Source: Cephalotus follicularis
Lineage: Eukaryota > Streptophyta > Magnoliopsida > Oxalidales > Cephalotaceae
Assembly: GCA_001972305.1 (NCBI GenBank)
Contig: BDDD01001460.1
Coordinates: 62,001 to 126,000, forward strand
Reading direction: 5' to 3'
DNA length: 64,000 nucleotides
The notes below the pieces were generated by a model. The model was not told the DNA's origin. It saw only the letters and a program-made list of their open reading frames with translations, and did no database searches. Below, piece by piece: positions 1 to 64,000 of this stretch (its first letter is position 1; each line of letters starts with the position of its first letter). Made by a program: the position numbers and the translations under genes.

Positions 1-404
1 AGGGAGAGTGTACATAGCCTGTTTCCTTTGTTGTTGATTGTTGGCATTTTTCAAAGAGGTGCTTGGAGCAGTAGCGTTTTCAAATAGGAGAGGGAACTAA
101 AAGCTTTGAGAACCAACGTGAATCTACCCAAGCTTGTACCGGCAAAGACGAAGGAGCCATCACCGTACGGTATGGCCTCTTTGTTCCTCTCTACGGTGAT
201 TTATCATCAATAGCATGCTTGAATGATACAATTCGATTATGACTTGATGTGGTGTTCCTTGTGACCTGTGATATTCTAGCTAAAATCGGACCTGTGTTTT
301 TAGTGGTGTTAAGGTTGCTTCTGCTGCTATGTTTATATTAAAAATTTTTGTTTGCACCCTTAACACCCTATGTCCATTTTTTGGCTCCGGGTATGGATTA
401 CCAT
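1..404. other. Unassigned sequence at window edge
   Basis: I see no long open frame, RNA gene or recognisable repeat family here. It lies where the distal third of element B's left LTR should be, but it does not resemble the matching part of the right LTR (6558-7500). The junction with recognisable LTR sequence is near 400-410. It may be older flanking DNA exposed by truncation of the LTR, or another insertion whose far end is outside the window. Confidence 0.3.
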
Positions 405-409
405 TCCCA

Positions 410-930
410 ACAGAATTCACCCTTAGGTTCACCTGCTAGAGTAGCGAAATTTACCCTTAGGTTCACCTACTCATATGGCGGAATTCACCCATAGGTTCAC
501 CTGCGATAGTGGCCCTTCACTATGCGAAATTCACCCTTAGGTTCACCTGCTAGAGTAGCAGAATTCACCCATAGGTTCACTTGCCATAGTAGCCATTCAC
601 TATGCAAAATTCACCCGTAGGTTCACCTGTAATAGTGACCCTTCACTATGCAGAATTCACCCTTAGGTTTACCTGCTAGAGTAGCAGACTTCACCCTTAA
701 GTTCACCTGCTCATATGGAGGAATTCACCCGTAGGTTCACCTGCTAGAGTAGCCCTTCACTATGCGGACTTCACCCATAGTTTCACCTACTACAGTAGCG
801 GAATTCACCCTCAGGTTTACCAGCTCATATGGCAGAATTCACCAGTAGGTTCACCTACCATAGTAGCCCTTCACTATGTGGAATTCACTCGTAGGTTCAC
901 CTGCAATAGTGGCCCTTTGATTCCTCGGTC
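410..930. repeat. Minisatellite A (GAATTCACCCTTAGGTTCAC units)
   Basis: About fifteen degenerate units built on GAATTCACCCTTAGGTTCAC, separated by short alternating spacers (CATATGGCG, AGAGTAGC, AGTGGCCCTTCACTATGC). The same array lies in the other LTR of element B at 7495-8110, so it is part of the LTR and not an independent locus. Confidence 0.85.
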
Positions 931-1129
931 AGACTATGCGGGTACCTCCCTAATCCCCATGACATAGAGGAGAATGGGTGTGGGTTATCTCGTCAGAGCT
1001 CCACAATGCTGAGCCAAGCTATGACCTTAGAGGTCTGTAACTATAAAACCCTTTGGAAGATTGGTATTGGAGACCAATTGCTTCAGAGAAGGATTCACGT
1101 AGTCTGCACGGCCTTAGAGTTCCCTAAGT

Positions 1130-1510
1130 CCTAATGTCAGACTTGAGCTTTGAGCTCTGACCTCTTCATCCAAGGTCAACCTTCAAGCCTTGAGGTCAGA
1201 TTTTGAGCTTTGAGACCTGATGTCTGCCTCTGACCTCCACCTCCGAAGTCTAATTTCAAGCCTTGAGGTCAAACTTCGAGCTGTTGGAGCTCTGACCTCT
1301 ACCTCTGAGGTCTGGCTTCTAGCACTGAGGTATGCCTTCATGTACCGAGGTCTGCCCTCCAGTATCGAGGTCTACCCTCGAGTACCAAGGTCTACGATCG
1401 AGTATTGAGGTCTGCCCTCGAGTACCGAGGTTTGCCTTCGTCTACCGTGGTCTCCCCTCGTGCACCGAGGTCTGCCCTCATGCACCAAGGTCTGCGACCT
1501 TTGCAGACAT
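1130..1510. repeat. Minisatellite B (GAGGTCTG-type units) in 3' LTR
   Basis: Two linked arrays. The first has units of about 60 bp with alternating 'gagctctgacctctacctc' and 'cttcaagccttgaggtca' blocks. The second, from about 1325, has 24-25 bp units around 'taccgaggtctgccctcga'. They create spurious short open frames encoding repeats such as PSSIEVCPRVPRS. The counterpart lies at 8330-8740. Confidence 0.8.
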
Positions 1511-2119
1511 TCGAATACGGCCGTTCACCAACTCATATTCAACTCAATTCCCATTAATCAATCCAACACTCGATCCAGATGAGCTATAAGCCCCAGTGGT
1601 CGGTCACAACTCAGAAACCACTTTAACAATAAGATCCATACTTGTGGATCCAGAATCAACGGAGAGAAGAGATTAGGCTTATGAGCACGAAATCTCCATC
1701 CTCTCTCAGATCTCAATTTCAATCAACCATTCATCAGGTCAATCACCCTAACTTATGCATCTAGTCCTTATCTAGCAGTTCATAATAGCATATTTTATTT
1801 AAAGTAGTAATACGCATGAGTTCAAGCATGTATGTAGAACCTACCTCGATAACGATTGAGACACAAATCTGGGAGGACTGGGTGTTGAAATCGGTTACAG
1901 ATCTGGATGAATTTGCTGCTAGAGCCGTGATCTGGTTCTTCACTCAGGCTCTATACCCTGCTACTAGCAAAAGACTCATTCTTTACTTGATTCCGCCCAT
2001 TCTCTCTCTAAGAGCAGCGCTGAAACTGAAGCTCCAGGCTTCAGCGTTGAGGGGAAAGAATGAAAGACAATGAGGCAGAGATATCTCTCACTGAATGGTC
2101 GGCAGTAATCTCCCATGGT

Positions 2120-2121
<2 letters not shown>

Positions 2122-2173
<52 letters not shown>

Positions 2174-2185
2174 TTCTCTCTCTAG
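2122..2185. repeat. (CT)n / (CTAT)n microsatellite
   Basis: A run of CT dinucleotides grades into CTAT tetranucleotides inside the element B 3' LTR. The matching position of the 5' LTR (about 9355-9380) has only a short CT-rich stretch, so the tract expanded after insertion. Confidence 0.9.
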
Positions 2186-2382
2186 AACAGAAGGCGAAAA
2201 TCAGTCAAGTAACAATGGTTAGCTGCCTCTCACTTCGTGCTCGAAAGCTTCTTAAAGAAGCTACTAGATTAATATTGGATGTAGGACACTTGGCCAGAGA
2301 TTGTGTTCGACACATGTCTTGTTACCACACCATAGCACGTTATCATTTAATACAACAATTTATACAAGACCCGGGGCTTACA

Positions 2383-2396
2383 TCCTCCCCTCCTTA
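2383..2396 (-). promoter_or_regulatory. Polypurine tract of element B
   Basis: On the minus strand the sequence AAGGAGGGGAGGA directly precedes the LTR start TGTAAGC. It follows the block TCTCGGGACGAGATTTC, a version of the motif that precedes the polypurine tract in the other gypsy elements here (E, F, G, J, M). It would prime plus-strand synthesis. Confidence 0.8.
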
Positions 2397-2479
2397 GAGA
2401 AATCTCGTCCCGAGATTCCCCAAGGTCAAAACAAGAGAGGATACAAAGATCTTACATCTTCTTCATGCTTCCGCTGCGC

Positions 2480-3392
2480 ACTCTGATCCCTCACATAACT
2501 GTAATCCATACTCGGTGCCGATTCCATAGGCTGCTTGCCACGGTCTCCCCGCACTATAGAAGGAAAACTGGTGCTAGGACGACCCTGGTATTGCGATCCA
2601 GAACCACGGCTCTGCTATGAACCTCCTTGTGATCGAGCCAAACTCTGACTTGGTTGATTCCCTGAACCATACCTGTTATGAGGACAATCTGCAGCCATAT
2701 TGTCCATAGCTCCACAGATTAGGCAGTTACTGGTCTTCCACCAACAACCATCTGAAGCATGATTTGTGCGTTGACAATACTCGCACAGATCAAAAGGAAT
2801 CTAATCACCGCCACTGGAAAGTCTAGAGCGACCTCCCTGTGATAACAACCTCCTCTGATGCCTCTGCCGGGAGCCTTGGCCTCGTCTCCTCTGCCGTGAA
2901 CCTTGAAACTATTCTTCGTGTCCTACGGAACCGGAGGGACAATCAATGCTCTGAGGAGATCCACCCTTACTCGGCCTGCTGCTGTTTCCTGACCTCTGGG
3001 ATTTATTACTACCCCTAGAACTCCTCCCTAACAACCAATCTGCAGAAGCAAGCCTACTGCTACCAGCCTGAATCCTCAAGTGGTATAAATCTTTAGCCAC
3101 CGACTCAAGCTCTCTAGCTCTGCTGACCAACTCATAAAAGGATCTTGACTGCAATGGCATTAATCTCTGCCTGATGTCTGGTCTAAGTCCACTAAGAAAC
3201 TTCTTAGCTTTTCTTGCCTCTGTACTGACCACATGAGGAGTAAACCTTGCCAATTCGATAAACTTAGCTTCATATTGAGGCACACTCATACCGCCTTGCA
3301 CTAAACTAAGGAATTCAACTTCCTTTTTGTCAACATCAGTCTCAGGAACATTCGCTTTGTTGAACTCTGTGACAAACATATCCCAAGATATT
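2480..3392 (-). pseudogene. gag: Element B gag, C-terminal part
   Basis: Minus-strand translation of 2909-3379 gives a plant gypsy Gag segment (motifs GGMSVPQYEAKFIELARF and FLSGLRPDIRQRLM). Downstream at about 2690-2800 there are two CCHC knuckles in one frame. The first is intact (C-x2-C-x4-H-x4-C, CEYC...H...C). In the second the histidine is replaced by asparagine. Gag would form the cytoplasmic particle and bind the RNA. The N-terminal half lies at 5919-6440; solo LTR C separates them. After the knuckles no protease follows. Stops and frame changes separate the pieces, so it is a pseudogene. Confidence 0.8.
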
Positions 3393-3397
3393 ACTAT
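3393..3397. repeat. Left target site duplication of solo LTR C (ACTAT)
   Basis: ACTAT directly precedes the TGTAACACC terminus of solo LTR C and is repeated at 5914-5918 after its other end. A 5 bp duplication is the usual size for Ty3/gypsy integrase. Confidence 0.9.
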
Positions 3398-4789
3398 TGT
3401 AACACCCCCGATGGTGGGAGCCCTTACAGGTCATAATACCAAACAAAACATAACAGAATAGCTAAACATGAACATTACGCAAAACGGATGTGGTGGTCTG
3501 AAAACATATCTTATTATCATATCTAATGTTTAACGAAGTCTGAAATTTCCACAAAGTCATAATCTGGAAACATAATCCGATATCCAAAATATTGTTTAAA
3601 AAGCAAATTAGTCTAATACTGTCCTAAAACATGATCAATACTAATGGAAACACAATGGACCAACTCCTAGATGATCCTCCGACAAGTGGGTAACTCTCAT
3701 CACACGTTTCCCCCATCCTTCTGGAAACTTGCCACATAGAAATAGAAACGCGGCTGAGCAAACCTCAGTACGGATAAGGAAAAATAAAACAGTAAACGGT
3801 GAACAAATAATTTGAACTTTAAATTCAGCAAAGTAACATGATAAATATTCTTCAAAATGTAAAGCAGAATATTTGAAAATGGGCAGTTAAAAAAAATTAT
3901 CATAACTTTACAAAAAACATAACATCATAGTTCAAAACTTTATCTGATTTCATAATTCCATAACAGAGAATTATGACATACATACATATATAGGTGCAAG
4001 GGGTTCGCAAGGCCCACATGCTCTGACGGAAAAGTCGTGTACGGCACTACACAAACAATCCCAATACTGAATTTCTGAATTCTAACAATAACTAGAGTAT
4101 ACTCATACGCCTCAAAAGGATCCATATCCTACCCTGAGGATACATATTTAAAAGAGACGTCGTAGACCAATCACACCGCCACGGTAAGTGTCATGCCCTT
4201 CGTACCAAAGAACATGCCTATGATACCTCATAGGTAGGGTTTTTCTCTGTATGTTATTATGCTAAAATATTGTTTTAATCTAAAGCAATTCTAAAACGTA
4301 ACAGATTTTCTAAACAGTTTATGAACATGTCCGAGATCAAAATCATATCTGAATTCATAATCCGATTTGTATATAAAGTTTAACATACTTCCTGAAGTGG
4401 AAGCCATGTCTAAAATAAATAACATATTTTTTATTGCGGAAAACATGCATATTAAAATCAATATCCGATGTAACAATAACAAAATCCAATTCGAATAAGT
4501 TATTGTCCAACGAGAATATACGTACCAAATATGAATTTTAATTCGAATAAAATCAAGAGCAAAATCATAGAAACATAAATCCAATTTACTTTAAAATCGA
4601 TAGGAGTTTATCAAAGAATGATGTATCCGTACCTTAGCAGTTCAAAAAATCTAATCAAACTAGAATACCAGACAAAAGCACCCTATAAGTGTCCTAAAAT
4701 CCACCACGGATGATATCAAGACCTAAACATATAGGCCCAAACATCACATAACATAAAAAGAAGCAAACATCAAAACTGCCAGTGAAAGC

Positions 4790-4930
4790 GTCGACTATTT
4801 ATTCTTAGGCGTCGACGGTTTCATTGCATAGAAGGACAAAGCGCAGAGCAAAGCGTCGACTAAACACAGCATAACATGTACAAAGTGGCGACGCTTAAAA
4901 GACAAGCATCGACGGTTTGCGTCAGACACA
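4790..4930 (-). repeat. TCGA-palindrome cluster 2 of solo LTR C
   Basis: About six copies of a GCGTCGAC-centred motif, some decayed (GCATCGAC, GTGGCGACGC), at 20-35 bp intervals. In the LTR's own orientation they lie at roughly +980 to +1120. Confidence 0.8.
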
Positions 4931-5654
4931 GAATACCAGTCCAGAACTAGTTTCAAATCCATGGTCAAATCTGATTTTTGATAAACACGATGCATAATTA
5001 ACAACATGTATGTTCTGTGACATGTTATATTAGTTCAAAAACGCCAGAATAAACCTATGATTTTATGTAAAGTATAAAAAACATTTTGAATTTGAAATTT
5101 TTGGATATTTAAACAGTTTGTACAAATCGGGAACTATAATCCGATTTTTGTTTCCCAAAGTATAAAACAGTAACATATATGTAGCTATAGCGTAACTTAT
5201 TTGATTAGAATTCCAGTATAACAAAATATGCACATAAATTTCATATATTAACAAATTAAAAATAGCAGAAAATTAGTTTCAACGGGTCTCTAAAATCATG
5301 CTCAAAAATTAAATTCTATTCGGTTTTAATACAAATTAAAGGGTGATATTGAAACTATGTAGTACAAACTACAATTTTTGTTTAGAAAATACCTTTAGAA
5401 AACGTCGTTTTGATGAAGATTGAGACCAACAAAGTTGCTGTGTTGGTTTGTAAGAAATGCAGAAATGGGTTTGAAATTTAAAAAGAATTCGTCTGATTAA
5501 TGCTCAAATCCGTGTGTTTAATGGCAAAATTCGGTATGTTAAAACATTTCCATATAGGCAAAAACGCGTTCAGCTATTTAGGAAATCAATTGGCCAGTTT
5601 ACGGAAAGAATCCAACATTCCAAAAACACTGTCACCGTCCAAAACAATTAAGGA

Positions 5655-5790
5655 AGACGCGTCGACAGTTTGCTGAAAGCGTCGATGGTTAAACACTTAA
5701 ATACAAAACGTGTCGATGTCACACGTTTAGGTGTCAACGTGTCTCACAGCACCCAAAGCGTCGACGGTTCTAATAAGAGTGTCGTCGCTT
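5655..5790 (-). repeat. TCGA-palindrome cluster 1 of solo LTR C
   Basis: Five or six copies of the GCGTCGACG / GTGTCGATG motif, roughly +120 to +260 from the LTR start in its own orientation. This is the same relative position as cluster 1 in J, K, M, E, I and H. Confidence 0.8.
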
Positions 5791-5918
5791 TGTGCCTAGA
5801 AAACAAACAAAAAATAAAATAAAATCAAAGAGTTAACACACCATAGCATATATCAAAAGGTATAAACGCAGCATAAAATGATAATCATGTAAGCATAGAA
5901 ATGGGTTATTACAACTAT

Positions 5919-6440
5919 CCCTGATTCTTTCCATGAGGCATCAACCATCCTCCACCACATTTTTGCTTCATCTTGGAGCATATAAGCAGCAAAAGCAACC
6001 TTCTGAAAATTTGGACACTCTAAGAACCCAAAAATCTTGTCCATATGTCTTAACCATTCTTCGGGGGCAACAGTATTTGAATCCCCTGTGAAAGTGGGAG
6101 GATTTAGCTCCAAGAACCTAATCAAGGGATCCTCCCTGTGTGTAGTCCACTCAACTGGTCTTCCTACTGCTTCTGCATGCCTAGCTGGTCTTGCAGCTGG
6201 GGTTTACTTTGCTATAGCCACTTGTCGCTGCATAATTTCATTCATTTGGGCCCTCATAGCATTCATCTCCCTCATATAATGTCTGGGCTACTCTTGAGCA
6301 GGAGTAAAAAATTCTACTTCTTGAGACACATTCTCTTCTTCCTGTTCTCCAACTTCTATATTGGCTCGGGTACGTCTCGTCGATGACCCTACTCCAGCCC
6401 TTCTTGCAGTTCCTCTTCGTCAATATCCATTTATCATATC
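5919..6440 (-). pseudogene. gag: Element B gag, N-terminal part
   Basis: Minus-strand translation gives the start of the retrotransposon Gag domain: FLELNPPTFTGDSNTV, then EEWLRHMDKIFGFLECP and DEAKMWWRMVDASW at 5930-6125. Upstream, an Arg/Glu-rich N-terminal segment in the same frame is broken by at least three stops (about 6170-6440). The frame ends at the ACTAT duplication of solo LTR C and resumes at 3392. The primer site lies about 100 bp upstream, the spacing expected between 5' LTR and gag. Confidence 0.8.
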
Positions 6441-6539
6441 CGCAACCCCAAAATAATTATAGCAATAATGAATCATCTTCTCCATGTCACTTAGTTCAAT
6501 AGCCAAGGATCTTATCTTGGCATATCCAGCATAGTTTAT

Positions 6540-6551
6540 GCTCTGATACCA
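6540..6551 (-). promoter_or_regulatory. tRNA-Met primer binding site of element B
   Basis: Minus strand TGGTATCAGAGC, complementary to the 3' end of plant initiator-Met tRNA, placed 6 bases from the LTR end. It fixes the orientation of element B. Confidence 0.9.
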
Positions 6552-7189
6552 CCAAACTATCACGCCCTGAACCATAAGGAGGACCCCACGGTCCGACACA
6601 TGACATGTCGTCCATACAAATCAATCATAATCATCCAAAATGAGCTCTAAATAAAAAACTTTTAATATATAATAATGCATGCGGCATTAACCATTCATAT
6701 CTTGCATGGATAAACCCAACATATACATCAACATCTTATATCTCAAGCTTTGCCACAAGTTTGCAGGTCAAGAATAACTGGAATACAATAATTCTAATAC
6801 ATCAAGTCTCTTATACAAGGAAGGTATAAACAGTAGGAATTGCGCTGCTGATGAAGCCTTGCTCTGCGATCTGACCCATTTGATAAGAGAAGTATCACCT
6901 GTACTTGCCCCTGGTTGTTGGGCATATATTTTGAAAGTCATCATCCATAACCTTCCATAACCATAACTATAAGGTTCCATCATCATTCATCTCCCGTAAC
7001 ATTCCAAAGCATCATGGGGCACATTTAAGCTCTCATCGGCCTCCTCTGCCGAAGTAGTAGACCATATACATTTCACAATCATCTATAGCCATACTATACC
7101 GTTCAAGGAAATAAAGAATGAGAAGGTAATACTTTCATCTGTCTATGTACTCTTGGTGTCGCAGGCAGAGAAGCCAAGATAAAACTGGC

Positions 7190-7345
7190 CTGGTCATACG
7201 AGCAGACGAGCTTTCCTCAGACTCCTTTACTCAAGGTAGCGGAGAAGCATACCTCGACCTCCTCGGCTCGAGGTAGCAGAGAAGCATTCCTCGGCCTCTT
7301 GGGCTTGAGGTAGCAGAGATGCATACCTCAGCCTCCTTGACTCGA
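7190..7345. repeat. Minisatellite D (CTCGAGGTAGCAGAGAAGCAT units)
   Basis: Three to four degenerate units of about 45 bp containing CCTCGGCTCGAGGTAGC and GAGAAGCATACCTCG. Each CCTCGGCTCGAGG forms a short inverted repeat. Present only in the 5' LTR because the matching part of the 3' LTR is missing. Confidence 0.7.
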
Positions 7346-7494
7346 GGTAGCATCACCATCGTCTACGCACTACTAGTGCTGCAGAGGATGAAGTCGAGAT
7401 AACACTGGTCTGGTTGACTCTTCCCTTAATGCTAGTCTCTTTAGGACATAGCATATTGGGTGGTCTGGGTTATTTGGAGTTACATGGGGCCCTC

Positions 7495-8110
7495 ACAGAC
7501 CTTCACATTGCAGAATTCACCCTTAGGTTCACATACTCATATGGGAAAATTCACACGTAAGTTCAACCTGCCAGAGTAACCCTTCACTTTGCAAAATTCA
7601 CCTGTAGGTTTACCTGCAATAGTGGCCCTTCACTATACGGAATTCACCCTTAGGTTCACCTGCTAGAGTAGCGGATTCACCATTAGGTTCACCTGCTCAT
7701 ATGGAGGAATTCACCTGTAGGTTCACCTGCCAGAGTAGCCCTTCACTATGCAGAATTCACCCTTAGGTTCACCTACAATAATGGCCCTTCACTATGCGGA
7801 ATTCACCTTTAGGTTCACCTACTCATATGCGGAATTCACCTGTAGGTTCACCTACTCATATGGCGGAATTCACCCGCAGGTTCACCTGCCAGGGTAGCCC
7901 TTCACTATGCGGAATTCACCCATAGGTTCATCTGGAATAATGGTCCTTCACTATGTAGAATTCACCCTTACATTCACCTACTAGAGTAGCGGAATTTACC
8001 CTTAGGTTCACCTGCTCATATGGAGGAATTCACTCGTAGGTTCACCTGCCATAGTAGCCTTCACTATGCAGAATTTACCCATAGGTTCACCTGCAATAGT
8101 GGCCATTCGA
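7495..8110. repeat. Minisatellite A in 5' LTR
   Basis: Second copy of the GAATTCACCCTTAGGTTCAC array, about seventeen units. Unit order and number differ from 410-930, so the arrays diverged by unit gain or loss after insertion. Confidence 0.85.
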
Positions 8111-8329
8111 TTCCTCTGTCATACTACGTGGGTACCTTCATAATCTCTATGACATAAAGGAGTATGGGTTTGGGTTATCTCGTCAGAGCTCGACAATTTT
8201 GAGCCAAGCTATGACCTTAGAGGTCTACAACTATAAAACCCTTTGGAAGATTGGTATTGGAGACCAATTGCTTCAGAGAAGGATTCACGTAGTCCGCACA
8301 GCCTTAGAGTTCCCTAAGTCCTAATGTCA

Positions 8330-8740
8330 GACTTGAGCTTTGAGCTCTGAACTCTTCCTCCGAGGTCTACCATCAAGCCTTGAGGTCAGACTTCGAGCTT
8401 TGAGCCTTGATGTCTGCCTTTGACCTCTACCTCAGAAGTTTGACTTCAAGCCTTAAGGTCAGACTTCGAGCTATTTGAACTCTGTCCTCTACCTTCAAAG
8501 TCTAACTTCAAGCCTTGAGGTCAGACTTTGAGCTATTGGAGCTCTGACCTCTACCTTTGAGGTTTGGTTTCTAGCTCTAAGGTATGCCTTCATGTACCAA
8601 TGTCTGCCCTCAAGTATCGAGGTCTGCCCTCGAGTACCAAGGTCTGCCTTCATATACCAAGGTTTGCCCTCGTGTACCGAGGTCTGTTCTTGTGCACCGA
8701 GGTCTACCTTCGTGTACCAAGGTCTACAACCTTTGCAGAT
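8330..8740. repeat. Minisatellite B in 5' LTR
   Basis: Counterpart of 1130-1510. It has one more of the ~60 bp units, followed by the 24-25 bp 'ccgaggtctgccctcg' units. Confidence 0.8.
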
Positions 8741-9582
8741 AGGCGAATACTGCCGTTCACCAGCTCATATTCAACTCAAATCCCATTAATCAATCCAACA
8801 CTCTATCTAGAGGAGCTATGATCCCTAGTGGTTAGTCACAACTCAGAAACCACTCTAACACTAAGATCCATACTCATGGATTCAGAATCAGCAGAGATAA
8901 GAGATTAGGCTTATAAGCCCGAAACTCCATCATCTCTTAGATCTGTATTTCAATCAACCATTCAACAAGTTAATCACCCTAACTTATGCATCTAGTCCTG
9001 ATCTAGCAGTTTATTACAACATATTTCATTTAAAGCAGTAATACGCATGAGTTCAAACATGTATGTAGAACCTACCTTGATAACGATTGAGACGGAGATC
9101 TGGGAGGACTGGCTGTTGAAACCGGTTACAGATCTGGATGAATCTGCTACTAGAACCGTGATTTGGTTCTTCCCTCAGGCTCTACACGCTGCTACTAGCC
9201 ATAGACTTCTTCTTTACTTGATTCCACCCACACACTCTCTCTAAGTGCAACGTTGAAACTGAAGTTCCAAGCTTCAGCATCGAGGGGAAAGAAGGAGAGA
9301 CGGTGAGGAAAAGATATCTCTCACTGAACGGTCGTTAGTAATCACCCATGGTTCATCACTTTCTCTCTTTCTCTCTTTAGAATAGGAGGCAAGAATCAGC
9401 CAAGTAACAATGGCTAGCTGCCCCTCACTTCGTGCCCAAAAGCTTTTTAAAGAAGCTACTATATTAATATTGGATGCATAACACTTGGCAAGAGATTGTG
9501 GTGGACACATGTCATGTTACCATACCATAGCACATTATCATTTAATACAACAATTTATACAAGACTCGGGACTTACAGTTCA

Positions 9583-10436
9583 TGTATAAGGATTGGTATA
9601 GTCCAAGCATCCTCTTAGGTCTATCCCTATAGACCTTGATTCCTAATGACACGAGCCGGCCCAGCCTACCTAACTTGGACGAGCCGGGTCATACGAGAAT
9701 TTCCATCATCTCCTCATCCAACTCAAATTAGCTTAACATTCATTAACTTTACAGGAGTTTTAACTAAGATTTCCTATTACATGCTTCCTCTAGCAGAGCA
9801 CACTAAGGCTTAAGATTAAGCTTAAGGCAGACTATGTTTCCTTCTTATTTCATATTCATATCCCCTGATTCTATATTCAGACTACATACGTCTGACCACG
9901 TGTTTGGCAGAGAAGAGGGCGTTGAGTACAGAGGTCAGCGTTTCAACCTTCAACTCTTCTTAAGCTTCTCTACTTCGAGGTTGACCTCTTCTTTGAAGTC
10001 TGCCATAGAGTTTTGAGCTCTGACTTTTACTTCCTAGTCTGACCTCTAGGATTTACCTAAAGTCTTTCCTTCCAAGTCTAACATCTGGTCTCTACTTCCA
10101 AAGTCTGCTCATCTACTCTAGCATCTACCCTTGAGGTCTGACCTTCGTCGCTGAGGTCTGTCTTACCACTAAGCTTCGCTCCCCAAGCTCTGCCTTAACC
10201 TCTATTCTCTGCCTAGTCCTCTGAACTCTTATCTCCACCTCTGTGCTCTGCACTATGGTCTCCTACATACTCAAATACTAACAATCAGCACAAGAATATC
10301 ACGGTCATTTAATTTCATTTCTTTCATCATATAACATAACATTTCCATGCACTTGAGTAGAGTAGCTGCATAGGCTAAGAATATATATATTTTTTGCAAT
10401 TAAACAGGCAATATATATATATATATATATATAGAA
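9583..10436. other. Degenerate LTR-like sequence with AT tract
   Basis: No coding sequence. 9960-10260 repeats the phrases of minisatellite B of element B ('gagctctgac', 'tctgacctct'), so it is probably a decayed LTR of a related family. It ends in an alternating AT tract (10411-10434) that directly abuts the first viral base. Confidence 0.45.
10411..10434. repeat. (AT)n tract at the viral junction
   Basis: About eleven AT dinucleotides immediately left of the pararetrovirus fragment, with a shorter AT run at 10381-10392. Confidence 0.9.
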
Positions 10437-10826
10437 GCGGTCGTCTTCCTCTTCTTCTGATAGAGAAGAACTAATTGACCCTATTAAACTAGAAATTCAA
10501 GAAGAAACAACAAAATTTGTCAATTTGATAGAAAGAATAACATATCAAAAATTGAATATTAACATTACTATTGCAATTCAAGATTCTTTCAAACTTCAAA
10601 CAATTGCCCTGCTAGATTCAGGTGCACAAAAAAATTGTATTCAAGAGGAATTAATTCCGACAAAATTCTTTGAAAAAACTGAATAGAAATTATCCACTGC
10701 TAACGGTGAAAACCTTAGAGTTAAATTCAAAATTTCTGATGTCCATATCTGTAATGAAGGTATTTACATCAAACAATCATTTATCCTAGTCAAAGATAAT
10801 TTAGACATAGGAATAATCCTATGTTA
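10437..10826 (+). pseudogene. Pararetrovirus protease fragment (extra copy)
   Basis: Repeats 13390-13780 with scattered changes: the serine-rich stretch, the region before the protease and the aspartic protease motif Asp-Ser-Gly-Ala. It carries an in-frame stop shortly after the protease motif and ends abruptly at about 10826, where it joins a piece that belongs upstream in the viral genome. A non-functional second copy. Confidence 0.85.
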
Positions 10827-11042
10827 ATTAAAACTATCAAAACCCATTCAACTCTAGAAGATTTAAAAGAAAATTTTAATTATTTACATATTTGTGTTGA
10901 AAAATTAGATAAAAATTATCAATTTCAACCACATAGAGCTTCAACTTCTAGTATTATGTCTGAAAAAACAAATTATTTTGATACGAAAACTAAATTATCC
11001 GAGATTTCTCGTCTTTTATCCAGACTGGCATTATTACATTAA
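10827..11042 (+). pseudogene. Pararetrovirus mid-polyprotein fragment (extra copy)
   Basis: Repeats 12276-12480, the linker downstream of the movement-protein region. Its order relative to the preceding protease fragment is reversed compared with the main copy, so the two were joined by rearrangement. Confidence 0.8.
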
Positions 11043-11449
11043 CCATGCCCAAAAAACAGAAACCTATTATTAGTTTATTCTCGTTGATACTAATTCCATA
11101 AAAATTAAACTGAAACCATAATTTATTCTCGTTTATCTGTTATTTATCTTTGCTTAAATTGCTATTAGCTTCCGTACCCCAAATGGTATCAGCTTCCGTA
11201 TCCCAAATGGTATCATAGCCAAAAACCCTGGATAGTTTATGGATATTGATTATCATTTAGAGCCAAAGTTTCTAATACGTCTGAGTATGGTGCATCTGTA
11301 CTGGAACGATCCATCTAGTAGGAAGAGAACTGAGGCGATAGGGCAGAAGAGGAGAGTAAGTCCTATTAGATCATCATAACACTCTTAGCGGGTTAGAGGA
11401 TCGAATTATTTTGACGTGGTGAAACTGAAACTTTAAAAATTTAATTAAC
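11043..11449 (+). other. Pararetrovirus 5' region with primer site
   Basis: Non-coding. 11100-11235 matches 27717-27832, the primer-site region at the far end of the viral block. The first ATG that opens the polyprotein frame is at 11450. Confidence 0.7.
11208..11220 (+). promoter_or_regulatory. Pararetrovirus tRNA-Met primer site (mutated)
   Basis: TGGTATCATAGCC, one base from the initiator-Met primer site. A 24-27 bp tandem copy just upstream (TGGTATCAG, 11184-11192) duplicates its first half. The same duplicated arrangement is seen at 27773-27809, so it predates the divergence of the two copies. Confidence 0.7.
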
Positions 11450-13147
11450 ATGAATAAATTATGTAGAGCTATGTCTTTGAGATCATATAGTGGTTTAAAA
11501 AATAGTAATAATTCAAATAAAGATAAAGAATTAGATGAAAGAATAAAACAATGGCAAAATTAGAAACCCCCAAAGATTTCAAACAAAGAAATTTATAAAT
11601 ATAATACATTCAATCCTTTTAATTTTACTAAAAGAATTCAAACAATTGAACAAACTATAAAAATTACTAAAACTCAGCAAAATATCCAATTATTAGATGA
11701 GAAAACCATTAAAGAATTAGCCAAAAACTTTAAATATATTCATTTTGCTCTAGTTCAAGTAACCATTAAACCATTAACAAGACAAGGTTTAAACACTTCC
11801 ATCTTGGCATGTCTCTGAGATACCAGGCATTAAAACTTTGATGATTCCTTAATTGGAGCCATTGAAACAAGTCTATGTAATGGACCTGTCTATTTTGATG
11901 GGTATCCAAATTTAACCATTTCTTTAACAGATAAAAATATTTTAGAAACATTAAAGATTAACATTAAACTCCATGGTTACAATATGTTACCTGGATCTGA
12001 AATTATTGCTATTATTCACCACGTCAATTACAAAGATACTAATTCGATTTGTCCAAAATCGTTAGTAAATTTGTTAAAAGATGAAACAACAATGATGAAA
12101 TATGTCACAAATGATTCAAACATTTTAATCCCACAAAAAATTAAATGGAGTGATATCAATATTCTTGAGGATTGGTCCATACAATCCGATACTATTGCTC
12201 CTAACCAAGAAAATATTGAAAATACTTCTTTACATTCAATAACTCAAAATGAAGAAGGATTAGTAAAAATTAGGTTTGATAAAACTATCAAAACCCATTC
12301 AACTCCAGAAGATTTAAAAGAGAAATTTAATTATTTAAATATTTGTGATGAAAAATTAGATAAAAATTATCAACTTCAACCACATAGAGCTTCAACTTCT
12401 ATTATTAGATCTGGAAAAATAAATTATTTTGATACAAAAACTAAATTATCCGAGATTTCTAGCCACTCAAGTATTTTAAAAGGAATTTATACGCGAGATG
12501 ATTTTCAAAATTCCCAAAATGATTCTCAAGAAATTAATGAACCTATTTCCCCAACATATTCTGATATGAAACCTCATTCTCAGCTTATGACAATTATAAT
12601 TGACGAATCATTTGAAATTAATAAAGACTTAATAAGAAAAGATTTTCTTCAAGAAAAATATTTACGAAAAAGACATAAATTCTTTAAAAAATATTCTGAT
12701 ATTGAACAAAGTGATATTCGAATAGCATGGTATGAGTATATGGTTAAGATAAAGGCTCATGTTATGTTTTTCAATCATTTACCAATTTATAATAACCAAC
12801 AAGAAAATAAAAAATATTTTGAAGAAGAAAAAATCATTAAAAACTCACCAGAGAAAATTATTGATGGAAACACTAACATTAAAATTCACAATTATAAAAA
12901 ACATTTTGAACAAGAAAATTTTTTAGAAAACAATAATATAAATTTAGAAAAAGAAAATAAACATTTTTCTACAGAAGAAATTACTAGTATTCAGGAAATT
13001 TATGAGAATAATGATAATAAATTAGAACAAGTCGCACTAGAAATTCAAAATAATGAAAATCGAACAATTTCTATGATAAATACTGATAAACAAAAAGAAT
13101 CTAGTTTACTAATACAATTAACTGATAAGATTGATGACCTAGAATAA
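11450..13147 (+). pseudogene. Pararetrovirus polyprotein, movement-protein region and linker
   Basis: One frame from the ATG at 11450, broken by stops at 11561 (TAG), 11816 (TGA) and 11831 (TAA), then open to the stop at 13145. The segment 11700-12030 has the look of a 30K-superfamily movement protein (motifs KPLTRQGLNTSI and GPVYFDGYPNL), which would carry the virus through plasmodesmata. Residues after about 12030 form a Lys/Asn/Glu-rich linker with no recognised domain. The frame shifts in an A-run at about 13145 into the frame that continues with the protease. Three stops make this copy non-functional. Confidence 0.75.
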
Positions 13148-13149
13148 AA

Positions 13150-14829
13150 AGAGAATATTTATTAAAATTAAAAGATGTAATATCAGATGAACCAAATAAA
13201 CTTATTACATTAATTAGTCAACTTGACACTTTACAAAAAATATTTCAAAGATTTGATAATCCACTAGTACAAAATATAACTTTACAAGATTTACAAAAAG
13301 AGATCAAAAATACTAAACAAGAATTACAAAATTTTAAACAAAAAACTAAGAAACAATTTACAAATTTAGAACAAATATTATTACAAAAACAGTCGTCTTC
13401 CTCTTCTTCTGATAACGAAATTGAACCAATTAATCCTATTGATCAGGGAGAAACATCGACCAAATTTATCAATTTAATAGAAAAAATAACTTATCAAAAT
13501 TGGCATATTAACATTACCATCACAATACAAGATTCTTTTAAACTTCAAACAATTGCCCTAATAGATTCAGGTGCACAAATGAATTGTATACAAGAAGGAT
13601 TAATTCCAACAAAATATTTTGAAAAAACTAAACAAAAGTTGTCTACTGCAAATGGTGAAAATCTTAGAGTCAAATTCAAAGTTACTGATGTTCATACCTG
13701 TAACGAAGGTATTTGCATTAAACAATCATTTATCCTAGTCAAAGATCTAAACATAGGAATAATCCTAGGTCAACCATTTTTAGAAATTATTAAACCATTT
13801 AAAATAAAAGCCGAAGGAATTACCACAAAAATATTTCAACAAAAAATTCTATTTGCTTTTAATGAAAAACCCATTACTAAAGATATTAATCTTTTAAAAA
13901 CATTTTCTTTATTTAAAGAACATTCTGTAAATTTGATTCATTTACAAAATTCACAAATAAAAGAAAAAATTAACTTATTAAAAAATAACATAATTAACAA
14001 ACTTTGTTCAGATCTTCCCGATGCCTTTTGGCACAGAAAACGACATATGGTGTCCTTACCATATAAAAAAGATTTTACTAAACAAAACATTCCCACTAAA
14101 GAAATACCAATTCAGATGACTTATGAATTAATAGAACATTGTAAAAAAGAAATTCATGAATTATTAAATAAAAAATTGATTAGGCCTAGCAAGTCCTCCT
14201 GGAGCTGTGAAACATTTTATGTTAATAAAAACCCAAAAATTAATCAAGGATTACAAAGATTAGTCATAAATTATAAAACATTAAAAATTATATTTTATAC
14301 TCCATTTAAACGTTACGAGTGGAATGACATCCTATTAAGTTCACAAAATGCCCCTAGAAAAATTCAAAGAATAATGAATGACTTCTTCAACCCATTTTCA
14401 TCCTTTCCAATTAAATACAATAATTTCATTGTCCTAACCAATAAATTAGTATTATCAAGAATAAAATTATATTTGTTTATTTTATATAAACATTATATAC
14501 CCATTCAAAGATCTACTCTATTCACTGAAAAATTTCCAAACGTTATTGTTAATAAAACACAATTACCAATTTCATATTTATTATTTTCTACTATTTATGA
14601 CAATTCAATGTTTCCAAATTCGATAAAAATTAGAAACTTGAAGATTTGGCATTTAAACAATTTTTGCAAAAAATTACATCAGTTTTCAGATCTATTATTA
14701 TATATGCTTAAAACACTTCAAGTCTATTACCAAACTCTAACAAAAAGAGAAAAAAGAATTTTAACTTCTCAACTCCTAAAAGGAGATGAATCAATTGATA
14801 ACAATTTACAAAACATTATATATACTTGA
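13150..14829 (+). pseudogene. Pararetrovirus polyprotein, protease and truncated reverse transcriptase
   Basis: Open from 13150 to the stop at 14829 (about 560 codons), continuing the upstream polyprotein after a frame change; the ATG at 13579 is internal. In order: a predicted coiled coil (13230-13400), a serine-rich stretch, an aspartic protease (Asp-Ser-Gly-Ala at 13564-13575), and the N-terminal part of a caulimovirid reverse transcriptase (14000-14280, with motif RPSKSSWSCETFYVNK). The palm segment between about 14280 and 14305 is deleted in frame. The place where the Tyr-x-Asp-Asp catalytic motif belongs (about 14415-14440) reads Tyr-Asn-Asn. I cannot recognise RNase H afterwards. The enzyme is therefore dead although the frame is open. 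Confidence 0.8.
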
Positions 14830-14960
14830 AAAGGGCCTTATGTACGAAAATATTAAAAATTTTAAGCAAGAAATTTTTTTACATACAAGTCATTTTACCC
14901 ACAATCTTCCAAAACCTTTTTATAATTATATTAACGTCCTCTCTTTTAATTTTACAGAAA

Positions 14961-16114
14961 ATGGAAGGTTTACCATTTGACGATGCAGACTTATATTTCA
15001 TAGAAATGAAAAAAATTATAAACAAAGAAAATTTTTTGTCTCCCACGGAAATAAGACATTTCAGAGAAGAAAGATTCCTTTCTCTTGCAGAATTAAATCA
15101 TTTGAGAGAATATATTCTATCTCCCACTGAGATAGAAATGAAACATTTGAAAAAAGAAAAATATTCGAGAAAAAATATTCTGTCTCCCACTGAGATAGAA
15201 ATAAGAAATTCAAGAGCTTTTTTTTCCCAATTCTATTCTTCGAAAATTAAGAGACTACAATCTCCATGAAATAGTGGAAGAAATTCAAAATAGGAGAAAC
15301 CAAAATCTTTTCAAAAATTTTGAACTTATACAAAACTTTCTTAGAACTATTGCCTCTAATCCCGAATATTTTCAAAAAAATTCTACTAGCCATCTCTCAT
15401 ACTATCTTCCATATGACCAATACAAAAATTGACCAGAATTATTAGACACTTGTCAAAACACCCCAGCAGTTCATTATTCATGTACATGCCATTTGACATA
15501 CACCATTTACACAGCATGTTGGGACCTATCTGGCCCATATGAATATATTTTCCATAACAAATCAATAACTCCACAATTCCTCATGGACCATGGAATGCTC
15601 CAACAAGTATTATTCACTGATCCTAGCCACTTTGATTTATTTGGAAGAAAAAATTCATATGTAGCCATGAACTTCATGATCACAGGATTTCTAGTAGTCC
15701 AAGCAATGATTAAATCTACACCACCTGAATTTATTCACGACATCGAACCAGCCAAACATCTTATACACATCAAAGGCTTTAAAATTCCCCCCCATCTTCT
15801 AAAACTAGATTTATGGGATTGTCCACTTTCCCTGGAAACACAAATTCAACATTGGAGAGCCAAAACAATTGCAGCCAATTGGGATCATTTTTGAACTCCC
15901 ATATCGCACCAAATTAGTCGCAGAAGATCAAATTCAAAAAATCTATTCAAACCAATTTTATGGTGATATTCGTTTCAATATACGAACCAATTTCCTCCCA
16001 CTGATAAAATTCTATGAAGATGACTTAACCCATGATGGAACTCTCTACAAAGAAGATCAAAATTTATGGCCACATTATTTCGCCGAGAACAAAAGAATGA
16101 GGAGAAAATGGTAG
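14961..16114 (+). pseudogene. Pararetrovirus terminal ORF
   Basis: Begins with the ATG at 14961 and runs through three frames: 14961-15269, 15271-15894 (with a stop at about 15429) and 15869-16114, with a frameshift in a T-run near 15890. The N-terminal part has a repeated motif, SPTEIE, three times at about 15040-15200. The middle has W/Y/F-rich sequence with no domain I recognise. By position (last gene before the promoter) it corresponds to the inclusion-body/transactivator gene of caulimovirids, but this is positional inference only. Confidence 0.6.
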
Positions 16115-16281
16115 CCAATCACCAAAAGGAATAAGAAGAAATCAGTACAAATTCGGCAGAAGCGCCAACAGCGTAGCCGCCATTCACTATTTGAAGCACT
16201 CAGCAAACAAAATACTATTCATGAATAATAACTCTACCAGATAAGTTACTATTCATAAATAGTAAACCCACTCAACAAGGC

Positions 16282-16290
16282 TTATATATA
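16282..16290 (+). promoter_or_regulatory. Pararetrovirus TATA box
   Basis: TTATATATA about 170 bp after the terminal ORF, followed about 30 bp later by a pyrimidine-rich stretch (CCTTCCTTGCTCATTC) suitable for a transcript start near 16315. Upstream (16205-16260) are two copies of an ACTATTCAT-based inverted repeat. Placement matches the pregenomic RNA promoter of caulimovirids. Confidence 0.6.
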
Positions 16291-16664
16291 CCAAGCCTTC
16301 CTTGCTCATTCATCAAGCAATTTAGGAAGCAATTTTAGAGGAAAGAAATTTTAGAAGCAATTTTTCCAATGAAGCATTTCATGAAACAATTTTGAAGAAG
16401 CAAGTTATCATTTCCTAAACTTGTTTTCTTATAAGTCTAGTTTCCCTTTCAATTCTTCAACCAATTCTCCAAAATATTAAAACACTTAGAGCCTAAGTGT
16501 AAACACTTGAACCCTCATCCAGTATTGAACTATTGTAAGCATTCCGACATAAGCTCCGGTAACCATTTCAAGTAAGTTTGTATATACTTCAATTCCTATG
16601 TAATCGTTATTTCAAGTAAAGATTTGTACATAGTTTATGCAATCAATTTTCAAGTAAGTATTAT

Positions 16665-16890
16665 TCTACGATTATGATTACTATTCATTCAGTTTACTAT
16701 TCACTATTCATCGAGTTTTCACTATTATGATCACTATTCATTGAGTTTTCACTATTATGATCACTATTCATTGAGTTTGCTATTCATTATTCATTGAGTT
16801 TTCACTATTATGATCACTATGCATTGAGTTTACTATTCACTATTCATTGAGTTTTCACTATTGTGATCACTATTCATTGAATTTATTATT
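16665..16890 (+). repeat. ACTATTCA tandem array in viral leader
   Basis: Four to five units of 40-60 bp of the form 'gatcactattcattgag' plus 'ttttcactattat'. The octamer ACTATTCA occurs about ten times here and three times upstream of the TATA box (about 16188, 16213, 16248). Confidence 0.85.
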
Positions 16891-16914
16891 ATTAACTAAA
16901 TTAACTTATCAATC

Positions 16915-17041
16915 GATATGATCGGTATAACCGTCTGACAGTATGGAAAAGTTAATTAAGTATTTCATTACAGTAATTTATTTTATTTTGTTTGAGACCC
17001 ATCTATAAGGACGGTTGTACCGCCTGACAGAGTGATGGTTT
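16915..17041 (+). ncRNA. Viral leader hairpin modules 1 and 2
   Basis: Module 1 holds the stem CGGT-ATA-ACCG (16923-16933). Module 2 holds CGGT-TGT-ACCG (17012-17022). Both are followed by CTGACAG. They continue as modules 3 and 4 at 27371-27545 across the element E insertion. This is predicted structure in the viral leader RNA, not a separate gene. Confidence 0.6.
17037..17041. repeat. Left target duplication of element E (GGTTT)
   Basis: GGTTT precedes the LTR start at 17042 and is repeated at 27371-27375 after the LTR end. Removing the element and one copy restores a continuous viral leader. Confidence 0.95.
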
Positions 17042-17205
17042 TGTAATAACCGCAAATTCAATTCGTGTACATTGTAATAATTATTAATAAAATGTGCACT
17101 CATTTGAATTTAATGTCCCATTTATTATAATTTGTGGTTGGTAATTGCTTGGGATGAATGGAGATGCGTTTTGGTGAAAATCCAAATCAAAGAAACCCTA
17201 AAACA

Positions 17206-17345
17206 GCCTTGACAGCCGACTACCACAAGGGGGAAGTCGACTGCCTGGTTTGTGAAGGGGCAGCCGACTGTCACAGGGGAGCAGTCAACTGCCTGATGCG
17301 TGTTGTGGACAGTCGACTAGCCAATGCATCCAGTCGACTGGATCG
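17206..17345 (+). repeat. TCGA-palindrome cluster 1, element E 5' LTR
   Basis: Six copies of CAGTCGACTG or its transition variants (CAGCCGACTG, CAGTCAACTG) at +165 to +304. The 3' LTR carries the same cluster at 24736-24875 with no change inside a motif. Confidence 0.85.
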
Positions 17346-18390
17346 GCCCATAATAGGTGTCTGTGCATGCCTGTTAAACTGAATCATGGGGGCTTTGCAT
17401 GAAAGGACAGGTGTTGGAAGGCGACACAAGCTGCCAGAGCATGCAAAAGGCATACTTGCATGCCTTCTATTCTCTGCAAGGATTGCAGACCTGCCACCTG
17501 CAAATTGAAAAGAGAAAAGGGGTAAGAAAACAAATGCATGTGAATGAGAGAAGAAGGGGAGAGAGGCTGGTAATGAAGCCTGGCGTTTCCAAAGTCTCAA
17601 AGCCTTATATTCAACTGTCCATGGGCTGAATGTGGGTGTTAGAAACCACTGAATTGAGGAGAATTGCTGGATAATTGTAGGAGCTTGCTTGTTGATGGTT
17701 TAGAGCTCAAAAAGGGAACTTGGAAGCTTGGACTCCTCCTGGTAAGTTCAAAATCGAACGCCCTGTTGTTGTTGTAATCTGTCAGTAAGGTATCTAGGAG
17801 AATATTTAATCCCTGTTAACATGGTTAAGGTTAACAACCTTCTAGAATTGAATGGGATTGATATGGAATGTAGCACTTTGGTTCAAGAAAAAAGGATGAT
17901 TAATCTCTAAATTGGATAGTAAGTTGTTGTTAGTTGCCATGATAAGCTACTGATTCCCTTATGGATAAACATACACATCTTCTGTCCACACGTTTATGAG
18001 ACAATGAATTGATGCAGATTGACACAAGTGCATAAGATGTGGTAAAAGGGAGTTAATATGAAGCTTAATGAACTAATGACTAAACTACTGTTGATTGGAA
18101 TTGTTATAAGTGTTTACTGAAACTACTGATACTGATGCATGTGTCCATAAACATGCATACATAGATTGAACCTGCTAGAATTGAATGATTGTTGTGGAAA
18201 AGGCTTGGAAACTTTAAAGAGAAAGATCAAATCCAATTGATCTTGGGATAGCGATTTGAGGTAGGGGTAGTGATATGTTATGGAAGATATTTATGCATGA
18301 CATGTATGTTATTTTCTGTATGATTGCATGTGTGAAGTTCGACATGGAATTGCATACAAACTGCTACTGCCTGCACTTTCTGGGCAGAGG

Positions 18391-18506
18391 AAGTCGACTG
18401 TTCATAATTACAGTCGACTATCCAACCTATCCAGTCGACTGCCAAGACAAAGCAGTCGACTACTCAACCAAAGCAGTCGACTATTCTTGAGGGCAGTCGA
18501 CTATTC
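18391..18506 (+). repeat. TCGA-palindrome cluster 2, element E 5' LTR
   Basis: Six GTCGAC cores in 116 bp, mostly as GCAGTCGACTATTC, spaced about 18-25 bp. The cluster lies inside the putative leader intron. Confidence 0.85.
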
Positions 18507-19842
18507 TGGGTAGAAATTGTATAACATTGATTGAATTGCTACTGTTTGGTACTGTTATTGAATTGTATATGCTACCACCATATAGTATATACTGTTCGAT
18601 GTTATTTAACATCGCTACTACCTATATTGCAACGATCAAACGAACTATGTGTTATATGCACAATTCATGGTTTAAACACCATTTTCAAATGGAAACTATT
18701 ATTTATAAGAACTACTGATTTGTGATATTGTTACTGTATATGCTACTTCATAATAGTATATACCAATGACTGTTATAACGTACTGTTTTCATATTCTAAT
18801 GATCAAATCAACTATGTGCTATAAGCACAATACATGAGATTATCTATCATTTTCAATTGAACACTTATTGCTAAAAAGGAACTACTGATTTTCCTCCTAT
18901 ATGAGAGGTACTTACTGTTTTGTTTCCTTATCTGGAAACCACTACTGTACTGATATCGTTTTCCTCACATGAGATGTACGATCACCGAAATGATATATGT
19001 TTCTAAAGAAAACACTTGATATTGCATATTATTGTATATGTAATATTACTATTGAATTGTACTGATTGAATTGATTGTCTATGTTACTGCCGTAGTTAGT
19101 GATAGAGGATATCACTGATTATGGATGCGATCCTGGGTGCCAGGAGTTGGCCAGAGTATCACCCAAACTATCTGCCATTGCAGAACTTACTGCTAAACTA
19201 CCTGCCAACGCCGGTAGTAAACGTTACCTGTTCTATCATCCTCGGTGTATAGGGTGATAGTTAGGTGGTGCACAGTTGGTGCTAGGAGTTAGCGATATGT
19301 GACACCCAACCACTGAATGAATTGATTGTATCCTTGTGCGGTATTATTGTATATGAACTGTTTATGGCCACTTGGCTTGATTGCTTACATATATTGGAAC
19401 GTTCAAATGTTATTTTATAAACTGTCATACATGTTGCATTCATATATTCCTTAGCATTCATTATCTTCCTACTTAGCCAAGTGAGGACAACGGCTAACCC
19501 TTACAATTACAGATTGAGTGAAGACGTGGGAGTTGCTGCTGAAGCTTGGAGAGCTTCTTTTGTCATCTTAAGGTTGTTATTTCTTTTGTTGTGTACTGTA
19601 ATTGTAACGAACGAATCATACCTCGTTTATGTTGTTTTTCCTTATGTTAAGGATAATATTTGACTTGTACCCACACGTAGTATGGGATGTGTGCGGACGT
19701 CTTGTATTATGTTCCGGCTTATTGACTGCTTCCGCATATTGTTTTATATCTGTTGAATGAAATGCTGGAATGTATGTTTAATACTGATATCACATATATG
19801 CTTGTCTTATGGTATGGAACCGAATAACGGGGTGAGACAGCA

Positions 19843-19854
19843 TGGTATCAGAGC
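19843..19854 (+). promoter_or_regulatory. tRNA-Met primer binding site of element E
   Basis: TGGTATCAGAGC, three bases after the 5' LTR end. Confidence 0.95.
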
Positions 19855-19942
19855 ATATTCCATATATGCTAGCTGGGATAAGTTTCTCGAAAATTAGTGA
19901 AATGTTTCCTAATGATTTTTGTCATTCCATATAGGAAACTAA

Positions 19943-20884
19943 ATGGACCCAAGAAGAGGACGAAGGGGAAGGCGTAGAGCCGAAGAAGGTGTCAACGCAC
20001 CGCCAGTACCTGGAAATGTTCCGCAAATGAATGAAGGAGTGAATGTTCCTCCAGTCCATGATGAGAGAAGTAATTTTGACAACCTAGCTGATATTTTTCG
20101 ACAGCAGATGCAAGCGAATGCAGCAAACATGGAACAAATCCGACAAATGTACGAGGCTAACCGGGCATATCAGCAAGCACCGGATGCTTGTCATGCAGGT
20201 GGATTTGGCCGAGATCTGGAGCGTTTCATGCAACAGAATCCTCTGACCTTTAATGGCGAGCTGAATGCTACTGCTGCTGAGCGGTGGATTAGAGATCTGG
20301 AGAAGATATTTACTGCTCTGGACTGTACAGATGAGCAGAAGCTCAGTTTTGCTGTATACCGCTTGTGGGGCGAAGCTACGTACTGGTGGGAGAGGACAGA
20401 AGCGAAATGGGAAGCCCGTAGACTTAACAGAACTTGGGATAGATTACAGTCTGAGTTTCTGGATGCTTATGTACCGCAGATAGAGTGTGACAGATGAGAG
20501 ACAGAGCCAATGGAGTTACGTCAAGGAGACATGACGGTAGCTCAGTACCAGACCAGATTTGTGGATCTGGCCAGACACACGCCTTATCTTGTGGAGGGAG
20601 AGTCACGGATGATCCGGAGGTTCCTAAAAGGCCTTCGAATAGATATGAGATCCAAATTGTTGATGTTGCAGCTGACCTCTTTTGTTGAAGTTGCTGAGAG
20701 GGCGATGATTCTTGAAGAAGATGCTAATAAGAGAAGGGCAGAACGGACTCGTACTAATCAATCGAGGGCCGTACAGTCACAGGGGCAGGGAAGCAATAAT
20801 CCTTCTAAGTCAAACAAGTCTGATAACAGAGGGCAAGGTGGTTCTCGACGCACACGATCAAGGACACCTGGCCTAAACAGTTAG
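19943..20884 (+). pseudogene. gag: Element E gag
   Basis: Starts at the ATG at 19943 (MDPRRGRRGRRRAEEG), about 90 bp after the primer site. The basic N terminus is followed by the retrotransposon Gag domain (WIRDLEKIFTALDC, then EATYWWERTEAKW at 20284-20410; ELRQGDMTVAQYQTRFVDLA at 20513-20572). Two in-frame stops break it: TGA at 20495-20497, where family members have a charged residue, and TAG at 20882-20884. The TGA is consistent with CpG decay of an arginine codon. Translation continues in the same frame into two zinc knuckles. Gag would assemble the particle and package the RNA. Confidence 0.9.
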
Positions 20885-21403
20885 CAGAATGCAAGTGGAT
20901 GTACTTTTTGCGGTCGTCAGAATCATGATGAGACTGAATGCTGGAAGAAGATGGGGAAGTGTTTGAGATGTGGCTCACAAGATCACATGCGGAGTAAATG
21001 CCCGATGATGAGGGATCATGCACGCAGCCAACAGGGGAGTGCTGGTGCTAGTGCTAGTGTTGCGGCAGCTCAACCGCGGATGGACACCGGAAAGGGGATC
21101 ATGAAAGGTAGGGTATACACCTTATCTAAAGATGATGTGCCAGAATCTACTACTGTTGTGGGAGGTACCATTTACATATCTGGCATAATAGCTCATGTGT
21201 TGATTGATCCTGGTGCGACGCATTCATTTATTGCATCTAGTTTTGCTCGCAAGTTACATGGTGTTACTTCTAGACTACCATATGTTTTGGAGGTGAGTAC
21301 CCCTACGGATACTTGTCTTTTATCTGATACTGTTCTAAAGGATTGTGAAATAGTAGTAGCTGGGATTGAATTGTCCGCTGACTTGATAGTGTTACCTATC
21401 TGA
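20885..21403 (+). pseudogene. pol: Element E zinc knuckles and protease
   Basis: Same frame as gag. Two intact CCHC knuckles (C-x2-C-x4-H-x4-C) lie at about 20903-20945 and 20963-21002. The aspartic protease follows with Asp-Pro-Gly-Ala-Thr-His-Ser-Phe at 21206-21229. This is a DPGA variant of the DSGA/DTGA active site seen in related elements, and I cannot say whether it would be active. A TGA at 21401 interrupts the segment just before GMDWL, which closes the protease region. Confidence 0.85.
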
Positions 21404-23269
21404 GATTTTGACGTAATCTTGGGGATGGATTGGTTATATGCTCATCATGCTTGTGTTGATTGCTACAACAAGATGATGACATTTTATCTGCAAGATGGGA
21501 CGGAGTGCAAGTTTATCGGAGAGAAGAATGTTACTGCTCCGATCATTTCATATACACGAGCACAGAAATATCTCAATCAGGGATGCGAGGGCTATTTGGC
21601 GTATGTGATCGGTCATACGAAAGGTACGCCCAGTATTGAACAAGTGCATGTTGTATGTGATTTTCCTGATGTATTTCCAGATGAACTCACTTCGTTGCCA
21701 CCGGAGAGGGACATAGAGTTCAGCATAGAATTATTGCCTCTAACTGCTCCGATATCCAGAGCACCGTACCGAATGGCTCCTGCCAAACTGAAGGAGTTGA
21801 AAGTTCAATTGCAGGACTACCTTGACAAAGGCTTTATCAGACCGAGTGTATCACCGTGGGGAGCACTGGTTCTATTTGTAAAGAAGAAGGATGGATCAAT
21901 GCGGCTATGCATTGATTACAGGTTGCTGAATCAAGTGACGGTGAAGAACAAGTATCCTCTGCCACATATTGAGGAGTTGTTCGACCAATTGCAAGGCTCA
22001 ACTGTGTTCTCCAAGCTTGACCTAAGAACAGGCTATCATCAGTTGAGGATCCGAGAAGGTGACGTGGAGAAGACTGCATTTCGAACCAGATATGGGCACT
22101 ACAAATTTCTGATACTGCTGTTTGGATTGACGAATGATCCTGCGGCCTTTATGTGTCTAATGAACAAGGTGTTCCAACCTTATCTTGATCAGTTTGTTGT
22201 GATATTCTTAGATGACATCCTGATCTACTCAGAGAGCGTTGAGGAACACATGCAGCACTTGAAGATTGTATTGCAGATACTACGGAAGGAACAACTGTAC
22301 GCCAAATTCAGCAAGTGCGAATTTTGGCTAGATCATGTGACTTTCTTAGGTCACATAGTGTCGAGTGAAGGATTGTCAGTGGATCCTTCGAAGATTGAAA
22401 GCATTGTTGATTGGCCCCAACCGAGGAACGTTAATGAGGTGCGTAGTTTCTTGGGATTGGCTGGCTATTACCGCAGATTCATCGAGGGATTCTCGAAACT
22501 TGCTGCACCACTGACACAGTTGACTCATAAGAAGTCCAGCTTTGTGTGGGATGATTCTTGTGAGGCAAGTTTCCAGGAATTGAAGAGTCGGTTGATTTCG
22601 GCTCCAGTGTTGGCATTACCTGAGGGTAATGAGGGATTTACTGTCTACACTGATGCTTCTGGGAAAGGATTGGGATACGTTCTTATGCAACATGGCAGGG
22701 CGATTGCATACGCACCGAGAAAGTTAAAGCCGTACGAGGAAAACTATCCCGTACACGACATAGAGTTGGCGGCCATAGTATTTGCCTTGCAGAAATGGAG
22801 GCACTATCTCTATGGAGCGCATTTTGAAATCTTTACTGACCACAAGAGCTTGAAATATTTGTTTTCCCAGAAGGAGCTCAACATGAGACAGAGGCGATGG
22901 GTGGAATTCTTCAATGACTATAACTGCAATATACAATACCACCCGGGAAAGGCAAATGTAGTGGCTGATGCGCTGAGTCGCAAGGCGATGATTGCTGGAG
23001 CTATGGTTTCACAGTGGAATCTGTTGGAGGAATTTCAGAGATGGAATCGGTTAATGGTTTCCCGAGGAGTGATTGTGGCAAGTATGAGAGCACAACCGGA
23101 ACTTCTCGAGCGTATTTTGAATGCTCAATATAGTGATGCTGATTTGTGGAGTATTCGTGAGAACCTTGACGCTGATTCTGAGTTCTCCGTACATACAGAT
23201 GGCATATTGAGGTTCCGGGGTAGGATATGTGTTCCGAATGATGAGAACATCAAGAGTGAGCTATTGTAA
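21404..23269 (+). pseudogene. pol: Element E reverse transcriptase and RNase H
   Basis: 616 codons open from 21419, in the gag frame. The reverse transcriptase has all main blocks: [41 protein letters not shown] and the catalytic Phe-Leu-Asp-Asp at 22205-22216. RNase H follows ([10 protein letters not shown], then [18 protein letters not shown] and [10 protein letters not shown]) and ends with ADALSRK near 22980. The frame closes with TAA at 23267, where a glutamine codon is expected; the integrase zinc finger resumes at once. This is the best preserved enzyme in the window. Confidence 0.9.
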
Positions 23270-24525
23270 CAAGCTCACAAATCGAGATACAGTGTCCACC
23301 CAGGAAGTTCCAAGATGTGGCATGACCTGAAGAAGAACTACTGGTGGAGCGGCATGAAGAGAGAAATTGCTGAATATGTAGCAAGATGTTTGACCTGTCA
23401 GAGAGTGAAGGCTGAACATCAGAAACCTGCAGGACTGCTACAAACGCTACCAGTGGTGGAATGGAAATGGGAGCACGTGACCATGGACTTTGTGTCAGGA
23501 TTACCGAGGTCACGAAACCAACATGAGGCAGTGTGGGTTGTTGTGGACAGGCTTACTAAGTCCGCACACTTTCTTCCAATGAACATGACATATTCTATCA
23601 AGAAGCTTGCTCGATTGTATATCCAGGAGATAGTGAGACTGCATGGGGTACCGGTCAGTATTGTCTGCGACCGAGATGCTAGATTTACTTCAAGGTTTTG
23701 GAAGAAGTTCCAAACAGCTATGGGAACGACCTTGAACTTTAGCACGACATTTCACCCACAGACTGACGGACAGTCCGGCGTACTATCCAGACTCTGGAGG
23801 ATATGTTGCGGGCTTGCATGATTGATTTTGCTGGGAGTTGGGAGGATCATCTAGCATTGATTGAGTTCTCTTACAACAACAGTTTCCACACCAGCATTGG
23901 AATGGCTCCCTATGAAGCGTTATACGGGAGGAAATGCAGATCACCTATTTGCTGGGATGATGTAGGTGAGAGACAAGTACTGGGATCGAACTTGGTTCAA
24001 GAGAGCACTGATAAAGTGAAGATGATCAAGAAGAGACTGCTGGCTGCACAGAGTCGACAGAAGAGTTACGCCGACAGCAAGAGGAGGAAGCTGGAATTTG
24101 AAAAGGGAGATCATGTTTTCCTGAAGATCTCGCCTTCGAAGGGGATATACCGTTTTGGCCTTAAAGGGAAGTTAGCTCCGAGGTACATTAGACCTTATGA
24201 GATACTAGAGAGAGTGGGGGAGGTATCATACCAGATTGCACTACCGCCTAGCTTATCGGACGTGCATAACGTATTTCATGTTTCCATGTTACGGATATAC
24301 ATACCCGACCCATCTCACATTTTGAGCTACGACCCTGGATTCATTAGCCCGAGATTGACTTATGAAGAAAGGCCGACGGGGATTATGGATCGCATGGAAA
24401 AGGTTCTGAGGAACAAGACCATCCCTATGGTCAAGGTGCTGTGGCGTTTTCACGGAGCGGAGGAAGCTACGTGGGAGCGTGAGGAAGAAATGATGGAGAC
24501 ATTCCCCCACCTATTCGGAATGTGA
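23270..24525 (+). pseudogene. pol: Element E integrase with chromodomain-like end
   Basis: The HHCC zinc finger is at 23276-23400 (ending CLTCQRVKAEHQ). The catalytic core follows, with the first Asp in TMDFVSGLP (23480) and the second in VCDRDARFTS (23660). A one-base deletion at about 23776-23779 shifts the frame exactly at the third catalytic residue, the glutamate after DGQS. The remaining core, the GPY/F-like region ([13 protein letters not shown] at 24150) and the tail ending PHLFGM (24525) are open in the next frame. The tail resembles the short chromodomain of Tekay-type chromoviruses. Confidence 0.9.
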
Positions 24526-24555
24526 TGTAAGGGCTAAATTCGAGGACGAATTTTC

Positions 24556-24570
24556 TTTAAGGAGGGAGGA
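24556..24570 (+). promoter_or_regulatory. Polypurine tract of element E
   Basis: TTAAGGAGGGAGGA precedes the 3' LTR, after the conserved TTCGAGGACGAATTTTC block. Confidence 0.9.
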
Positions 24571-24571
24571 A

Positions 24572-27370
24572 TGTAATAACCGCAAATTCAATTCGTGTAC
24601 ATTGTAATAATTATTAATAAAATGTGCACTCATTTGAATTTAATGTCCCATTTATTATAATTTGTGGTTGGTAATTGCTTGGGATGAATGGAGATGCGTT
24701 TTGGTGAAAATCCAACTCAAAGAAACCCTAAAACAGCCTTGACAGCCGACTACCACAAGGGGGAAGTCGACTGCCTGGTTTGTGAAGGGGCAGCCGACTG
24801 TCACAGGGGAGCAGTCAACTGCCTGATGCGTGTTGTGGACAGTCGACTAGCCAATGCATCCAGTCGACTGGATCGGCCCAAAAAAGGTGTATGTGCATGC
24901 CTGTTAAACTGAATCATGGGGGCTTTGCATGAAAGGACAGGTGTTGGAAGGCGACACAAGCTGCCAGAGCATGCAAAAGGCATGCTTGCATGCCCTCTAT
25001 TCTCTGCAAGGATTGCAGACCTGCCACCTGCAAATTGAAAAGAGAAAAGGGGTAAGAAAACAAATGCATGTGAAAGAGAGAAGAAGGGGAGAGAGGCTGG
25101 TAATGAAGCCTGGCATTTCCAAAGTCTCAAAGCCTTATATTCAACTGTCCAAGGGCTGAATGTGGGTGTTAGAAACCACTGAATTGAGGAGAATTGCTGG
25201 ATAATTGTAGGAGCTTGCTTGTTGATGGTTTAGAGCTCAAAAAGGGAACTTGGAAGCTTGGACTCCTCCTGGTAAGTTCAAAATCGAACACCCTGTTGTT
25301 GTTGTAATCTGTCAGTAAGGTATCTAGGAGAATATTTAATCCCTGTTAACATGGTTAAGGTTAACAACCTTCTAGAATTGAATGGAATTGATATGGAATG
25401 TAGCACTTTGGTTCAAGAAAAAAGGATGATTAATCTCTAAATTGGATAGTAAGTTGTTGTTAGTTGCCATGATAAGCTACTGATTCCCTTATGGATAAAC
25501 ATACACATCTTCTGTCCACACGTTTATGAGACAATGAATTGATGCAGATTGACACAAGTGCATAAGATGTGGTAAAAGGGAGTTAATATGAAGCTTAATG
25601 AACTAATGACTAAACTACTGTTGATTGGAATTGTTATAAGTGTTTACTGAACCTACTGGTACTGATGCATGTGTCCATAAACATGCATACATAGATTGAA
25701 ACTGCTGGAATTGAATGATTGTTATGGGAAAAGGCTTGGAAGCTTTAAAGAGAAAGATCAAATCCAATTGATCTTGGGATAGCGATTTGAGGTAGGGGTA
25801 GTGATATGTTATGGAAGATATTTATGCATGACATGTATGTTATTTTCTGTATGATTGCATGTGTGAAATTGGACATGGAATTGCATACAAACTGCTACTG
25901 CCTGCACTTTCAGGGCAGAGGAAGTCGACTGTTCATAATTACAGTCGACTAACCAACCTATCCAGTCGACTGCCAAGACAAAGAAGTCGACTACTCAACA
26001 AAAGCAGTCGACTATTCTTGAGGGCAGTCGACTATTCTGGGTAGAAATTGAATAACATTGATTGAATTGCTACTGTTTGGTACTGTTATTGAATTGTATA
26101 TGCTACCACCATATAGTATATACTGTTCGATGTTATTTAACATCGCTACTACCTATATTGCAAAGATCAAACGAACTATGTGTTATATGCGCAATTCATG
26201 GTTTAAACACCATTTTCAAATGGAAACTATTATTTATAAGAACTACTGATTTGTGATATTGTTACTGTATATGCTACTTCATAATAGTATATACCAATGA
26301 CTGTTATAACATACTGTTTTCATATTCTAATGATAAAATCAACTATGTGCTATAAGCACAATACATGAGATTATCTATCATTTTCAATTGAACACTTATT
26401 GCTAAAAAGGAACTACTGATTTTCCTCCTACATGAGAGGTACTTACTGTTTTGTTTCCTCATCTGGAAACCACTACTGTACTGATATCGTTTTCCTCACA
26501 TGAGATGTACGATCACCGAAATGATATATGTTTCTAAAGAAAACACTTGATATTGCTTATTATTGTATATATAATATTAGTATTGAATTGTACTGATTGA
26601 ATTGATTGTCTATGTTACTGCCGTAGTTAGTGATGGAGGATATCACTGATTATGGATGTGATACTGGGTGCCAGGAGTTGGCCAGAGTATCACCCAAACT
26701 GTCTGCCATTGCAAAACTTACTGCTAAACTACCCGCCAACGCCGGTAGTAAACGTTACCTGTTCTATCATCCTCGGTGTATAGGGTGATAGTTAGGTGGT
26801 GCACAGTTGGTGCTAGGAGTTAGCGATATGTGACACCCAACCACTGAATAAATTGATTGTATCCTTGTGCGGTATTATTGCATATGAACTGTTTATGGCC
26901 ACTTGGCTTGATTGCTTACATATATTGGAACGTTCAAATGTTATTTTATAAACTATCATACATGTTGCATTCATATATTCATAAGCATACATTATCTTCC
27001 TACTTAACCAAGTGAGGACAACGGCTAACCCATAAAATTACAGATTGAGTGAAGACGTGGGAGTTGCTGCTGAAGCTTGGAGAGCTTCTTTTGTCATCTT
27101 AAGGTTGTTATTTCTGTTGTTGTGTACTGTAATTGTAACGAACGAATCATACCTCGTTTATGTTGTTTTTCCTTATGTTAAGGATAATATTTGACTTGTA
27201 CCCGCACGTAGTATGGGATGCGTGCGGACGTCTTGTATTATGTTCTGGCTTATTGACTGCTTCCGCATATTGTTTTATATCTGTTGAATGAAATGCTGGA
27301 ATGTATGTTTAATACTGATATCACATATATGCTTGTCTTGTGGTATGGAACCGAATAACGGGGTGTGACA
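24572..27370 (+). repeat. Element E 3' LTR
   Basis: 2799 bp, nearly identical to 17042-19839. Both TCGA clusters are kept (24736-24875 and 25921-26036). In the second cluster the three differences from the 5' LTR all fall outside the GTCGAC cores. The terminus is the intact GGGGTGTGACA, whereas the 5' LTR has GGGGTGAGACA. Confidence 0.95.
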
Positions 27371-27404
27371 GGTTTAAACTTTTAAATTCAGTTATTTACT
27401 TTCA

Positions 27405-27545
27405 GTATTGAAAAGACCCATCTACAGAGGACAGCGTCCTGCCAGCGTGGTGTCTTTTCATTTAATTAATGCAATTTACATTCAGTAATTGAAAAGGTCC
27501 ATCTACAGAGGACTGCGTCCTGTCAGTGTGGAACCTTTTCCATTT
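27405..27545 (+). ncRNA. Viral leader hairpin modules 3 and 4
   Basis: Module 3: outer stem GAAAAGAC (27410-27417) with GTCTTTTC (27452-27459) and inner hairpin AGGAC-AGC-GTCCT. Module 4: outer stem GAAAAGGT (27491-27498) with ACCTTTTC (27533-27540) and inner hairpin AGGAC-TGC-GTCCT. The outer stems differ at two positions, and both partners change together. Confidence 0.7.
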
Positions 27546-27796
27546 AACTTCTTCATATCAATTACTTTCAATTAATTTACTTTATTTCAGTATTTACTTT
27601 CAGCAATTTTAATTCATTTATATACTTTCATTCATTATAACTATTATTTCAATTCAGTATCTTTGTTTGAATTTAATCTCTGCTTCTACATATCTTTTGA
27701 TTTTGGCTTTATTTTATCCGTTTATCTGTTATATATCTTTGCTTAAATTGCTATTAGCTTCCGTACCCCAAATGGTATCAGTTTCCATACCCCAAA

Positions 27797-27809
27797 TAGT
27801 ATCAGAGCC
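27797..27809 (+). promoter_or_regulatory. Pararetrovirus tRNA-Met primer site (second copy)
   Basis: TAGTATCAGAGCC, one base from the initiator-Met complement, followed by AAAAACCCTGG as at 11221. Confidence 0.75.
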
Positions 27810-27898
27810 AAAAACCCTGGATAATTTATTGAACATAATTATCATATAAATAACATAATTATCATTTTAGATTCTCAATATGAACATAATTCATCAAA

Positions 27899-29733
27899 TG
27901 TTAACATTAGCACTAATAACCCAAAATGCCCCTTGCATGCATGTGTTGCTGGTCAGAGCTGCCAGCAAAGGTGCCTAGGCCCGTGGTCTACCTTTTTCCA
28001 GATATCACTTCTACTGCTCTGGTGGATCAGGTGGATTATCGTCTGCTCATTCAACTGCAAAAGAATCTAGGAGGGGGTTAGTCCAAATGACTAATGAGTG
28101 AGAGCAAAGCATTCCCTGTTGCATCCAACAACAACAGGATGCGCTAAAGGGATTGTGCCATGATATGTCCAACTGGGCAGAAGCATAAATGTGAAATCAT
28201 GACTCCAAGAAAGAAAATGCTCAAGCAATACTGAACAAATATAAATGAGAGTCATAAGGAAAATCAAGGTATTTGAATATCAAGAATTCAAAGATACGAT
28301 TATCAATCACAATTCAAAATATGTGCCCAAAAATCATAAAATTAGAGGAGGATGCTTGTACCACTATCATATCTCAATCTCATGTCTGCCGCCATATCCC
28401 AATGGCAATACATTACCCTGCCGCCATATCTCAATGGCAAAACAAATCAACCGCTGTAGCAAATACACATATCTAGGCCATAGGCTACCGGACTATACAT
28501 ATCCTTCATATACTGGTATAGAGTGCCTATGCCTCTGCCTCGTTAGAGGGGCCGGTATGATCAGTGCACTGACCCAGCCCTCGTCAGAGAAGTAACATAT
28601 CTGAACCTCGGTCGAGGGGACGTCGTTTACCACACGGATCTGCCCTCATTGGAAATCATGTATCACAGGTAGCCAACACAGTCAGATGGATGAGGGATGA
28701 AATCTCTACTGCACTCACACTCAGCATACCATCATAGAGCAATAGTCATGCTGCAGATCTAGGTAATGGAACTCGGGGGCAGTCTCACTTAACATCCCAT
28801 CATAGACAATGAGCCATGTTAAGGAGAATTGATCATCAAATGTCCACCTCACCATCGACCGGTAATACATATCAGCAAATCAAGGTACCCAGCATCAGAG
28901 TACAACATGGTATAACAATTTACAATATCACATGCATTAGAAGAGGACCAATTCACCATGAGCATCGAGCTCTCATACGCTTGGAATCATATCATAATCA
29001 AGGAACATGTCAACAGAGGAAAAGTGGGATTCAATTCCTGGTCAATTATCACATACCTTGAACCCAAAGAGGGCACATTGAAGCAAAACTCTCAAAAATA
29101 AAGTAACAGAGGAAGGGAATGTCCCACTCACTAGTATACTGCAATTTACTGTTGCAGACTTGCTCCTAAATGCTCCAGATCAACCCCTGGATCCTTGTCT
29201 GCAAAGTCATCACATAACCAGCTTAGAAATCGTATAATCTTTGATCATAACATGAGCTACATGCTCAAAACATCATCCTTTCAGTCATCTCTGCTTCAAG
29301 TCCGAAATCGTGAACGAAGAGCAACATACTGCTAAATCTTAGCAAAGAAGAGGTGAGCTTACCTCGACATATTGTAGTCGTCTAGTTGAGAATCACTTGA
29401 CACCTAGAAATCTTAAAGAATCATCGAAGAGAGAACTGAGGACTCACAAGTGTAGCACCGCTTCAGCCGAACAAGAATGACAAACACTTTAGTTCCTTCA
29501 CTTGATAACTCTTACATCGGAAACGGTGAAACTTCCACAAGAAGCTTTGCAAGATCTTTCTCTTCAAATGGCCGAACTTACCAGAATTTGGGCCTTAAAT
29601 TTACTTAACGAGGCCTTAAGCATAATCTCATCACTTGTCAACTTATCAATAAAGCCCAACTCACACACACCAGCCTTAAATCACCAAGGCTCAAATATTT
29701 ATACTCCAAATATATAGAACACGGGGTGTTACA
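27899..29733 (-). repeat. Element F 3' LTR
   Basis: The minus-strand start is TGTAACACCCCGTG (29733), just after the polypurine tract. The left limit is placed at TGTTAACATT (27899) only because it would give a TG...CA terminus; that end is uncertain. Features: a donor-like GAG|GTAAGC near 29364, hairpin TTAGTC-ATTTG-GACTAA (28094-28078) and acceptor-like TTCTTTTGCAG ending at 28055, all on the minus strand. No TCGA clusters are seen in this family. Confidence 0.65.
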
Positions 29734-29749
29734 ATCTCCCCCCATTTTT
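29734..29749 (-). promoter_or_regulatory. Polypurine tract of element F
   Basis: Minus strand TAAAAATGGGGGGAGA before the LTR, after TTTGAGGACAAAATTC. Confidence 0.85.
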
Positions 29750-29765
29750 AGAATTTTGTCCTCAA

Positions 29766-31100
29766 AATTCATATGTCAGACTAGACAAAGAGATCGGGAT
29801 AACGCTTCCTCATCTCATATCCGCGTTCCTAGGTAGCCTCTTCTACCACCTGGTTTCTCCACAAAACCTTTACTAAGGGAATGGTCTTGGTCCTCAACAC
29901 TAGTTCTCTGTGATCTAAAACTCTTACCAGGACTTCTTCATAATCCAGGTCCAGTAATTCTTCCTCGGACAATTCAATCAGTGTATCCAGGATATGAGAA
30001 GGATCAGGGATGTATTTCCTCAGCACAGATATGTGGAATACATCATGAATCCTGGCCAATTCTGGTGGAAAAGCCAAATGATATGCCACAGGTCCAGTCC
30101 TCTGCAAAATTTTGAAAGGACCAATATATCAGGGATTTAACTTGCCTCGTTTGCCAAATCGAATGGCTCCTGTGTGGGGCGAGGAATACTCTATCCCCTA
30201 CTTCAAATTCCAGACTCTTACGGCGCTTGTCTGCTTAACTCTTTTGCCTGCTCTGAGATGCTCGCAACCTCTTTTGGATTATATGCACCTTTTCTGCCAC
30301 ATCTTTCACTAACTCTAGACCAATCAGTCTCCTTTCACCCACCTTATCCCAACACCGATGTGTTCTGCATCATCTACCATACAGGGCCTCATAAGGAGCC
30401 TTGTTGATACTGGCTTGGTAACTGTTGTTATAAGCGAATTCAATTAGGTCAGGCGGGTATCCCAACTCCCCCTGAAATCCATCACACAAGCTTGAAACAT
30501 ATCTTCCAAAATCTGTAAAGCACATTCAGACTGCCCATCGGTCTGAGGATGATAAGATGTACTAAGTCTCCACTCAGTACCCAATGGTGCTTGCAAGCTC
30601 TGCCAAAATCTGGAAGTAAAGCGGGGATCTCTGTCTGATACGATACTAAGGGGAACCCCATGTAGCCTAACTATGTCATCCACATACAATTGAGCCAACC
30701 TCTCCAAGATATGGTCCATCCATGTCGACAAAAAGTGTGCCGACTTCGTCAGTCGGTCAACTATGACCCATATGACATCTCGTCTTCTCTAGGTCTGAGG
30801 AAGAACTCCATAGTAATATGTTCCCATTTCCACTCCGGAATGGGTAGAGACTGCAATAGGCCTGAGGGTTTCTGCCATTTTGCTTTTACCTGCAGCCAGG
30901 TTAGACACCTAGCCACGTATCTGGCACCACCCCTCTTCATGCCTCTCCGCCAATAATTTTGCCTTAGATCCCGATATATCTTGGTATTACCAAGATGCAT
31001 CTACCATGCAGAACAATGAGCCTATTCTAAAATTTCTCACTTAATCAGCTCTATATGCGGCACACATATCCTCTGACCAAACATTAGAGCTCTATTCTCA
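29766..31100 (-). pseudogene. pol: Element F integrase
   Basis: Minus-strand fragments of one integrase, in order from the right: zinc-finger end at 30761-31000 (CLTWLQVKAKWQKP, one Cys changed to Trp), core at 30444-30731 (VSDRDPRFTSRFW, HPQTDGQSECAL), and C-terminal region at 29829-30107 (HDVFHISVLRKYIPDPSHIL, then TIPLVKVLWRNQVVEEAT). A TAG replaces the tryptophan after EEAT. The last codons, including YPDLF, run to about 29766. Stops and frame changes separate every block. Confidence 0.85.
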
Positions 31101-31164
31101 CTATATAGAAGTCTGTCCAAGAACCTTTTCTGACTTGCGTTATAAGCTTCGCCAACCTCCAGTC

Positions 31165-32570
31165 CTTCTCTTAGGTTTCTCTGATCTGGTCCACTAGCAC
31201 TGATCTTATCCGCAGGGTAGCTAACATTACGCCATTATTATCCATAGATAACTCAGCACCCGTAGATCTCAGTTGTTCCAACAATGGCATATAAGCCAAC
31301 TCTACGTGAGCAAGGGAAACAAAAGACTTCCTGCTCAACGCATATGCCATTACATTGGCCTTGCCCGGGTGATAATCAATAGTGCAATCATAATCCTTGA
31401 TTAACTCAATCCATCTCCTTAGCCTCAAATTCAGGTGTTGCTGGGTGAATAAATACTTCAAGCTCTAATGGTCAGTAAAGATTTGGTAAGATTCTCCATA
31501 CAAATAATGCCACCAAATCTTTAGAGCAAAGACCATTGCAGCTAATTCCAAATCATGAGTAGGGTAGTTAAGCTCATGCCTTTTCAATTTCCTCGATGCA
31601 TAAGCTATAACTTTCCAATGCTGCATCAGCACACATCCCAAACCTTGTCTGGAGGCATCACTATATACAACGAATCCACCACCTAGAGAGGGAAGAGCTA
31701 AAATTGGTGTTGTGGTTAGTCTGCGCTTGAGTTCTAGGAAGCTCTTTTCACAATCATCAGACCACTCAAACTTAGCTTCCTTCCTTGTTAGTTTGGACAG
31801 AGGGGCTGCTAACAAGGAAAAACCTTTTATAAATCTCCTGTAATAACTAGCCAATCCCAGAAAACTACGTCTCTCTGTAACATTTTTGGGCTGCTCCCAA
31901 GCCAACACAGCCTCCACTTTCGTCGGGTCTACTTCAATACCTTGACCCAATATCACATGCCCCAAAAATGTTACTCTGTCCAGCCAAAAATCATATTTTT
32001 TTAGCTTAGCATATAACTTATGATTTCTCATGGTCTACAAAACAATCCTTAAAAGTTCTCCATGATTGGCCTGACTACGTGAATACACCATCACGTCATC
32101 AACGAACACCACTATAACATTGTCTAGAAAAGGCCAAAAAACTCGATTCATTAAATCCATAAATGCTATCAGCGCATTGGTTAGCCCAAATGTCATAATT
32201 GAAAACTCATAGTGGCCATAACGTGTTCTAAAGGCCGTCTTGAAAACATCATGTTCTCTAATCCTCAACTGATGATACCCAGATCAAAGATCTATATTCG
32301 AGAATACACAAGCTCCTTGCAACTAGTGAAATAAGTCGTTGATACGCGACAAGGGATATTTATTCCGTATCGTGACTTTATTTAGTTACCTGTAATCAAT
32401 ACACAACCTTAGGGTACCATCCTTCATCTTAACAAATAGTACTGGAGCACCCAAGGGAGAACTATTAGGTCTTATAAATCCTTTCTCCAGTAACTCTTGC
32501 AATTCCACCTTCAACTCTTTTAGCTCAATCAGTGCCATCTTGTGAGGTGCAAGAGATTAGGGACTATACC
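31165..32570 (-). pseudogene. pol: Element F reverse transcriptase and RNase H
   Basis: Minus-strand pieces at 32035-32268 ([20 protein letters not shown] and the intact catalytic Phe-Val-Asp-Asp near 32095-32110), 31465-32031 ([34 protein letters not shown], RNase H start [16 protein letters not shown]) and 31171-31461 (RNase H end, [16 protein letters not shown]). The N-terminal blocks up to about 32570 are readable only with stops. Two stops separate otherwise collinear pieces. Confidence 0.85.
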
Positions 32571-33200
32571 AGGAATCAATTCTATAGCAAAATCGATCTC
32601 TCTCACTGGAGGTAGTCCATGTAGCTCCTCCGCAAATATGTCTGGAAACTCACAAACTATGGGTATCTCTTCCATTCTTGGCTTAGACATCATAGTGTCT
32701 ATCACATGAGCAAGATACCCTAGTCCTCATGCCTGTAAAATCTTATGAGCTACCATGGCCGAGATTACTCTAATCGGCATAGGGCGCTGCTCGCACACCA
32801 ACTCCATGCGAGATCCATCAAGCATATTGAAAGAAACTATCCTCCTGGAACAATCTACCAATGCTTGATGGGCTATCAGCCAGTCCATACATAGGATAAC
32901 ATCAAAATCTCCAATACCAAAAGGTATGAGGTCTGCAGGGAAATTCTATCCTCCGATTAGAATATCACAACCTCGATCACTTGATCTACCTGATAGGTCT
33001 GTCCCATAGGGACTGATACCATAACACTATTATCCAAAGGACTCAGCTCCCGATTAGCATGAATGCAAAATGTTTGAGCAACAAAAGACAGGGTAGATCC
33101 AATATCAAATAATACTATGACATCTATACCAAAGATGATAGTCATACCTACTGCCACGTCCGGAGCTGCAAGGGCTTCATCTCTATTCAATGCATACATT
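32571..33200 (-). pseudogene. pol: Element F protease
   Basis: The 32957-33199 piece carries VLFDIGSTLSFVAQTF on the minus strand. The active site reads Asp-Ile-Gly-Ser in place of Asp-Ser/Thr-Gly, so the catalytic motif is altered. The link to reverse transcriptase is broken by stops. Confidence 0.75.
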
Positions 33201-34066
33201 CTAGCGGTTGCCGCAGGTCTACCCGGCTGCCTGCCGCTGCCAACTCTAGAAGTGCCAGCCTGCGAGGTTGTCGGTCTGGTCCTTGGCCCAGCTGATTATT
33301 GACCTGTTTGAACTGTGGCTCTGCCTGCAGACTGCCTACCCATAGAGGCTAGTCAAGGAATTATCGTCGTGGTCTGCTGAACAAGTGAGTAGTTCCTCCT
33401 AATATGCCCAGCCTGGCCACACTGAAAACAAACCCTAGTCTCAACTCTACAGTCCTCGAAGTGAAATCAGCCACATCTTTCATACTGCAGTGGCTGTGCA
33501 GAGGATGTCACACTCTGTGAACTAGTCTGTCTGCCACTACTAGTAGCTGAGATTTGCATCTGTTGTTGGGAGGCTGCTCTCTGCCTTTCTGACCTGGTCA
33601 GTCTATGGCTCTCACCGCCTACAGATCTGCTAAAAGACTGGGGTCCTCATCATCTCTGAACCCTGGAGGAACTTTTTCCCTGCTCAAAATGAGAAGCTGT
33701 CCACTTTTGACATCGATCCTACCGGAGCCTCTGCTCATATATACTTAACTCAACCCTCTTGGCAGACTCTACTAAGTCATCGAAGACTGTCCAGTGGGTG
33801 ACGGCTACTGTGTGCCTAATTTTGGGTCTCAAACCCTCCAAAAATTTCTGGCACCTTTCTTCCTGGTCTGCCACCAAAGCAGAAGCATAATGAAATAACT
33901 CCATCAATCTGAACTCATACTATGCCACTGTCAAGTTACCCTGACGCAGATGGATAAATTCTCTTCGTCTCTCCTGGACATACGTGGGAGGAAAGAAATA
34001 CTAACGGAACTCTCGCTTAAACATTTCCCAAGTGATATAGGCTGGGTTCTCATATTGTGCCTAGAG
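33201..34066 (-). pseudogene. gag: Element F gag, 3' part
   Basis: Minus strand: a Gag segment at 33719-33907 (CQKFLEGLRPKIRHTV), a serine/arginine/glutamine-rich stretch, and a zinc knuckle at about 33385-33440 in which the last Cys is Tyr. The gene is cut at 34066 by element G. Its 5' half should lie beyond G, outside the window. Confidence 0.75.
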
Positions 34067-36419
34067 TGTCACGCCCTGAACAGCGGAGAAATCCCCAAGG
34101 TTCATCGTGTGATATTCCATCCATTTAATCAATCCATACATATCATACTCCAAAAGTGTTATAAATTAAAACTTTAAATACCATATGCATGTGAAAGATA
34201 ATCACCAATATTCAAAGACAAGCCCACTTGTATCCATAACATCAACATAAATATCTTAAGCGCTGCCACAAGCCAGTAGGTCAAAAGCTAAATACAATGT
34301 CTCTTATACGTTCAAAACATATACACAAGGTAGATAACAAAATCTGAGCCACTGTCCAAGATCTGTTAAGGATGTCCAATCCGCCTTGAGCTGCTTCACT
34401 GTGGTGCATCACCTGTACTGTACCTGAACCTGACCCATTATGAGAATGGGTCACCAACCAATGGCTGTGTAGGCTATACTATATGCTATGCATGTAACAG
34501 ATATAGCAGATATATATGCATGACATGTTATATGCATGAATTCCAATTACGGACAGCTTCAGTACACCAACCGTCCCTAAGCGGTGGTATACTTGGCTAG
34601 TCCTAAACACATCAAAGGCCATAGGCCTCCAGACACTCCATAAAAGCAATCCATAACCATCAATGGGGATAATCAATTCATAGGGTCAAGTACTTCTCTG
34701 CCACTCCGGCCCGAGATAGTACCTCCGCCGTCTATATACACTCCATGCCATACCCATGTGGAGCATAGGATAGCACCGACCACATAATCCATACCATACC
34801 ATAATACTAGTCCCGAGGGTACTAGCCTATACCATAATAGAGATCTCTACAAGCTAAGACATGTCTGTAAGCATGCCATATCATATCCATCCACTATGCG
34901 GTGATGCTCGAGTCACCCAAAAAGGGAGGATTCCATAACCATAATATGTGGCCTTTATCCATAATTCTTCATGACGGAAATAAAGATTATGAATGGGTTA
35001 TCCCGTAAGGTCTCAACCATAATAATTCATCAATCATAGTCGTACCATACCCGTAGCCCATGACCATATTTCCATTTAAAGGATAGGGACCTAACCATAA
35101 AGGATCACATAGAATCCATCCGTCAAAACCATTTAAAAACCATTTTCCATGACCATTTTTCCATGACCATTTTTCTATAACCATTTTCCATAACCATTTT
35201 CTTGGTCCCTATCGAAGTTTGAAAACAATGGAGAGGTAGTCCAATGAGGATATCCGCGTCCAAATGTCCAAAGTGAGATATCGTAACCATTTTTGAAAAC
35301 CATTTGTATAAAACCCTTTTGTTCAATTTTCTTTAAAATTTCACTTTGAAAGTTGATTTGCAAATCAAAGGTGTTAAAGGAGGATTTCCATAGGCTACAA
35401 GGCCATAGGAAGGCTTCCTATGGAATCCATTTGAAGAGAACATCATTTGGGATTGAAACCAGTTGAAAACAGTGAAGTTTGGCTAAAACAGGGGCGTTAG
35501 GCGTCGACACCATCATGTTAGGCATCGACAGTTAAGGCATTGTGCCTTAGGCGTCGACGCGTGCACTAAGCGTCAAATGCTTGTAACACATAAGGCGTCG
35601 ACGCTTATGTCCATTTTCCTTTATAGCATTAACGAGTTGCACTGATTAGCACACAAACGCAGAACGCACATATGGCGTTGACTCTTAACCGAAAGAGTTG
35701 ACATTCAAGACACTGCAGAACACGTCGATGCCCTGGATGCTGTCAACACTACAAAATCGATCAAAAACTCATTTAAACTGCTTCTCCAAACATCGAGTAA
35801 AACTCAAAAAATAGCTTTGAAACCATATAAATCCATTCCCACAACCCATAGATTGAGAGAAAATGGAAATTGGGTAAAAAGTCCCAACTCTCAAATTTCT
35901 CTCCAATCTCTATTTCAATCCGTTATTAACCATACCCGATACCATAAACCATCCATCTAACATGTAAACAACTATCCATAACCATACGCTCATGCAAAAC
36001 TGTCACAATATGGAGATATAAAAAATATGTAGAACCTACCTTAAATTTGGCTGAGAACGGAGAATATGTTGTTTAAATCTTTGTTCTGCTTCTCCCTTCA
36101 GGTTCTATATACTACCACGATCCCATGGACACCTTGTTTGCCTGATTTTGCCTACTTTTTCTCTCTAGCTCATTATCTCTCTAGAATGGAATGAGAATGA
36201 AAAGAGCTGAACTGCCTATATATAGAAATAGGCTCTCTTTAGGCGAAAATCATATAAGCTATGACCAAGTCCTACTGAACCTCCTATACCCATAAACAGA
36301 CATAGAAATGGAAAATAGTATGTATGATATACAATCCATGCCATCTATCAATACAATATTGTACAATACCATATATAAATACATACAATTCCATACATAT
36401 AAAAGATCTGGGGCTTACA
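34067..36419 (-). repeat. Element G 3' LTR
   Basis: 2353 bp. The minus strand starts TGTAAGCCCC (36419) and ends GGGCGTGACA (34067). The left flank TAGAG (34062-34066) is the candidate target duplication in element F. Features in LTR orientation: TATA box CTATATATAGG (about 36213-36228), donor-like AAG|GTAGGTT (about 36043), a GCGTCGACGC cluster (35500-35760) and hairpin GACCCATT-CTCAT-AATGGGTC (34452-34432). It is distantly alignable with element B's LTR at the termini and donor region. Confidence 0.85.
35495..35760 (-). repeat. TCGA-palindrome cluster of element G LTR
   Basis: About ten motif copies, intact (GGCGTCGACGCTT) or decayed (GGCATCGAC, GCGTTGAC, ACGTCGATG), at roughly +660 to +920. 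Only this downstream cluster is present in this LTR. Confidence 0.8.
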
Positions 36420-36434
36420 TTTTCCCCTTTTTAG
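36420..36434 (-). promoter_or_regulatory. Polypurine tract of element G
   Basis: Minus strand TAAAAAGGGGAAAA adjoining the LTR, after a decayed form of the conserved pre-tract block. Confidence 0.8.
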
Positions 36435-36952
36435 AGAAATCTTGTATTGAGATTCCCTAGGATCAAAACAAATGAGGATACAAAGCTCTCATGTCATCCT
36501 CACGCTCCCATGTTGCTTCTTCGAGCTGTGATACTGCCATAAAACCTGAACCAAAGCAATCTCCTTGTTCCTTAGCTTCTTGACTCGGTGGTCAAGAATC
36601 TAAACAGGTATCTCCTCAAAACTCATATACATCCTCATATCCAACGGTTCAGACTGTAATACATGTGAAGGGTCTGGGCGATACTTCCTCAGCATTGATA
36701 CATGAAACACACTGTGCATCTCTGATAGGCTTGGAGGTAAGGCAAGTCTGTAGGCGATTGCACCTACTATCTCAAGGATCTCAAAAGGTCCAATAAACTG
36801 TGGAGCTAACTTCCCTTTCTTGTTGAACCTCATAATTCTTTTAGTCTGAGGGACTTTAAGGAAAACATCATCACCCATTGAGAACTCTAGATCCGGTCGA
36901 CGATGATCAGCATAACTCTTCTATAAACTCTGAGACATTAGGAGCCTTTCCC
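36435..36952 (-). pseudogene. pol: Element G pol, integrase C-terminal end
   Basis: Minus strand 36600-36878 encodes the integrase C-terminal region ([48 protein letters not shown]). The chromodomain-like tail follows in broken frame to about 36480. The gene is interrupted at 36952 by solo LTR H; the rest resumes at 41859. Confidence 0.85.
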
Positions 36953-37069
36953 TGTAATGACCCGAATTTCCATTAAAGATGTTACTTATGACAAGATGAT
37001 TGCTATTGTGTAATTGGAAAATATTTAAAGGGACCCATTGTATGACCCTACGCTCGGGGGGTTCGGGGT

Positions 37070-37285
37070 AAAGAGTCGACGCTTTGGTGGTAAACCGGCG
37101 ACGCTTGGACCCCTTCTAACGGAGCTTTAAACCAGTGCAACAAAAAATTGGACAAACCCCTCACACCGGCGACGCTTATGAGAAAGCGTCAGCGCTTTAG
37201 TCGGGAAGTAAGTTGAAGAACTCAGGATAAGCCCATGGCCGACGACGCTTAGTGAGAAAGCGTAGACGCTTTGACCTGTGTCAGG
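37070..37285 (+). repeat. TCGA-palindrome cluster of solo LTR H
   Basis: The motif occurs as opposed half-sites, for example GACGCTT-6 nt-AAGCGTC (about 37167-37187) and GACGCTTAGTGAGAAAGCGT near 37245-37265, which could form hairpins. The position is +115 to +330, upstream of the TATA run. Confidence 0.8.
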
Positions 37286-37502
37286 TGCATAATTCTAAGT
37301 TTTATGCCACTCGAGGAGGAATTAAATGAATTATGGGACACTTGTCAAGCAAGGAAGTGAAGGCTGATGATATTTTTATGTTAAGGGACATGTGTCATCA
37401 GCTGATTTAGTTTGAAATAAACACATGGGCAACTAGGAAGCAAACTCACATGGGTGAGGTCATCGATGACACCATGCAAGCTTGGCCTCTAAGTTTGTCT
37501 CT

Positions 37503-37523
37503 CCTATATATATATATATATAT
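37503..37523 (+). promoter_or_regulatory. TATA region of solo LTR H
   Basis: Alternating TA run of about 20 bp ending ATGTGCAG. The related LTR H2 has a single CCTATATATGCATG at the same place, so the run is an expanded TATA box. Confidence 0.55.
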
Positions 37524-38014
37524 GTGCAGTTTTTTACCTGGAAAAGGGTTGGTTTCCGCTGAGTTTGGAGAGGAGATTTCATCTAAGGGAAGAAGAGGAG
37601 GAGATCAAAGTGAGGTAAGGAAATTCTATACCCATTTTCACCAAAGTTTCCTCTGTTTTACTTCCAAATTATGTAGCAGATTGTTTTATTCATATCTTGC
37701 ATGTTTCTGGATGAAATTTCAAATGGTTTAATATTTTGGAAACTAAAATATGTCTACTTTAACTGTTATGTTTTATGCATCTCAAAATTCTATCTAATTC
37801 TTGATGAAAAGGCCTGTTTACTTTTACCGCTCAGGTCTTATTTTTAAAAGTAAATTGCAACTTCAAAAATTCATTGCAGCTTCGTTTCTCAATGGAATTT
37901 TATGATTTTTATCTCTATGAATTCTTTGCGATGTCTACTTTAACTTTGATGTTTTAAGTTTTCCATGAAAGAGTTTATTTCTATATGAAATATCTATTTT
38001 AGAAAAGTTATGCA

Positions 38015-38235
38015 AAGTTGTTTTATAAATGTTTTTGAGTTAATTACTCAAAGTGATGAGAAATGTTTTATGAATGCATTTGAGTTAAGTACTCAAATGA
38101 AGAGAAATATTTTATGAATACATTTGAGTTAAGTACTCAAATGAAGAGAAATGTTTTATGAATGCATTTGAGTTAATTACTCAAATGAAGAGAATGTTTT
38201 ACGAATGCTTTGAGCTGGTCACTCAAAGTATTAAG
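38015..38235 (+). repeat. Tandem 40-44 bp repeat in solo LTR H
   Basis: Four to five units containing the palindrome TTTGAGTTAAGTACTCAAA and 'gaagagaaatgttttatgaa'. H2 has only about two such units (52630-52750). Confidence 0.8.
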
Positions 38236-38482
38236 AAATGTTTTATGAAATGTTTTATGAAATGAATGAACAACTACTGGATTGCGATCCAGTGAGGATT
38301 AATCTAGTAAAGATTAATGAATGAACCACCCTTGGTGTAATAACCGCAATTCCAATTCATGTATTTTGTACCCAACGATGAATAAAATATACTTTTTGAG
38401 ATGTTATGTTGGTTACCTTTTCGAATAGAACGAAGTAGGAATAAAATTCTGAAATGGAAAACTAAAGAAATAATTTCTGGTG

Positions 38483-38645
38483 ACAAACCGCCGACGCCTA
38501 ACTTCTTACCGTTGACGCTTTGAGCCCTGACACGTGTACAAACGCACAGTTGAAGGCTGAGTTAAGGCGCCAAACTGTCGACCTTTAAACGGCCAGCATC
38601 GACACTTAAAGGCATATAAGCGTCGACGCCCACGATAACCGGCGA
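38483..38645 (+). repeat. TCGA-palindrome cluster 1 of solo LTR I
   Basis: Seven or eight copies such as AAGCGTCGACGCC (38618-38630), CTGTCGACC and GCATCGACAC, at +148 to +310. Confidence 0.8.
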
Positions 38646-39584
38646 CACTTTAGACGTGTTATGGCGCAAAGATATGTGTTAGTTGGAATGAAATGGCAGA
38701 GTTGAAATGATGGTAACATGGGCATGTGTCCATAGACGTGTTGGCCATGCAAAAGAGGCCTCACCAGCTGTTGATAGTGCCAGACCAAGGGTTTTGCATG
38801 TATTCCTTTCACCTGTAACCTGCAAAACACAGCAGAAAAGGGTAAGAGAAAACAAAGAGAAAATGCATGCATGAGGGAGAGAGAAACGTGCATTAAAAGT
38901 TAAACCAACTGAGGAATGGAAGGCACGAGATTGAGCACTTATATCAGCTGATACTTGAGCTATTTGAGAGTTGAAAAACACTGAGGAAGAAGAGGACTAG
39001 CTGGACAGTTGCTGGGAAGTGCTAGAGGTTACATGTTAATGTCGAAGAGTTCAAGTGGTTGAAGCTTTGATTCCAGGTAAGTTACAATTTGAAGCTCACT
39101 TACTGTGATTAAGATGGTTATGTAAACATGTTGATGTCAATGATATACCTACTGTTGAACATACAATCAGTAGTTGGTTCATGAGAGTTAATTGGAAAAT
39201 GAAGAAGTGATTTAAAAGGGATTAGAGGATTAGAGATTAATTATTAAGTTTCTGATTCAATTCCTTGATGTTATCATGATTAGATAGCTGAATAACTTAC
39301 TGGCATTGATTTATAAACCTATAAACATGCAATTATGTAGATTAATTCTGCAATTTTGGAAGATTGAAGGAGAGTGAAGAACTTTTGGACATAGAGAGAG
39401 AAATCAATTAGATTGATTTCGGGACTGCATTAAAGGTAGGGGATTTTGACATGTTTTTGAATATATAACATGTATAATGTGTAGTGATGGTCAATACTTG
39501 ATTGCATGTTGAATTGGATTGAGTTTGGGTTGATTTTGTGCATCCCCTGTTTTGAAATTGTTCCTGGAATTCGTATGAATGCCA

Positions 39585-39730
39585 GAAGCGCCGATGCTTA
39601 CACAGAAAATGTAGACGCTTTGGTGCAAAAATGGCATATTAAGGCTTAGAATGTCGACGCTTAAGTTGTGTAGTGTCAACGCTTAGTCATTAACCGTCGA
39701 CGCTTACATAGAAACTATCGACGCTTTAGA
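39585..39730 (+). repeat. TCGA-palindrome cluster 2 of solo LTR I
   Basis: Six copies, for example ATGTCGACGCTTAAG and CCGTCGACGCTTA, at +1250 to +1395, inside the putative leader intron. Confidence 0.8.
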
Positions 39731-41858
39731 ACAGTAAATGTGGAAATGTGTAAACTGATCGATTGAATTGTTTGTGGTTGTAATTATCTTTGATCTGCTA
39801 TATTGTAATTATTATTACTGTTATTTAATGAAAATTCTACTGTTATGGATACATATTCAAGGATTTTACCAACCTAATGCTTTAAGCATAAATGATGATT
39901 TTTAACGGTTTTCCCTACGAAAAATCTTAATGTCATACAGACTGTTATTTTCCTCTTAATAGAGGCACTGCTACTGTTTAGTTCTCACAATAGAACCACT
40001 GACTGAACTGTTATGTTTTCTAAAAATAAAAACTACTATAATATTTCATATTATGCTATATGTAATATTGTCACTGAATTGAATGAATTGATTGTCTATG
40101 CTATTGTCGTTAGTCGAGTGATAGGAGACATCACTGGCTACGGAGGTGGTCCTATGTGCCAGGAGTTGGATAGAGTATCCACCCAAACTGTCTGCAATGC
40201 AGAACTTGATTGTTAAACTGCCCGCTAATGCCGGTAGTAACTGACCTTATCTATCATCTTCGGAGTGTAGGGTGATAGATAGGTGGTGCACAGTTGGTGC
40301 TAGGAGTTAGCGACATGTGACACCCAAACCACTGTACTGATTGATTGTACCCTTGTGCGGTATTCTTGCATTGTACTGTCTATGGCCGCTTGGCATGATT
40401 GCGTATATATTGGAATACTATATATATATATGTCATTCATTTAAACTGTCATGCATATTTACATTTATAGATTCAACTACATGCTTTATCTTACTTAGCC
40501 AAGTGAGGACAACAGCTAACCCCTACAATTTCAGATTAAGCGAAGACGTACGGGAAGTGTTGCTGAAGCTTGGAGAGTTTATCTACTTAAGGTTGTTATT
40601 CTTTTGATGTATTGTTTTTGTTTTGAACGGTTTGCACTCTGTTACTGTTGTACTTTCCTTATGTATAATGATCATTTTGTCGGATTGTATGAGCATGTAG
40701 CATGGGATGCGTGCGGATGACCTTGTAATACAGTATTAAATGCTTTCGCTTATATTTATTGAATTGTTGAATGAGAATGCTGGATTATATTTATTTCTTA
40801 TATCACCATATATGCTTGTCTATAATGGAATCGAAAGGCGGGGTGTGACACTTGGATTGCGATCCAAGGGGAAAGAATCCGAAATGGATTATAATGGAGC
40901 GTAAAGTGCTCGCGGACATGCATGTGATGTCAGGATAGTAATTGGGGAGTGCACAATGCCCCGGTAAAGCGGTGTGAAAGGGTTCATTAAAGGTTCATAA
41001 CCATTGAGTTTTATGAAATGTTCTGTTTCATGAGATATGAACAGAAAATGGGTTTTAAAGATGTTTTATTTATGAATGTGAAGAAAATGATTTTACTGAT
41101 GTTCTCAAGTATGGCTATGATACAAGCCAAAAAAAGGTATGATTGAAAAACGTTTTTGATTGTTTTCAAGTATGTCGGTGTTATACACCAAAAAAATGTA
41201 TGATTTTAGAAATGTTCTGATTTTATGAAAGTTATTCGAAAAATGGATTTCAATAGTACAATGTTCTGGTTCTATACACTAGAAGATGATTTTCAAAGAT
41301 GTTTTGAAATGTATGATGTTGAAACGTTTTGATGAAAATTATCAGAAACAATGGATTTCGATAACGTTTTATGACTATGTTTCATGCTGGGCTCTTTAAA
41401 GCTCACTCCTTTCAATATCTTGTTTTCAAACAAATCTTCCAGGAAACGTTGAACGTGAAGTTGCGAGCTTTAGAGGAAGTTCGCAAAAGAAGTGTAAGGA
41501 AAGGAAGTATGTTATGCTATGATGCTTTGTACATCTGTTTTTGATGTAATGAGTTTATGTTTTTTCGCTGTGTAAGGTTACATGTTAAATGTTGTACAAA
41601 TGCAAAGGTATTAGAAACGATCATGATAATGAGAATATGATATTTTGAAATTGGTGTTCAAAGAGGTAAACATATGTGATCCTGTGAAGTTATTGAGTAA
41701 TAATGCTAGGCTTTAAATTTAAGTTAAGATTAAATGATTAATGGATCGTTAAATGATTAAACGATTTGATGGTTAATGGTTTACCCCACGTAACGCACTG
41801 ATTCCTCGAGGCTCGCTTTGAGCATAAAGTGGACTCGGGTCCAAGGCGTTACATTCCC

Positions 41859-43653
41859 TGATAATCTTAGCCTTCTCTATCATTTCTTGAACAAGATTCG
41901 GACCTCAGAGACTCTACTCTCCTACCTTAAACAAATAGACTGGAATTCTGCATTTCCGTCCATAAAGGCCCTCGAACGGTGCCATACCTAGCATGAAGAC
42001 TGTTGTTATACGAGAACCCCACTAACGGTTGACGCTGATCCCAACTGCTACCCCAATCTATCACACATTCTCGGAGCATATCCTCAAGAGTCTGAATTGT
42101 CCGTTCAGACTGTCCATCTATCTGGGGGTGAAAAGCCGTGCTAAAACTCAACTAAATACCAAGAGCAGTCTGCAGTTTCCTCTAAAACCGTGAGGTAAAC
42201 CATGGGTCTCTATCAGAAACAATGCTAACTGGTACTCCATGGAGTCTCACAATCTTCCCAACATATCGAAATGCTAACCGTACCAGATAATAAGTCAGAT
42301 TTGGTGAAATGATCAACAATAACCCATATATCATCATGGTTAGCTCTCGTCCGTGGCAATCCCGATACAAAATCCATCGTGATATACTCCCATTTCCATT
42401 GCGCCACTGACAACGGATGTAGCAATCCAGTGGGCCTCTGATGTTCCACCTTGACTTACTGACATGTTAGACAGGCAGAAACATACTCCTCTATCTCTCT
42501 TTTCATATTGTTCCACCAATAGGTAAGCTTCAGGTCTTTGTACATTTTGGTCCTCCCTGGATGCACTGAGAAACTGGAGCGATGAGCTTGAGATAACAAC
42601 TCATCCTTCAGTTTCTTACTTTCAGGAACACAAATCCAGCCCTGAAATCCAATCAAACCATCACCAGGCATCGAGAATTCTGGCCTCAATCCACATTGAC
42701 CATCCAATGCAGCCTTAAGCAAACCTCCATCCATCCCCTGAGCCTCTTTGATCCTGTCCATCAACCATGGCCATGCATGAACTTGGGAAACAATCAAGCA
42801 AGCTAATCAGTGACTCAAAGCATCTTCCACCACATTAGCCTTACCTGGATGGTACTGTATCTCACAATTGTAATCATTGAGTAGCTCCATCCACCTCCCC
42901 TGTCTCATATTCAGGTCTTTCTGAGAGAAAATATGCTTCAAGCTCTCGTCATATTGTACACCTTAAAATTTGTGCCATACAGATAATGTCTCCATTTGCA
43001 TAGCGCTAAAATTATCGCTTCTAGCTCCAGATCATGAGTGAGGTAATTCTCCACATGAGGCTTTAACTTCCTTGAGGCATATGTGATAACCTTCCCATAT
43101 TGCATCAAAACACAACCCAAACCATTCCCTAATGCATCACTGTATGCCACAAAAAATTCATTACCCTTTCGCAAGGCCAAGATTGGCGCAAAAATTAAGT
43201 GATGCTTCGACTCCTGGAAGCTTTGCTCACAACTGTCATCCCAAACAATGCTGTCTTCTTCTGTGTCAACTTGGTCAAAGGTGTAGCAATCCGTGAGAAT
43301 CCTTTGACAAAGCAGCGATAATATCCCACTAAGCCTAAGAAACTATAGACCCCGGACATGTTTGTTGTCCATTTCCAATCCTTAACTACTTCTATCTTTA
43401 TGGGATCCACTAACAATCCAGTACTGGAAATGACATGACCTAGACAAGCTACCTCTGATAACCAAAAGTCACGCCGAACTTGGCATACAATCGATGATCT
43501 TTCAGAGTCTGCAATGCCAAGCGCAAATGTTCCCCATGCTTCTCCATACTTCTGAATTTACCAAGATATCATCAATGAAGACCACGATGAACTGGTTGAG
43601 ATACGGGTTGAACACCCTATTCATCAAACTCATGAATGTAGCAGCGGCATTGG
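41859..43653 (-). pseudogene. pol: Element G pol: integrase, RNase H and part of reverse transcriptase
   Basis: Minus-strand pieces: integrase core at 41927-42151 and 42182-42449 ([52 protein letters not shown]); RNase H end and zinc finger at 42456-42797 (AHRSSFSVHPGRTKMYKDL); RNase H at 42938-43180 ([19 protein letters not shown]); connection at 43195-43416 ([13 protein letters not shown]); and an intact Phe-Ile-Asp-Asp reverse transcriptase motif near 43570-43590. The gene is cut at 43653 inside the FGLTNAAATF region by element J. Many stops and frameshifts are present. Confidence 0.85.
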
Positions 43654-43789
43654 TGTAATATACTGATTCATTGCCTATGTACTTCTTGTCATATGTTATG
43701 TTATGTCACATGTTATAGGTGTTATGTATTTTGTTTCGAACAGTTTGAAATTTGTTTTTGAAAACTATGTTCTTTTGTATTCTGGGCGT

Positions 43790-43920
43790 TAAGCGTCGAC
43801 CTTTTGTAATAAACATCGACGCTTTGGCACATCTGTAAAGCATTGACGCCTTGAGTTAACCATCGATGCTTTAAAGGTTAATCGCCGACTCTTTGTCATG
43901 ACCGACGACGCTTTAGTCGT
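43790..43920 (+). repeat. TCGA-palindrome cluster 1, element J 5' LTR
   Basis: Six copies such as AAGCGTCGACC, ACATCGACGCTT and ACGACGCTTT, at +137 to +267. Confidence 0.8.
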
Positions 43921-44484
43921 CTTCCATTTTTGTGTTTGGACGGTGGCTTGATTTTGGAAAAGAAATTTTTGCCATAAAACTGATTATCCTTTTTCCATAT
44001 GTGTTTGGACGCATTTTGCATAAAAGGTATGCCTTATATCCACCCGATTTTGCCATTAAAACACACGTTTTCTTCTTTCTTTTTAAAAACTCATCACCTG
44101 TATTATTTTACAAGAAAAACAGAAACAACCTTTTGCCATTGTCTTCTGTCCATTGTTTTCACGTCTTTGAAGGTATGTAAGCTACTGATTTTTCATTATC
44201 CTTTTATATCACTGTTTTGATAAATAGAAAGCTTTTAGTTTGTTCAAAACATTGTTAATTATGCATGGAAACTAATTTAAATAGTGTAACCTTAGAAAAT
44301 ATGTTTTGGAAGTTTTATTGAAACATTCAACTGTAAATCCATATTTTATACGTTTAAATTGTGATTACTGGTGTTTGCACTAGAGAAATCATGTTTTAGC
44401 AATCACCTATTACTGTTTTATTGAGCAAAACTGGATTATGGTTCATGATTTCTATTTAAACTGCAATTGCATTTACATGTTTCA

Positions 44485-44765
44485 ACTTAAAGCGTCGACG
44501 CCTTATTTTCTACCATCGACGCTTATATATTTATAGAAAACTTGTTTTTGTGTCTTGCATGGGTTAAAAGCGTCGATTGTTTTTCGTTCATATCGATGAT
44601 TATATCTTAGCTATCGATGCTTTAGTCTAAGCGCCGACGCTTATGTCGTGCTTTGTCTTGCTTTGATCAAAGCTTGGTCTAGAGCTTTGTGTTAACGTTT
44701 AGTCTTAAGCGCCGACGCAATCATTTTAAGCTTCGACGCTTTAGAGACAAACGACAACGTTTTTC
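44485..44765 (+). repeat. TCGA-palindrome cluster 2, element J 5' LTR
   Basis: About ten copies at +832 to +1112. Comparison with 58620-58875 shows different copies decayed in each LTR. For example, AAGCGCCGACGCTT here (near 44632) is AAGCGTCGACGCTT at 58758. Confidence 0.8.
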
Positions 44766-46178
44766 CTCTACTGTTGTGTTCAGCTTCTGTTATGTGATAT
44801 TTTGATTTGGTTTGTATGTCTAGGTTTCGATAACATCTGTGGTGGAGGTTAGGGTGTTCCAAGTTTGCTTTTGATTCGTTTTTGGTTTAATTAGTTTTGT
44901 ACGGCTAAGGTACGGATAATTCCTTCTTGATACTGTTATTGGTATTGTTAGAGTAAAAATATTATTTTATAAATAATGTATGGATTCTTCATTCTTGGTT
45001 TATTCATTTGGTTTATATTGAAAAGAATTCAATTTTGTTTTAGCAAGGATTTATTTATGTTTCGGATATCTCTATCGGTTTATTCCAGTTTAATAAATAA
45101 AATGCAGATTTTATTTTGTTAACTCCTTTTAATTATTTGTGGAATTAAATGAGCATGACTTTCAATTTTGAGAGTATGTTGATATTTTACGGATATGATA
45201 TTAATTTAGGATATGTTCGAAAAATGTTTGGAAAACCGTTTATGAATTGAATTTTTTTTAGAATAAAACAATATTTTGGAATAATGACATATAGAGATAT
45301 ACCTACCTACGGGGTCCCATAGGCGTGTTCTTTGGCACGGAGGACATGACACTTTCCGTGGAGGTGTGATTAGTTTACGTTGTCTCTCATTGTTATTTTG
45401 ATCACCTAAGTGCGATATTCGAATAGAGGCGTATGGGTCGACCCTAGTTTATTATCGAATTCAGATTTGGAATTGATTCTGTAGTGTCGTACACATCGTT
45501 CCGTTGGAGCGTGTGGGTGTCGCGAACCCCTTGCATTTATATGTGTGTGTGTGTTCGGATTCTCTGTATGGAATTCTAAAATTATGGAATTTTGACATTT
45601 CAGAAATTATGGAATTATGACTTCGGATAAAATTATGAAATTATGAATTCTGATATTATGAGATTTTATAACTGTTTTAGAAATATTCTGTTTTACTTTA
45701 TGAAAAAGTATTTTATTCATGTTATGCATTAAATTGTTGGTTTTTAAAGTTCAGATATTTATCTATCTTTTTAAATTAATGTTTATTGTTTTATTTTCTA
45801 TATCCGTACTGAGGTTTGCTCAGTCGCGTTTTTGTTTCTATGTGACATGTTTTCAGGAGCGTCATGGGGATGTGTGAAGAGAGGTATCACCTTATGTCAG
45901 AGGATCACCTAGGAGATTGGTCCTATTTTGTATCAGTTGTTTGATGGTCGTGTGTAGACCAGTGTTTTGGAAAAAACAGTATTTGGATTTTGGATCTTAT
46001 GTTTTGATATTTGGATTATGTCATTATGTTATTTTATTTTGAAACCACCACATATTTTGAATAAAGTTAATCATATGTTTTGTTAAGCTCTGTTAAGTTT
46101 TGGATAAATACATATTTTGATAAGATTCAGATTTTAATCTGTAAGCACTCCTAATCCGTTCGTGGGTGTTACAGATTG

Positions 46179-46189
46179 TGGTATCAGAG
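46179..46189 (+). promoter_or_regulatory. tRNA-Met primer site of element J
   Basis: TGGTATCAGAG, five bases after the 5' LTR end. Confidence 0.85.
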
Positions 46190-46347
46190 AATAGGTTTTC
46201 CTTTCCTTAGAAGACCTATCTATGCTTGATCTGTGAGATTGGGTAGAAATTGGGCTAGGCCTATTTTCTGCAGAGTCGTTCCGATATGTCTTTTGTTTCA
46301 GCTATTTGTTTCTTTTGTTATTTCAGGTTCTGGTTTCTGTTTCACAG

Positions 46348-47480
46348 ATGGCACGAACAAGGAATACCCCTCAGGGAACCGAACTAGCTGTGGCTCGGGA
46401 AGGAGTACGAAATGAACCTTCTGTTGAAGAATTGGTAAGACAGGCAGTTGCTCGGGAGGTGAATCGAGTGATTCACACTATGCAAAATCTGGGACAGGGT
46501 CACCTAGAGCATGTTACTGAGGAGAATGCACCGATTGATGTTCAGGCTGACAGGGGAGATGGGGACCAGCTCGACACTCCAGTATATGTCTGGCTTGAGA
46601 GGTTCCATAAGCAAAGGCCACAGTCTTTTAGTTAAGCACCTACACCTGTGGAGGCTGAACAATGGATTGCACACATGGAGAAATTTTTTGATGTGCTGGG
46701 GTGTAACGATGAGCAGAAGGTGAAGTTAGTAGCTTATAAGCTTGAAGGAGACGCTCAATGATGGTGGAAGATGTTGAGGTTAGCTAGGGTGAAGGTTTTG
46801 TTGATGCTTTGTCATGGTCTAAGTGTTGTGAAGTCTTCTATCAGCAGTATTTTTCCACTTCTGATAAGGAGGCTTATGCAAGGGAGTTTGTGAATACAAG
46901 GCAGAAGGACGATGAGTCAGTCACCGAGTTCTTGGCCTGGTTCACCAGATTGGCGGCTTTGTTGGATCTGCGGCAAGGTCGGCATTGGAGCAGCTGAGAA
47001 GTTCAAATGGAAGATGCATTATCAGCTCAGAGGAAAGCTGATAAATTCAAAATTTGCTGATGTATATGAGGTTGCAAATGCTACGAAGAATATAGAGATG
47101 GAGAGGTTGGACTTCCAGGATGTTCGGTAAGAAGGAGAGAGAAAGCGGAGCAGAGGTGATGCTCAAGGTCAGAGTTCCGGATAGCAAGGTAAGGGTCAAG
47201 GCGGCCATTGGAATAAGGGCCGTGATGGTAAGCAGCATAAGAAGAATAATAATCAGAACAAAGATGGGGGACGACAGAGACAGCTGGGAAATGATTAGAG
47301 ACCCCAATGTTCAAATTGCACAGTGTGATAATTATGGGAAGCGGAATCCTTTTGGGACATGTTATAAGGCTACTGGGGCGTGCTTTGCGTGTGGACAGAT
47401 GGGTCATCTCTTTAAGGATTGTCCAAATCCTCGTGTAAAGAATAGAAGAGGAGACCGTAATGATGCGGGACAGCCCAACG
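46348..47480 (+). pseudogene. gag: Element J gag
   Basis: ATG at 46348 (MARTRNTPQGTELAVA). A stop at 46633 is followed in frame by PVEAEQWIAHMEKFFDVLGC (46648 onward). Further stops near 46758 and a frame change lead to the 46809-46997 piece (REFVNTRQKDDESVTEFLAWFTRLA). Two zinc knuckles lie at about 47325-47425: the first has its second Cys changed to Tyr, and the second (CFACGQMGHLFKDC) is intact. This is the nucleocapsid precursor of element J, non-functional as it stands. Confidence 0.85.
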
Positions 47481-48050
47481 TGGGAGGTAGAGTCTTCACC
47501 ATGACGACTCACCAGGTTACTAATGCTCCAGGTAAAGTTTCAGGTTTTCTTTCTATTGGTAATCATAAAGCTTTTCTACTATATGATACTGGATCGACTC
47601 ATTCGGCAGTAACGAGATCTTTTGTTTGGCATCTTGGGATGCCTTCTCAGTCTCTTGATCCAGTTCTGGTTCTTTCAATCTATTGTGATATCTGAGTGCT
47701 TTTATGATTGCCCTGTTATGTTCGATGACAAAGTTCGTGAGGCGGATCTTCTCCCAATTGATATGCATGATTTTGATATGATTCTGGGTATGGATTGGTT
47801 AGATCGTCACCGTGCTTCGATTGATTGTCACGCTCAGAGGATTCTATTTGGAGATGTGGATCAACCTGAGTTTGTTTATCAGGGTTCACGACCGAGGAAG
47901 GAGGTTAAGATTATCTCAGCTTTAAAGGCTTAGAAATTGGTGGCTGAGGGTGCTGAAGGATTCTTAGTTGTTGTGAAGGATGTCTCTAAGGATGAACCTC
48001 GCCTTGAGGATCATCCTGTTGTTAGAGAGTTTTCAGATGTGTTTTAGGAG
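47481..48050 (+). pseudogene. pol: Element J protease
   Basis: YDTGSTHSAVTRSFVWHL (about 47580-47640) has the intact active site Asp-Thr-Gly-Ser. A frame change follows near 47690, then ILGMDWLDRHRASIDC (47780-47830). Stops at 47932 and about 48045 separate it from reverse transcriptase. Confidence 0.85.
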
Positions 48051-49535
48051 GAGTTACAGGGTTTGCCACTGCAACGGGAAATGGAGTTTACCATCAAACT
48101 CATTCTTGGAGCGGGACATATTTCTAAAGCACCCTATAGGATGGCACCACTAGAGTTGCAAGACCTGAAGGAGCAGTTACAAGAATTGTTGGATCGGGGT
48201 TTCATTTGGCCCAGTGTTTCACCATGGGGTGCTCCGGTTCTATCTGTTAAGAAGAAGGACGGTTCAATGAGATTGTGTATTGACTACAGGGAGCTGAATC
48301 AGATTACTATCAGGAATAAATACCCTTTACCTCGGATTAATGACCTGTTTGATTAACTCCAAGGTGCTAGGTATTTTTCTAAGATAGATTTGGGGTCTGG
48401 ATATCATCGGCTATGGATAAGGGATGAAGACGTACCTAAGACTGCTTTCCACACACGGTACAGGCATTATGAGTTTTTGGTGATGTCGTTCGGACTTACC
48501 AACTCGCTAGCAGTCTTCATGGATTTGATGAATCAGGTGTTTCATGAGTTCCTGGATAGATTTGTAATTGTATTTATTAATGATATCCTCGTGTATTCTA
48601 AGTCGAGGGAGGAACATGAGGAACAACTTCTCACAGTGCTAGAGATTTTGAGGAAGAATCAGTTGTATGAAAAGTTTTCAAAGTGTGAGTTTTGGTTGGA
48701 ACATGTGGCATTTTTGGGCCACGTGATAACAGCAGAAGACATCAGTGTGGATCCTGCTAAGGTTGAGGCTATTACTAAATGGCCGAGACCTACCACAGTG
48801 ATGGAGGTTAGAAGTTTTCTGGGTTTGGATGGTTACTATAGGAGGTTTGTGGAAGGCTTTTCCTCGATAGCCTTGCCATTGACGCAGCTTATGAGAAAGG
48901 GGGCTAAATTTGTGTGGAGTGAAGAACGAGAGAAAAGCTTTGAAAGGTTGAAGAATGGTCTTGTGTCTGCACCGGTACTTCGTTTGACATATGGGTCAGG
49001 TGGATACCAGATTTACAGAGACGCATCCAAGAGGGGTTTGGGATGTGTATTGATGCAGCATGGTCATGTTATAGATTACGCTTCGAGACAGCTTAAGCCC
49101 TATGATATGAACTACCCTACACATGACCTTGAGTTGGCAGCTTTGGTTTTTGCATTAAAGATCCGGAGACATTATTTGTGCGGAGAAACTTGTGACTTTT
49201 CACCGATCATAAGAGTCTCAAGTACATTTTCACTCAGAAGGAGTTGAATAGGCGGCAGAGGCGGCGGTTGGAGCTCCTGAAGGATTTTGATGTCAATATT
49301 CAGTACCACCCTGGTAAGGCGAATGTGGTAGCTGACGCTCTTTGTAGAAAGAGTTCGGGTAGTGTGGCGGATTTGTTCACGCAGCCTCAATTGATTGTGG
49401 ATATGGAGCGGTTGGAGTTGGATCTGTTTGTTCGGGGTTCAGGAGGTTTTGTTGCTTGCATGAATGTAGAACTCACCCTTATATCTCGGATTAAGGCAGC
49501 TCAGAGTGATGATGGTGAATTATGGGCTTTAGTCT
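48051..49535 (+). pseudogene. pol: Element J reverse transcriptase and RNase H
   Basis: 48063-48356 and 48390-49247 are nearly collinear, separated by one stop: [30 protein letters not shown], then [19 protein letters not shown]. The catalytic motif at 48573-48584 reads Phe-Ile-Asn-Asp instead of Phe-Ile-Asp-Asp, which should abolish polymerase activity. RNase H follows ([17 protein letters not shown]; the first catalytic Asp region reads YRD rather than YTD or YSD), then a frame change near 49195 and the end at 49244-49537 ([13 protein letters not shown]). Confidence 0.9.
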
Positions 49536-49540
49536 AGAAT

Positions 49541-50887
49541 GTGGATGAGGGTAAGCACTTGGAGTTCCTTGTGGATGATCATGGAGTGATATGGCTGGGT
49601 AGACGGTTAAGTGTGCCTGCTGATCCAAAAATCAGAGAGGCCATTTTGTCTGAGGCACATAGCTCTTCGTTCTCTATACATCCTGGTTCTAAAAAAATGT
49701 ATAGAGATTTGAAAAGAAATTTCTGGTGGAATGGAATGAAGAAGGATGTAGCGGAGTTTGTTGGGAGGTGTTTGGTTTGTCAGCAGGTCAAGATTGAGCA
49801 CCCGTGAGCTAGTGGGTTATTATAGCCTTTGGAGATTCCAGTATGGAAATGGGATAGCATCGCTATGGATTTCGTTACTGGCTTGCCAAGGACATTCAGG
49901 AGGAATGCTGCTATTTGGGTAGTGGTGGATCGATTGACCAAATCGGCTCACTTCTTGGCTATCCGAAAAGGTTTTTCTGTGGACCGATTGGCTGAGATAT
50001 TTCAGCAGGAGATAGTGAGATTACATGGGACACCGGTATCCATTGTTTCGGATAGGGATCCCTGTTTCACTTCGAGATTTTTGAAAGGATTTCAAAAGGC
50101 GTGGTGTACGTGGCTCAATTACAGCACAGCTTTCCACCCACAGATGGATAGGCAGTCAGAGAGGACCATCCAGACTTTAGAGGACATGTTGAGGTCTTGT
50201 GCTTTAGAGTGGACTGGAAACTATGATGAGTATTTGAGTTTGGTGGAGTTTGCGTAGAAAAAAAGTTGGCATGGTAGTATTCGGATGGCTCCGTTTGAGG
50301 CTTTATATGGGAGGAAGTGTCAAGCTCTGAGGTGTTGGGATGAGGTAGGAGAGAGAGTTATCTAAGGACCCGAGCTAGTCCAGATCACTACTGAGAAAGT
50401 GGCAATATCTAGGGAAATATTGAAGGCAGCTCAATCCTGACAGAAAAGTTATGTAGACAAACATTGGAGGGACTTGGAGTTTAAAGCAGGTGAACATGTA
50501 TTTTTGAACGTTTCACCTTTGAAGAGAGTCCGTTTGTTTGGATTGAAGGGGAAGTTGAGTCCTCGGTTTATAGGACCATTTGAAGTTTTGGAGAAAGTTG
50601 GCGCGGTTGCTTATCGATTAGCTTTGCCTCCACAGTTAGCACATGTCCATAATGTGTTCCATGTGTTCTTGTTGAGGGGTTATCGGTATCATCCCCTGCA
50701 CCTGGTCCACTATCCTTTGGACAAGATTCGCGAAGATTTATCTTGTGAATAGGAGGCTGAGGCTATACTGGATCGTCATGAACGGGTTACTCGTAGCAAG
50801 ACTATTCCGTTTGTCAAGGTCTTGTGGAAGAACCATCCGAAGCGTGAAGCTACGTGGGAGTTAGAGGAACGTATCCGGGAAGAGTAC
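49541..50887 (+). pseudogene. pol: Element J integrase
   Basis: Zinc finger at 49541-49807 (HSSSFSIHPGSKKMYRDL, then CLVCQQVKIEHP). Core at 49829-50257 ([27 protein letters not shown], and DRQSER in place of DGQSER, so the third catalytic Glu is present). C-terminal region at 50474-50752 ([31 protein letters not shown]). The chromodomain-like end (TIPFVKVLWKNHPKREATWE) reaches 50887, where solo LTR K interrupts it. The last codons lie after 55759. Confidence 0.85.
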
Positions 50888-51044
50888 TGTAACGCCCGGG
50901 ATTTCTGTTTATGTACTATTGTATTTTCCCATTTGTAAATTGTCGCAATTTAATGAGAAATGGGGAATTACCCTTTTGATAATGTTGTTTTTTGTGTAAG
51001 CAATGTTAAAAGGTTACTTTGAATTTAAAAGTTGGGAAATTGGG

Positions 51045-51205
51045 CTTAAGCGTCAATGCCATAAGCCAAAGCGTCGACGCCTCGCCAAGATAAAACGCAC
51101 GTATTACAAAATGCATAAACATCGACGCAATGGATAAACGTTGACACCAATAGAACAAATCACGACAAGCGCTGACGCTTATAGTTAAGCGTCGACGCTT
51201 TGTGT
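51045..51205 (+). repeat. TCGA-palindrome cluster 1 of solo LTR K
   Basis: Six to seven copies, including the perfect 14 bp palindrome AAGCGTCGACGCTT at 51187-51200 and GCGTCGACGC at 51071-51080. Confidence 0.85.
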
Positions 51206-51281
51206 CGAATATCAGATACCTATTAACACAGACAAAAACATGGAGGTGGAGGCAGAAAAAGAGCATATTTTAGGCGCTTTC

Positions 51282-53485
51282 TGTAATGACCGGAAATTTA
51301 CATCGAAGTATTGTTTAATGGGAATTCACTTGTTCTAAGTCCTATGTACGATGTAAAGTATGTTGTGTGACTTTGTGTCGTGTTTGCATCATGTTTGGTA
51401 TGAATGTCATGTTGAAAGCGTCGATGGCAAGGATTAAGCGTCGACGGTATTGTTTAAAGCACCGATGGAATACGGTAGAGCGGCAACGCTTTAGAGTGGT
51501 TTAAGGAAACATCGATTGGATGCCTCGAAGCGTCGACAGGCCAAGAAAATTTCACCTAAGCGCCGACGGTTCTACAAAAGCGTCAAAGGTTAAGCTATAA
51601 GCAATGACGCTTGGACCTCTTCTAACGCCGATTAAAAACAGGGGGTTTTCAACTTGGACAAACTCCTCTAACCGATGACGCTTAGACGAAAGCGACAGCG
51701 TTTGGATCTAACTGATGATTCCCTAAATGTAAGCTTCGACGCTTTAAAGTCAAGTGTTTCAGTTAGCCTGGACGAGACCCGAAAGCAGCGACGCTTGAAA
51801 GTGAAGCATCAGCGCTTTGACCCGTGAGGAAATTGAAGAACTAAGAACAAGCCTGTAAGCGGCGACGCTTGAAAGTGAAGCGCCGACGCTTTCGATTGCA
51901 GACTAGTTGCCAAATCTGACTTTTTGTCTTTTAGTGAGTAAATTAATATTAATGAGAAGACAAGTGTCAAGCTATGGAGAGGGGAGGCCAGATATTTTAT
52001 GTTGGAATGCCAAGTGTCACCATTTGCTTGGTGGATTTAGGCACATGGGTAACTAAAGGAGATGACTCATAAGAGAGAGGGAGAAACTTTCTCTCCAAGC
52101 AACTCAGCCTATATATGCATGTGTGTGACTTAAATTCAGTTAGTTTATCTGAGAAGAGAGTGTTGTCTACTGAGATTGAAGAGGAGAATCCAGATGAAGA
52201 GAAGGAGAAAGAGAAATCAAACCAAAGTAAGGAAATTCAATACCCATTTTCACCAAAGTTCCTCTGTTATTTTCTAAGATTATGTAGTAGATTATTTTAT
52301 TCATATCTTGCTCAATTCTTGATGAAATTTCGAATGGTTTAATGTTTTGGAAACCTTAAGATGTCTCCTTTAATTGTTATGTTTCATACATTTTGAAATT
52401 CTGTCGAATTCTTGAAGAGAATCCCTATTTCATTTTACTACTCATGTACTACTAGAATATGGAACCAGTGACTTTAAAATTCATAGCATATTCAATTCTC
52501 AACCAAATTTTATTAACCTTATCTTCCAGAATCCGTGGAGATGTCGACTTTAATCGTCATGTTCTAAGTTTTCCCTGAAAGTGCTCATTTCTATATGAAT
52601 TACCAGTTTTAGAAATGTTATGCAAGGCTGTTTTATGAATGTTTTGAGTTAATTACTCAAAGTGATGAAGATTCTTTATGAATTGTGAAAGGAAATTGTA
52701 CTATGTTGTTTTATGAATGCTTTGAGCTGATCAGTCAAGGTATTAAGAAATGTTTTATGAAATGATTTTATGAGATGGAAAAAGTTGACGAAATGAAATG
52801 AACCACTCTTTGATTGCGATCCAAGGGGAATAAATCCGAGATGCATTGATGTTATGGAGCGAGATGCTAACGGACATGCATGTGATGTAAGGATAGTAGT
52901 CGTGGAGTGCACAATACCCCGGTTAAGCGGAGTGAAAGAGTTCATTAAGGTTTACAAACTTTAAATGTTATGAATGTTCTGGTTATATGTTATGAACAGA
53001 AAATGAAATTTGATAAAGTATGGTTACTATGAAAACCTTACTGGGCTATTTAAAAGCTCACACCTTTCAATGTTTTTGGTTTTCAAATAAAATGTTTTCA
53101 CAAAATGATTGAATGAAAAATGCGAGCTTTAAGGGGGGGCTCATAAGAAGATGTTCTGAAAAGAATATGTATTATGCAATAGTGTTTGCATAAATAGATT
53201 TTGGAATGTAATAGGATAATGATGTTTTCCGTTGGATGATATTTTATGATAAATGATGCCATGTAAATGTATATGAACATTATGGCTTATGAGATCCTAT
53301 GATAAGATGATGATCTTTGAGGTTGAATTTAAAGTTATAATATATGTTGAAAAGTATGAGAATTTAATGGTGTACGTTAGCATTAGATAAGAATGCTACA
53401 GGATGTAATGGTTCACCCCACATAGCGCACTGACTCCTTAAAGTTTGCCTTGAGTTTTTAGCGGACTCGGATTGGGGGCGTTACA
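51282..53485 (+). mobile_element. Solo LTR H2 (family of H)
   Basis: 2204 bp, TGTAATGACC to GGGCGTTACA, aligned with solo LTR H throughout. The flanks are CTTTC (51277-51281) and CCTTC (53486-53490), a 5 bp duplication with one mismatch. TATA CCTATATATGC near 52109. It lies inside solo LTR K. Confidence 0.85.
51415..51900 (+). repeat. TCGA-palindrome cluster of solo LTR H2
   Basis: Fifteen or more motif copies over nearly 490 bp, roughly twice the span of the cluster in H. Mixed AAGCGTCGACGG, AAGCGCCGACG and opposed half-sites such as CGACGCTTGAAAGTGAAGCG. Confidence 0.8.
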
Positions 53486-54129
53486 CCTTCACATGGCTGT
53501 AGCGATGTGTTAGTCATGCCTCGAAGTACCCTGACATGCCATGACTAAATTAAAAGAGAAAGAAGGCCATGTGAGCGCTTTGAATAGCCACTGAAGGAGT
53601 GGGATGACACCTGGTGCGCCATGCAACCAGGTGTGAGAGAAATAAAGTGTATGGATGCATGCAGAGCAAAACAGAGATGTCACATGCATAAAATCTATTG
53701 TCTTCATCTCTACCACTCACTTGCTGGAGAGAGAGCTCTTCCTCCATTGTTGAGCCAAGAGAGAGCTTAGGACTCGGACAGAAGCTGCTGGCTCGAACTG
53801 GGAGCAACCAAACCAAACATGGGAGCTCAAAGTTACTGGATTAAGGTCAAAAAGTGGTGGACTTTTCGCTTCTAACTTGAACCCAGAGCTAGGGAAACTA
53901 TACCTGCGAACTTGAGTTCAATGTTAATGTTTGTTCAATGATGATATGCATGAATTGCATGACCGTTTTGGACCGATTTTGGTTACTGGATTGATGCTTT
54001 GATATGCTGGATATGAAATTTGTTATTGCATGTTGATTTTTGGATGTATACCAAACTAGTTTGCATGATTATTGAGCCTTAACCCTACTGATTATGTTGG
54101 ACGAAAGAGACAACAATTCTGGGCATGTA

Positions 54130-54450
54130 ACCGTCAGCGCTCACGTTATAAGCGTCGACGCTTGGACTGTAAATCGTGGTATTATTACTGAGCGCATGTT
54201 AAACGTCGACGCCATGGTTCTTGGTATGGATATAGGCGTGATAATCGTCGACGCTTGAGGTCCTACCTCAAGGCATCAATGCTAAAGGAAAAGCGTCGAC
54301 ACTCAAGGTTCCTTACCTTGAAGCGTCGACGCCAAAGATAACTGATGACATGAAGAATGCCACTGGAAAGCGATGACGCTATGGAGTTGAGCGTCGACGC
54401 TTAGAGGACATAACCGTCGACGCCTAAATGATAAACGTCGATGCTTTAAG
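54130..54450 (+). repeat. TCGA-palindrome cluster 2 of solo LTR K
   Basis: About eleven copies, including AAGCGTCGACGCTT at 54150-54163 and GAGCGTCGACGCTTAG near 54389-54404. The position is about +1030 to +1350 after removing H2. Confidence 0.85.
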
Positions 54451-55759
54451 GCACTATTTTGTATATTTTCGCTTAAATGCCGCACGTTGACCCCGATTCA
54501 ACTTTAGATGCATTTAGAGCACATGTTTGTATCACATATTGAACTGTTAATTGACTGTGATTTGACTGTAACTGATTTCTAAAATTGTTTCGTTATTCAA
54601 GAAATACCTGCATGATTTTTAAGGAATCATTATTTTGTACAAAATTATATATTTGACAAAATGTATATTTTCGAAATGACTAAGAAAATGACTTCCAATA
54701 CTATGAACCACTTAAAGTATTTTCTATACAATGAAAATGTAAGATTTCCAGTGTTTGTAACTTTTAAACGACTTGAAATGAACTGTTGTATTTTGATCAA
54801 GTAATTATTTTATAAATTGCTTAAACTGTACTGTGATTACACTGTGACTGTACTGTGATTGGACTGTGATTGTGATTGCGCCGTACTAGCTGTGTGGCAG
54901 AGGTTTCCAAGGATGGCTAGTGGCAGGGTTGACCTAGGAGCCAGGAGTTGGCTGGGTAAGTCACTGTACTATTGGCTTGCTTCGTGTTGTCCGGAGCCGG
55001 GACTGAAGTAAGAGTGCGACGTGGGACCAGGAGTTGGCGGCATTCGTTCGTACTGACTGACTGTTGATTGGTCCCTTTGTGGACTTTCTGTGACTGGTCC
55101 TTTGCGGACATGACTGTGACTGTGTGACGTAGCCCTGGCCGGGTTGCAGCTGTACTATTGTCATACATATATATATTTACATATGGATATATTGTTATAT
55201 ATACCGTACCACATTACTGTGCATTCATTACATGCCATGCATTAATATTGATCCCGAATTGCACTTATACTTAGCCGAGTGAGGACAAAGGCTAACCCCC
55301 TACAATTTCAGATTGATGCTGTGGGACCGGTATGGACCAGATCAGAGATGATGGAAGTTATAATAATGTTTATGTTGGAACTGTATTCCGTGGAGTTTAA
55401 TGAATTGCTTTTGTAATCAATGAACAATATGATTGTAACTGACGGTTAAATATTGTGTACTGATTACCGAAGGAATAATGTGGGGTTATCTATTTGACTG
55501 GTTTTTTAAAGATTAATGTTTTATGATCATGCTCCATTTAAGGACAATCGATAATGTTGGGTTGTTATTTTTATTGTTTTGAGATAACATGTAGTATGTG
55601 ATGCATGTTACGTTTTTATTTTCGGCTTATAGTAGAATGCTTCCGCAAGGTACTAACTGTTATGGAAATTTTTAAATTTTACCGTTTTGTGTAATCTGAA
55701 TATTTATGTTGATTGCCTTACCTATGTACTGTTTATGTAAAACGGGGTGGGACAAGTAC

Positions 55760-55830
55760 CCTCATTTTTTGAATGAGGTATGTGTTTATCTATGATTTCG
55801 GGATGAAATCTTCTCTTTAGGGGGGGTGAA
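55760..55830 (+). pseudogene. pol: Element J pol end and polypurine tract
   Basis: Last coding remnant of element J after solo LTR K, then the pre-tract block TTTCGGGATGAAATCTTC and the polypurine tract TTAGGGGGGGTGAA (55817-55830) directly before the 3' LTR. Confidence 0.8.
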
Positions 55831-56044
55831 TGTAATATCCCGATTCATTGCCTATATACTTGTTGTCATATGTTATGTTATGTCACATGTTATAGGTGTT
55901 ATGTATTTTGTTTTGAACCGTTTGAAATTTGTTTTTAAAAACTATGTTCTTTTGTATTCTGGGCGTTAAGCGTCGACCCTTTGTAGTAAACATCAACGCT
56001 TTGGCACATGTGGAAAGCATTGACGCCTTGAGTTAACCATCGAC

Positions 56045-57991
56045 TGTGACGACCCGAATTCCCTTTTGTACTGTTCATGCATACATTGTACCGTATTGTA
56101 CTGTACTGAATTGTATTGAATTGAGGTATTCCTATACCTATTGTTATTGTATTGGTTATATGCATGTATAGTCGGGATTTTGGGCTGAGTTTCGGAGAGT
56201 TGACCGAATCGACTATATAAGTCAATTCTTTCTCTCATCTCTCTCACATTTCTCATTCTCCTCCCTCTCTCTATCCTTCTCCCTCTCTCTCTCTCTCTCT
56301 TATTGGCAGCCCCTCCATCTCCCTAGCAGCTGGATTGCATCTCCTTCTACAAGGACATCGATTGCATGTTGTGGGTTGCCGATTGAACAAGATATAGCGG
56401 GTTATTGGGCGATTTCTGCCGATTGATTGATTGGAAGCTCGACTTTTGAAGCTTTGTTAAAGGTTGGACTTCTTACCTGAATTACCTACCTCTTGTATTG
56501 ATTGAATGACTGATTGAATGATTGAATTGAATGAATTGGGTTTTTAGAGTTTTTAGCAAATCCTTGACCTAATTGCTAATAGAAAGATTGAAATGTTAAA
56601 TTGGAGGTTGTAACAAGTCTTACTAACCTCAAATGATTGATTGTAAACCTTGGTTTTTCAAAGAATGGCTTTAAATTGGATTTTGACTTGAGATTGGCCC
56701 TATTTTCTGCATAAAATTGACTCTGCCTAGCAAAGACATCGACCCCTAGCCCATGGACGTAGATGTCTTTCTCATCAGAGTGCTGTATCTTTGATTCTGT
56801 AGCAAAGACATCAACGTCTTTGCCTCGAGATGTCTTTCCGTAGGAAAGACATCGATGCCGAACATCGATGCGCATCCCAGGCTATTTTTATTGAAACGCG
56901 TCGATGCCTTTCTCCAAGGACATCGAGGTCTTCGGCCAGATCTCTACACAAATAGGGAAATACATCGATGTCTTTCAAAGACATCGACGTCTTTCCACCA
57001 TTTTAAAGAGGTGTCGATGTCTTTCGCCAAAGACATCGACGCCTAATGCACTGAAAGGAGTTTTTAACTGTTTAAAGCCGGTTTTCAACTTCTTTTCACA
57101 TTGTCACTTAACTGGCGCCTCACTTGAGGTGTTCAAGTGTTTGAAAACAGTTTTAATGATTGTACCGATTGATTGATTACTTGGGTCATAAGTGTTGTTG
57201 TAAGTCTAAGTTGATATAATGGACGCACGTTCCCATCTCTCCATTAGGCACCACCACTTATTGACTTGGCTCCGACATTGTATTGATACATTAATCGATT
57301 GCTTGAGTCATAGGTGTTGCTGCGAGTCTAAGTCAGTACGATGGACGCACGTTCCCATTTCTCCATTAGACGGCACCACTTATTGACCATACTTATTGAC
57401 ATTGAAATGATATTGTACTGACAGATTGATTGTATTATATGGATCCTATAGAGCGACCTTATGATTCGTGTCGGCAGGTTAGGTTGTTGACTCTATCCAC
57501 CTATTCCGTCGATCGTTTCATTTATTGTATCACCGCACATTGATATTGTATAGATTGTCACCGATATTGCACATTGTACATGCATACATGCTGCATGAGG
57601 TTTCTGCTTAGCCAGTGTGGCTAACCCCATCCTTCGGGGTGGGGCTGTGTTGTACCTTGTGTGCGGCATAGGTAGGGCAGTAGGTAGCAGCGGACAGAAG
57701 GATTGAAGACTCGTTCTGATCGCACGACTACTTGGGTATCGCATAGCTGGTTGTGAGATACTGTATTGAAAGATTGATAAGTGTATTGTAAAAAAAAAAG
57801 ACTAGTATTGTAAAAGATTGGTATTGTATTGTACAGTATGAATGGTTTACTGTATTGTATCTTCCGCAAATGATATGTATTGCAAAGTTTTAAGTTTTTT
57901 CGCATTTTTATATTGTTAGTCCCGACCATTGTATTGTGTATTGGATTGAGAATAATGCCACGTGTCTGCCCTGCGGATGCGGGGTGTTACA
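56045..57991 (+). mobile_element. Solo LTR L
   Basis: 1947 bp, TGTGACGACC to GGGGTGTTACA, flanked by TCGAC (56040-56044 and 57992-57996). TATA box CTATATAAG near 56212, pyrimidine tract, ATCGATG-type palindrome cluster (56735-57050) and hairpin TTAGCC-AGTGT-GGCTAA (57608-57624), followed by a second hairpin CCCCATCCTTCGGGGTGGGG. No coding sequence. Confidence 0.9.
56735..57050 (+). repeat. TCGA-palindrome cluster of solo LTR L
   Basis: About eleven copies of the AAAGACATCGATGTCTTT type (for example near 56961, 56979, 57012 and 57030), at +690 to +1005. Same TCGA centre as the other families, different arms. Confidence 0.85.
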
Positions 57992-58619
57992 TCGACGCTT
58001 TAAAAGTTAAGCGCCGACTCTTTCTCATGACCGACGACGCTTTAGTCGCCTTCCATTTTTGTGTTTGGATGATGGCTTGATTTTGGAAAAGAAAATTTTG
58101 CCATAAAACTGATTATCCGTTTGCCATATGTGTTTGGACGCGTTTTGCATAAAAGGAATGTCTTATTTCCACCCGATTTTGTCATTAAAACACACGTTTT
58201 CTTCTTTCTTTTTAAAAACTCATCACCTGCATTATTTTACAAGCAAAACAGAAACAGCCTTTTGCCATTGTCTTCTCTCCATTGTTTTCACGTCTTTGAA
58301 GGTATGTAAGCTACTTATTTTTTATTATCCTTTTATATTATTGTTTTGATAAATAGAAAACTTTTTGGTTTGTTCAAAACTTTGTTAATTATGCATGGAA
58401 ACTATTTTAAATAGTGTAAACTTAGAAAATATGTTTTGGAAGTTTTATTGCTACATTCAACTATAAATCCATATGTATATATATTTAAATTGTGATTACT
58501 GGTGTTTGTAATAGAGAAATCATGTTTTAACAATCACCTATTACTGTTTTATTAAGAAAAACTGGATTATGGTTCATGATTTCTATTTAAACTGCAACTG
58601 CATTTACATGTTTCAACTT

Positions 58620-58875
58620 AAAGCACCGACGGCTTATTTTCAACCGTCGACGCTTATATATATAGAAAACTTGTTTTTGTGTCTTGCTTGGGTTAAAAGC
58701 GTCGATTGTTTTTCGTTCATATCGACGCTTATATCTTAGCTGTCGATGCTTTAGTCTAAGCGTCGACGCTTATGTCTTGCTTTGTCTTGCTTTGATCGAC
58801 GCTTGGTCCAGCGCTTTGTGTTAACGTTTAGTCTTAAGCGCTGACGCTATCATTTTAAGCTTCGACGCTTTAGAC
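58620..58875 (+). repeat. TCGA-palindrome cluster 2, element J 3' LTR
   Basis: About nine copies including the perfect AAGCGTCGACGCTT at 58758-58771. Confidence 0.85.
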
Positions 58876-61667
58876 ACAAATGGCGACGTTTTTCCTCTAC
58901 TGTTGTGTTTAGCGTCTGTTATGTGATATTTGGATTTGGTTTGTATGTCTAGGTTTTGATAACATCTGTGGTGGAGGTTAGGCTGTTCCAAGTGTGCTTT
59001 TGATTCGTTTTTGGTTTAATTAGTATTGGACGGCTAAGGTGCGGATAATTCCTTCTTGATACTCTTATTGGTTTTGTTAGAGTAAAAACATTATTTTATA
59101 AATAATGTACGGATTCTTTGTTCTTGGTTTATTCCTTCGGTTTTTATTGAAATGAATTCAATTTTGTTTTAGCACAGATTTATTTATGTTTCGGATATCT
59201 CTATCGGTTTATTCCAGTTTAATAAATAAAATGCATATTTTATTTTGTTAACTCCTTTTAATTATTTGTGGAATTAAATGAGCATGACTTTCAATTTTGA
59301 AAGTATGTTGATATTTTACGGATATGATATTAATTTCGGATATGTTCGGAAAATGTTTGGAAACCGTTTATGATTTGAATTGTTTTTAGAATAAAGCAAT
59401 ATTTTGGAATAATGACATACAAATATATACCTACCTATGGGGTCCCATAAGCGTGTTCTTTGGCGCGGAGGACATGACACTTGCCGTGGCGGTGTGATTA
59501 GTCTACGGCGTCTCTCATTGTTATTTTGATCACCTGAGTGTGATATTCGGACAGAGGCGTATGGGTCGACTCTAGTTTATTATTGGATTCGGATTTGGAA
59601 TTGATTTTGTAGTACCGTACACGTTGTTCTGTAGAAGAATGTGGGCGTTGCGAACCCCTTGTATATATATATATATATATATATTCGGATTCTCTTTATG
59701 GAATTATGAAATTATGGAATTTTGACATTTCAGAAATTATGGAATTATGACTTCGGATAAAATTATGAAATTATGAATTCAGATATTATGAGATTTTATA
59801 ACTGTTTCATAAATATTCTGTTTTACTTTATGAAAAAGTATTTTATTCATGTTATGAATGAAATTGTTGATTTTTAAAGTTCACATATTTATCTATCCTT
59901 TTAAATTAACGTTTATTGTTTTATTTCCTATATCCATACTGAGGTTTGCTCAGTCGCGTTTTTGTTTCCATGCGGCAGGTTTTCAGGAGCGCCATGGGGA
60001 TGTGTGATGAGAGGTGTCACCTTATGTCAGAGGATCACCTAGGATATTGGTCCTACTTTGTTTTAGTTGTTTGATGGTCGTGTGTAGACCAGTGTTTTGG
60101 AAAAACAATTTTTGGATTTTGGATCTTATGTTTTGATATTCAGATTATGTCATTATGTTATTTTGTTTTGAAACCACCACGTATTTTGAATAAAGTTAAT
60201 CATATGTTTTGTTACGCTTTGTTAAGTACTCCCACGTATTTTGAAACCACCACGGATTTTGTACTGTAAGCACTCCCAATCCGTTCGGGGGTGTTACAAT
60301 TGGTCTGTCACACCCCGTTCATAGAGAATGCAACATTAAAGCGGTAAAGCCAATTAACATAAAGTACAGCTCATGCAAAAACTATAAAATTAAAAGTTTT
60401 CCAAGAATAACAGTTGAAGCATAACAAGTTCATAAGCTGTAACATGTAACGTGCGTCCCATACCGCACGCTACCCAAATACAAGTCATCAAAGTTAATCG
60501 CCCATAAAACGGGGCGTGAATTACAGTACAATATGAAATTCCTTCAGAAACAGAGCCATAACAATGGTACATCCCAAAACCATAATCCACGTGGGTTTAA
60601 ACAAAACAGGAAGATAAACAGAATCAAGATTATAACAGCTTGATCTTCGTCCATGCCGGCCCAACAGTCCACTGCATCAATCTGTAAAGTAGGGGGTTAG
60701 CCTTTGTCCTCACTCGGCTAAGTCATAACAGTAAATCGGGATCAACATAATGCATGTCATGATATGAATGCATAAATGATGCAGTACAGTGGAGTCCCAA
60801 TTTATACATATATGAAAATATATATACGTGTAATAGTACAGTAAAATATCAGTATTACATATATAAGAAATATTTGTATACAGTAACAGTATAGTAGTAA
60901 CCCGGCCAGGGCTACGTCAACAAACACAGCAATCTCCAAGAAGGACCAACAGGCAGTACAGTATGTCCACATAGGACTACAACAGGCAGTATGTCCACGT
61001 AGGACCACAACAACAGTATATCCACATAGGACCACAACAGGCAGTATGTCCACATAGGACCACAACAACAGTATATAGCGCCGTCAACTCCTGGCCCCAC
61101 GCTACACTCCCACTCCGGTACCTACATCAGGTGACCGAGCGAGGCAACAGTACAGTGAGTCACCTAGCCATGCTCCTGGCCCCTAGGTACAACCCTACCA
61201 CTAGTCGGCGCTGGCAACCTCCGCCATGCAACTAGTAGCTCAAACACAAACGCATAGCAATTCACAGAGCAAACAGTGAATTCAACAGTAATAGTGCAAT
61301 AAACAGTAATGATCGATTAGATCGTCAACATGCAGTTGTTTTCCAAAATGTTTCCCAAAAGACAGCATTTGAAAATAGACATTTTCAGTAGAAAATATCA
61401 AAAAACAGTTCAGTAGCGTAAATTGTTTATCAGTTCGGTCGAAAATACGTTATTTAACCAATACATATTTTCATACTCAAAATATCATATTCCAAGTTCA
61501 TGTATGCATCTCTAAATATCAATACTTTAGAAATCACAAACAATTCATAGACAGTATACAATCAGGCAGTAAACAGTGCATATGCAATGCATACATATGC
61601 TCAAATGCACCCTATAGGAATCATGATCGTTTCGTATCGTTATATGAAGAAAAACCCCAAACAGTGA

Positions 61668-62000
61668 CAAAGACGTCGATGTCTTTCAGAAAGGCGTCGA
61701 TGTCATTCCCAACAGGCGTCGATGTCCAAGTCTCAGTGTCAGCGCGTTCTTCTACAGAAGGCGTCGATGTCCATTTCATACGCGTCGACGCTCAAGGTCT
61801 GAATCCTTAAAACGACACTGTATTGTTGATGGCGTCGACGCGTTAAGGTAGGAACCTTAGGCGTCGATGCCTTTCACGTCAAAAATCCGGGGCGTCGATG
61901 TCTTTCCATAGACGTCGATCCCTTTCAATCAGTAACCAGGCAAAACTAAAAAGACGTCGATGTTATATAAAAGACGTCGATGTCTTTTCCAACAGTAGTC
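61668..62000 (-). repeat. TCGA-palindrome cluster 2 of element M LTR
   Basis: About twelve copies, mostly AAAGACGTCGATGTCTTT-like or GGCGTCGATGTC. Solo LTR K has GCGTCGACGCTT at the homologous place. Confidence 0.85.
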
Positions 62001-62724
62001 GTCTTCTACCTCACGACTCAACAAACGGTGGCCTTAACAACCCATAATCATGCATAATAACAGGTAATCGAGGCAAGGAACTAACATGCAGATACTCAAA
62101 ACATATCTAGCATATCATGGCATCAATCCAGTAACAAAATCAGTACAAGATTTATGCATTTTATACATCCAAAACCATATACCATGCATGGACATCAAAC
62201 TCGAAATTACAGTATGGCTTTCCCCTACCTTTTGTTCCAAGTTAGGAACTGGAAAGCCCACCTCTTTTCGTTCCCAACAGGTCACAGCAGTCCCTCTAGG
62301 TTCGTCCCACAGCTGCACTGGTAGCTCCAAGAAAACTCAACAATGGTGCTTCTCACATTCACTGTTTTCTTTCCTTTCTTTTGGTGTTTTAAAATGAGAG
62401 AGTGGAAGTGGGGAGGGTTGTTCTTATGCAGATTGCTCCCCCTCTAACATTCTTCTCCTTGCATTTTATGGGCACTCTCGTGCTCTCTCTCCTTTTCCCA
62501 GATTCTGCATCTTCCCCTTTGTTTTCATCCTTCTTTCTCTTGCAGGTTGCATGTGAGGATGGTGAGTCCCTTGCATGTGCCATGTGAGAGGCCTGTTTTG
62601 GCATTCCTGGCAACCTACCAGCATGATCAACACGTCACCATGCACTTGTAGAGGCATCTGTAAAGTCCCCAAAGATCCCCCACTGCATGTTACTCTGTCA
62701 GTGAAAAACGTGACAGACATTCTT

Positions 62725-62900
62725 TACAAAGGCGTCGACGTCTTTACTTAGACGTCGATGTCTTTTCCAATTTTGTAAGAAGGTGTCGATGCCTTCTCCC
62801 AAAGTCGACGTGCATGCCCATGCATTCACGTGTACCTCAATCCTCATAGGCGTCGACGTCTTTCCAAAGACGTCGATGTCTTTGTCCTAGAACAGCGCCG
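62725..62900 (-). repeat. TCGA-palindrome cluster 1 of element M LTR
   Basis: Six copies (GGCGTCGACGTCTTT, AGACGTCGATGTCTTT), +152 to +327 from the LTR start, the same motif version as cluster 2 of this LTR. Confidence 0.85.
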
Positions 62901-63052
62901 TTTCAAGCTTTGACATACACATTCTATTTCCAAGACCATAATTAGGGTGTGTAAGCATCCTTTGAGTTCAAAAACTCAACATTCTCAAAAATCAAGTTTA
63001 AGATTACATCATAAATCGAAATATTACATTCAGGAAATTACCGGGCGTTACA

Positions 63053-63067
63053 TCCACCCCTCCTTCA
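63053..63067 (-). promoter_or_regulatory. Polypurine tract of element M
   Basis: Minus strand GAAGGAGGGGTGGA directly before the LTR, after TTCGAGGACGAAATTTC. Confidence 0.9.
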
Positions 63068-63089
63068 AGAAATTTCGTCCTCGAAATTA

Positions 63090-64000
63090 ACACAATACTA
63101 GAACAAGTGCGGGTAGCGTTCTCGGATGTCCTCCTCAGGCTCCCAAGTTGCCTCATCAGGTTTGTGAAACTGCCATTGAACCTTGACCATGGAGATGGTT
63201 CGGTTCCTCAAGGTCTACGCCTTCCGATCGAGAATTCGCACAGGCAACTCCTCACAAGATAGATCATCCTGCACAGGAACAGTATCATAATCCAGGACAT
63301 GTGACGGGTCCGGGATATATCTCCTCAGTATGGATATGTGAAAGACGTCATGTACGTTTGACAGTGCAGGAGGCAAGGCAAGCTGATAAGCTACCTCCCC
63401 GACTCTTTCCAAAATCTCAAAGGGACCAATGTAGCGAGGGGCTAATTTGCCCTTCCTTCCAAACCGTTGCACGCCCTTCCAGGGTGATACATTCAAGAAC
63501 ACGTGATCACCCACGTTAAAGACCAGAGGTCTTCCCTTCACAATGTCAGTGTAACTCTTTTTCAGACTCTGAGCAGCAAATAGCTTCTTCCTGATCGTCC
63601 TGATCTTCTCCGAAGTTTCCTCCACTAACTCAGTCCCGAGTAAAGGTCGCTCCCCGACCTCATCCCAACACACAGGGGATCTGTACTTCCTCCCATACAA
63701 TGCCTCAAACGGTGCCATGCCAATACTGGAATGATAGCTGTTGTTATAAGAGAACTCTATCAGAGGAATGTCATCCTCCCAGGTACCAGCAAAATCAACG
63801 ACGCATGCCCGTAGCATATCCTCCAAGGTCTGGATGGTACGCTCAAACTGCCCATCGGTCTGAGGGTGGAAGGCAGTACTCAAGTTCAGCTTCGTCCCGA
63901 AAGCTGACTGAAACCTCTTCCAGACGTTGGAAGTGAAGATAGTATCTCTATCACATACGATGCTGACTGGAACCCCGTGTAGTCTCACTATCTCCTTCAC
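63090..64000 (-). pseudogene. pol: Element M integrase with chromodomain-like end (partial)
   Basis: Minus strand, running off the window. 63215-64000 is open for 261 codons: the second half of the integrase core ([13 protein letters not shown], with the third catalytic Glu present in DGQFER), a conserved downstream segment ([20 protein letters not shown]), the GPY/F-like region ([19 protein letters not shown]) and [21 protein letters not shown] stop at 63215 is followed in the same frame by the chromodomain-like tail (MVKVQWQFHKPDEATWEPEE ... PHLF) down to about 63100. Only this stop is seen in the visible part, so M is among the least damaged elements here. Confidence 0.9.

Follow-up and report, generated by a model that had tools for sequence, protein, structure and literature searches.

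The role of palindromes in plant LTRs (long terminal repeats) has been an open question since the Sirevirus motifs were described. It is raised here by clusters of short TCGA-centred palindromes in LTRs of Cephalotus follicularis. The window, which is the whole 64,000-nt stretch of DNA that was analysed (GCA_001972305.1, contig BDDD01001460.1, positions 62,001 to 126,000, forward strand), contains the following LTRs, element and arrays.

3398..5913, minus strand: solo LTR E; target-site duplication ACTAT/ACTAT; group B by tail similarity; GCG/GAC class; cluster 1 at about 5656-5769, cluster 2 at about 4786-4917
17042..19839, plus strand: 5' LTR of element H; flanks GGTTT/GGTTT; CAG class; cluster 1 at about 17232-17343, cluster 2 at about 18389-18505
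19840..24571, plus strand: internal region of element H, with gag, protease, RT-RNaseH and integrase with SH3 and weak chromodomain
24572..27370, plus strand: 3' LTR of element H; CAG class; cluster 1 at about 24762-24873, cluster 2 at about 25920-26036
35499..35606, unstranded: GCG-type sites
38336..40850, plus strand: solo LTR J; target-site duplication CTTGG/CTTGG; homologue of LTR H; GCG/GAC class in both clusters (about 38573-38631 and 39649-39726)
43654..46173, plus strand: 5' LTR of element K, followed by the PBS; group B, GCG/GAC class; cluster 1 at about 43791-43871, cluster 2 at about 44490-44741
50888..53485, plus strand: LTR-like segment I, its ends tentative because the flanks lack a target-site duplication; group C on the LTR start alone; GCG/GAC class; sites from 51069 to about 51745
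54150..54445, unstranded: GCG-type array
55831..60298, plus strand: 3' LTR of element K (LTR M), interrupted by an insertion at about 56044-57991; cluster 1 at about 55968-56048, cluster 2 at about 58642-58870
56847..57044, unstranded: GAC-type array (ACATCGATGT, ACATCGACGT) within the insertion nested in LTR M
60306..63052, minus strand: LTR Lm; group C; GAC sites predominate, with some GCG; cluster 1 at about 62730-62881, cluster 2 at about 61671-61985

Element H, whose LTRs are 98% identical, is of the Ty3 type and contains RVP_2, RVT_1, RNaseH, H2C2 integrase and SH3_Tf2-1 domains in the order gag-PR-RT-RH-IN. The gag match lies slightly under the Pfam cut-off, and the Chromo match (E 0.0036) is also under it. 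The PBS is TGGTATCAGAGC, which we take to be the initiator tRNA-Met primer site, and the gypsy lineage is presumably chromovirus, Tekay/Del-like.

Among the palindromic 4-mers of the window, TCGA is the one that most often forms part of a longer palindrome (39 of 240), followed by TATA (33 of 411). In an unrelated 200-kb sequence (C1:1-200,000), CAGTCGACTG tops the palindromic 10-mers, N runs aside, with 60 occurrences (TATATATATA has 53). TCGA-centred palindromic 10-mers number 90 in this sequence against 10.9 expected from a first-order Markov model, and those centred on ATAT (79 vs 20.2) and TATA (76 vs 16.6) are also above expectation. The sites CAGTCGACTG, GCGTCGACGC and AAAGACATCGACGTCTTT are present in 197,377, 73,186 and 37,431 copies, compared with 939, 121 and 161 copies of their reversed controls, respectively. 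The gypsy sites have mainly GTCGAC or ATCGAC cores with CAG, GCG or GAC arms. The TCGA core of the original prediction is not universal, C replacing the T in 11/49 CGACT-anchored gypsy sites and 18/24 CGACTG-anchored copia sites. GCG sites are frequently lopsided; in J the right half (GACGCTT) is conserved and the left half is loose. Gypsy-LTR-like sequence, which makes up 27% of 264 kb, contains 91 of the 159 CAG and 41 of the 80 GCG sites found there with at most one mismatch, and of the sites outside it part lie in copia LTRs and part are unassigned.

The positions of the clusters were tested independently by applying the predicted zones (+110-330 and +650-1470) to eight LTRs outside the window, where 50 of 56 RTCGAY matches fall inside the zones (12.8-fold, p 1e-14); the observation of clusters holds. 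Offsets from the LTR start are 151-250 and 1003-1121 in E, 197-294 and 1354-1458 in H, 244-289 and 1320-1384 in J, 144-211 and 843-1081 in K, and 178-316 and 1074-1375 in Lm. Outside the window they are 207-256/1408-1428 (L010), 176-246/1278-1298 (L011), 142-240/1009-1197 (L020), about 156-225/1127-1189 (L024a) and 178-248/1292-1373 (L028). The near-constant two-cluster placement that had been proposed holds across most LTRs, with exceptions: the second cluster of I is diffuse, cluster 1 is absent from L009 and L024b (the latter with five sites beyond the zones), and L017 and L019 contain no array (0 and 4 RTCGAY, respectively). A TTATAT, taken as a TATA-like box, is located at +483..+609 in 14 of 16 LTRs of group A, the gypsy group in which it was placed, with cluster 1 above and cluster 2 below it. 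A donor-like GTAAGT is present at +613..+698.

Spacing had been predicted at 20-35 bp; the commonest value is instead 20-21 bp, followed by 27-28 and about 41-42 bp. Spacings and spacers were counted from 86 CAG and 50 GCG plus-strand rows among the matches listed, in which 41 of 66 non-redundant neighbouring pairs are 19-22 bp apart (p 1e-20). Genome-wide, 38,192 of the 64,805 CAG pairs within 15-45 bp show this spacing, for which about 13% would be expected if the pairs were evenly spread. CAG spacers of length 11 are no more alike than shuffled ones (0.253 vs 0.247), and CAG spacers of length 10 and GCG spacers of length 11 are somewhat more alike, mainly at their outer bases (12 and 0 of 500 shuffles reach the observed value, respectively). 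A tandem satellite was ruled out because the spacers are mostly unlike.

The sites form two mutually exclusive classes, CAG and GCG/GAC; like the arrays and their spacing, this exclusion was observed directly. Only 4 CAG-GCG neighbour pairs exist genome-wide, and of 82 CAG-GAC pairs 80 are copies of a single copia array, whereas GCG-GAC pairs number 3,695. GCG and GAC sites intermix in Lm, K and J, and a scheme of three classes was dropped for this reason in favour of two; their free mixing also leaves a separate reader for GAC unsupported. When sites are assigned to the nearest class, with ties and unclassed sites set aside, a single class occupies both clusters in 11/11 two-cluster LTRs and in all eight further J copies (L033-L040). 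In L023, three CAG sites are accompanied by one site nearest to GAC.

The LTRs had been described as belonging to unrelated families. They fall into groups with recognisable relatives within each, and LTRs J and H are homologous over the start, mid-region and tail, but their site classes do differ, in both clusters. Within group A, LTRs of either class can be aligned with those of the other over the same three regions, with sites at matching places, and group B also includes both classes. In the tail tree, a supported branch (97/99) sets group A apart; the tree leaves the place of J within the group unfixed, and one class change there is possible. The exclusion of classes could partly reflect plain descent within families.

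Copia LTRs of a putative Sirevirus-like type, identified by gag (PF14223, the only domain found in the ORFs scanned), also contain arrays and hold both classes, with sites mainly 20-22 bp apart. At E 1e-8, the search revealed no homology between them and the gypsy LTRs. In three of them (L005, L015 and L020) the array has 9-15 CGAC sites, beginning at about +165..+180 and ending at about +480..+592. It lies upstream of CTATAAAAGG or CTATATATAG, with the TATA at +562 in L005 and about +655 in L015, and a TATA pattern search of L020 gave no match. One 3' copy (L005b) is cut by the end of the stretch. The L005 and L015 arrays align poorly (215/471 before the TATA, 367/519 after it), so the claim for copia is limited to a class difference between related LTRs, without matched sites. 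L005:7381-7760 aligns best with L020c, and both classes are present there without a clean site-to-site match.

That arrays are shared between copia and gypsy, and that homologous LTRs can differ in class, are plain observations. On balance, the clusters are somewhat likely to be arrays to which DNA-binding proteins of the host attach, used by both superfamilies; we infer a protein binder, its host origin and an action as enhancer. The individual sites are dyads, about 10-18 bp long and built around (T/C)CGA, that resemble dimer sites, and the dimeric binder of the original prediction appears likely. With about two helical turns from one site to the next, adjacent dimers would lie on one face of the DNA, where joint binding would be possible. 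Spacings of 27-28 bp are not a whole number of turns, which counts against this. One array would act upstream and another downstream of the TATA-like box in gypsy group A, and a single long array just upstream of the TATA in two copia LTRs, the output being LTR transcription. Each class would be read by a different factor that the LTR must match, and both clusters changing class together is expected from such an arrangement. The lopsided GCG sites count against a strict dimer. The LTRs without cluster 1 or without any sites count against the reading as a whole, as do the CG pairs of the J copies, which are kept hardly better in site cores (70/81) than elsewhere (174/214). A broader version is possible but more tentative: a few host factors with fixed dyad specificities would drive or de-silence much of the LTR load, copia and gypsy would have converged on two exclusive classes and the 21-bp geometry, and lineages would switch factor by rewriting the arms while keeping the site positions. 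Of the original prediction, the non-random nature of the arrays is supported, and so is a signal in the DNA itself that was selected or reached by convergence.

Several other explanations were weighed. CpG/CHG-dense arrays may let the host recognise and methylate LTRs through small RNAs and methyl-readers, class change being an escape from small RNAs. In an alignment of nine J copies over roughly their first 1,600 bp, the cluster zones hold 37 of 43 CG columns, CAGTCGACTG contains symmetric CG and CHG positions, the repeated motifs of Sireviruses are described as forming CpG islands (PMC2829016), and structured Sirevirus regions are said to draw small RNAs (Bousios 2016, as cited in PMC10760457). 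This explanation is nevertheless rather unlikely: a silencing target is expected to be lost, yet the 21-bp spacing is kept and common to two superfamilies, and escape from small RNAs leaves the same two classes in both unexplained. It is unlikely that one ancestral array block without present function was inherited or moved by recombination, given copia LTRs without homology to gypsy LTRs and homologous group A flanks around clusters that both differ in class; the similar offset from the LTR start across groups, the weak likeness of group A and group B LTR starts (J-E z 6.6) and the roughly 80 copies of the one copia array family that mixes CAG and GAC are consistent with such a block.

A protein encoded by an autonomous retrotransposon could bind the arrays as VANC anti-silencing proteins do, and short motif arrays differing from one related element to another recall the VANC targets (PMC5735166). 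The original prediction had suggested such a factor. For element H, the internal region contains no ORF of at least 150 aa beyond gag-pol; copia and gypsy are served by the same classes, and VANC targets are tandem repeats, unlike arrays with mostly dissimilar spacers, all of which renders this reading improbable. Least probable of all is a function in RNA, in which the palindromes would fold into hairpins or pair as kissing loops during dimerisation or packaging; RNA dimerisation had also been proposed. Cluster 2 folds better than shuffles in six CAG-class LTRs (z -2.3 to -7.1), L020 (GCG, z -4.3), K and Lm (both -2.5) and the 3' H LTR (-7.9). However, eight of the nine J copies retain the array but show no structure (z from -1.7 to +1.0), L036 being the exception at -3.6, and E is at -1.3; RNA structure was rejected as a shared feature on this account. 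The helix-like spacing is of a DNA type, and cluster 1 of group A is upstream of the TATA-like box.

The nearest known system is the repeated motif of Sireviruses, which consists of short dyads. An element has 8-32 of them, mainly in the upper LTR half and upstream of the TATA, with arms that vary between elements around a common core (PMC2829016). The core is mainly CGG-CCG, which the gypsy cores here lack, and some motifs are TCGA-centred as here (Vitis CGGTCGACCG, Tnd-1 ACAATCGATTGT). Of the copia elements that the paper compares, it assigns the motif to Sireviruses, whereas the present arrays also occur, as two clusters, in Ty3/gypsy elements, presumably chromoviruses. Further differences are the use of the same two classes by both superfamilies, a spacing measured at 21 bp, the exclusion between classes and the change of class from one homologous LTR to another. 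The 2016 work cited in PMC10760457 likewise ties LTR palindromes to cis-regulation and host recognition, but argues from RNA structure and small RNAs, and structure is not common to all arrays here. VANDAL VANC targets are also short motifs, dense in non-coding regions and changing between related elements, but lie in one orientation with an element-encoded reader, in contrast to dyads (PMC5735166). The prediction that no equivalent had been described thus fails for copia LTRs, for which the Sirevirus motif is a close match, while for gypsy LTRs no such arrays appear in the titles or abstract openings among the matches listed. Of the 15 papers listed among 121 that contain an exact site string, none is on plant LTRs by title. 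What is new is that gypsy LTRs carry the arrays, that both superfamilies use two mutually exclusive classes, and that classes switch.

Classes common to two superfamilies, fixed spacing, exclusion and class change together make a host factor per class directly testable. If the reading is true, a handful of proteins would have targets numbering in the hundreds of thousands, much of the transposon activity of the 1.58-Gb genome would be affected, and families would compete for the factor. The copia arrays occupy the same part of the LTR as the Sirevirus motif and start slightly earlier than the published 200-400 bp. Multiple PPT-like tracts of the GGGGGAG type, as Sirevirus elements have upstream of the 3' LTR, are present in L005 (9199, 9238, 9349 and 9477) and on the minus strand in L015 (5909, 6001, 6024 and 6141).

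The palindrome arrays are a real and strong feature of this genome (1.58 Gb, 9,746 contigs). In the window, which is rich in LTR retrotransposons, the palindromic 4-mer most often part of an extended palindrome is TCGA (39/240). An unrelated 200 kb of the same genome (L005-L024) contains 90 TCGA-centred palindromes vs 10.9 expected, an abundance beyond chance. The top palindromic 10-mer there, once N runs are excluded, is CAGTCGACTG, and AT-repeat centres are likewise over-represented (ATAT, 79 vs 20.2; TATA, 76 vs 16.6). Genome-wide exact matches (repeat counts being lower bounds; control, the identical pattern reversed) number at least 197,377 for CAGTCGACTG (control 939), at least 18,108 for AAGCGTCGACGCTT (15) and at least 73,186 for GCGTCGACGC (121); on both strands, CAGCCGACTG has at least 177,392 (1,330) and AAAGACATCGACGTCTTT at least 37,431 (161).

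One gypsy element of the window is complete in outline:

17042-27370, element H, two 2.8 kb LTRs (H1, H2) with 98% identity

It is flanked by GGTTT/GGTTT and encodes gag, protease, RT-RNaseH and integrase, the last carrying a weak chromodomain as well as an SH3_Tf2-1 domain. Element H and its kin are called gypsy chromoviruses, and their lineage is presumably Tekay/Del.

The near-constant two-cluster placement was reproduced beyond the window. With zones taken from the original prediction (+110-330 and +650-1470 from the LTR start) and eight LTRs all from outside the window, 50 of 56 RTCGAY sites lie inside the zones (12.8-fold, p 1e-14), and L024b alone accounts for five of the six others. 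Cluster 1 is absent from L009 and L024b, and L017 and L019 are without an array. In group A of the gypsy LTRs (groups A, B and C are based on similarity), TTATAT is found at +483..+609 in 14 of 16 LTRs, the exceptions being L010 and L040. A donor-like GTAAGT comes soon past the TATA-like box in six of the eight group A LTRs tested:

H1 and H2 (window), +698
L011, +648
L023 and L024a, +613
L028, +643

Cluster 2 could lie inside a leader intron.

The gypsy sites take the forms CAG (CAGTCGACTG), GCG (AAGCGTCGACGCTT) and GAC (AAAGACATCGACGTCTTT), named by their palindrome arms, and each site was assigned to the nearest class. Three separate classes were not retained, as nearest-class scoring and GCG-GAC mixing leave two, CAG and GCG/GAC; the sharing, exclusion and switching described here rest on the contrast between these two and are unaffected. 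Ties and two unclassed sites set aside, a single class is kept in both clusters of all 11 two-cluster LTRs scored (E, H, J, K, Lm and I in the window; L010, L011, L020, L024a and L028 outside) and of all eight further J copies. Some sites of J, K, L024a and three J copies tie with CAG. The single cluster of L023, cluster 1, consists of three CAG sites and one nearest to GAC. Over the whole genome, pairs at most 45 bp apart comprise 64,805 CAG-CAG, 5,066 GCG-GCG and 3,695 GCG-GAC, whereas CAG-GCG pairs number 4 vs about 36,000 expected under random association (an arithmetic that ignores descent). The 82 CAG-GAC pairs include 80 from copies of one array with an identical spacer (e.g., L005:7511-7562). 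The array at L005:7459-7669 combines CAG and GAC sites on a 21-bp grid and, given the 80 similar places genome-wide, is an amplified form, possibly transitional or recombinant. The hybrid site CAGTCGACGC is present in three of nine J-family copies (L033, L035 and L036), and hybrid sites such as GCGTCGACTG occur at +2327..+2426 of the L024b LTR (L024, minus strand), beyond the usual zones.

Among the first plus-strand matches in contig order, a non-random sample of 86 CAG and 50 GCG, 57 and 35 pairs, respectively, are 19-22 bp apart. With similar spacers removed from the same matches, this spacing holds for 41 of 66 pairs vs 4 of 31 possible distances. Genome-wide, 38,192 of the 64,805 CAG pairs within 15-45 bp are 19-22 bp apart; secondary peaks lie at 27-28 and about 41-42. 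Length-11 CAG spacers are not more similar than shuffled ones, whereas length-10 CAG and length-11 GCG spacers are somewhat more alike (reached by 12/500 and 0/500 shuffles, respectively), mainly in their outermost bases, into which the GCG palindrome extends (inner positions, 0.222).

Sites unexplained by gypsy LTRs led to copia-type, Sirevirus-like elements with the following LTR pairs:

L005:4376-5461 and 9487-10000, CAG array upstream of TATA
L015:2703-3854 and 6035-7186, GAC array upstream of TATA
L020:7624-8788 and L021:1085-2249, CAG array

The L005 and L015 elements encode a copia-type gag (PF14223). Several PPT-like tracts precede the 3' LTR of the copia-type elements, a Sirevirus mark according to PMC2829016. 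Each LTR has 9-15 CGAC array sites, mainly at 20-22 bp spacing, starting at about +165..+180, followed by CTATAAAAGG in L005 (+562) and CTATATATAG in L015 (about +655). C is frequent at the dyad of CAG-class sites (18 of 24 CGACTG-anchored sites, L005 and L020). Past TATA, the LTRs of L005 and L015 show 71% similarity; ahead of it they align poorly. The copia LTRs have zero matches to the gypsy LTR set at E 1e-8. Pieces of the copia-type element at L005:7701-8147 and 8247-8885 match Transposase_32 below the Pfam cut-off.

J and H, predicted to be unrelated families, proved homologous at the LTR start (z 6.1), mid-region (15.4) and tail (62.8; 20 shuffles each). H, L010, L011 and L024a (CAG) and J (GCG/GAC) have these three regions in common; L023 groups with them in the start alignment, and the tail tree also places L028 and L023 in group A (support 97/99). 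J sites align with CAG sites of other group A LTRs in both clusters with recognisable flanks, as do those of the eight further J copies (88-96% identical to J where its first 715 bp match). Group B likewise contains both classes, GCG/GAC in E and K and CAG in L009 and L024b, with tail similarities of z 19.8 (E-L009) and 27.9 (K-L009). No tail pair between groups A and B exceeds z 6, their LTR starts show weak similarity (J-E, z 6.6), and tails are common to groups A and C (H-L020, z 12.8). Provided that the two groups A and B represent separate lineages, the class would have changed at least once in each.

The spacing of about two helical turns, the mostly unlike spacers, the dyads, the class exclusion and the sharing across superfamilies point to DNA-level proteins, most simply host-encoded, as putative readers of the arrays. 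Such proteins would act on the dyads in gypsy and copia elements alike. Several arrays show strong RNA structure (CAG class, z -2.3 to -7.9; L020, -4.3), but it is missing in eight of nine J copies (exception L036, -3.6) and weak in E, and therefore looks like a by-product; RNA dimerisation, suggested originally, is not supported as the shared function. The main rival to host-encoded readers is that the arrays serve as a silencing hub, with which the location of 37 of 43 J-family CG columns inside the cluster zones is consistent. Within the J family, selection on site CGs is at most weak: CG conservation is 70/81 in cores, 77/90 in arms and 174/214 elsewhere, and the column conservation of sites (0.933 vs 0.882) is biased by the site-picking procedure.

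The closest known system is the Sirevirus repeated motif (RM), whose table in PMC2829016 has two TCGA-centred cases. The prediction that no equivalent had been described therefore holds less widely than stated; for plant chromoviruses, the portion of PMC3601003 consulted contains none. Targets of VANC, the VANDAL anti-silencing factor, are tandem repeats with an element-encoded reader (PMC5735166, PMC10398659), and the present arrays would differ on both points. The new feature is RM-like arrays in gypsy LTRs, which have their site classes in common with this genome's Sirevirus-like copia elements.

Other features were identified in the window. Minisatellite arrays with units GAATTCACC...AGGTTCACCTGC (413-904 and 7513-8108) sit in a separate long-repeat pair (410-2382/7637-9577, about 80% identity). 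A 387-aa ORF (11984-13147) matches DUF7588 (E 4.9e-17) and is followed by a 416-aa ORF with zero Pfam matches at E 0.001. An insertion of about 1.95 kb (56044-57991) within the 3' LTR of element K bears a GAC-type array.
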